Below are positions 1 through 34,218 of a DNA stretch of 34,218 bases, in pieces. A program made the translations under genes and the position numbers. A model generated the notes under the pieces. That model ran no database searches, was not told the origin of the DNA, and saw only the letters and a program-made list of their open reading frames with translations. Each line of letters starts with the position of its first letter. Position 1 is the first letter of the stretch. The DNA is from a virus: positions 1 through 34,218 of IMG/VR virus record IMGVR_UViG_3300048928_000418. The stretch is one strand, 5' to 3'.

Positions 1-482
1 TGAGCGAAGCAGCGCCCGCCAGCAAGTACGTCCTGATGCGGGTCAACGCCGCCGGCTACATCGGCGAGCCGGTCAGCCTCATGTGCTCGTTCGACCCGTC
101 CACCGACATCCTGGCCGTCGTCAAGAAGATGCCGGCCTACGAAGACAGCGACCGCGCGGGGTACCTGCGCGTTACCACGCAGGAGCGCGACGCGGCGCAC
201 GACGCGGTGTTCCTCGAAGACGACACGCGGGACGCGATCCTGGCGTACTTCGACATGCGGCAGATGGGCCACCTGAACCTGGTCAAGGACATGGCGAGCC
301 ACCAGCCCGAGAACTCCATCGAGCGTGAAGGCATGGACGAGCACGGCATGAAGTTCCGGGTCAAACCCGAAATCACGAACGCCCAGTTCGCCGTGCTCGT
401 TGCCTGCTTCTACGCCAAGAAGCAGCGCGAAGTGGCCGCCATCGGCGAGGTGATGCAGGACATGGCGTTCTACTCCATCTGA
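1..482 (+). CDS. Hypothetical protein, 5' end clipped by one base
   Basis: The window opens with TGAGCGAAGCAGC, which reads as an ATG start missing its first A. That gives a protein of about 160 residues beginning MSEAAPASKYVLMRV. The in-frame ATG at 36 is a later candidate, but coding continues upstream to the window edge. The product is acidic, with no clear signal peptide or membrane segment. I do not recognise the family. It lies just before the tail fibre gene on the same strand, so a tail or baseplate role is possible but only by position. The stop is TGA at 480-482, and two bases later the recurring CGGGAAAA intergenic element begins, so this gene probably ends its transcription unit. 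Confidence 0.75.
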   Translation, partial: SEAAPASKYVLMRVNAAGYIGEPVSLMCSFDPSTDILAVVKKMPAYEDSDRAGYLRVTTQERDAAHDAVFLEDDTRDAILAYFDMRQMGHLNLVKDMASHQPENSIEREGMDEHGMKFRVKPEITNAQFAVLVACFYAKKQREVAAIGEVMQDMAFYSI

Positions 483-483
483 A

Positions 484-497
484 CGGGAAAAACGGGG
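484..497 (+). promoter_or_regulatory. Recurrent intergenic element, copy 1
   Basis: CGGGAAAAACGGGG, one of seven matches to the consensus CGGGAAAAGYGGSS. It lies 68 bases upstream of the tail fibre ATG. I infer a phage-specific promoter or transcript leader; no standard -35/-10 pair is obvious here. Confidence 0.5.
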
Positions 498-516
498 CCG
501 GCCTGACGTAGGCCGG
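498..516. other. Stem-loop in the tail fibre leader
   Basis: CCGGCCT (498-504) pairs perfectly with AGGCCGG (510-516) around a GACGT loop. There is no T-run on the plus strand, so it is not a standard intrinsic terminator for the upstream gene. It directly follows element copy 1 and would sit in the fibre mRNA leader. Confidence 0.55.
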
Positions 517-551
517 ACTTGAGCATCGGGCTCCGATCTGACGAGCCCCGC

Positions 552-2189
552 ATGCCAACGACCCTCAATCCCAAGCTGACCGATGCCGGCAAAGCGGCAG
601 CGATCAACGCCAAGAACAACGGGCTGCAGCTGGCGATCACGCATGTGTCGCTGGGAACGGGGAAGTACGATTCGGCCACCACCGGCGCCAGCAAGACTGC
701 CATGGTGGCCCGCAAGGAATCCGTGGTCATCGCGCAGGGCGTCGTGACAGGCGCGGGCGGGTTCCGCATCAACATCCGCTTCCCGGCCTGGACGGGAACG
801 CCGAGCCCCTATGACGCGACCGAACTGGCGTTCTTCGCCGGCGACCCTGCGGCCGGCGGTGTGCTGGTCTGGGTCTACTCGCATCCCACCGACGTGCTCG
901 TGCAGCGCAGCGCAACCATCGACTACGTTGCGAGCTTTAACTTCCAGATCACCGAGGTGCCCAGCGGCTCGATCACGGTTGTGACGGACCCCACCGCGGC
1001 GCAGGCACTGGTGCTGATCGGCCTGCACGAGAACGCTACGAATCCGCACACGCAGTATGTGCGCAAGTCCGGCGACTTATCGACCGGCTTCCAGCGTGGG
1101 CCGCATGCCGCGGTTAACGACGACAGCGACGCCTACGCAACGACGGGCTTCGTGAAGCGGTCCGGCAAGACCTATCCGGCCCATGGCGGCATCGGCCTGT
1201 CCAACGGCCAGACCATCCTCCCCGGCCATGTCGGCAGCTGGTTCAGCCCGTCCAACGGCGCCACCGTCTACCTGCCGCTGGCAAGCTCGGTCCCGATCGG
1301 AAGCACTCTCAAGTTCGCAGTGAGTGTGCCGTCTGCGTTCATCAATGCCCAGGCCGGTGAGATCATTTATGGCGCCGGCCTTGTCGCAGGACAGCGCCAG
1401 CTGCTGGTGCTGGGGGAAACGGTCGAGGTGACCCGCAACGAAGCGGGCGCATGGCTAGTCACCGGCATTGGCGCGCGCATGCCTGCCGGCGCGGTGATGC
1501 ACTTCGCCGGCCAGACCCCGCCGGCCGGCTGGATGCCCATGAGCGGCGCGCTAGTGGAGCGGGCAGCGTACCCGGCACTGTGGGCGTACGCGCAGAGCCA
1601 GGGCCTTGTGTCCGAAGCGGATTGGATGGCCGGCTACTTTGGCCGGTTCAGCGTCGGCACCAACGGTGGCAACTTCCGAATCCCCGATGCGCGCGGTGTA
1701 TTCCTGCGATCGCTGGACGGCGGGCGCGGAATCGACCCGAACCGCCCGTGGGGCATGTACCAAGACCAGGTCAACGTCGCGCACGCTCACGGCGTCTACG
1801 ACCCCGGGCATGCCCACAGCGTCTACGACCCCGGCCACGTTCACGGCGTGAACGATCCCACACACGCCCACGGCGTGACCGTCAACGCAGCTGGCGATCA
1901 CGGCCACCGCTTGGGCATACAGCCAACGAACGAGGGTGGCAGCGGCGACCCGTGGGGCAGCGGCGGGCCGAACCGCCCCGAGGGTGGGATCTACTCCGCA
2001 TACACCGACGCCGCAGGCAACCACGCCCACTCAGCGTACGCCCATGGCGCGTACACCGGCATCTGGCTGGCCGCCGCCGTGTCGCAGACCGCCATCTATG
2101 CCGCAGGCACGGGCATCAGCATCGCAGCGGAAGGTGGCGCGGACGGCCACCCGCGCAACCTGGCCTATGTCCTGGCCATCCGGTTCTAA
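552..2189 (+). CDS. Tail fibre protein with tail-collar domain
   Basis: A 545-residue adhesin-type structural protein. The N-terminus, starting MPTTLNPKLTDAGKAA and running to about residue 170, matches the phage tail-collar fibre N-terminal family (DUF3751 type) that docks fibres to the baseplate. A tail collar domain follows from about residue 315, with signatures PPAGWMPMSG and NFRIPDARGVFLRS. After that comes a His-rich stretch of four nine-residue repeats (AHAHGVYDP type), then a C-terminus ending HPRNLAYVLAIRF, as in many fibre tips. HxH pairs in fibre tips such as T4 gp37 bind metal, so metal binding is likely here. I chose ATG at 552; a TTG at 519 would add 11 residues not typical of the family. 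The gene downstream may encode its chaperone. Confidence 0.9.
   Translation: MPTTLNPKLTDAGKAAAINAKNNGLQLAITHVSLGTGKYDSATTGASKTAMVARKESVVIAQGVVTGAGGFRINIRFPAWTGTPSPYDATELAFFAGDPAAGGVLVWVYSHPTDVLVQRSATIDYVASFNFQITEVPSGSITVVTDPTAAQALVLIGLHENATNPHTQYVRKSGDLSTGFQRGPHAAVNDDSDAYATTGFVKRSGKTYPAHGGIGLSNGQTILPGHVGSWFSPSNGATVYLPLASSVPIGSTLKFAVSVPSAFINAQAGEIIYGAGLVAGQRQLLVLGETVEVTRNEAGAWLVTGIGARMPAGAVMHFAGQTPPAGWMPMSGALVERAAYPALWAYAQSQGLVSEADWMAGYFGRFSVGTNGGNFRIPDARGVFLRSLDGGRGIDPNRPWGMYQDQVNVAHAHGVYDPGHAHSVYDPGHVHGVNDPTHAHGVTVNAAGDHGHRLGIQPTNEGGSGDPWGSGGPNRPEGGIYSAYTDAAGNHAHSAYAHGAYTGIWLAAAVSQTAIYAAGTGISIAAEGGADGHPRNLAYVLAIRF
1779..1886 (+). repeat. Four 27-bp tandem repeats in the tail fibre gene
   Basis: Units at 1779-1805, 1806-1832, 1833-1859 and 1860-1886 encode AHAHGVYDP, GHAHSVYDP, GHVHGVNDP and THAHGVTVN. 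The repeats are imperfect at the DNA level but keep the HxH spacing. Such an array could expand or contract by slippage and retune the fibre tip. Confidence 0.85.
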
Positions 2190-2192
2190 CCC

Positions 2193-2771
2193 ATGAAGAT
2201 CTTCAACTTCGACCGTATCACCGGATTTTTTCTACCCAATCCGGGGAAGCAAGATGGCTCCACAACCGCCGAGCCGTCTCCGATGGAGCCCGGGCGGTTC
2301 CTCGTGCCTGCGTTCTCCACCACGGACCCGGTGCCAGAGGTGCCTGCCGGGATGGTGGCGAGACGCGACCGCGAGGCCGGCCGCTGGGTGCTGGTGTCGC
2401 AGGCGCAGGCGATTGCAGAAACGAGCCCGCCCGAGCCTGAACTGCCCGAGAAAATCGTGCTTTGGCGCGGCGTGGAGCGCGCATTCGAGAACACGGTGGC
2501 CGTGGCCTTCGGCTTCGACAGCATGGACGATGCGGTCAGCTTCGCGAGCGAGCCCGAGGTGCCCCGCCTGCAGATTCTCGGCATCGCCCTGCGTGCGTGG
2601 CGCTCGAAGGTGCGCGCAGCTTTCGAGCAGCTGGTGGCCGAAGTGCGCGCCGGCGTGGCGAATGAACCGGCCAGCCCCGAAGACCTGCGCAGGCGCCTGC
2701 CAGCGTTCGAGCAGCCGGACACCACGCCGGACGCCCTGGACGCCTGGGTGAAGGCGCAGGGCGGCGCATGA
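2193..2771 (+). CDS. Probable tail fibre assembly/chaperone-like protein
   Basis: A 192-residue protein starting three bases after the tail fibre stop, the usual place for a fibre assembly chaperone. The N-terminus, MKIFNFDRITGFFLPN, is followed by a phrase that looks like 'VPEVPAGMVARRDREAGRWV', which resembles the short beta segment before the helical part of many tail fibre assembly proteins. The C-terminal half (from about residue 85) is helical and charged. I see no catalytic motif. The assignment rests on position and general composition rather than on a diagnostic motif; it could instead be a minor tail component. The stop overlaps the next start (ATGA), so the two are translationally coupled. 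Confidence 0.45.
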   Translation: MKIFNFDRITGFFLPNPGKQDGSTTAEPSPMEPGRFLVPAFSTTDPVPEVPAGMVARRDREAGRWVLVSQAQAIAETSPPEPELPEKIVLWRGVERAFENTVAVAFGFDSMDDAVSFASEPEVPRLQILGIALRAWRSKVRAAFEQLVAEVRAGVANEPASPEDLRRRLPAFEQPDTTPDALDAWVKAQGGA

Positions 2772-3067
2772 CGATCGCCGATCAGGCCTCGAACCGCTTC
2801 TACGCCCTGGTGCGTGACTTCGCGCTGACCACGCCCGAGTGGGCGCCGGCGGTGCGGTACTTCACCCAACCGGACGAGCGCCTGGACCTCACGCTGGTGT
2901 CGGCACGTGTTTATGGCACCCGTGACGAGTTTCTGACCATCCAGGCGGCCGCCGGCCTGGACTCGCCCGAAAGTGAACTGGTCGAGCAACTGCTGGTCCT
3001 GCCGGGCATGGATCAGCTGCGCGCGATGCGCCGCGAGGCCGGCTACGACGGCTACGAGGTGTTTTGA
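2768..3067 (+). CDS. Hypothetical protein (99 aa)
   Basis: A small acidic, mostly helical protein beginning MTIADQASNRFYALVRDF. No domain recognised, no signal peptide or membrane segment. Its start overlaps the upstream stop (ATGA at 2768-2771) and its stop overlaps the next start (TGATG at 3065-3069), so it lies inside a tightly coupled group with the possible fibre chaperone and the SWIM-like protein. This coupling suggests joint expression with the tail genes, but no function can be assigned. Confidence 0.7.
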   Translation: MTIADQASNRFYALVRDFALTTPEWAPAVRYFTQPDERLDLTLVSARVYGTRDEFLTIQAAAGLDSPESELVEQLLVLPGMDQLRAMRREAGYDGYEVF

Positions 3068-4089
3068 TGGCGACGAACTCGCGCTTCCTGAAGGACTTCA
3101 CGGCCGCCGCGAACGAGGCCGCCGCGCGCTACGCCGAGCAGGCCGACAGCCAGGCGCGAGCGCGCAACCTGCTGCGGCCCGACGAGGTGGCCGGCGACTA
3201 CGACGCGAACCGCCTCCTGTTCACCACGCTCGGCGGGCAGCTGCGGCCGCTGACGCACGACGATCTGCGTACCTTCAAGGCCCAAGCGGACGCCCTGGGC
3301 AAGAAGTTCAAGGGTGGCATCACAGCCAAGCAGATCATCGACCGCTCGCTCAAGGTCGACCGGGATCGCAGCAACACTGAGATTCGCGTGGCGCTGCCGC
3401 GGCAGTACGGCGGCGGCAAGATGCACATCGTCACCAACGCCGGGCCAAACAGCGAGGTCCGCACGCACAACGTGCTGGTCGAGTTCCTGGACCTGCCATC
3501 GGCGGTCGCCAGCCCGTCCAAGCCGGCCGATGCGGCCAGGGTGGTCACGATGGGTAAGGTGCGCTGCGCATGCGACTGCGGCCGCTGGACCTACTGGTTC
3601 AGCTACATCGCCACCATCGGCAAGTTCAATGCGGGCAACCCGCAGCCCAACTTCCCGAAGATTCGCAACCCGATGCTCGTGGGCGTGGCCTGCAAGCACG
3701 TGCTGCGCGTGATGCAGGGCCTGCAAGGGCCGATGGTGCGCGCCGGCGTCGAGAAGATGGTCATCCAGGGCCGGCGCAACGAAGCGCCGAAGGTCACGGC
3801 CGTGACGCGCAAGGACGCGAAGGCACTGGCCGAGCACCAGCTGAAGACGGCCGATTGGAAGCGCAACCAGATCGAGACGACTGCCGAGAAGCGCACGCGC
3901 CTGGCGGCCCAGCGCCGAGTGAAGGACATCCTGCAGAAGGCCAAGGCGCCGCTGGTCAAGCCCACGCCGGCCAAGCTCGACCTGGCGAAGCGCAAATTCG
4001 AGCAGCAGGCGCGCCAGCTCGCCCAGCTGGGCGTCATCTCGCAGAAGATGCTGGCCGACATGCTGGCGAAGCTCAAAGGACGCAAATGA
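3067..4089 (+). CDS. Protein with SWIM-like CxC...CxH zinc motif
   Basis: A 340-residue protein. Cysteines at 167, 169 and 171 (CACDCGRW) and the pair C209/H211 in ACKHVLRVM form a CxC-x(n)-CxH pattern like a SWIM zinc finger, although the spacer of about 37 residues is longer than usual. The region between is aromatic-rich (WTYWFSY). The C-terminal third is very basic and helical, probably coiled coil (QRRVKDILQKAKAPLV and KRKFEQQARQLAQL), which would suit nucleic acid or oligomer contacts. I chose ATG 3067, which overlaps the upstream stop, rather than the TTG at 3064. Its place among tail and antirestriction genes suggests a virion protein. The zinc-binding reading comes from the residue pattern; the function is unknown. 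Confidence 0.7.
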   Translation: MATNSRFLKDFTAAANEAAARYAEQADSQARARNLLRPDEVAGDYDANRLLFTTLGGQLRPLTHDDLRTFKAQADALGKKFKGGITAKQIIDRSLKVDRDRSNTEIRVALPRQYGGGKMHIVTNAGPNSEVRTHNVLVEFLDLPSAVASPSKPADAARVVTMGKVRCACDCGRWTYWFSYIATIGKFNAGNPQPNFPKIRNPMLVGVACKHVLRVMQGLQGPMVRAGVEKMVIQGRRNEAPKVTAVTRKDAKALAEHQLKTADWKRNQIETTAEKRTRLAAQRRVKDILQKAKAPLVKPTPAKLDLAKRKFEQQARQLAQLGVISQKMLADMLAKLKGRK

Positions 4090-4138
4090 CCGGGATTCTT
4101 CACGGCGCGCCGCGGCCCTGGTGCAGTAGCATGCCGCC

Positions 4139-4675
4139 ATGTTGAACTCAGTCCCCCAGGCGATCAACCGTGCCGCACGGCAGGTCACGCTGCGGCACCC
4201 GCAGTCCTTCGACTGCATCGTGTCGCGCGAGCGCGTGGTGCGCGTGGAACTCAACGACGCAGGTGGCCTGAGCGAGTCGGCCGGCCTGCCTACGCTCGGC
4301 GGCATGGGCGTTCTGCGCAGCGAGGACGAAGCGGACTTCGAATACGACGAACTCGGCCCCGCCAAGCTCCTGTTCGCCGGCCCGGGGCCGTTCCAGCCGA
4401 TGGACATGAACGAACGCGACAGCGCCCTCATCGCCGAGAACGCCCGCGAGGTGGTCATCGAGTCCATCGCCGAGCCGGGCGCCGCGCCCGACAAGCCGCA
4501 GTACTTCCAGGCGGACACGGGCGACCTGGTGGTGCTCACGATGGGGATGGGCGTGGCCTTGACCTACGAGGTGGCAACGGTCAGCGGCACGGTGGCGCTG
4601 CCGCCGTACACGCGCAAGCTCGTGCTCAATCCGCGCGATGACTTGAGCTACGTCGAACCGATGCTGGACGACTAG
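4139..4675 (+). CDS. Hypothetical protein (178 aa), possibly structural
   Basis: An acidic protein beginning MLNSVPQAINRAARQVTL, with no cysteine cluster or membrane segment. The middle (GPAKLLFAGPGPFQPMDMNE) and the beta-rich C-terminus (VLTMGMGVALTYEVATVSG and PPYTRKLVLNPRDD) look like a small beta-sandwich of the kind found in virion proteins, but I do not recognise a family. The 49-base gap upstream has no good ribosome binding site and no copy of the CGGGAAAA element. The gene is probably the last of the block that begins with the tail fibre, because copy 2 of the element follows 10 bases after its stop. Confidence 0.65.
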   Translation: MLNSVPQAINRAARQVTLRHPQSFDCIVSRERVVRVELNDAGGLSESAGLPTLGGMGVLRSEDEADFEYDELGPAKLLFAGPGPFQPMDMNERDSALIAENAREVVIESIAEPGAAPDKPQYFQADTGDLVVLTMGMGVALTYEVATVSGTVALPPYTRKLVLNPRDDLSYVEPMLDD

Positions 4676-4685
4676 CCCAGGCACA

Positions 4686-4699
4686 CGGGAAAACCGGCC
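4686..4699 (+). promoter_or_regulatory. Recurrent intergenic element, copy 2
   Basis: CGGGAAAACCGGCC, matching the consensus CGGGAAAAGYGGSS except for C at position 9. It is 49 bases upstream of the GTG start of the 1191-residue polyvalent protein gene and opens the antirestriction block. Confidence 0.5.
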
Positions 4700-4715
4700 G
4701 CCATGCGTGCGGCCG
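4695..4715. other. Stem-loop overlapping element copy 2
   Basis: CGGCCGC (4695-4701) pairs with GCGGCCG (4709-4715) around loop CATGCGT. There is no T-run on the plus strand. The arrangement of element followed directly by a stem-loop repeats that at 484-516, suggesting a structured leader. Confidence 0.55.
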
Positions 4716-4734
4716 CCACCGGGACACTGGCCCG

Positions 4735-7700
4735 GTGTCGAATACGCCAGTCACGCCAGATCAACCGTTCGCGCGCCTGCACATGGCCGCGAGCCATGCG
4801 GCTACGTCGCATTGGAACCTGACGCCTGAGCCCACACCGGCCCAGGCCAAGAGCGGCGACTACCCCAAGGGGCATGTGACCCTGCACGGCCTGCCGATCG
4901 CCATCGAGAACGTGCGCAACAGCGTGCGGCGCGGCGTCAGCGAGGTTGGCCGCGCATGGGAGAACCGCATGGCGGCCATGTACGGCGAGTTCGAGGGCAC
5001 AGTCGGCGCTGACGGCGATCCGGTCGACGTGTTCATCGGCCATTTCCCCGAGTCCCGCGCCGTCTGGATCATCAATCAGGGCTGGCCAGACGGCGGTTTT
5101 GACGAGCACAAGATCATGCTGGGGTTCCAGACCGAGCAGGCCGCCCGCGACGCCTACCTCATGTCTTTCGATCGCACGTGGCAGGGCCTGCGGTCCATGC
5201 ATCCGTGCACGGTCGACCAGCTGAAATGGTGGCTGGCCCAGGGCGACACGCGCACCCCCTTCACCCCCGCATCACTCCCTACAGGGCAACCATCTATGCA
5301 CAAGACCACCTGGACCCTCGACGCTGTACCTGTCGGCATGCCGCTGCAGAAGGTGCTGTACGACCTGCGCGTCGAGGACGGCAGCAGCGCACTGCTGCTG
5401 GACGCCGTGGACATGGCCGAACTTCTGGCGGACCCCGACGTGTCGCTGCTGCCTGCCGCGCTGCTGGACGCCCTGGTGGTCGAGGTCAACCGCATGACCG
5501 TGAAAATGGACCTGCTGCAGAAGGTCATGGACGCGGCCGGCGGCGAGGTGAAGACCAGCGGCTACCAGATCAGCGACCCGGTGAAGCGCCGCGGCACCAT
5601 GCAGGTCGCCGTCCTGTTTGCGCTGTCGGACGGCCAGACCGTCACCATCTGGTTCCACAACCCGGACACCACACCGGACAAGCTGATGCCGCTGGACGAG
5701 CTGATCAGCTGGAAGTGGATGCTCAACAAGAAGGACATCACCATCGTCGTCGCGCCCGAGCGCGGCAAGGACTTGAACATCCGCGAGGTGGCCCGGCGCA
5801 TCATGAAGCTGGCCGAGCGCAACAGCGCCGCTTTCGCCAAGGCGAACGCCAAGCTGGCCGAGCGCGTCGAGCAGGAGAAGGCTGTCGACGCCGAAATCGT
5901 GCAGCTGACCGGCCTGCTGCAGGGCCTGCAGACGCAGATCGCCGTGGCGCGCGAGCGCAAGAGCGAGCAGGCCGCCGAGGCCGCCGCCGCGCCGACCATC
6001 GAGCAGATCGCCGGGATCATCGGCAGTTGGTCCGGCAACCCGAAGGCTTGGACCGACCCCGCCGTGTCGAAGCAGATCGCCTACGCCGTGTCGAAGGGCT
6101 GGGCGCACCGCCCGTCTACGTCGCAGCTATCGTGGAGCGAGGCAGGCGTGGCCGCCTACCGGGCGGCCCTCGACCCGAAGGCAATCGAACCGCAGCCCGA
6201 GCCCATTGCCCGGTCGGGCACCGAGCAGGAGCAGCAGGCCGCCGATGCAGCGCTCCAGATGGCCGCCGGCGTGGTCGCCGATTTGGGCGGTACGTTCGAG
6301 GCCGAGAGCTTCGCAGCGCCGGGCACCATCGGGGCCTGGAGCTACGGCAAGGCCGAACTCGGACGGCACACGATCCGCCTGGGTGCTTCCGGCGGCGGCG
6401 TGGTGCAGGTCAACGGCCGGCCGTTTGACCCCAGCAACGAGGTCATCACCACCGCCGAGCAAGTCAAGGCCGCAATCCTCGCCATCGCACCGGACCTCGC
6501 GCCCGCGCCTGCGCCGGCCCCCGTGGCAGAGGTTGAGCCGGTCGCCGCGCCCGAGGTTGCCGCCGAGCCCGCGCCGGAAGCCGCCGCACTGTTTGGCAGC
6601 GAGGCGTTCCAGGCCGCCCTGGCTCAGTCGCCCGAAGCGCAGGCCACCGTCAAGACCATGGACGTGGCCGCGAAGGCCGCCGGCCTGACCGTCGACTGGT
6701 TCCACGGCACGGCTGTGCTCGACGGCGCCAACGCGCCGGCCGATGACGACGAGGAAGACGACGAGCCCGAGGAAGACGAGGGCGAGGACTTCGACGCCGA
6801 AGCGGAGTTCAAGCAGACGCCGGCCGACGATGAGCCCGAGCCCAAGCTGGACGGCGATTTTGTCGGCCACCCGTTCCGTGGCAACCAGCACGTCAACGCG
6901 GGCGAGGGCTCCAGCGCGGCCGTGAACGCGTCCAAGCGCGCCAAGGGTGCCGAGAAGCGCGGCGATGCCAAGGGCACGGCCAAGGCCCACAAGGCCGCCT
7001 ACCACTCGCACAAGGCCGCCCTGGTCGGCGCCAAGGGACAAGCCCGCAAGTACCACAAGACCATGGCCGCCTTCCACGGCCGCCGCAGCGGCGCGAAGAT
7101 GCTGGACGACGCGGCCGAGCACGATGGCGTGTTCATCGGCTACATCAAGCGGGGCGGCTACGTGATCGGCCGCGCCATGGTGGGCGACGACGGCAAGGCA
7201 ATGGTCTACGTCGGGGGCTCGGGCACGCGGCGCGTGACCTACGTGTCCCCGGTGGACAACGAAATTCGCGCGGCCATGTGGAGCGACGACGACGCGCCGC
7301 GCATGATCGGCTGGCTGCTGGCCGCGATCACGCCGGCCGCGCCCGCCGCTGCGCCGGCACCGAAGGGCGACATCAGCTACACCACAGGCGACATGTTCAC
7401 GACCTTCCTGCCCGACACGGCGGCCGGTGAGGACGCGTGGCGCGTGCTCAACGCCACCGAGGGCGCTGAGAACGGCAAGGTGCTCAACGAGCACGCCGCC
7501 AGCACCATCGAGCAGCTGCGCGCCACCGGTTACACCGTGGTCCTGGCCGCACCGGCTGACGACATCGATACCGATGCGCTCGCTGCTGCCCTGGCCGAGC
7601 CCGAGGCGGAGCCCGTCGCTGCAGGGGAGGCGGTGGCCGCAGCCGCCGAGCCGGAAGTGCCCGAGTTCGTGCGGCGGCGGGTCGCCGACGCGCTGGGCCA

Positions 7701-8310
7701 GTTGAACGAAATCCGTGCGGGCGTGGACGGCGCCATCGACCTTGACCGCCGGATGGGCGGAAACGGCCGCTATGAGAACGACGCCGTGCAGAACCGTGCC
7801 CAGGACATCCACGCCGCCCAGCGCACCCTGGCCGAGTTCCGCCAGCACGCCGGCGAGAAAGGCATCGACGCCGAGGCGTTCATCACGTCGCTAGGCGGCG
7901 AGCCGAGTTTCGCCCTGAGCGCCGCCGCCCAAGAATGGGCGGCGCCGGTGGTCGCACAAGCTGCTGCCGAGCCCGCAACCGCAACCGAAGAGGCCCCGAC
8001 CGTGGAACCCGTCACGCCCGAACCTGCCGCCGAGCCGGCCGCGCCCGCTGTCGCTGCGGCCTCTGAAGCGCCCGCCGTGGCCGCGCCGGCCGCAGACGAC
8101 AGCGAGGACCGCGCCTACCTTGAAGCCCTGCTGAACGGCACCGCTGACCTTCTGGGCGCCGACGTGTTCGAGCGTCTGGAGCCGATGTTCGCGAAGTACG
8201 ACGGCAACCCGGACACGCCCGAGATGGAGGCGCTGCTGACGCGCGCGGCCGAAGCCTACGGGGATGCAGCCCAGGAAGCCGCGAAGTCTGCGCTGGCGAC
8301 CCCCGCATGA
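4735..8310 (+). CDS. Large polyvalent protein: pyrophosphatase-like + DarA-N-like domains
   Basis: A 1191-residue multidomain protein. Residues about 41-150 form an inorganic-pyrophosphatase-like domain of the phage polyvalent type: DYPKGHVTLHGLPIAIEN, then DGDPVDV (93-99), which fits the family I metal-binding signature, then DEHK (123-126). A second start-like Met at 188 (nt 5296) opens a region leading to a DarA-N-like domain (about 272-360; DGQTVT at 299-304, ELISWKWMLNKKD, APERGKDLN). A coiled coil follows (about 362-420), then Ala/Pro/Glu linkers, GHPFRGNQH (about 711-719), a Lys/His/Ala-rich helical stretch, and a GDMFTTFLPDTAAGEDAW region (about 885 on). DarA is a P1 head-internal antirestriction protein, so virion delivery is inferred. 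The start is GTG (4735) with GGGA upstream; ATG 4783 is an alternative. The stop overlaps the next gene (ATGA). Confidence 0.85.
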   Translation: MSNTPVTPDQPFARLHMAASHAATSHWNLTPEPTPAQAKSGDYPKGHVTLHGLPIAIENVRNSVRRGVSEVGRAWENRMAAMYGEFEGTVGADGDPVDVFIGHFPESRAVWIINQGWPDGGFDEHKIMLGFQTEQAARDAYLMSFDRTWQGLRSMHPCTVDQLKWWLAQGDTRTPFTPASLPTGQPSMHKTTWTLDAVPVGMPLQKVLYDLRVEDGSSALLLDAVDMAELLADPDVSLLPAALLDALVVEVNRMTVKMDLLQKVMDAAGGEVKTSGYQISDPVKRRGTMQVAVLFALSDGQTVTIWFHNPDTTPDKLMPLDELISWKWMLNKKDITIVVAPERGKDLNIREVARRIMKLAERNSAAFAKANAKLAERVEQEKAVDAEIVQLTGLLQGLQTQIAVARERKSEQAAEAAAAPTIEQIAGIIGSWSGNPKAWTDPAVSKQIAYAVSKGWAHRPSTSQLSWSEAGVAAYRAALDPKAIEPQPEPIARSGTEQEQQAADAALQMAAGVVADLGGTFEAESFAAPGTIGAWSYGKAELGRHTIRLGASGGGVVQVNGRPFDPSNEVITTAEQVKAAILAIAPDLAPAPAPAPVAEVEPVAAPEVAAEPAPEAAALFGSEAFQAALAQSPEAQATVKTMDVAAKAAGLTVDWFHGTAVLDGANAPADDDEEDDEPEEDEGEDFDAEAEFKQTPADDEPEPKLDGDFVGHPFRGNQHVNAGEGSSAAVNASKRAKGAEKRGDAKGTAKAHKAAYHSHKAALVGAKGQARKYHKTMAAFHGRRSGAKMLDDAAEHDGVFIGYIKRGGYVIGRAMVGDDGKAMVYVGGSGTRRVTYVSPVDNEIRAAMWSDDDAPRMIGWLLAAITPAAPAAAPAPKGDISYTTGDMFTTFLPDTAAGEDAWRVLNATEGAENGKVLNEHAASTIEQLRATGYTVVLAAPADDIDTDALAAALAEPEAEPVAAGEAVAAAAEPEVPEFVRRRVADALGQLNEIRAGVDGAIDLDRRMGGNGRYENDAVQNRAQDIHAAQRTLAEFRQHAGEKGIDAEAFITSLGGEPSFALSAAAQEWAAPVVAQAAAEPATATEEAPTVEPVTPEPAAEPAAPAVAAASEAPAVAAPAADDSEDRAYLEALLNGTADLLGADVFERLEPMFAKYDGNPDTPEMEALLTRAAEAYGDAAQEAAKSALATPA

Positions 8311-9725
8311 GCGCACTGGAAACCGCACGGGCCGGCGCTGACGCGTTGGCCGCGGCCTGGGCCGCGTTCGACGGCGTGGTGCCGGCTCACACAGTCGGCT
8401 TGCTGGACTACGTGGGGTCGCCTGGCTACCAGATGCTGCTGGCCGAGTTGGACACGGCCACGCGCGCCCTGGAGGCGGCCCGGGGCCTGGAGCGCATCCG
8501 CGTGTCCGCCCAGGTGCTGGCGCTGGCCCAGCGCGTGCGCCGCCGCCAGTCCCTGCAGCCGGTCATCCTTCAGAACCGCGACCGCAGCACGGCCGCCAGC
8601 GTGGCCCAGGTGCAAAGCATCGCGAAGGCGCCGGACTTCGACCTGCTGGGGTTCAGCAAGGTCGCGACCGAGGGCGCGCCCATGGTGTTCGCGGACTTCG
8701 ATGACGTGCGCATCCCGGCCGGCCTGCTGGGCCGCAAGGGCACCGTCACGTTCACCAAGGACATGACCAAGGTGCCGATCCAGTACGCCGTGGTGCCGGC
8801 GGACTCCCTGATGACCTCGCACGACGCGTTCGGGGCCGCGGTCGAGGGCTACGACCTGCCCGAGGCCCCAGCGGGCCGCCTGCGCGCGATCGCGGGGAAC
8901 GGCCGCGCCGCGGGCATCATCCAGGCGTATGCCATCGGCACAGCCGAGGGGTACCGTGCCGGCCTGATCGATGAGGCGGACCTGCTGCAGCTAGACGCCG
9001 CCGCGATCCAGGCGGTCGACCGGCCAGTGCTGGTACGCCTGACGCGGCACGAGGACGTGACGGCCGACATCGGCGACAAGACCAACAGCAGCGGCACAGC
9101 CGGCCTGTCGGCGCTGGAGCATGCAAAGAACGACGGCGCGCGGATCAACTTCGCCACGCTCGACTTCAACGACGACGGTGTGCCCACGCACGAGGCCATC
9201 GTGCGCTTCGTGCAGTCCATGCCGCTGGCGGAGCAGGCCACCCTGGCGCCGGACGGCGCGCCGACTACCCAGGCCGTCGACCGCCTCATGGCCGCCACCT
9301 TCGCGCGCGCCTACGACAGCGACGCCCTGGTCACGCTGTACGCCCAGGCCCTGGACCCGGAAATCAAGAACGTGTTGTCCGGCATGGCCCAGGCCGCTGG
9401 CGACATGGCCGCGCTGGCCGGCAAGGGCGACTACGACATCCGGCCCTTCGTGACAGACGCGGCCACCATGGCGAGCAACGCCAAGCGCGCCGGCCTGCCG
9501 CTGGCGCGCATTGCCGAGCAGCGCGACATGGCGATGCCGGACGAGGCCAACGACATTGCCGGCCTGTTCGCCCGTAGCGCGCGCAGCGCCAAGCGCATCG
9601 GCGACACCCTGCGCGCGCTGGCCCGGTCGGCGCTCGAAGAGGCGGACAGCGAAACCGAAGACATGTTCGGCCCGAAGGAGAAGCGACCAGCTGGCGCGTT
9701 GGTGGCCCTGGCAGTGGGCGAGTAG
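8307..9725 (+). CDS. DdrB-like ParB-superfamily polyvalent protein
   Basis: A 472-residue protein resembling the DdrB ParB-like nuclease domain of phage and plasmid polyvalent proteins. The diagnostic segment is AIAGNGRAAGIIQAYAIGTA around residues 195-214 (GNGR at 197-200), the equivalent of the ParB GxxR box. It is preceded by PIQYAVVPADSLMTSHD and followed by RPVLVRLTRHEDVTADIG and KTNSSGTAGLSALEHAK. The C-terminal half is helical with ALDPEIKNVLSGMAQAAGDM and a charged tail. P1 DdrB is one of the head-packaged antirestriction factors. The start overlaps the upstream polyvalent gene stop by four bases, so the two are made together. Whether it cleaves nucleic acid or only binds cannot be told from sequence. 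Confidence 0.85.
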   Translation: MSALETARAGADALAAAWAAFDGVVPAHTVGLLDYVGSPGYQMLLAELDTATRALEAARGLERIRVSAQVLALAQRVRRRQSLQPVILQNRDRSTAASVAQVQSIAKAPDFDLLGFSKVATEGAPMVFADFDDVRIPAGLLGRKGTVTFTKDMTKVPIQYAVVPADSLMTSHDAFGAAVEGYDLPEAPAGRLRAIAGNGRAAGIIQAYAIGTAEGYRAGLIDEADLLQLDAAAIQAVDRPVLVRLTRHEDVTADIGDKTNSSGTAGLSALEHAKNDGARINFATLDFNDDGVPTHEAIVRFVQSMPLAEQATLAPDGAPTTQAVDRLMAATFARAYDSDALVTLYAQALDPEIKNVLSGMAQAAGDMAALAGKGDYDIRPFVTDAATMASNAKRAGLPLARIAEQRDMAMPDEANDIAGLFARSARSAKRIGDTLRALARSALEEADSETEDMFGPKEKRPAGALVALAVGE

Positions 9726-9739
9726 CGTGCCGGGGCCGC

Positions 9740-9753
9740 CGGGGAAGGTGGCC
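9740..9753 (+). promoter_or_regulatory. Recurrent intergenic element, copy 3
   Basis: CGGGGAAGGTGGCC, 71 bases upstream of the ATG at 9811. It is followed by TCCGGTG, close to the TCTCCCGGTG that follows copy 5 at 18447, so similarity extends beyond the 14-base core. It begins 14 bases after the DdrB-like gene stop. Confidence 0.5.
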
Positions 9754-9810
9754 TCCGGTGCGGCGGCCCTGCCGCCGACCATCCACATCTTCGAAACAGG
9801 GGAGGACGGC

Positions 9811-10095
9811 ATGCAATGGCACGCCCAGGTGACGCAGCTCACGCTGCGGCTGTACGACGAGCCGGCGGGCTACGAGCAGCGCAAGAGGTTCAAGGCCGTG
9901 GCCACGGTGTTCATGCTGGGCGACACCCAAGCCTTCATCCACGCGTTCCTTCGCTCTGACGGCACGAGGCAGATCGCACCGAACGAGTGGCGCGCCCTGC
10001 GCCGGCTACTGCATGACGAGCACGGTATTGAACTGGTGCACTCGGAGCGTCACGGTCAGGACCGCGCGTTTAACACCGCACCGGCGCCATTGTAG
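9811..10095 (+). CDS. Small hypothetical protein (94 aa)
   Basis: The start at ATG 9811 is fixed by a strong ribosome binding site, AGGGGAGGA at 9798-9806. The frame stays open upstream, but only as a shadow of the DdrB-like gene. The product begins MQWHAQVTQLTLRLYDEP and contains GDTQAFIHAFLRSDGTRQ and WRALRRLLHDEHGIELVHSE, an alpha/beta pattern with a basic helical C-terminal half. I do not recognise the family. It sits between two antirestriction genes and has its own copy of the recurrent element, so it may be an independently expressed member of that block. Confidence 0.7.
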   Translation: MQWHAQVTQLTLRLYDEPAGYEQRKRFKAVATVFMLGDTQAFIHAFLRSDGTRQIAPNEWRALRRLLHDEHGIELVHSERHGQDRAFNTAPAPL

Positions 10096-10104
10096 AAACT
10101 GATG

Positions 10105-10132
10105 TTGTCTCAACGAAGACATTAGTTACTAT
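10105..10132 (+). promoter_or_regulatory. Candidate sigma-70-like promoter for the membrane protein
   Basis: TTGTCT (10105-10110), a 16-base spacer, then TACTAT (10127-10132), in a stretch visibly more AT-rich than the surroundings. It is 27 bases upstream of the ATG at 10160. This 64-base gap has no CGGGAAAA element. Confidence 0.4.
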
Positions 10133-10159
10133 TCGGCTTCCTCAACCCTTGGAGTTCGC

Positions 10160-10525
10160 ATGTTCCCGCCGTCCCTTATCTTCAGCGTTTTCCTCGCATT
10201 CTTCCTCCTGCACGCAGTGCTGCAGGTCATGGTGTACAAGCCCGACGTGGAGTTGCGCCCGCGCGGCTACGCGTTCAGCCAACTGTCCGTGGGCGTCGCG
10301 ATCGTGCTCGGCAGCGTGCACCTCGCCCTGCTGCTGCCGGCGCCCGCCTCGATGTCTCCATTGCTCGTACTGATGGTGGGCCTGTACCTGGCCTTGTGGT
10401 GCGCCTTCCTCGGCATGGCCGCGATGCGCCTGCGTACGGCGCGTCTGCAGCGCCAGGCGAGCAAACACCGCAGGCGGGATTCCTTCGCGTTCGGCGCTGG
10501 CATCTCAACCACCTCTCTCGTGTAG
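10160..10525 (+). CDS. Small membrane protein (121 aa)
   Basis: The start at ATG 10160 has GGAG at 10151-10154. Three hydrophobic segments are visible: residues about 5-25 (LIFSVFLAFFLLHAVLQVMV), about 40-60 (LSVGVAIVLGSVHLALLLP) and about 65-90 (LLVLMVGLYLALWCAFLGMAA). A strongly basic tail follows (RLRTARLQRQASKHRRR), which predicts a cytoplasmic C-terminus by the positive-inside rule. It is not clearly a holin: three segments are possible for some holins, but no endolysin or spanin gene is next to it. It has its own promoter-like sequence and a terminator, so it looks like a self-contained moron. It could act at the host inner membrane, for example in exclusion or lysis; this is inference. 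Confidence 0.75.
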   Translation: MFPPSLIFSVFLAFFLLHAVLQVMVYKPDVELRPRGYAFSQLSVGVAIVLGSVHLALLLPAPASMSPLLVLMVGLYLALWCAFLGMAAMRLRTARLQRQASKHRRRDSFAFGAGISTTSLV

Positions 10526-10547
10526 AGCGACAGCCCAGCACCAGACC

Positions 10548-10578
10548 AGCGGCGCCCAAAACGGCGCCGCTTTTCTTT
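10548..10578 (+). terminator. Intrinsic terminator after the membrane protein gene
   Basis: A perfect nine-base stem, AGCGGCGCC (10548-10556) and GGCGCCGCT (10563-10571), with loop CAAAAC, followed by TTTCTTT. It starts 22 bases after the stop of the membrane protein gene. Confidence 0.85.
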
Positions 10579-10587
10579 GTGCGTCAT

Positions 10588-10603
10588 GGCAACAATGGTT
10601 GCC
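10588..10603. promoter_or_regulatory. Palindrome overlapping the -35 region (possible operator)
   Basis: GGCAAC-AATG-GTTGCC, a perfect six-base inverted repeat. Its right arm supplies most of the TTGCCT -35-like box of the promoter upstream of the DarB-like gene, so a bound repressor would block polymerase. Operator function is inferred. Confidence 0.4.
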
Positions 10604-10626
10604 TGAAGTACTCTTTCGGTGACAAT
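10599..10626 (+). promoter_or_regulatory. Candidate promoter upstream of the DarB-like gene
   Basis: TTGCCT (10599-10604), a 16-base spacer, then GACAAT (10621-10626). The 16 bases CTCTTTCGGTGACAAT (10611-10626) nearly match CTCTTTTCGGCTACAAT on the minus strand at 26400-26384, upstream of the minus-strand operon, which supports both as real promoters. Confidence 0.5.
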
Positions 10627-10647
10627 AGTTGTTGTGGCCACGCCGTC

Positions 10648-10661
10648 CCGGAAAAGCCGTC
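10648..10661 (+). promoter_or_regulatory. Recurrent intergenic element, copy 4 (weaker)
   Basis: CCGGAAAAGCCGTC, three positions off the consensus CGGGAAAAGYGGSS. It lies 72 bases upstream of the DarB-like ATG and downstream of the sigma-70-like promoter, so this gene may have two modes of expression. Confidence 0.4.
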
Positions 10662-10719
10662 CCGCGCGCGGCCAGGCGCCGGCTGACCATCAACGCATTC
10701 ACCTGGGGTAACAGAAAAC

Positions 10720-13700
10720 ATGGATCAGCTTGGCGGCACCGCGCCCATCACGAAACTGGCGCGGTTGAAGATCGACAACGAATTGATCGGGCTGGCCCGG
10801 GAGCGGCTGGCGCTAAAGGAGGGCATGACCCTCTACGCGTTCAAGGTGGCGCGCATCGCCAGCCGCATCCTTGTGCTGCTGCGCCAGCGCGGCGCCGACC
10901 TGTCCACGCAGTCGCGCGTCCTGGCCGCATTCGCGTCCGACGCCGCGCCCCAGGTGCCTGCCAAGCCCCGCGCGGCCACGGGGCAGTTCTACGAGTTCAA
11001 CCCCAACCGCAAGCACAGCGAGCGCAAGAAGGACAACGCCGCCGCCATTGCGCTGCTGCGCGACATCGCCGCCGGCACCATCACCGCCGACAGCCTGGAC
11101 GAGGCGCAGAAGCAGGCCCTGGCCAAGTACTCGGGCACGGGCGGCAACCTGATCGGCACCGATGGGCTGGCCGGCAGCGCCTACGAGTACTACACGCCGA
11201 AGCCGATCGCCGATGGCATGTGGTCGCTGCTCGGCGAGTTGGGCTTCAAGGGCGGGAAGGTCGGCGACCCGTGTGCGGGCGTCGGCATCTTCGGCGCCAC
11301 CGCGCCGGCCAACGTCGCCATGGAGTCCGTCGAACTGAACGAGACTTCCGGCCGCATCAACCAGCTGGTGAACGGCGGCCCAAGCTACAACGCGATCGTC
11401 AGCCCGTTCGAGGCCGTTGCGAGCCGCACGCCGGACGAAATCTGGGATGCGGTGATCAGCAACGTGCCGTTCGGCGGCGTGCACGATCGAGGCTCGAACC
11501 GCAAGATCGACCCGAAGTACCAAGACCAGCCCCTGGAGACGTATTTCATCCTGCGCTCGCTGGAGAAGCTGCGGCCGGGCGGTCTGGCCGCCTTCATCGT
11601 GCCGCCGCGCGTGGTCAGCGCCAAGAGCGGCCGCGAGGAACAGCTGCGCATCGCCGCCAGCTACATGGCCGAGTTCATGGGCGCCTACCGCCTGCCGAAC
11701 TCCGTCTTCGGCACGGCCGACGCGGACACCATCACCGACGTGATCGTGTTCAAGAAGTTCGGCCGGGCGGCCGCGCAGAAGATCGAAGAACTGCGCACGC
11801 AGAACCCGTCCGCGCTGATCGCGGCCAACGTGCTGTGGGACGAGTTCACGACCGGCCGGTACTTCGCCGGCGAGGGCAAGCGCTACGTGCTGGGCGAGTT
11901 CGTCGCCAAAGACCCGAGCAAGTTCCGCGACGTGGACCGCGTGGTGTCTGACGCCAGCGTGGCGAACATCGGCAAGCTCCTGCGCAAGTTCCCGGGCTCG
12001 CGCATCGACTGGAAGGCCCTGGAGGCCGAGGAAACCGAGCCGATCAGCTACAACGAGGGCGACAGCCTCACGCTCGCAGGCCAGACCCTCGAACTGCGCG
12101 GCGGCGCCTGGGTGCCGGTCGGCAAGGCCGCCAGCGACTCCACGTTCGACGCCTACGGCCCGCTGCTGAGCACGCCGCTGCAGGCCGTGTCGGCCAAGGT
12201 CGGCTGGGACCAGGCCATCGGCTACCTCGAATACCTGCACGGCCGCTCCATGGACCTGGATGTGCCCGTGTGGCTGCGCCTGGCCGCGACGGACGTGGCG
12301 CGCGAGCCGGCCGCGGAGCGCACCCGGCTGTGGTCGGCCCTGACGGCCGGTTGTGCGGTGGTCGACGTGATGCAGGCCCACGCCGCCGAGCCGCAGTTCA
12401 ACTACCTCGAAGAGTTCGCCGTGTTGTCGGACACTCTGGTGGCGACCGCGCAGACCGTGCTCAAGGCCCCGACCAAGTTCTCGCGCCAGTCGAAGGCCGC
12501 GTTTATGAAGGCGCGCATCGTCTACAGCCGCCGCGACGGCTTCGCGCCGATCTGGAAGGGCGAGGGCGCGGCCGGCGTGGACATCGGCCGCCTGGACGAG
12601 GAAGCCCAGGTGCGCGCGCTGCAGTATGCCGCCGGCGCGGCAATCGATGTCAAGGCGCTCAAGGGCGTCTACGGCGAGGACTTCGACGTGATGGCCGAGG
12701 ACGGCTGGTGCCTGGACGCGGCCGGCGAGAGGGCCACGAAGGCCGACGACTACTACACCGGCAAGTATGCGGACTTCCTGCGCCGCATCGATGCCGAAAT
12801 CTCGGCATCGACTGGCCCGCTGCGCGAGAAGCTGCTGCGCCAGCGCGCCATGGCCGAGGAACGCGTCGAGCGCGTGGACCCGCAGGCCCTGCGCTACAAC
12901 CTGTTCAGTCCGTTCGTGACGATCGAAGAGAAGGCCGAGTTCATGCGGCGCTTCATGCACCCGGGCTTCGCTGTCGGCGTCAACAACCTGGGCAACCCCT
13001 ACATCGTCTACGAGGGGCCGAGCGGCAAGAACGCGACCACCGAAGAGAACCTGATGTCGCGCATGGCGGCCTACGTGTCCGGCAACGCCGGCGGCGTGGG
13101 CGCGCGCAGCCTGTCGCTGGCCGGCAAGGAAGTGGGCCTGCCCGACCGTGACGCGCTGAAGCTGTTGAGCAACTACGCCAAGCGCCTGGACACCCAGTTC
13201 GACGGCTGGGTGAAGGCCAACCCGGTCATCACGTCGCGCATGGACGCGACGGCGAACGACCCGGAGCGCCTGTACTTCACCGAGGTGGACGACAACACGC
13301 CGCTGGGCATCCCGGGCATGAACCCGGAGCTGACGCTGCACGGCTACCAGAACGCATACGTGCGCAAGCAGGCGCGGAGCTTCGGCGGCCTGAACGGCTA
13401 CGACGTGGGTCTGGGGAAGACCTTCACCGCGCTGGCCTGCGTGCAGTATGTGCAGTCCATCGGCGTGAAGAAGAAGACCATCTTCGTCGTGCCCAACGCC
13501 GTGCTGTCGAACTGGCGTCGCGAGGCCACGCGCGCCTACCTGAACACCGACGACTGCCTGTTCATCGGTCTGGACATCAACCAGAAGACCCTGAAGGCTA
13601 CCGTCAACCCGGCCAACTACGCCCGCGACTTCACGCGCGTGCTGGAGAACCGCCACCGCAAGATTTTCTGCACGCTGGAAGCGTTCTCGTCGCTGCCGCT

Positions 13701-16700
13701 CAAGGACGAGACGATCGGCCGCTACGAGGACCACCTGGTGCGCGTGGACTCGGCCTTTTTGCCGGACCCGGAGACGGCCAAGAAGGCGGACCGCGAGCGC
13801 GCCAACTCCAAGCTCGCCGAGGCCACGGGCGGAACCGGCACCAAGTCGACGGCCTTCCCTTTCTTCGAAGACCTGGGCATCGACACCCTGGTGTCCGACG
13901 AAGGCCACATGTTCAAGAACTCCAAGGACACGCTGGAGTTCAGCGGCGCCAAGTTCCTGAGCGTGGCCGAGGCCAGCCAGCGCGGCCGCGACATGCAGAT
14001 GAAGGCGTGGTACGTGCGCAGCCTGTCGGCCGCCAACGACGGCGTGCTGCCGCTGACCGCAACCCCGATCACCAACAGCCCGCTGGAAATCTACTCCATG
14101 CTCACGCTGGCCGTGGGCGAAGAGAAGGTGCACGACCTGATGCTCGGCATCAAGGGCGCCGACGCGTTCATGGACGCGATGTGCATGATCGAGGATGGCG
14201 AGGACGTGGGCATCGACGGCACCGTGAAGTCCTACCGCATCTTCACGGGCTTGCAGAACGTCACGCTGCTGCGCGGCGCGATCGCGGCCGTCGCCACCAT
14301 CAAGACCGGCAAGGACGTGAAGGCCGGCGGCGATGACCTGAAGCTGCCGGATGCCCCGGAGATGCAGATTCCGGTCGACCTGCCAGGTGACACGCGGCAG
14401 CGCCTGAACGAGTACAAGATGGCCTACCGGGCCGCCAAAGAAGCAACCGGCATGGCTTCCAAGGACGCCGAGCCGGTCACGCCCGAGGAAGTGGCCGCGT
14501 TCGAGAAGGTGCAGGCCCGCCTGGGCGAGGACGCCGAACTGATCGCGCACCCGTTCAACCTCATCCAGAAGATGACGGCGCTGATCGCCGACCCGGAGTT
14601 GGACGAGCGCGCAACCTTCTACACGATCCTGGCCAGCCAGCGCCCGGAGGCCGAGGCCGTGATCGCGGCCTTCAATAAGCTGGGCAAGATCGAGAAGCGC
14701 GCCCGGGGCGGCCCGTGGACAGATTCCGATGCGGTGGTCGGGCAGGTCACGGTCAAGGACGGCGGCGACGAGTCCATCATGTACCGCATCAAGGTGCGCG
14801 CCAAGATGACGCCAGACGGCCGTGTGGTCATCGATACCACCACCTACGGCACCCAGCTGGAGTTCGAGAAGCTGGCTGACAAGGCCAAGCTCGACCTCGA
14901 CTGCACCATCCCGCCCAAGCTGGCGGCGCTGCTGCGGAACGTTCAGGCCGAAGAGGCCGCGCCGCGCAGCAAGACCGGCCGCGTGAAGCAGCTGATCTTC
15001 TGCGATATCCTGCCGCTGCACAACAAGATCAAGCGCATCCTGTCCAAGCACGCGGGCATCCCAGCCAGCGCGATCGAAATCGTGTCGGGCCAGTCCATCA
15101 AGAACCCCGAGCAGATGCAGGGCATCCAAGACGGGTTCAATGCCGAGGGCGACGACAACAAGTACCGGCTGGTGATCGCCAACGAGAAGGCCGAGGTCGG
15201 CATCAACCTGCAGAAGGGCACTCAGGCGATTCATCACCTGACGATCGGCTGGACGCCGGACAGCCAGCACCAGCGCAACGGGCGTGGCGTGCGCCAGGGC
15301 AACACAACCGGCTACGTCAACATCTACCACTATGACGCGGACGGCACGTTCGATGAGTACAAGCGCACGCTGACCGTGAAGAAGGCGGACTGGATCGGCG
15401 CCGTCATGGACAAGCAGGGTGGCAACGAGGTCAAGGTGTCCGGCGGCCTTACCGCCGAGCAGTACGACGAACTGATCGAGTCCATGGGCAACGCCGGCGC
15501 CATCCAGGCCATTCAGGACCGCGCCGCGCTGCGCGAGGCGCTGCAGCGCGCCGACAGCGCCCGCGCGCGCCAGGTTATCAACCTGCAGACGGCGGACGCC
15601 CAACTCGGCTTTCTCAAGCAGTTTCCCCAGGCTCGTCACTGGCTGCAAGAGAAGGCAATGGTCGCGTACGACCTGCACGCCAAGCTTGGCGAAATGCGCG
15701 CTCGCAAGACCGACAAGATGAAGCCGGCGACACTGATCCGGTTCGAGGACAAGATCGAGGAACTAGACGCCAAACTGCAGGGCATCGTTCAAGGCCTAGA
15801 TGCGGCCGGTCGCTTTAGGATCCCCTACCGCAACGAAGTGCTCTCCATCAGCGAAGCGCTTGAGCGGCGCCTGGGGCAAAGCGACTTGCCCCACAAGCGT
15901 CGTGAAGCCTTCTCCGAGCTTGCTGCAACCGCCGATGTCCTGAGCGAGTCATCGGACCTGGTCATGGAGTGGGAATCGGAGGTCGCCCAGGCGGAAGCCA
16001 TGACCGAGCAGGCCTTCAAGGACTTCGTCCGCGTGGGGGTGGCCGGCGACGGCGCCTACAGCCCGCGCCTGGTCGATGCGTTCAAAGCCGGCCAGGGCGT
16101 CATCTTGGATGGCCGTCCGTTCTGCGACGGAATGCTGATCCGTACCAGCGAGGGCGAGTTGATGATGGTGGTCGAGCGGGCCACACACGCTCAGAGGTTC
16201 CCCAACGTGCACATGAAGTTGGCCGATGCGGTGCGCGGCAGCACGGTCATCGGATTCGAGTCGTCCGCTTACGACGCTGCCGTGGCCGAGTGTGCGGCCT
16301 ACGACGACTCGATCGAGGCCGTGGAGAAGGGTCAGGTCGACAAGCTGTTCAGCAGCATCAGCGCCGACGTGGCGAAGCGCCGGACCAAGTCCACCGTGGT
16401 CCGCTATTTCGCCGGCGGCCGCATCCTCCTGCCCAGCCCGCACTTCCCGTACCCGATCGACCCGGAGAACACCTACGGCTCGGAACTACTGGACGGCATC
16501 GTCGCGCGGCAGGCCCAGGTGATCAAGCGCTGGGAGAAGGACTACATGTTCATCCCGACCACGGTCGCAGTGACCGAGGACGGGTACGACGGCGGCGCGG
16601 GTGCGCGCAAGGTCCGCGCGTTTGCGGCCTACGTGCGCGGCCACGGCCTGCGCGCGACGACGCTGGACCTATCGGTTGTGCTGCACGGCAGCGCACGCCA

Positions 16701-17421
16701 ATCCGGCAATGTGCTGCACGCCGCCGGCCCGACGATGCGCTTCCCAGCCGATGCCACTCAGCGGCTGGAGGCGGCTACCACGGTCGAGGAACTGGACGCG
16801 GCGGCTATGGCCCTGGTCCACGAGGCCTGCGACTGGATGGTGATACCCGAAGAGTGGACCCTGCTGCACGTCGCGTCGCCGTTCGGTCGTTGGGATTTGG
16901 CCTCGACCTACAACGGCATGGCGCGCCGCATCCGCGAGGCCAAGGAAGCCGCCGAGCGGGCCGCCGAGTTGGCCGCCAATCCGGTGCCCCAGCCCAGCGA
17001 GCAGTTCCAGGCCTACCGCGCCTGGATCGATGCCGGCAAGGAAGTCCCGCCGGGCATGGTCGAGCAGATCAAAGCCGACCTGCGCCTGCAGGACGGCGAG
17101 GCCGACCAACTGCTGGCCTTGCTGCCCGAGCCCGAGCCCGAGGCGCCTGCCGCGCCGGCGGCAGTGGACCTGGGCGGCGTCGAGGTCAGCGGCGAGGGCA
17201 AGATCGGGCTGACCGGCGAAACGATGGCGCGCGTGCAGATCGGCGGCAAGGCCGGTGCCGTGAAGGACTTCATCAAGATGGCCGCGCAGGAAATCGGTGA
17301 GAAGGCCAAGTGGCGCGGCGACCAGTTGCAGTGGGATGTGACGCCGGCCGCCCTGGGCGTGCTGCGCGAGAAGTTCCCGGCCGCTGCGAAGCTGGTCACT
17401 GTGGTCCCGGCTGTGGCGTAA
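10720..17421 (+). CDS. DarB-like N6-adenine methyltransferase / SNF2-type helicase
   Basis: A 2233-residue protein with the architecture of P1 DarB-type antirestriction proteins. Residues about 145-300 are an N6-adenine DNA methyltransferase: motif I DPCAGVGIFG (183-192) and motif IV-like NVPFG (248-252). Residues about 875-1530 are a superfamily 2 SNF2-like helicase: VGLGKT (896-901), SDEGH (1060-1064), LTATP (1112-1116) and QRNGRGVRQG (1518-1527). A long helical region follows, then a C-terminal module from about residue 2150. In P1, DarB is packaged in the head and protects DNA in cis from type I restriction after injection. The ATG at 10720 has a modest GGGG upstream. Codon use at about 15670-15960 differs slightly from its surroundings, possibly a mosaic junction. 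The methyltransferase motif IV is NVPF rather than the classic NPPY. Confidence 0.9.
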   Translation: MDQLGGTAPITKLARLKIDNELIGLARERLALKEGMTLYAFKVARIASRILVLLRQRGADLSTQSRVLAAFASDAAPQVPAKPRAATGQFYEFNPNRKHSERKKDNAAAIALLRDIAAGTITADSLDEAQKQALAKYSGTGGNLIGTDGLAGSAYEYYTPKPIADGMWSLLGELGFKGGKVGDPCAGVGIFGATAPANVAMESVELNETSGRINQLVNGGPSYNAIVSPFEAVASRTPDEIWDAVISNVPFGGVHDRGSNRKIDPKYQDQPLETYFILRSLEKLRPGGLAAFIVPPRVVSAKSGREEQLRIAASYMAEFMGAYRLPNSVFGTADADTITDVIVFKKFGRAAAQKIEELRTQNPSALIAANVLWDEFTTGRYFAGEGKRYVLGEFVAKDPSKFRDVDRVVSDASVANIGKLLRKFPGSRIDWKALEAEETEPISYNEGDSLTLAGQTLELRGGAWVPVGKAASDSTFDAYGPLLSTPLQAVSAKVGWDQAIGYLEYLHGRSMDLDVPVWLRLAATDVAREPAAERTRLWSALTAGCAVVDVMQAHAAEPQFNYLEEFAVLSDTLVATAQTVLKAPTKFSRQSKAAFMKARIVYSRRDGFAPIWKGEGAAGVDIGRLDEEAQVRALQYAAGAAIDVKALKGVYGEDFDVMAEDGWCLDAAGERATKADDYYTGKYADFLRRIDAEISASTGPLREKLLRQRAMAEERVERVDPQALRYNLFSPFVTIEEKAEFMRRFMHPGFAVGVNNLGNPYIVYEGPSGKNATTEENLMSRMAAYVSGNAGGVGARSLSLAGKEVGLPDRDALKLLSNYAKRLDTQFDGWVKANPVITSRMDATANDPERLYFTEVDDNTPLGIPGMNPELTLHGYQNAYVRKQARSFGGLNGYDVGLGKTFTALACVQYVQSIGVKKKTIFVVPNAVLSNWRREATRAYLNTDDCLFIGLDINQKTLKATVNPANYARDFTRVLENRHRKIFCTLEAFSSLPLKDETIGRYEDHLVRVDSAFLPDPETAKKADRERANSKLAEATGGTGTKSTAFPFFEDLGIDTLVSDEGHMFKNSKDTLEFSGAKFLSVAEASQRGRDMQMKAWYVRSLSAANDGVLPLTATPITNSPLEIYSMLTLAVGEEKVHDLMLGIKGADAFMDAMCMIEDGEDVGIDGTVKSYRIFTGLQNVTLLRGAIAAVATIKTGKDVKAGGDDLKLPDAPEMQIPVDLPGDTRQRLNEYKMAYRAAKEATGMASKDAEPVTPEEVAAFEKVQARLGEDAELIAHPFNLIQKMTALIADPELDERATFYTILASQRPEAEAVIAAFNKLGKIEKRARGGPWTDSDAVVGQVTVKDGGDESIMYRIKVRAKMTPDGRVVIDTTTYGTQLEFEKLADKAKLDLDCTIPPKLAALLRNVQAEEAAPRSKTGRVKQLIFCDILPLHNKIKRILSKHAGIPASAIEIVSGQSIKNPEQMQGIQDGFNAEGDDNKYRLVIANEKAEVGINLQKGTQAIHHLTIGWTPDSQHQRNGRGVRQGNTTGYVNIYHYDADGTFDEYKRTLTVKKADWIGAVMDKQGGNEVKVSGGLTAEQYDELIESMGNAGAIQAIQDRAALREALQRADSARARQVINLQTADAQLGFLKQFPQARHWLQEKAMVAYDLHAKLGEMRARKTDKMKPATLIRFEDKIEELDAKLQGIVQGLDAAGRFRIPYRNEVLSISEALERRLGQSDLPHKRREAFSELAATADVLSESSDLVMEWESEVAQAEAMTEQAFKDFVRVGVAGDGAYSPRLVDAFKAGQGVILDGRPFCDGMLIRTSEGELMMVVERATHAQRFPNVHMKLADAVRGSTVIGFESSAYDAAVAECAAYDDSIEAVEKGQVDKLFSSISADVAKRRTKSTVVRYFAGGRILLPSPHFPYPIDPENTYGSELLDGIVARQAQVIKRWEKDYMFIPTTVAVTEDGYDGGAGARKVRAFAAYVRGHGLRATTLDLSVVLHGSARQSGNVLHAAGPTMRFPADATQRLEAATTVEELDAAAMALVHEACDWMVIPEEWTLLHVASPFGRWDLASTYNGMARRIREAKEAAERAAELAANPVPQPSEQFQAYRAWIDAGKEVPPGMVEQIKADLRLQDGEADQLLALLPEPEPEAPAAPAAVDLGGVEVSGEGKIGLTGETMARVQIGGKAGAVKDFIKMAAQEIGEKAKWRGDQLQWDVTPAALGVLREKFPAAAKLVTVVPAVA

Positions 17422-17440
17422 TCGCGGCGAAGGGCCACAC

Positions 17441-18217
17441 ATGTTCACAGAATTCAAGTTCTCGCCGTCCGCCATCAACCAGCTGGCGGCCGAGTGGGCG
17501 GATCGATTCCACCGCGCCAACCCGGGCGTCGACGCGCTGCACTTTGCTGCCGACACGATCGCGGGCCGCCTGCGGGACAAGCCGGCGAGCTACCTGCAGT
17601 ACGGCCCCTACTGGTGGTCGGTGAAGCGCGTGCTGCGCCTCATGCTGGTGGAAGACTTCGGCCCGGCCGACGATGCCGGTCTGCGCGCCGAGTACGGCGA
17701 CGGCCTGCACTTCTACGCTCGGCTGACGGCGGCAGAGCAGTTCCGCGACTACTACCTGCAGCGCTTCCTGGCGGGCGCCGACCGCTTTGACCTCGATGCG
17801 GACGGCGAGCATTCCTATGTGCTGTTCGACTCCGACATGGAGGTGCGCCGCCTGGGCGCCAAGCACCCGTTGCGCGTCTCGGCCGCGATGGAGGCCACCG
17901 ACGACCCCGACCCCATCCCCTCGCTGGATGACGCGGGCCCTGGACCGACAGGCGCGCACGGCACGCCGTTCGCGGTGAAGTTCGAGCACGACGCTGCACT
18001 CTGGACTGCGCACGTCTACGCGGCAGACGCGGCGGCCGCCGATGCGAAGCTGCTTGCGCTGCAGGCCAGCCAGCGGGTGGGCCGGGCGATCGACTACGCG
18101 AAGGCGGCAGGGGATGCTGTGCTGGATAGCTCGACCTCCGCCGAGCCGCTGTTCGTGGACCTGGCGCGGCGCACCGTGTCGGAGATGGCGCCTACCGGGG
18201 CTCTTGCGCTGCCTTGA
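17441..18217 (+). CDS. Hypothetical protein (258 aa)
   Basis: Starts 19 bases after the DarB-like stop with GAAGGG at 17429-17434, so it is likely co-transcribed with it. The first half is alpha-helical and aromatic (SYLQYGPYWWSVKRVLRLML, then EQFRDYYLQRFLAGADRF). A proline/aspartate linker (TDDPDPIPSLDDAGPGPTG) separates it from a second small domain (FAVKFEHDAALWTAHVYAAD). I do not recognise a family. Linkage to the antirestriction gene suggests an associated polyvalent or virion-packaged protein. Its last 26 bases overlap the convergent ribbon-helix-helix gene. Confidence 0.7.
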   Translation: MFTEFKFSPSAINQLAAEWADRFHRANPGVDALHFAADTIAGRLRDKPASYLQYGPYWWSVKRVLRLMLVEDFGPADDAGLRAEYGDGLHFYARLTAAEQFRDYYLQRFLAGADRFDLDADGEHSYVLFDSDMEVRRLGAKHPLRVSAAMEATDDPDPIPSLDDAGPGPTGAHGTPFAVKFEHDAALWTAHVYAADAAAADAKLLALQASQRVGRAIDYAKAAGDAVLDSSTSAEPLFVDLARRTVSEMAPTGALALP

Positions 18218-18419
18218 TCAGCGCGGCGGTGATCACGCGCTTGACGGCGCCCTTGGCGGGCTCGCCATCGCGCGCAATGAGGTCGGCCAGCGCCTGCGCG
18301 CCTGGCGGCTCCAGGTCCACGATGACGCGGCGCCCGCCGCGCTCGTCCAAGTCGTCGCGGTAGCGCTTCATTCGCGCGCTCAAGGGTTGCGGCGCGGTGC
18401 CAGCGGGTAGTCGAGCCAT
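18192..18419 (-). CDS. Small ribbon-helix-helix-like DNA-binding protein
   Basis: A 75-residue basic protein on the opposite strand to its neighbours. GGRRVIVDLEPPGAQAL is a short beta strand followed by helix 1; DLIARDG is the turn; EPAKGAVKRVITAALIKAA is helix 2. This is the Arc/MetJ/CopG layout, so it is probably a dimeric DNA-binding regulator. I chose the ATG at 18419 because a TATACA -10-like box lies just upstream; the frame stays open further upstream, but that part is antisense to the portal start. There is no ribosome binding site, so the mRNA may be leaderless. The 3' end overlaps the 17441-18217 gene tail to tail. Targets are unknown; palindromes at 10588 and 26375 are candidates. 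Confidence 0.65.
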   Translation of the reverse strand: MARLPAGTAPQPLSARMKRYRDDLDERGGRRVIVDLEPPGAQALADLIARDGEPAKGAVKRVITAALIKAAQEPR

Positions 18420-18427
18420 GGCGCGAG

Positions 18428-18433
18428 TGTATA
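18428..18433 (-). promoter_or_regulatory. -10-like box for the small regulator, possibly leaderless
   Basis: TATACA on the minus strand, ending eight bases before the ATG at 18419. A start site at the usual distance would fall at or next to the start codon. No convincing -35 is visible. Confidence 0.35.
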
Positions 18434-18446
18434 TGGAAACGGTAAT

Positions 18447-18460
18447 CGGGAAAGGTGGCC
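18447..18460 (+). promoter_or_regulatory. Recurrent intergenic element, copy 5
   Basis: CGGGAAAGGTGGCC, 41 bases upstream of the portal ATG and 28 bases upstream of the divergent small regulator start. It is followed by TCTCCCGGTG, similar to the sequence after copy 3. Confidence 0.5.
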
Positions 18461-18487
18461 TCTCCCGGTGGCCGGGGGCAGGGGACC

Positions 18488-20203
18488 ATGAAACGTCTCG
18501 CAATTCCGCCCAGGCCATCACACATGCAGCAGCCGCCACCGAAGCAGAAAATCCGATGGGTGCCGGCCGCCGTTCGGAGGTTCTTCGGCCGTGACCAGGT
18601 GGGGCAGGTCGAGCAGATCGGCCTGCAGTACTCCGACTACACCACGACGGCCGCGCTGACGGGTGGCAGCGGCCCCAACGGCGCTCGCTCGCGCCAGCTG
18701 ATCTACCAGAAGTACCAGCAGATGTCCGCCGACCCGCTGGTGTCCGGCGCGGTCCGCCTGCATGTCACATCGGCCCTGGGCGGGCACGAGACATCGGGCG
18801 ACCTCGTGTTCATCGAAGCCACGGCCGAGGCCAAGAAGGACGACAAGCTTGCGGCCATGGTCAAGGAACTGAGCGACGAGTTGGCGCCCATCTTCAACCG
18901 CATGGCGTTCCCTGCGGCCTACAACGCGGCGATCTACGGCGACGCCTACGCGCGGCTCTACACGAAGGACCGCGTGGGCGTCACGGACATGCGGATCGAT
19001 GAGTTGATGATGCCGGCGCTGTGCATCCCCTTCGAGCAGGGCAACAAGACGCGCGTGGTGCGCATCGCTACGGGCTCCAAGCTGCACGCGACGCTGACCA
19101 TGGACCAGGTCGCGCGCGTGAAGATGCCGCGGATGCTGTACACGCCGCAGCCCCTGGCCATCGAGAAGGCGTGGCGCGACGACATCGAGCAGGACGACGC
19201 CGACAAGCTGCAGCTGATGCCCTCGCTGGTCGGCGGCTCGTTCCTGGCCGACGCGGAAACCCAGTACAACAACTTCGCCGCGGCCCTGGCCGGGCTTGTC
19301 GGTCAGCGCATCCTCGACTCGATCGATGAGTCCATCTTCTCGGCCAACGTGACCGGGATGACGAAGGAGCAGCGGCAGGTCTTCCTGACATCGCTGGAGC
19401 GCATGCTGCAGCGGTCCAAGAAGATCGCAGAGGAAGCGCTGAAGTCGGGCCAGTCGGTGCTGCAGCGCATCCGGCACATCCTGCCGGTGTGGGGCGAGAA
19501 GCAGGTCGTGGGCGTTCAGGGCGTCAACTCTGGCGGCGCCACGGGCACGGGCCGCGCCGGCAACCTGGGCGTCGATGACGTGATGTTCCACGCCAAGCTG
19601 CTGTGCGGCGCGCTGGGCATCGACATCTCCATGCTGGGCTTCGCGGACCTCATGAGCGGTGGCCTGGGCGATGGCGGGTTCTTCCGCACCTCGGCCCAGG
19701 CGGCCGAGCGCTCGCGCGCGCTGCGCGTGTCCCTGGCGGAGTTCTTCTACCACGTCATCGACGTTCACCTGATCAAGAAGACCGGCACCTCGTTCGCCGA
19801 ATCGGAGCGGCCATTCAAGGTCAACTTCTACGGCACGATCAGCGCGCTGGAGGCCGAGCGCGCCAAGACCCTGCTGGACGCCGTGAACTCGGCGATGCTG
19901 ATGGCCCAGTGCTTCGACCTGGTGAAGAACATCGGCATGGAAGAGGCCGCCATGGCCAACCTGTTCGAGAAGGTCATGAAGCTCGACGCGGAAGACGCGA
20001 AGATGTACGCCAAGGCGATCGCCAAGGCCAAGAAGGAGGCTGACGCGAAGGAGGCGGCGGCCAATGCAGGCGGCGCCTTCGGCGGGGGCGGTGCGCCGGC
20101 GTTCGGTGACGGTGACGACGACGAGCCCGGGGGCGAGCCCATGCCAGGCGGCAAGGCCAAAGCCGCGCCCGGCGCGCCCAAGCCGGTCCCGGTCGGAGCG
20201 TGA
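18488..20203 (+). CDS. Portal protein
   Basis: A 571-residue protein with the features of myovirus portal proteins: ADPLVSGAVRLHVTSALGG near residue 80, where portal N-terminal domains describe non-overlapping domains of the ring, then IFNRMAFPAAYNAAIYGDAY, a long alpha/beta core, DDVMFHAKLLCGALGIDISM, and FFRTSAQAAERSRALRVSLAEF before a long C-terminal helix. The acidic Gly/Pro tail (GDGDDDEPGGEPMPGG) is low complexity. It would form the dodecameric ring at the capsid vertex through which DNA is packaged. ATG 18488 is preceded by AGGGGA; ATG 18524 is an alternative. It begins a plus-strand run with the next two genes, one base apart and then overlapping. Confidence 0.8.
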   Translation: MKRLAIPPRPSHMQQPPPKQKIRWVPAAVRRFFGRDQVGQVEQIGLQYSDYTTTAALTGGSGPNGARSRQLIYQKYQQMSADPLVSGAVRLHVTSALGGHETSGDLVFIEATAEAKKDDKLAAMVKELSDELAPIFNRMAFPAAYNAAIYGDAYARLYTKDRVGVTDMRIDELMMPALCIPFEQGNKTRVVRIATGSKLHATLTMDQVARVKMPRMLYTPQPLAIEKAWRDDIEQDDADKLQLMPSLVGGSFLADAETQYNNFAAALAGLVGQRILDSIDESIFSANVTGMTKEQRQVFLTSLERMLQRSKKIAEEALKSGQSVLQRIRHILPVWGEKQVVGVQGVNSGGATGTGRAGNLGVDDVMFHAKLLCGALGIDISMLGFADLMSGGLGDGGFFRTSAQAAERSRALRVSLAEFFYHVIDVHLIKKTGTSFAESERPFKVNFYGTISALEAERAKTLLDAVNSAMLMAQCFDLVKNIGMEEAAMANLFEKVMKLDAEDAKMYAKAIAKAKKEADAKEAAANAGGAFGGGGAPAFGDGDDDEPGGEPMPGGKAKAAPGAPKPVPVGA

Positions 20204-20204
20204 C

Positions 20205-21182
20205 ATGGCCCTGCTGAACATCAACCCGGCGGCGATCGGCAAGACCATCGCGGCCACGGCCGGCGGCCGGCTTGCGCAGGCCGTGGCGCAGGCCGCTTCG
20301 CCCAAGGTGGTGCAGGACGTGCAGCGCGTGCTCAAGATCGGCAACCTCGCCGGCAACGTGCTGGGCTTGCGCACCGGCATGAGCGCGCTGGACAACCTGC
20401 TGGGCCTGACGGGTGGCACCGAGGACACGCCCTCGGCGGCTCTGGGTGGCCTGACCCTGAACCAAGCCCGCGCCGTGCACGCGCAGCTGCAGGCGGCGCG
20501 CATCGCGCGCAAGAACCTGTTCTTCCTGCGCATCGAGGACGCGAACCCGCCGCGTGGCAGCTACCAGCCGGCGGCACAGGGCCAGGGTGGTGGGCTGGCC
20601 GGCCTGGTGCAGTCGCGCCTGGGCGGCGCCCTTGGCACTGTCACGAAGGGCATCACGAACGGCGTCTCCAGCGTGCTCGGCGGCGGCGCGGGCGCCGCTG
20701 CTGGCGGCTTCGCGCGCTCCCTCATCAACGGCGCGCTGGGCGGCGGAAACTCCATCGCGCAGATCGCCCTGAACACCTTCGACATGATGGCGATCGACGT
20801 GAGCTATGGCACGTCGCTGGTCAGCGAGCACACCCAGGTGGGCGGCAGCTTCATCGACAAGCCGATGGGCCTCAACCCCACCGAACTGTCGGTGCAGACC
20901 ATGGACGATGAAGCCGGCACGCTGAAGCGCTGGTTCGAAGGCAAGGTGGCCCAGGTCGCGCATGCCGATGGCACGTTCGGCCTGCCCTGGGAATACCTCG
21001 TGCAGATCGAGGTGGTGCACGCCATCCCATCCGAGCAGGTCCAGGGCTGGGAGTCGGCCTACCGCAAGGTGCTGCGGCTGCGGCCCGAGAGCATTCAGGT
21101 CGACCAATCTCGCCGCGAACAGGCTGTGATGGAGATGGGCCTGGTCTTCAAGCAGTTCGACGGCTTCATGGGCACGATTTAA
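20205..21182 (+). CDS. Putative baseplate/tail-tube initiator-like structural protein
   Basis: A 325-residue protein beginning MALLNINPAAIGKTIAATA one base after the portal stop. The first half is Gly/Ala-rich with hydrophobic stretches (GGFARSLINGALGGGNSIAQ). The second half is a beta-rich domain: GGSFIDKPMGLNPTELSVQT, LPWEYLVQIEVVHAIPSEQV, LRLRPESIQVDQSRRE and MGLVFKQFDGF. That pattern resembles tail tube or tube initiator folds of contractile tails, as in T4 gp54/gp19. This is a judgement from general pattern and context rather than a clear motif. The stop overlaps the next start (TAATG). Confidence 0.5.
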   Translation: MALLNINPAAIGKTIAATAGGRLAQAVAQAASPKVVQDVQRVLKIGNLAGNVLGLRTGMSALDNLLGLTGGTEDTPSAALGGLTLNQARAVHAQLQAARIARKNLFFLRIEDANPPRGSYQPAAQGQGGGLAGLVQSRLGGALGTVTKGITNGVSSVLGGGAGAAAGGFARSLINGALGGGNSIAQIALNTFDMMAIDVSYGTSLVSEHTQVGGSFIDKPMGLNPTELSVQTMDDEAGTLKRWFEGKVAQVAHADGTFGLPWEYLVQIEVVHAIPSEQVQGWESAYRKVLRLRPESIQVDQSRREQAVMEMGLVFKQFDGFMGTI

Positions 21183-23197
21183 TGGCCATCTTCAAGAGCG
21201 ACAGCCAGGGCTTCCTCATCGGCGAGGTGATCAAGTCTGGCCGCGAGGCCGCGCAACACCAGCAGCAGTCCATCCGTGTGTGGTCGGCGATCCGCTCGGA
21301 CGTGCGCGCGATCGCGCGAGCCATGGGCCTACAGGCAGCCACCACGCGACGCGCGGCCAACAGCCCGGCCAGCGCCCGCCCGGTTGCAACGCCCTCGCGG
21401 TCGGGCGTGCGTGGCGCTCGCACGGCCGGTGGCAACCACGTCGGCGGCGCTGCCGGCGCGGCAGTCAACACGACGCGATCGCCCGCGGTGGCGATCCCCG
21501 GCCGCAGTGCCGCTGCGCGGGCCACACTGAGCGCGCGCGCCACTGCAGAGCCCGTGACGCCACAGCGGGCTGCGAACGGGCGTTTCGTCGCCAACGCCAA
21601 GCGCAACAACGCACCGACCGAGAAGAGCGATCCCGGCAGCGCACCGGCCATTGGCGGCAACATGAAGCGGATGGCCGACAGCATCGGCCAGATGTCCACG
21701 GCGCTCCAGTCCACCGAGGGCCTGGACCCCACGCTGAACGCCGCCAAGGAAATCAAGGATGTCGTCAGCCCGCTCGGGCGTGGCTTGTTCACGATGTTCG
21801 GCCGGAATGCCGAGCGCAAGAAGGAGCGCTGGTACTCGCGCTTCCTCAAGGCGCTGACGCCGAAGAAGGCAGAGACGCCGCAGGCCGGCGGCGGGGGCGG
21901 CGGTGGGCTGCTGGGCGGCATGCTGGGCGGCGGCCGCGCGCTCGCCGTGGTACCACTGATGCTGGTCGGCCTGCTGGGCCGCATGTTCGCGCCGATCGCT
22001 GCAGCGTGGGCTGCGTTCGAGCTGGGCCAGTGGCTTGGCGGGCGCATCTACAAGTGGCTGGACGAGTCCGGCCTCATGGGCAAGATCTTCGACGCCTTCG
22101 ACTCCATCAAGGGCTTCTTCAAGTCCAAGTGGGGCGAGGTGCAGGCCGGTGTCAAGAGCTTCAACGCGGCGCGCGAGGAAGCGCGGGCAGGGCCAGCTGC
22201 GAAGGTGGATGCCAGCGGTCGCGCCATCAGCGATCCGCGGCGCCTGGACCAGCAGGAGGCGAAGCCGAAGACGCTGGCCCAGGCCGCCGGCGCCATTGTT
22301 GGCAACTTCCAGCGCGGCCAGGACTACATGGCCGGCAAGGGCGGACGAAACGCGGCCGAGGACCGCGCGCTCGCTACCGGCGCATCCTACTCGGCCGGCA
22401 ACATCCGCGGCCTGGACGACGCGCAGACGCGCGCCCTGGTGGCATCGACGGCCCTGACCGAGAGCGGCGGCGGCAAGCTCGGGGTCATCAACAGCGCGGG
22501 CTACATGGGCCGGTATCAGGCCGGCGCCGGATGGCTCGCAGACGCAGGGCTCATCAACGGCGGATCGGCCGCGGTGAAGGCCGCCATGAAGGCCGATGGC
22601 TTCACCAACGAGTACAAGTGGGGCCAGTCCGGCGGCATGACCCGGTTCTTGAAGGACGACAAGAACTGGGCCGGCGACATGAACTACCAGAAGTACCTGG
22701 GCAGTGCCGCCGCGCAGGACGCCGCGTTCAAGAAGAACAGCGACGCCGCCTACGGGCAGATGCTGAAGAACGGCACGATCAACGCCGGCACCAGCCAGGA
22801 ACAGATCGCTGGCTTGCTGAAGGCCCGGCACATCGCCGGCATGGGCGGAGCGATCGCCGTGTCCAAGGGCGGCACCGGCGCCGCCGATGCGAACGGCACG
22901 AGCGCGCGGAAGTACTTCGATGACGTGGCCGGCGATCGCAACGGCTTCCTCAAGTCGTTTCGCGTCGGCGAGGTCGCGCCCGCGGCGCCGGTGATCCCCA
23001 GGCCGGCGCAGCCCTCGATTCCGCCTTCGGTGCCGGCAACCATCCCGCCGGTGCCGGATGTGCCCGCGCCGCCGCAGAAGCTCAACTCGGACTCTGGCTC
23101 CGGCCGCTCCGTGTCGGTGGTGATCCCCAAGGAAATCGGCCAGAACATCGGCGACCGCTCGCTGGCGCACATCGCGACCGGCGGCCTGGGCGGGTAG
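21182..23197 (+). CDS. Tail-associated muralytic (lysozyme/transglycosylase-like) protein
   Basis: A 671-residue protein. Residues 1-230 are Ala/Arg-rich and low complexity. A Gly-rich hydrophobic stretch at about 237-285 (GLLGGMLGGGRALAVVPLML and GLLGRMFAPIAAAWAAFEL) could be a membrane-active helix. From about residue 395 a lysozyme-superfamily domain follows: ALVASTALTESGGGKLG, with E427 the likely catalytic acid, then INSAGYMGRYQAG, as in phage enzymes with a single catalytic Glu. It ends in a Pro-rich tail with PRPAQPSIPPSVPATIPPVP. It probably opens a hole in peptidoglycan during injection. The hydrophobic segment could equally mark a tape-measure or baseplate hub component. Its stop is one base from the stop of the convergent minus-strand operon. 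Confidence 0.7.
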   Translation: MAIFKSDSQGFLIGEVIKSGREAAQHQQQSIRVWSAIRSDVRAIARAMGLQAATTRRAANSPASARPVATPSRSGVRGARTAGGNHVGGAAGAAVNTTRSPAVAIPGRSAAARATLSARATAEPVTPQRAANGRFVANAKRNNAPTEKSDPGSAPAIGGNMKRMADSIGQMSTALQSTEGLDPTLNAAKEIKDVVSPLGRGLFTMFGRNAERKKERWYSRFLKALTPKKAETPQAGGGGGGGLLGGMLGGGRALAVVPLMLVGLLGRMFAPIAAAWAAFELGQWLGGRIYKWLDESGLMGKIFDAFDSIKGFFKSKWGEVQAGVKSFNAAREEARAGPAAKVDASGRAISDPRRLDQQEAKPKTLAQAAGAIVGNFQRGQDYMAGKGGRNAAEDRALATGASYSAGNIRGLDDAQTRALVASTALTESGGGKLGVINSAGYMGRYQAGAGWLADAGLINGGSAAVKAAMKADGFTNEYKWGQSGGMTRFLKDDKNWAGDMNYQKYLGSAAAQDAAFKKNSDAAYGQMLKNGTINAGTSQEQIAGLLKARHIAGMGGAIAVSKGGTGAADANGTSARKYFDDVAGDRNGFLKSFRVGEVAPAAPVIPRPAQPSIPPSVPATIPPVPDVPAPPQKLNSDSGSGRSVSVVIPKEIGQNIGDRSLAHIATGGLGG

Positions 23198-23198
23198 G

Positions 23199-23444
23199 TC
23201 AGGCGCCGGGCGCTGGCGACTTCGTGGCGGGGATGCGCACCGTGTAGCCAGCGGCTTCCAGCGCCGGCACATCCTCGGCGTGCACGGCCCAAAACGGGCC
23301 AGGCCGCACGTTGTCGCCCATGTGCATGATGGCCCGCGCCGGCAGCGTGGTCATCATCTTCTTCATGTGCCTGTCGTCGTTGAACGCGATGCAGTCGTGG
23401 CGCATGACGCCTTTGGCCTGCAAATCGCGCAGCAGGAAATTCAT
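23199..23444 (-). CDS. Small hypothetical protein (81 aa)
   Basis: The last gene of the minus-strand operon, beginning MNFLLRDLQAKGVMRHDC, with GVMRHDCIAFNDDRHMKKMM and AVHAEDVPALEAAGYTVR. Three Met/His-rich stretches stand out, but no cofactor motif is clear. The frame is open upstream, but the start at 23444 overlaps the stop of the upstream gene by four bases (ATGA), which is typical of coupled genes. Its purpose is unknown. Small minus-strand phage genes of this sort are often early host-takeover factors. Confidence 0.65.
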   Translation of the reverse strand: MNFLLRDLQAKGVMRHDCIAFNDDRHMKKMMTTLPARAIMHMGDNVRPGPFWAVHAEDVPALEAAGYTVRIPATKSPAPGA

Positions 23445-24418
23445 GGCTTCCGCCCTCCATCTTTGGCGGCCTGGGCTTCGTCGCAGTTCACCGAGTTCAA
23501 CCAGCCCGAGCTGGTCCGGCTCGCCTGCTCTGAGGGTAGAAATTCGGCGGCGTCCGCAAGCGGCTTGGTCTTCTTTTTGCGCTCGGCCTCGGCCAAGAAG
23601 TCTTCCCAGGATGCGTGCCCAGGGACGAACTCGGCTTCGACCACGCCGCCGTCCAGCCTCCATTGCAGCGCGAGATGGCCCTCGTGGGTCATGAACACGA
23701 CGGCATCGGCCAGTCGGAGCGCTGGCCCAGTCGCGCGCAGAAGTGCCAGAGACTCCTGATCCAGGGGTTGTCCGCCGTTGGCCCCGTCCCAGCCTGTTTT
23801 CGATGTGGCGAACGCCGCAATGCGCTGCTCCTGGTCTGCCGTCAACGACATGTCTGGTGCCTCGCGCCGCCGCAGCTCATTGCAGAATCTGCCCCACGAG
23901 CCCCAGGTCGGAAACACGGGCGGTGCAACGTCATCGATCAGCGGCGTGCGCACGGCGCCGGCCTCGGAAGCCAGTTCGGCGTACTGCCCGTCGCTCAGAT
24001 CGCCATCGACCGCTACCACCACCTGTGCCTGGGGATCGGAAACCTGGGCGGCCGTCTTGTGCTCGGCAAGCAGGTTCTCGACGCCCCAGACGATCTTCTG
24101 GTGAAACACTTTCGCATCGACGGTGGGCGCGTTGTAGCCACCCGCGCCAAGCCAGCAAGCCAGCTGCCGCAGCACCTGCTCGGCTTCGGTCTCGTTCTCG
24201 GCGTAGTTCATGAAGTAGCCCGGACGCAGCGGGTCTTGCATGGGGTCAATGCCTTTCGACGGCTCGGCCGCTGGCGCAGATGCGAGTGCGTCGTGCGCGG
24301 CCAGCAGTTCCCGCGCGAACTCCAGATAGCAGATGGTCGTGGCGTTGGGCTCCACGATGCGATGCTTGTAGTACAGACCGCGGATCAGGTCATCGCTCAG
24401 CGATTCACGGGGTTGCAT
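23441..24418 (-). CDS. Hypothetical protein with GWDGxxG-type C-terminal domain
   Basis: A 325-residue acidic protein starting MQPRESLSDDLIRGLYY, with AGGAG seven bases before the ATG. The N-terminal region contains CYLEFARELLAAHDAL, a short helix common in phage accessory proteins. The C-terminal region has KTGWDGANGGQPLDQESLAL followed by FMTHEGHLALQWRLDGGVV, a pattern seen in a widespread uncharacterised domain with GWDG and a 'G-x-L-x-x-W' strand in phage and mobile elements. No catalytic residues are evident. Its start overlaps the upstream gene by 14 bases. Confidence 0.6.
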   Translation of the reverse strand: MQPRESLSDDLIRGLYYKHRIVEPNATTICYLEFARELLAAHDALASAPAAEPSKGIDPMQDPLRPGYFMNYAENETEAEQVLRQLACWLGAGGYNAPTVDAKVFHQKIVWGVENLLAEHKTAAQVSDPQAQVVVAVDGDLSDGQYAELASEAGAVRTPLIDDVAPPVFPTWGSWGRFCNELRRREAPDMSLTADQEQRIAAFATSKTGWDGANGGQPLDQESLALLRATGPALRLADAVVFMTHEGHLALQWRLDGGVVEAEFVPGHASWEDFLAEAERKKKTKPLADAAEFLPSEQASRTSSGWLNSVNCDEAQAAKDGGRKP

Positions 24419-24830
24419 GGGAATCTCCTGGGGTGGCGGGCGGCTGGCAGTGGGGGCCGAGCATGGCGCGCAGCTTGCCCAGGTCCTGCCCGCAGCGCGC
24501 GTAGGCGTCGCTGAAGGCGTCTCGCTCGACGCCGTAGTAGTAGCAAGGTGCCTCGGCCGTCAGCGAGTAGTTGTGCGCCAGCGTGAGAAAGCCGCGCAGG
24601 AACTCAAGCGGGACCGATGTGTAGCCCTCGGGGGTGTGAGCGAGCGCAGCACGAGCGCTGCTGCGCGCTGCATCCAGTTCGTCAAGCGCCTCCTGCATGC
24701 CTGGGATGGCAATGGCGGCGCTGTAGGCGGCGGCGTCAAGCAGGCTGGCGCGGCGGTCGCATGCGGCGTCCAATCGCTGCAGGGCGGCCCGCAGGTCCAG
24801 TGCCGCACCTTGTTCTGTTTGGTTGGTCAT
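24405..24830 (-). CDS. Hypothetical helical protein (141 aa)
   Basis: Begins MTNQTEQGAALDLRAALQRL and is mainly alpha-helical: RRASLLDAAAYSAAIAIPG and EALDELDAARSSARAAL. A segment follows with SVPLEFLRGFLTLAHNYSLT and CYYYGVERDAFSDAYARCG. The frame is open upstream to 25055, but the start at 24830 overlaps the stop of the upstream gene by four bases (ATGA), so I take it as the real start. No family recognised. It overlaps the next gene by 14 bases, consistent with a coupled operon. Confidence 0.6.
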   Translation of the reverse strand: MTNQTEQGAALDLRAALQRLDAACDRRASLLDAAAYSAAIAIPGMQEALDELDAARSSARAALAHTPEGYTSVPLEFLRGFLTLAHNYSLTAEAPCYYYGVERDAFSDAYARCGQDLGKLRAMLGPHCQPPATPGDSHATP

Positions 24831-25165
24831 GACGTTTCCAGGGATTTTGCGGGCGCTGGTTCTGCCGGAAGCGGCCGCAGCATCTCGTCTTTGGCGTCGT
24901 CGCCAGGGTCGCGGATGGGGCGCAGCCAGCAGTCCGGGACTGCGCCATAGCGGGTCTCGCGCGTCTCGCCTCCTCGCAGGGCTGCGCGCACAGGCGGCCC
25001 CAGAAGTTTGACGACCCACGCAGGGGTGGCCGGGTCGCCGGCGGCAGCGCGCCATCCGTCTGGCAGCGCATAGCGCTTGAGCGGCTCGCGGCGCAGCACC
25101 TCCACCATCCGGCCGTACAGGTGTTGGTGAACGATGCGGGCGAGGTCGCCGGGCTTGCAGTTCAT
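24827..25165 (-). CDS. Small conserved phage-type hypothetical protein
   Basis: 112 residues beginning MNCKPGDLARIVHQHLYG. The opening CKPGDLA and the later VPDCWLRPIRD are phrases I recognise from small accessory proteins in phages of high-GC Proteobacteria; no function is known to me. It has WVVKLLGPP in the middle and a Pro/Ala-rich charged tail. The ribosome binding site GGAG is 10 bases upstream. The stop overlaps the next gene's start (TGA/ATG). The short beta-like N-terminus suggests a small SH3-type barrel, which is inference. Confidence 0.6.
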   Translation of the reverse strand: MNCKPGDLARIVHQHLYGRMVEVLRREPLKRYALPDGWRAAAGDPATPAWVVKLLGPPVRAALRGGETRETRYGAVPDCWLRPIRDPGDDAKDEMLRPLPAEPAPAKSLETS

Positions 25166-25199
25166 GGTGTTCTTCTCCGGGTCGGCAGGGGGTAGAAGG

Positions 25200-25748
25200 T
25201 CAGGCGGTTAAGCGCTTGTGGACCGGCGTCGCGGATGTGGCGCTGGCCATGGCCACGATCTGTCGGGCCCGGGCTCGCTCCTCGGCGGTGGGCTCATCAG
25301 ATGGCTCGCTCGACGTGTCGCGGAACAGCGCGTTCGCCTGCACAAAGGCAGAGAAGGCAATCTCGAGATGGTCGGCGAGCGCGGGCCGCAGGGCCTCAAT
25401 GTGCAGCTCGATCTCCACGGCCTCGGCAGGCGTTGTCTCGATGCCGAGCAACTTCGGCTTGTCGTGGCTGCGGTAGCTGTCGAACTGGCTGTTCAACACC
25501 TTGGCGGCGATCTGGCGTATCAACCGCTTGTCGAGCGTGCCGCGCGCGGCGAACCACCGAAGTTCGCGCTTTTCGCCGATCAGGTCGCGCATGGTCATGC
25601 CGTGCCTGTCCAGCATCTTCTCCAGCATGCGCTGGGCGTTCTCCTTCTCGCCGCCTTCGCCGCGCTCGGCCAGGGCCAGCAGCTTGCGCATGCGCGCTTG
25701 GACCTTCGCGTCGGCCGGGCTCGTGGTGGTGCTCATGTGCTGTGCCAT
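25200..25748 (-). CDS. DUF2786-like protein
   Basis: 182 residues. Residues about 18-55 match the DUF2786 pattern found in phage and mobile element proteins: RMRKLLALAERGEGGEKENA, then QRMLEKMLDRHGMTMRDLIG. The rest contains RWFAARGTLDKRLIRQIAAK and a helical C-terminus. DUF2786 proteins have no proven activity; association with nucleic acid handling is often suggested. I used the ATG at 25748; ATG 25736 is an alternative, and neither has a good ribosome binding site. It lies 27 bases after the stop of the first gene of the minus-strand operon. Confidence 0.65.
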   Translation of the reverse strand: MAQHMSTTTSPADAKVQARMRKLLALAERGEGGEKENAQRMLEKMLDRHGMTMRDLIGEKRELRWFAARGTLDKRLIRQIAAKVLNSQFDSYRSHDKPKLLGIETTPAEAVEIELHIEALRPALADHLEIAFSAFVQANALFRDTSSEPSDEPTAEERARARQIVAMASATSATPVHKRLTA

Positions 25749-25775
25749 GTGTCAGCGGGTAGGGAGGGGCGGCGA

Positions 25776-26357
25776 TCAGCCGCCGAAATACTTGCGGAAG
25801 CACACGGGCCCGATGAAGCGCTCGATGCTCTCGTCGGCCGTGAGTTCGAGGCCGCAGATGGAGCAGTTGCCCGTGCGCTGCCCGTAGGCCTTCGCGGCGG
25901 CGGCCGGGTCGGATGCCGCGGCGGCCACGCGCGCCTGGGTGGCATCGTCGCAGTCGCGCGAGGCGATGAACTTGCCGCCCATGATCTTGCCCAGGTAGGT
26001 GCCTTCCTCGCCCTTGCCTTCGGTCACGTAGATGCCGCCCTGGTTCTGGCCCTTGATCACGGCCTTGAACGTGAAGGTGTCCAGGCGCAGCATGGGCTTC
26101 TTGACCATGTTGCCGCGCGCCACGTCGAACCGGCGCTCAATCTCGGCCACGTCCATGGCGAGCGGGGCAGGGCGCGCGAGGTTGCTGCGCACCGCCTCCA
26201 GCTGCCTCTCCGTCAGGCCACCGAAGGATTCGAGCGACTGGGCCAGCGACAGCGCGAACGGGTTGCTTTCCAAGTTCGAACCGATCCACTCCATTTCGTC
26301 CGGGTGCTCGCAGGCCCAGGCGGTGGCTTTGGCGGCGGCGGTCTGGGTGGCTTGCAT
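25776..26357 (-). CDS. DUF6011-like zinc-ribbon-type protein, first gene of the minus-strand operon
   Basis: 193 residues, with GGAG six bases before the ATG at 26357. The C-terminus (163-193) reads GNCSICGLELTADES and then IGPVCFRKYF, a short Cys motif (C165, C168, C186) like DUF6011 proteins in which 'GPxC' ends a zinc ribbon. The middle contains FTFKAVIKGQNQGGIYVTEG and GTYLGKIMGGKF, typical of the same proteins. The N-terminal half is helical. It is the promoter-proximal gene of a six-gene minus-strand operon that interrupts the late genes. The role is unknown; nucleic acid or protein binding is likely. Confidence 0.7.
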   Translation of the reverse strand: MQATQTAAAKATAWACEHPDEMEWIGSNLESNPFALSLAQSLESFGGLTERQLEAVRSNLARPAPLAMDVAEIERRFDVARGNMVKKPMLRLDTFTFKAVIKGQNQGGIYVTEGKGEEGTYLGKIMGGKFIASRDCDDATQARVAAAASDPAAAAKAYGQRTGNCSICGLELTADESIERFIGPVCFRKYFGG

Positions 26358-26374
26358 GGCATGCTCCGATTACG

Positions 26375-26424
26375 TTGATAACAATTGTAGCCGAAAAGAG
26401 CGCGTTAGTCACAACAGTTATCAA
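26375..26424. promoter_or_regulatory. Inverted repeat in the divergent region (possible operator)
   Basis: TTGATAAC (26375-26382) and GTTATCAA (26417-26424) are perfect reverse complements 34 bases apart. The similarity extends to TTGATAACAATTGT against TTGATAACTGTTGT read inward. The minus-strand operon's -10 and -35 boxes lie within or at the edge of this pair, so looping or cooperative repression is possible. Confidence 0.45.
26384..26414 (-). promoter_or_regulatory. Promoter for the minus-strand operon
   Basis: Minus strand: TTGTGA (26414-26409), a 19-base spacer, then TACAAT (26389-26384), 26 bases before the ATG at 26357. CTCTTTTCGGCTACAAT at 26400-26384 matches the DarB-like gene promoter at 10611-10626 with one indel. 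Confidence 0.5.
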
Positions 26425-26435
26425 GTGCGCCAGAT

Positions 26436-26449
26436 CTGGAAAAGCGGGG
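26436..26449 (+). promoter_or_regulatory. Recurrent intergenic element, copy 6
   Basis: CTGGAAAAGCGGGG, one mismatch to the consensus CGGGAAAAGYGGSS, 82 bases upstream of the tail tube ATG. GGGCGGTG follows, and the CGGTG is shared with copies 3 and 5. Confidence 0.5.
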
Positions 26450-26517
26450 GGCGGTGCGCGCGCTGCGAATCTGAGACTCAGCCGCATCGCACACAAGCCA
26501 CCAGAGGGCCACCGCCA

Positions 26518-27009
26518 ATGATTTCTGCTCCCGACACCCTGCGCGGCATCTACAGCGCCGCCCGCGCCATTGGCGAGAAGTCCATCAACTCCGACGCCAC
26601 GATGGAAATCGATGGCTTCACGGGCCTGATGCTGCTGACGAAGCAGTTCCCTTGGCCTGTGATGGGTTCGCAGGGCGAAATCGAGGTCGCCGGCCCGCTG
26701 GGCGTGCCTTGGGCGCAACCGCAGAACGTGCGTGTCTGGCACCAGGGTCCGGTCACGTTCACGGAAACCAAGAGCGGCATGGTCGGCCAGTTCCTGACCG
26801 AGGTCATCACGCGCCAGGGCGGCGTCTTCCAGGCAACCGTCTACGAAGGTACGCCCGAGAGCTTCAGCTACGGCCTGCGCCTGGTGGACTGCTTCTTTGT
26901 GCCGGACGGTGTGGACCGCGATTGGGAGAACCGCGCGCAGATGACGATGGTCAACGGCACGCTGCACTACCACCACTTCGGCCAGCGCATCCCGGGCAAC
27001 GCGGTCTAA
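26518..27009 (+). CDS. Tail tube protein
   Basis: A 163-residue protein with GAGGG at 26504-26508. The frame runs far upstream (from 26032), but that stretch overlaps the minus-strand operon and the divergent promoters, so the ATG at 26518 is the real start. The sequence has the look of contractile-tail tube proteins: MISAPDTLRGIYSAARAIGE, then VGQFLTEVITRQGGVFQATV, VYEGTPESFSYGLRLVDCFF and DRDWENRAQMTMVNGTLHYH, with a final HFGQRIPGN. Tube proteins stack as hexamers inside the sheath. The genes after it (hub and spike) support a tail role. Confidence 0.65.
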   Translation: MISAPDTLRGIYSAARAIGEKSINSDATMEIDGFTGLMLLTKQFPWPVMGSQGEIEVAGPLGVPWAQPQNVRVWHQGPVTFTETKSGMVGQFLTEVITRQGGVFQATVYEGTPESFSYGLRLVDCFFVPDGVDRDWENRAQMTMVNGTLHYHHFGQRIPGNAV

Positions 27010-27015
27010 CCCGCC

Positions 27016-27480
27016 ATGAAGCTGGACGAACTCGCCGACGAGTACCTGGCAGACAACCCGACGCTGGTGCTCGATGAGGTCCAGACGCGCAAGGCGGCCA
27101 TCGCGGCCGCGCGCTACTTCGCCAGCTACGGTGACATCCGCAGCCTGTCCCAGGCGGACACTCTGCTGGAGGCGCCAGGGGCGGCCGGCCAGTACCCGGC
27201 CGAGCCCGAGCCCGTGCCGCCGCAGCGCGGCGCGCTGCCTATCAAGGCGCTGGCGCTGATCGACGGCGATACCGTCGTGTCGGTGGGCGAGTGGGCGGTC
27301 ATCGGCCCGCTGTTCCTCCTGTACACCGAGCGCCTGCGCGCGCAGATGGTCGAGGCCACGCGCGGCCTGGGCGTGGATGTGTTCGGCCGCAGCGTGTCCG
27401 AAATCGAGCAGGACATCACCCGCATGCAGGAAGAGACGCTGCCGGCCAAGGCCTTCGCCACAGTGCTGATCGAGGTGTAG
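27016..27480 (+). CDS. Hypothetical protein (154 aa), likely virion-associated
   Basis: Begins MKLDELADEYLADNPTLVLD six bases after the tail tube stop, then TRKAAIAAARYFASYGDIRS, a Pro/Glu linker (PAEPEPVPP), and a second domain ending in VSEIEQDITRMQEETLPAKA. Mostly helical, with a beta stretch in ALIDGDTVVSVGEWAVIGPL. I do not recognise the family. Between the tail tube and hub genes, a tail completion or connector role is likely from context. The next gene starts two bases after its stop. Confidence 0.6.
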   Translation: MKLDELADEYLADNPTLVLDEVQTRKAAIAAARYFASYGDIRSLSQADTLLEAPGAAGQYPAEPEPVPPQRGALPIKALALIDGDTVVSVGEWAVIGPLFLLYTERLRAQMVEATRGLGVDVFGRSVSEIEQDITRMQEETLPAKAFATVLIEV

Positions 27481-27481
27481 T

Positions 27482-28375
27482 GTGCAGGTCTACAGCGCGG
27501 ACGGCGCGCCGCTACGGGGCGACCTGATCAACCGCGTCATCCTGCGCACGGACCTGACGCCCATCCCTTCCACCGTCGAAGTCGAGGCGTCAGCGACTCG
27601 CGAGACGCGGGCCGCGCTGGCCGAAGGCGCCATGGTGCTGGTCGGCCCTGAGAAGGTGCCCTACGAACTGGTGCGCATCGACGGCGACAAGACGATGGCC
27701 GTGCAGCAAGGCGCGCGCGACGTGGCGCCGATCACCGCTTACGGGCTGCTGGCATCCTGTGCCGCGCTGGGCCGCCGGCTGCAGCGATCCGTGATCCGCG
27801 AAGGCTCGACCTTCGCTGATATCTACCGCTCGATCGGAGCGACGGCCGTGGTGGTGTCCGACTTCCCAGTGCCCCGCTTCGCGGCGTTCGTGGGCATGAT
27901 CCCGACGCCCGAGGTGGCGCGCGTGCTGCAGGAAGAGGCGGCCGTCGTCTACCTCGATGGCACCAAGGTGCGTTTCCGCCGGCTGGCCGAACTGATCGCC
28001 ACGGCGCCGCTGCTGTCGTTTCCTGCGGACCGATCCGAGGAAACGGCCAGCGCCTTCCTTGAGCGCCAGGTCATCCCGTACCTGGTCAGCACCGACGCGG
28101 CCGGGGCCGTCGTGACCTCCCGGCGCGAAGCCGCGCGCGGCGTGCGCTACCACCCGCGCGCCGATGCGCGGACCCTGACGAACATGGGCACGGTGCTGGT
28201 GCAACGGCGCAAGATTCGCGAGGGCCTGTCGCCCGCGCTCAATGCTGGCGCGCGCGTGGACATCGCCGGCAAGCCGCACATCGTCATCACGGCCGCGCAT
28301 GTGCGCGCCACCTCGACGGCCCAGGTGCCCGGCGAGGAATACACCCAGCTGTGGCTGGGGGAGGTCACGTCATGA
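27482..28375 (+). CDS. Baseplate hub-like protein
   Basis: 297 residues with a GTG start at 27482, just after the upstream stop. The order hub then spike is the usual one in contractile tails (for example gpD/gpV-like or gp27/gp5-like), and this gene sits directly before the spike. Visible parts are RVILRTDLTPIPSTVEVEAS, PITAYGLLASCAALGRRLQR and KVRFRRLAELIATAPLL. The C-terminal beta domain includes PALNAGARVDIAGKPHIVIT and ATSTAQVPGEEYTQLWLGEV. It probably forms the trimeric hub on which the spike sits. The assignment is from gene order plus general pattern. The stop overlaps the spike start (ATGA). Confidence 0.55.
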   Translation: MQVYSADGAPLRGDLINRVILRTDLTPIPSTVEVEASATRETRAALAEGAMVLVGPEKVPYELVRIDGDKTMAVQQGARDVAPITAYGLLASCAALGRRLQRSVIREGSTFADIYRSIGATAVVVSDFPVPRFAAFVGMIPTPEVARVLQEEAAVVYLDGTKVRFRRLAELIATAPLLSFPADRSEETASAFLERQVIPYLVSTDAAGAVVTSRREAARGVRYHPRADARTLTNMGTVLVQRRKIREGLSPALNAGARVDIAGKPHIVITAAHVRATSTAQVPGEEYTQLWLGEVTS

Positions 28376-29016
28376 ACGGCCCCATGGTCGGGAAATGGCC
28401 GGGCGAGGTCGCCAGCTACGACGCGGCCGCACGGACGTGCCGCGTCCGCATTCCAGGCGTGACCGATGGCTCGAACGTGCTGCCCGAGGCGGTATTCGAG
28501 TACCCGATCGGCGACCGGGCCGACGCTGCCAACGCCAAGGACCGGACCGAAATCCGCGTCCTGGCGGGCGATCTGGTTTGGCTGGAGTTCGAGTGCGGCG
28601 ATCCGCGCTTCCCCATCATCACCGGCTACCGCACCAAGCGCGCCGGCAACCCCACGAACTGGCGGCGCTGGCACCACGCCAACGTCGAGATGACGGCGGA
28701 CGGTGACATGGTGTTTAACGCCCAGAACGTCATCTTCAACGTGACCGGAAACGAGACGCGCAATGTGGGCGGGGCATCGACAACGACCGTGGGGGGGGCC
28801 ATGTCAACGAAGGCGGCCACGTCGACGCACGAGGCCGCCACCCACAAGCTGACTGCGCAGACCACGCTGGCCGGCTCGCTGTCGGCGGGCGCCGGGCCCG
28901 GCGGCGCGGGCATGGCGCTGACCGGCGGCGCGCTGACCCACAACGGCGTCAACGTCGGGTCGACTCACACCCATACCGAGCGCGGCGACGGAGCCGAGGT
29001 GTCCCCCCCGCACTGA
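28372..29016 (+). CDS. Baseplate spike protein (gpV/gp5-like)
   Basis: 214 residues. The N-terminal OB-fold region has EVASYDAAARTCRVRIPGVT, AGDLVWLEFECGDPRFPIIT and GYRTKRAGN, typical of spike OB domains. Residues about 110-170 are short beta repeats rich in N, T, V and G (NAQNVIFNVTGNETRNVGG, then TTVGGAMSTKAATSTHEAAT), fitting an intertwined beta-helix. The C-terminus has HNGVNVGSTHTHTERGDG; H199 and H201 form the HxH pair that binds iron at the tip of P2-type spikes. It would pierce the outer membrane during infection. The start at 28372 overlaps the hub stop. Confidence 0.85.
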   Translation: MNGPMVGKWPGEVASYDAAARTCRVRIPGVTDGSNVLPEAVFEYPIGDRADAANAKDRTEIRVLAGDLVWLEFECGDPRFPIITGYRTKRAGNPTNWRRWHHANVEMTADGDMVFNAQNVIFNVTGNETRNVGGASTTTVGGAMSTKAATSTHEAATHKLTAQTTLAGSLSAGAGPGGAGMALTGGALTHNGVNVGSTHTHTERGDGAEVSPPH

Positions 29017-29032
29017 TCAACAGGAGCACATC

Positions 29033-29515
29033 ATGAAGAACCTCATTTTCAACGTCGAGGCCGCGGGCCAGAACGACAAGGCAATCCGCGACGCCACGCG
29101 CATGTTCCTGCGCGGCGGCGCCCAGGTGGTCGATGCGAAGGTCGCGCCCACGGTGATGAAGCGCGCCGGCATCCAGTTCCGCAACATCGACTTCACGTTC
29201 GCCGATGGCCAGACCGTGACCATGGCCGTGAAGATCACCGGCGACGTGTTCGAGGTGCGGATCAACGGCGGCGTGGTGCCGCTGCGCCAGCAGGATGACC
29301 ACGTGAAGGCGATCGCCGAGATTGCCGCCCAGCTCGACAAGAAGCGCGCCGCGTTCCAGCGCGCAATGGCCCGCGTGAAGGTACCTCTGCCGCCAAGCGT
29401 GCGCGTGTCGCGCAGCACGCTCTTGGCCGCCAAGATCGAGCGCCGCGACGGGCTGAAGGAAGCCGTTGCGCTCGCGGAAAGCGAACTCGCAGAGCTGACC
29501 TCCAGCCCCGAATAG
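29033..29515 (+). CDS. DarA-N-like protein, paralogue of the polyvalent domain
   Basis: 160 residues, with GGAG before the ATG. The central region, FTFADGQTVTMAVKITGDVF then VRINGGVVPLRQQDDH (about 54-90), has the DGQTVT strand (58-63) and INGxxxPL strand of the DarA N-terminal family. It is followed by helices KAIAEIAAQLDKKRAAFQRA like the coiled coil after the same domain in the 1191-residue protein, where DGQTVT is at 299-304. So the phage has two copies, one free-standing here between the spike and the capsid gene. P1 DarA is made early and packaged in the head, and this small copy next to capsid genes fits a head-internal protein (inference). A terminator follows. Confidence 0.65.
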   Translation: MKNLIFNVEAAGQNDKAIRDATRMFLRGGAQVVDAKVAPTVMKRAGIQFRNIDFTFADGQTVTMAVKITGDVFEVRINGGVVPLRQQDDHVKAIAEIAAQLDKKRAAFQRAMARVKVPLPPSVRVSRSTLLAAKIERRDGLKEAVALAESELAELTSSPE

Positions 29516-29536
29516 GCGCGCTCGCTCGCGCATCCA

Positions 29537-29564
29537 GGCCCGCACATCGCGGGCCTTTTCGTTT
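29537..29564 (+). terminator. Intrinsic terminator before the major capsid gene
   Basis: A perfect seven-base stem, GGCCCGC (29537-29543) and GCGGGCC (29549-29555), loop ACATC, then TTTTCGTTT. It separates the DarA-N-like gene from the capsid transcription unit. The recurrent element copy 7 starts at its last T. Confidence 0.85.
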
Positions 29565-29577
29565 GGGAAAAGTGGGG
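29564..29577 (+). promoter_or_regulatory. Recurrent intergenic element, copy 7
   Basis: TGGGAAAAGTGGGG, one mismatch to the consensus CGGGAAAAGYGGSS, immediately after a terminator and 86 bases upstream of the capsid ATG. A terminator followed directly by this element supports a role in starting transcription. Confidence 0.55.
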
Positions 29578-29649
29578 GCGGCAGGTTGTCACCAACTCCA
29601 AAGAATCGATGACAAGTGGCGCATGAGGCGCTGCTTGTTGCCAACCTCT

Positions 29650-31344
29650 ATGGAGTTCATCTTGAACACTCAACCCGCCAAATACAGCATGAACGCCACA
29701 CAGGAAGTGGCAGCGTTTCTCGACGGCGTGGCCCCGCGCGTCGAGGCCGGTGAAACCAGCGCCGCGATCCTCGACAGCGTGAAGAACGAGGCCAGCCAGG
29801 TCAAGGTGCCCAAGGCCCTCGACATCCTGCTGGGCAAGGTCAACAAGCCCGAGCACGAGCAGAAGATCCTCGACGGCATCGTGCTGGGCCTGGGTCGCTT
29901 CGAGGCCGAGCACGGCTTCAAGCCGACCGCCGACTTGGTGGAGGCGGCCATCCAGCAAGGCAACTCGGCCTTCGACATGATCGGCCCCAACGGCCCGATG
30001 CTGGACGCGATCAGCAACACGGCAAGCTCGGCGCACTCCGAGCCGATGTCGCTGCAGCCCAACCGCGCGGTGGTCGCCATCCTGTCCGCCATCGCCGAAG
30101 CCATTCCGTTCGCCGGCTACCTGCCCGTGGACATCGGCTCGAACCAGTCCAAGCTGGCGATCCTGTCGCACATCGCTGGTTCCAACTACGGCGACTACAC
30201 CACCGGCGCCATCATGGACGGCACCAACGCCGGCCAGCTGTACGGAACGTCCGCGCGCTACCTGGCCATCGACATCACGGCCACGTTCCCGATCGCCAGC
30301 AAGTTCACGCAGACCAACCTGGCGTCCAACCCCGGCTACTGCGACCCGGCCGGCACCGGCGTGCCGGTCCTGCGCGGTCGCACCGTGATGTACGTGAACG
30401 GCAAGGTCGCCGCGCGCGATGCCGCCAGCGGCGGCGGCGCCACTTCGCCGATGTCCGGCACGGTGCAACTGGGCAGCACGACCTACACCTGTACCGCGAC
30501 GGTCACGATCGCCACGGGTGTGGTCAGCGTCGCAGCCTTCACGCCCGCGCTGCCTGTCGGCACCGACGTGACGATCGAGGGCTTCGTGGACTACGAAGCC
30601 GCGCCGGGCCTGATCCCGCTGGTGCAAGTCCGCGCCGACACCTACGACATCTACGCCAACCCGTGGCGCTCGATGACCAACATCAGCATCGACGCAGCCG
30701 GCCAGCTGCGCAACGAGCTGGGGCTGGATGGCAACTCCGAGGCCATCATGGCGATGCGCTCGCAGATGGAACTGGAGCGCCACTACATCGCGCTGGGCAA
30801 GGTCGCGCGGCTCGCCAAGAACAACTCGCAGAACTTCGACTTCGAGTGGTCGGCGCGCAACCAGCAGATGAACCGCGCGCAAATCTGGCAAGACTTGCAG
30901 GCCAAGCTGACCAACGTGGACCAGAACATGGCGAACGCCACCATGGACCACGGCGTGACCCACTACTACGTGGGCTCCTGGCTGGCCGGCATCATGCACA
31001 GCCTGCCGCGCGACATGTTCGAGCCCAGCGGCATCGCCGTGCGGCCCGGCATCTACCGTGTGGGCCGCCTCTTCGGCAAGTACGAGATTTACTACACGCC
31101 GCGCGTCGCGACCCAGGCCGCCAACCTGACCACGGCCAAGATGATCGGCGTCGGCCGCAGCACCCAGGTGGCTCGCTGCCCGATCATCCTGGGCGATGCC
31201 GTGTCGGCCACGTTCCTCGACCTGGCCCGCAACTCCGACTTGAAGCAGCAGGCCGCCATCTACGGCCGGAACTTCACCGAGGTGAACCCGCACGAGCAGT
31301 CGGCGCTGGGCTGCTGCGAAGTGAACCTGGTCGGCCTGGGCTGA
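29650..31344 (+). CDS. Major capsid protein
   Basis: A 564-residue HK97-fold-type capsid protein. The N-terminal arm begins MEFILNTQPAKYSMNATQ. The core has MIGPNGPMLDAISNTASSAH, YLPVDIGSNQSKLAILSHIA and AGQLYGTSARYLAIDITATF. An inserted beta domain at about 258-325 (GTVQLGSTTYTCTATVTIAT) looks like a surface Ig-type insertion. The C-terminal part has HYIALGKVARLAKNNSQNFD, VTHYYVGSWLAGIMHSLP and YRVGRLFGKYEIYYTPRV, as in gp23-like capsids. The ATG at 29650 lacks a ribosome binding site; a TTG at 29662 has TGGAG six bases upstream and is a rival start. It has its own terminator-then-element promoter region. Confidence 0.75.
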   Translation: MEFILNTQPAKYSMNATQEVAAFLDGVAPRVEAGETSAAILDSVKNEASQVKVPKALDILLGKVNKPEHEQKILDGIVLGLGRFEAEHGFKPTADLVEAAIQQGNSAFDMIGPNGPMLDAISNTASSAHSEPMSLQPNRAVVAILSAIAEAIPFAGYLPVDIGSNQSKLAILSHIAGSNYGDYTTGAIMDGTNAGQLYGTSARYLAIDITATFPIASKFTQTNLASNPGYCDPAGTGVPVLRGRTVMYVNGKVAARDAASGGGATSPMSGTVQLGSTTYTCTATVTIATGVVSVAAFTPALPVGTDVTIEGFVDYEAAPGLIPLVQVRADTYDIYANPWRSMTNISIDAAGQLRNELGLDGNSEAIMAMRSQMELERHYIALGKVARLAKNNSQNFDFEWSARNQQMNRAQIWQDLQAKLTNVDQNMANATMDHGVTHYYVGSWLAGIMHSLPRDMFEPSGIAVRPGIYRVGRLFGKYEIYYTPRVATQAANLTTAKMIGVGRSTQVARCPIILGDAVSATFLDLARNSDLKQQAAIYGRNFTEVNPHEQSALGCCEVNLVGLG

Positions 31345-31357
31345 TCGGGGCGCCGAC

Positions 31358-31936
31358 ATGAGCAAGACCCCTGCCGCGAAGGCGGCCAAGGTCGAGCCGC
31401 AGGCCGGCGCAGCGGCCGCAGCTGGTGCTGCGGTCGATGGCGACGCGCCTGTGATCGACGCCGGACCGACCGCAGCGAACGTCACCGCGGTGGCAAGCAC
31501 CGCCGCGGAGATGGCCGCCGCCACTGGCGCAAGCCTGTCGCCCGAGGAACTGCTGGCCGCCGAACTGGAAGCCTCCAAGGTTGCGTTCAACGCCGCCGCC
31601 GAGGCCTCCGCCGCACGGCCCCTGTCGCCCGTCGAGGTGCTGGCCCTGGCTGACAAGGCCCGCGCCGACGCCGAGGCCATGGCACGCGAAATCGACGCCG
31701 CCGGCCCGCAGACCGAAGAACTGCCCGCGGCCGAGTTCCCGCTGCGCGTGGTGCTCGTCAACAACAGCAACACCTACCTGACCGAGCGCGTCACCGGGGC
31801 AGTCCTGCCCCCGGGCAGCAACGCACCGGTCACGTTGCACGACGAAGACCACGCCCAGCAGTTCGCCGCCAGCGTGCGCCAGCTGGTCGAGGACAACTAC
31901 CTGCCGGAGACGGCGGTCACGGTCCGGCCCGCGTAA
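31358..31936 (+). CDS. Ala-rich hypothetical protein, possibly capsid decoration
   Basis: 192 residues. The first 120 are Ala/Pro/Glu-rich, helical and low complexity (MSKTPAAKAAKVEPQAGAAA, SPEELLAAELEASKVAF). The last 70 form a small compact domain: FPLRVVLVNNSNTYLTERVT, then LPPGSNAPVTLHDEDHAQQF and ASVRQLVEDNYLPETAVTVR. I do not recognise the family. It lies directly between the capsid and sheath genes, so a decoration or head-tail adaptor role is possible by position. The start has only a weak GGGG upstream. Confidence 0.6.
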   Translation: MSKTPAAKAAKVEPQAGAAAAAGAAVDGDAPVIDAGPTAANVTAVASTAAEMAAATGASLSPEELLAAELEASKVAFNAAAEASAARPLSPVEVLALADKARADAEAMAREIDAAGPQTEELPAAEFPLRVVLVNNSNTYLTERVTGAVLPPGSNAPVTLHDEDHAQQFAASVRQLVEDNYLPETAVTVRPA

Positions 31937-31961
31937 CAAAGAGAAGAAACGAGGTTCTCCA

Positions 31962-33596
31962 ATGAGCGGTTTCCGTCCATTCGTCCGCCAACTGGGTGCC
32001 CAGCCGGGCGTCCAACTCAACCCGATCCGCGACCAGACCGATGGCGTGGCGCCGGACAACTCCGACCAGATCGTGGCGGTCATCGCGCGTCTGACGCGCG
32101 GCCCGCTAACGCCGTTCCGGGTGAACCGCAGCAACTTCCTGGAGAAGACCGGCCCCGGCGAGTCGATCCGGGTCAACGCGCTGAACGAGGCCAAGCTGCA
32201 GGTCTACGAGGCGCTGGAGAACGGCGCCTACGAGGCGGTGATCCAGCGCCTGGTGCCGAGCGGCTACGTGAAGTCCTATGCGATCGTCAACTTCAGCGGG
32301 ACGCCCTCGGGCAGCGCCGAGACGGTCGCCTACTCGACATCGCCCACGGTGCCGTCCGCCGCCTTCAGCATGTACGTGATGGACCACGAGTGCTACAACG
32401 ACGGCATCAAGCTGTCGCTGCACGCCGACGCGACGCCGCTGGGCGGCTCGCCGGTGGCGAACAAGCTGGTCACGCTGCAGGTCATGGACGCCAAGGGCGT
32501 GCTGCGCTATGAGTTCTCGGGCTCGCTGGACTCGGCCGCGAAGGACGACTTCGGCAACAGTCTGTACCTGCCCGACGTGGCGGCCAAGGTGAGCAACAGC
32601 ATGATCGACATCGTGGTCGCCGCCAACGCGTCGGTGCCCACCACATCGAACGCCTACGGCCGGTCCGCCCTGGGCCGCGACAACTGGGCCACCTCGGCCG
32701 CGCTGGTGTGCTTTGCCGAGGGCGGCACGTCGTACATCAACGACGACTACGACCGCGCCATCGCTGGGCTGCGCACCACGCTGCACCCGTTCGGCTACCT
32801 GATGAGCGGCGGTTCGCAGAACCTGTCGCTGCTGGGCAAGCTCGGCTCGCTGGCGTCGGAAATCAACACCCACTGCGAAATCGACGTGCCGGGCAACCTG
32901 AGCCCGGCCGCCGCGATCGCGTTCGTGCAGTCGCTGAACTTCGACACGCACTACATCCGCTACAACTGGGCACCGCTCGAAGCGGAAGACCCGATGAACG
33001 GCGGCCGCGCCGTGTGGGGTACCGGCGGCTACCACCTGGGCCTGTCCTGCCTCCGCAACGCGCGCGTCAACGCCAAGGGCTTCGCGCCGAAGAACTACCC
33101 GGTGGCTGGCAAAGACTGGCCCCTGCAGCGGCGCGCGGTGCGCCAGCTGGTCAATCCCGAGGAACAGGAATTGTCCGACCTCGCGAAGTCGCAGATCAAC
33201 CCCGTCAAGCACGAGGTCTACAACGGCGGCGCGAGCTTCGTCTGGACCGATTCGCTGACGGCCGCTCGTACCCAGGTGTCGGGCCGCATGCTGCAGAACA
33301 TCGCCGAGATGTCGTCCAGCATGGACAACTGGGTTGCCCTGGCCGCCAAGGGCTGGACGCAACTGCCCATGAAGACGTTCATCAAGAACATGACCGCTTT
33401 CATGGACCGGGTGCTGCAGGACGCCCAGGCGTCCGACTGGCTCGTCCCGGCCGCCAGCCTGCCCGGCGGCGCCGCCTACGCGTTCGAGGTGAAGCGCAGC
33501 ACCGTCCGGCCGGCCGACACCGTGCACATCGAGTACTACCCGTCCTACGACGGCGTGGCCCGCCGTGTCGTCATCCAGCAGACGCTCGTCAACTGA
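31962..33596 (+). CDS. Tail sheath protein
   Basis: 544 residues, with GAGG seven bases before the ATG. It begins MSGFRPFVRQLGAQPGVQLN. The outer domains are beta-rich. The C-terminal half has the order of contractile sheaths: GGRAVWGTGGYHLGLSCLRN, LQRRAVRQLVNPEEQELSDL, INPVKHEVYNGGASFVWTDS, TAARTQVSGRMLQNIAEM, and a final beta strand VHIEYYPSYDGVARRVVIQQ that would add to a neighbouring subunit. Together with the tube gene this shows a contractile tail. AAGGAG overlaps its stop and serves the next gene. Confidence 0.85.
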   Translation: MSGFRPFVRQLGAQPGVQLNPIRDQTDGVAPDNSDQIVAVIARLTRGPLTPFRVNRSNFLEKTGPGESIRVNALNEAKLQVYEALENGAYEAVIQRLVPSGYVKSYAIVNFSGTPSGSAETVAYSTSPTVPSAAFSMYVMDHECYNDGIKLSLHADATPLGGSPVANKLVTLQVMDAKGVLRYEFSGSLDSAAKDDFGNSLYLPDVAAKVSNSMIDIVVAANASVPTTSNAYGRSALGRDNWATSAALVCFAEGGTSYINDDYDRAIAGLRTTLHPFGYLMSGGSQNLSLLGKLGSLASEINTHCEIDVPGNLSPAAAIAFVQSLNFDTHYIRYNWAPLEAEDPMNGGRAVWGTGGYHLGLSCLRNARVNAKGFAPKNYPVAGKDWPLQRRAVRQLVNPEEQELSDLAKSQINPVKHEVYNGGASFVWTDSLTAARTQVSGRMLQNIAEMSSSMDNWVALAAKGWTQLPMKTFIKNMTAFMDRVLQDAQASDWLVPAASLPGGAAYAFEVKRSTVRPADTVHIEYYPSYDGVARRVVIQQTLVN

Positions 33597-33609
33597 AGGA
33601 GAACCACCC

Positions 33610-34218
33610 ATGTTTGCAAACCATTCCGCAGCCGGCCTGCTCAAGTCGCTGGGCGTGTTCAACGCGCCGCCCACCCAGGCGCAACTCGATGCCGTCGAGG
33701 CCGGCAAGGCCGCCCTGGTGGTGGCGTCCCTCGACGCCGCTGGCCAGCACGCGGTGGCCGACATCCGCATGGCCGCCGCGGCGGCCGTGAACGAGTGGGC
33801 CGGCACGTCGGCTTCCGACCTTGACGCCGACTCGGGCGAAACCCTGGCAGATCGCCTCATCGCGTTCGCGGTGGGCATCGCCGACGAGAACAAGGACGGC
33901 GACATCACCGAGGACGAGGCCGAGGTCATCAACATCGCCCTGAACGCCATGGCCGAGGTGCTGGTCACCAAGGGCGCGAGCGAAGAGGACGTGGTCGCGC
34001 TGCTGGAAGAGTCCGATGCCGCCGCCGGCGACCGCATCCACGAACTGGTGGCCGGCAGCGACGATGCCGACATCGACGCGTTCGCGTTCGATGCCGAGTC
34101 GAGCGAAGCGGTGATGGATTCGGTCCTGGGCAACCTGAAGACCGGCGACAGCCAGCTGGATGCCGTCTACAAGAAGAAGATGGTCATCCGGCAGGGCAAG
34201 AAGGTGCGGATCAACAAG
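33610..34218 (+). CDS. Virion-associated protein with EF-hand loop, 3' end clipped
   Basis: Starts at ATG 33610 with AAGGAG (33596-33601) and stays open to the window end: 203 codons without a stop. It begins MFANHSAAGLLKSLGVFNAP. Residues 92-103, DENKDGDITEDE, fit a canonical 12-residue EF-hand calcium-binding loop (D1, N3, D5, G6, I8, E12), flanked by helices ADRLIAFAVGIA and AEVINIALNAMAEVL. After an acidic helical part comes a basic end, KKKMVIRQGKKVRINK. Position right after the sheath suggests a tail or head structural protein. Calcium binding is predicted from the loop alone. The family is not recognised. Confidence 0.7.
   Translation, partial: MFANHSAAGLLKSLGVFNAPPTQAQLDAVEAGKAALVVASLDAAGQHAVADIRMAAAAAVNEWAGTSASDLDADSGETLADRLIAFAVGIADENKDGDITEDEAEVINIALNAMAEVLVTKGASEEDVVALLEESDAAAGDRIHELVAGSDDADIDAFAFDAESSEAVMDSVLGNLKTGDSQLDAVYKKKMVIRQGKKVRINK

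Follow-up and report, generated by a model that had tools for sequence, protein, structure and literature searches.

What is a 14-base element doing when it recurs seven times on one strand of a viral genome fragment, each time in the gap ahead of a block of genes? The window analysed here (the whole stretch of DNA, 34,218 nt) carries the element on the plus strand at 484, 4686, 9740, 10648, 18447, 26436 and 29564; these positions, reported in a first-pass annotation, all proved correct, and our own gene calls likewise place every copy between genes. Its core reads GGAAAA in full in five copies, GGAAAG in one and GGGAAG in one (consensus GGRAAR). Judging from sequence comparison, we consider it probable that the element is the distal, activator-binding box of a late promoter whose -10 hexamer follows at a spacing of 29 nt. 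The putative boxes, together with two hairpins resembling intrinsic terminators, are as follows.

484..497, plus strand: distal box copy 1, core GGAAAA 486-491, precedes the tail-fibre gene 552-2189
4686..4699, plus strand: distal box copy 2, GGAAAA 4688-4693, precedes the internal head/polyvalent protein gene 4735-8310
9740..9753, plus strand: distal box copy 3, GGGAAG 9742-9747, precedes a 94-aa ORF 9811-10095
10548..10571, plus strand: intrinsic-terminator-like hairpin upstream of promoter 4
10648..10661, plus strand: distal box copy 4, GGAAAA 10650-10655, precedes the DarB-like gene 10720-17421
18447..18460, plus strand: distal box copy 5, GGAAAG 18449-18454, precedes the portal gene (ORF to 20203)
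26436..26449, plus strand: distal box copy 6, GGAAAA 26438-26443, precedes the tail tube gene, ATG 26518
29536..29556, plus strand: intrinsic-terminator-like hairpin directly upstream of promoter 7
29564..29577, plus strand: distal box copy 7, GGAAAA 29566-29571, precedes the major capsid gene (ORF to 31344)

The position of copy 7 directly behind a terminator, noted at first pass, is borne out by the hairpin at 29536-29556, and copy 4 likewise follows the one at 10548-10571. The distance to the downstream gene, given there as 41-86 nt, becomes 49-98 nt from the start of the element to the start codon with our own choice of starts, while the value of 41 holds for copy 5 if the portal gene begins at 18488. 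The start at 18524 is likelier, because 18488 would overlap the -10 hexamer of that copy. The major capsid gene probably starts at TTG 29662. Identity in alignments with phage Rb1 is 43% for Rb1 darB and 43% for the Rb1 capsid protein. With at most one mismatch the 14-base consensus, which was trained on the seven copies themselves, matches the window five times on the plus strand and never on the minus strand, where an order-2 Markov model expects 0.05 per strand. Relaxed to three mismatches it is matched 31 times where 32.1 are expected, and was rejected as a scanning pattern.

The first-pass annotation had found no consistently paired -10, a point that the following hexamers overturn, although they lie at an unusually long distance.

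521..526, plus strand: predicted -10 hexamer GAGCAT, copy 1, 29 nt past the box; predicted start around 533
4723..4728, plus strand: predicted -10 hexamer GACACT, copy 2; GTG 4735, 6 nt downstream, is the predicted +1 (leaderless)
9777..9782, plus strand: predicted -10 hexamer GACCAT, copy 3
10685..10690, plus strand: predicted -10 hexamer GACCAT, copy 4
18484..18489, plus strand: predicted -10 hexamer GACCAT, copy 5
26473..26478, plus strand: predicted -10 hexamer GAGACT, copy 6
29601..29606, plus strand: predicted -10 hexamer AAGAAT, copy 7

A hexamer of the form nAnn[AC]T stands exactly 29 nt past the core in all seven copies, while each of 59 other offsets yields at most one of seven. The A at position 2 and the T at position 6 are constant, and the first base is G in six copies and A in one, not T. 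Since the 29-nt spacing was found first in relatives, its occurrence in the window constitutes an independent test. Among the 45 GGRAA words on the plus strand, nAnn[ACT]T follows at this spacing after seven, and these are exactly the seven copies of the element (7/7 versus 0/38 of the other words; hypergeometric 2e-8). On the minus strand only one of 27 GGRAA words has the hexamer; it lies within the DarB-like gene, at 16202. When 5-mers preceding nAnn[ACT]T were scanned blindly in the window alone, GGAAA did not come among the top eight, and the significance in the window therefore rests on the spacing taken from the relatives.

This geometry bears on two other accounts of the element. The first-pass annotation had suggested that it might be the transcribed start of an mRNA, as a 5' leader or RNA element, and its intergenic placement and the hairpins that follow some copies would suit such a role. 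However, the GG lies some 47 nt ahead of the predicted start, the -10 follows the element at a fixed distance, an ATG often stands 6-7 nt past the -10 in relatives, and the 40 nt upstream of the window copies hold no invariant column; we regard a transcribed leader as very improbable. Still less credible is the idea that the copies are intrinsic terminators of the minus strand, a hairpin followed by CTTTTCCCG on the opposite strand. Copy 1 does have a terminator-like site on that strand (516-498), but it is the only one of the seven that scores as a terminator, and a terminator does not predict a hexamer at 29 nt. Two familiar promoter classes were also considered and rejected. The ordinary sigma-70 arrangement (-35 TTGACA 16-18 nt before the -10) occurs twice in consensus form in the window, each time on the minus strand, and the sigma-54 pattern TGGCACG-N4-TTGCW has 47 loose matches where 70 are expected, none of them overlapping a copy.

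The arrangement of a late promoter with a distal box recurs in relatives of the window. In 91 of 138 loci (the distant Moraxella/Psychrobacter, P1/D6-like and enterobacterial loci, a few others and the window's own, L001, being set aside), TANNNT follows 36 of 180 plus-strand CGGAAAA words at offset 29 and eight at offset 28, with zero to three at other offsets, and the 100 CGGAAAA words on the minus strand give no TANNNT offset peak. An unsupervised scan covered every 6-mer located 0-54 nt upstream of TANNNT, with merging limited to identical contexts. Its top-ranked word in the type I set is GGAAAA at 29 (32 versus a mean of 0.89), and in the type II set it is GCAAAC, again at 29 (22 versus a mean of 0.37). 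A second clade has kept the spacing with GCAAAC in place of GGAAAA as its box. The box also emerges where it was not required: in a footprint upstream of one orthologous gene (40 sequences, near-identical ones merged), the largest conserved block spans -47 to -42 relative to the ATG, with G at -47 in 26 sequences and A at -43 in 25; the -10 is blurred and does not stand out. Phage Rb1 has nine pattern matches within 60 nt before virion or lysis-block genes, and its ortholog of the internal head/polyvalent gene has the same promoter arrangement (L003:6755). Where the portal gene is expected to start, 36 of 50 loci have GGAAAA nearby; L004 and L012, whose portals share the highest identity with that of the window, belong to the other 14 and have GGGAAA words instead.

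The signal is not uniform. With the loose pattern, records G006 and G012 taken singly show no peak at 29 and G003 shows a weak one, while G007, G012 and G014 (a 4.4-Mb bacterial genome) are uninformative in the pattern scan because a reversed-pattern control matched them about as often as the pattern itself. In a small set around L005, L101 and L043, as in the Pseudomonas loci L024, L041 and L044, no box at 29 emerges from the 6-mer scan. A position weight matrix, proposed at first pass and refined by iteration on G+C-rich loci only, drifted to 495 sites and was dropped; six of the seven copies still fell within its first twelve window matches, and copy 3 was not listed. In the Moraxella/Psychrobacter loci there is a weak GGAACA-N27-TANNNT signal at 11 sites, which are partly orthologous copies.

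Many of the matches in relatives also have a start codon close behind the -10. Of the 131 matches with the 29-nt spacing, 22 have an ATG 6 nt past the hexamer and 13 have one 7 nt past it, in each case opening 40 codons or more, and eight other spacings give no comparable ATG peak at 6-7 nt. In an enlarged set, 40 of 177 matches have such an ATG 6-7 nt past the -10 (in both sets, sites were merged if they differed at fewer than 14 positions over 68 nt), and C directly precedes the ATG in 34 of these 40. Shine-Dalgarno words occur in only two of the 40 matches with an ATG at the predicted +1, versus 36 of 90 with leaders. Because the ATG falls 6-7 nt past the -10, leaderless late mRNAs are predicted in relatives, where transcription seems in many cases to start right on the start codon of the gene; portal, internal head and other virion proteins would then be translated without a leader. 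In the window only copy 2 has a start codon, GTG 4735, at its predicted +1. A -10 that adjoins the ORF has been described for leaderless promoters of Deinococcus-Thermus (PMC12340547), which resemble the present ones in having the hexamer directly before the start codon. The present promoters differ in serving phage late genes, mostly of proteobacteria, and in carrying a distal box. Taken together, the two-part architecture, the fixed spacing, the placement at the heads of virion-gene blocks, the recurrence in relatives and the start codons often found at the predicted +1 are demonstrated at the level of sequence statistics, and the first-pass proposal of a phage-specific late promoter element holds up on these counts.

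We propose the following mechanism. The promoter would consist of [C/T]GGAAAA at about -47 to -42, a spacing of exactly 29 nt (sometimes 28 in relatives) and a sigma-70-type -10, with no recognisable -35. Host RNA polymerase with its main sigma factor would recognise the -10, and a phage protein bound to the box may contact the polymerase late in infection, replacing the missing -35 contact. With less certainty, the box-bound protein may be an XRE-type protein whose C-terminal part forms a long helical region. As to a phage-encoded sigma factor, which the first-pass annotation had suggested looking for, PF04542 was found in none of 21 relative records, with the control positive in 10 of 14 genomes; single-subunit RNA polymerase (PF00940) was also found in none of the 21, with the control silent too. 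A DNA-binding activator fits better.

The closest known parallel is the Lpa (gene 10) system of phage P1. According to its published account, P1 carries a conserved inverted repeat of 9 bp, called the Lpa site, at 11 late promoters, and its lpa gene is followed by pacA and then pacB (PMC10695390). In the P1 annotation these promoters lack a -35 and have a -10 of TANNNT type, with the AAGTNACTT-like -22 repeats set 4 nt before it. Both systems serve late operons of homologous genes without a -35 and have a regulator gene, here a candidate, next to terminase, and the predicted window promoters likewise stand at the heads of late virion operons with a -10 of TANNNT type except for the first base of the hexamer. 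They differ in that the box lies at about -47, 29 nt from the -10, whereas the P1 repeat lies at 4 nt; the box sequences are unrelated, and many relatives have start codons at +1. The candidate regulator also differs, being an XRE helix-turn-helix (HTH) domain joined to a helical region, with no BLAST similarity to Lpa. The overlapping gene set (portal, capsid, tail fibre and head protein blocks), the similar -10 and the relationship to P1 might suggest a diverged promoter of the Lpa type. Yet the window has a single AAGTNACTT match with at most one mismatch, at 15879 in the DarB-like gene, against 2.45 expected, Lpa was not found in any of 22 clade records, and P1/D6-like loci have no peak at 29, which together make such an origin highly unlikely. 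Other 6-mer peaks in the P1/D6-like loci probably stem from near-identical records and were not used.

Phage Mu offers a further comparison: several of its late promoters, served by host RNA polymerase, depend on its C protein as activator (PMC4461284). The likeness lies in a phage activator of late promoters that use the host enzyme, as would be the case here. Both the activator and the site in Mu differ from those proposed here.

The XRE-type protein, suggested as reader of the box with less certainty than the promoter itself, has its gene immediately before the terminase genes in relatives, at the place that lpa occupies in P1. This candidate is present in all nine near-complete relatives (82 of the 92 annotated Rb1 features were searched as proteins) and, among the conserved Rb1 proteins scanned, is the only one with a Pfam DNA-binding domain above the cut-off. 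In 52 of 60 HTH loci examined, drawn from 80 of 103 relatives and with 37 aligned, terL lies downstream on the same strand. A profile of the protein matches 19 of 22 clade records, eight of them distantly (E 5e-19 to 1e-30), and none of ten P1/D6-like records; the three clade records without a match are shorter ones of 34, 42 and 60 kb. Lpa (phrog_1704), searched for in the same two groups of records, is found in none of the 22 and all of the ten. Neither an XRE gene nor a terminase was recognised in the window, which is a 34-kb partial record.

The link between HTH protein and box is correlative and confounded by shared ancestry, and the protein could instead have a role in packaging, conceivable since its gene is co-oriented with terminase, or act as a repressor. 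It is possible, if less likely, that the promoter is correctly read and the box is bound by a host protein or another conserved phage protein: the nine relatives all share several uncharacterised proteins, the covariation of HTH protein and box is based on two clades only, and the HTH gene lies in an apparent operon with terminase. Against this, the box differs by phage clade (GGAAAA/GCAAAC) at constant spacing, which favours a phage-encoded reader, and the HTH protein and Lpa are mutually exclusive in 32 records while occupying the same place relative to terminase. XRE proteins are often repressors, and many relatives sit in bacterial genomes, presumably as prophages, so that the box might be pictured as an operator for silencing prophage late genes. 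In promoters that lack a recognisable -35, a repressor sitting at -47 would have no need of an exact 29-nt distance, and we consider such an operator improbable.

For the candidate activator and the promoter jointly, we hold the chances to be about even that the late genes of a large clade of P1-related phages, mostly of proteobacteria, are controlled by a system with no relation to Lpa, in which an XRE activator encoded at the lpa position binds the distal box. Box and activator would have co-diverged (GGAAAA/GCAAAC) with the 29-nt geometry fixed, and about a quarter of GGAAAA-type matches (40/177) would start on AUG, giving leaderless mRNAs for key virion proteins such as portal. Should the regulator be right, P1 relatives would have swapped their late switch as a unit of regulator, box and geometry. 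Box and spacing would make late promoters legible in a wide range of phages and prophages, even in very G+C-rich ones whose -10 is hard to see. We found no description of this promoter in literature titles and abstract openings, a search that mostly lay outside subscription papers.

The structure model of the HTH protein comprises an XRE domain and long C-terminal helices, an extra region of about 110 residues. Its nearest solved folds, at E 0.005 and with none at E 0.001 or better, are SinR and C.AhdI, a controller (C) protein of restriction-modification systems; both share the XRE domain, little matches beyond it, and neither has the helical region. C proteins activate transcription. No late promoter was found near the HTH gene in 35 loci, though the Rb1 pattern suggests one directly upstream. 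A cluster of pattern matches 300-400 nt into the HTH gene presumably reflects coding sequence.

The seven 14-base intergenic elements that the first-pass annotation had located on the plus strand of the window (copies 1–7) were all found at those places, and in each the core GGAAAA (GGRAAR), which we call the box, is followed after 29 nt by a −10-like hexamer:

484, plus strand: copy 1, hexamer GAGCAT, spacing 29
4686, plus strand: copy 2, hexamer GACACT, spacing 29
9740, plus strand: copy 3, hexamer GACCAT, spacing 29
10648, plus strand: copy 4, hexamer GACCAT, spacing 29
18447, plus strand: copy 5, hexamer GACCAT, spacing 29
26436, plus strand: copy 6, hexamer GAGACT, spacing 29
29564, plus strand: copy 7, hexamer AAGAAT, spacing 29

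With the spacing fixed beforehand from relatives, nAnn[AC]T lies at offset 29 in 7/7 copies and in at most one of seven at each of 59 other offsets; among the 45 GGRAA words on the window plus strand, exactly copies 1–7 carry the hexamer at this spacing (hypergeometric, 2e-8). The 14-mer consensus is not enriched in the window when up to three mismatches are allowed (31 matches versus 32.1 expected); with at most one mismatch it gives five plus-strand and no minus-strand matches against 0.05 expected per strand, the consensus having been derived from the same copies. A blind 5-mer scan restricted to the window would miss the box. An additional GGAAA word, TATATGGAAAC (18430–18440), lies directly upstream of copy 5 and is common to the relative L012.

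Viral and genome collections supplied the relatives with a portal gene. Of 50 loci inspected around the expected start of that gene, 36 have GGAAAA and 27 have CGGAAAA; the 14 loci lacking GGAAAA there include L004 and L012, which have the highest portal identity to the window. When offsets from plus-strand CGGAAAA to a downstream TANNNT were counted in 91 of 138 loci, distant clades being omitted, offset 29 accounted for 36 of 180, offset 28 for eight and all others for 0–3 each, and minus-strand CGGAAAA in the same loci gave no peak. GGAAAA-N28/29-TANNNT is present in 12 of 20 records, nine of which hold two to six matches each, on a single strand, against 0–1 for a reversed-pattern control; in G007, G012 and G014 the control is about as frequent as the pattern. 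Record by record, with a looser box and the first hexamer base left free, a clear peak at 29 was seen in G001, G002, G005, G008, G009, the annotated Xanthomonas phage Rb1 and the window, a weak one in G003 and none in G006 or G012.

We distinguish clades by portal identity and box and call them type I, type II and P1/D6-like. When all 6-mers at all distances upstream of TANNNT were ranked without supervision, the top entry was GGAAAA at 29 for the type I set and GCAAAC at 29 for the type II set. Type I loci have 36 GGAAA sites at 29 versus 0–7 at other spacings, and three GCAAA sites versus 1–6 elsewhere; type II loci have 15 non-redundant GCAAA sites at 29 versus 0–3 elsewhere, and no GGAAA site at 29. 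Neither word peaks at any spacing in P1/D6-like loci. A small group of loci around L005, L101 and L043 yielded no box at 29 in the 6-mer scan, nor did three Pseudomonas loci. Moraxella/Psychrobacter relatives (L045–L052) show a weak GGAACA-N27-TANNNT signal (11 sites, partly redundant through orthology), possibly a third box type. At several type II portal promoters (L097, L098 and L103, within the range L096–L103) TTTTGCGC, which stands roughly three nt ahead of the −10, mirrors the box GCGCAAA, and the two form an inverted repeat across the spacer.

In Rb1, a search of both strands against the annotated genes (GGRAA, spacing 28 or 29, nAnn[ACT]T) returned 21 matches. Fourteen plus-strand matches lie outside genes or at a gene edge and four inside, two of these being one overlapping pair; of the three on the minus strand, two are inside genes. 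Nine of the 14 precede a gene by 60 nt or less: prohead protease, h33, capsid, h41/endolysin, tail tube (spacing 28), DarA-N-like, internal head protein, h60 and tail-collar fibre. One of the rest overlaps the annotated start of the gene for an XRE-type (HTH_31) protein, and four have no same-strand gene close by. At the Rb1 portal (L002:26942), reading by eye gives a degenerate box, AGGAACA, then GAGAAT at spacing 29 and, 7 nt after this hexamer, an ATG; it lies a few codons into the annotated gene, whose start may have been placed too far upstream.

Among 131 non-redundant spacing-29 matches, an ATG opening at least 40 codons follows the hexamer by 6 nt in 22 and by 7 nt in 13, and eight other spacings gave no such peak; the A of such an ATG would be the predicted +1. 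In an enlarged set, 40 of 177 matches are so arranged, 34 of the 40 with C before the ATG, and Shine–Dalgarno words accompany two of these 40; among 90 matches that have a leader, 36 carry such a word. Genes with ATG at the predicted +1 include those for the portal, the internal head protein and a 95-aa phrog_4683 product. Upstream of the last (40 sequences, box not required), the largest block of conserved positions, apart from C at −1, runs from −47 to −42; the −10 is blurred because its distance to the ATG varies between 6 and 7 nt. Copy 2 alone in the window is of this kind, with GTG 4735 exactly 6 nt after GACACT; the other copies would give transcripts with leaders.

For melting, sigma-70 needs A at −11 and T at −7, and since the hexamers suit this, the likely reader of the −10 would be the host polymerase with its main sigma factor. 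A phage sigma factor, which the first-pass annotation had suggested looking for, did not turn up (sigma-70 region 2 not found in 21 records). A consensus −35 is absent at the seven copies; its expected place is just downstream of the box, and an activator bound to the box could recruit polymerase late in infection. The box could instead serve plain repression, but the fixed 29-nt distance favours a protein contact.

The candidate activator is the HTH_31 protein, found in 9/9 near-complete relatives (82 Rb1 proteins searched), as are many virion proteins and Rb1 proteins of unknown function; no other DNA-binding Pfam domain exceeded the cut-off in the subset of conserved Rb1 proteins scanned. 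Its profile matches 19 of 22 clade records, eight distantly, versus 0/10 P1/D6-like ones, and the three clade records without a match are shorter (34, 42 and 60 kb). The AlphaFold model (pLDDT 89.4, pTM 0.55) shows an XRE domain and two long helices, one of them of 62 residues. The domain is nearest in fold to C.AhdI and SinR (E 0.005 only) and in sequence to the ICEBs1 XRE regulator (1e-10), also to SinR. Type I and type II proteins differ in the presumed recognition helix, itself assigned by inference.

The nearest known counterpart is the late promoter of P1, as described in the P1 annotation, PMC8198154 and PMC10695390. There lpa, for the late activator Lpa, lies just before pacA; the HTH gene is likewise upstream of the terminase genes, within about 2 kb in 8/9 near-complete relatives, and 52 of 60 loci from a wider scan have terL downstream of it in the same orientation. 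Geometry, box and regulator all differ. A P1-type late promoter was looked for by its defining box and by Lpa. The P1 box is not enriched in the window (one match at up to one mismatch, inside a gene, against 2.45 expected), and Lpa was found in 0/22 clade records and 10/10 P1/D6-like ones. No earlier description of a box-N29-(−10) late promoter class was found in the literature searched, and we class it as a putative new form of activator-dependent phage late promoter.

The window record (34,218 b, classed linear in IMG/VR) is probably a fragment; none of the 27 frames examined was recognised as a terminase, replication or immunity gene. Its proteins match P1-type myophage families (portal, tail sheath, tail tube, baseplate wedge, tail fibre, Ulx-like, Hdf-like), and the DarB-type protein of Rb1 aligns to it. 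Its portal shares 50% identity with the Rb1 portal and about 25% with P1 Prt across the matched part. Flanked by late genes, 23199–26357 carries long minus-strand open frames; four of the five scanned have no Pfam family, and 25200–25748 gives a sub-threshold match to DUF2786.
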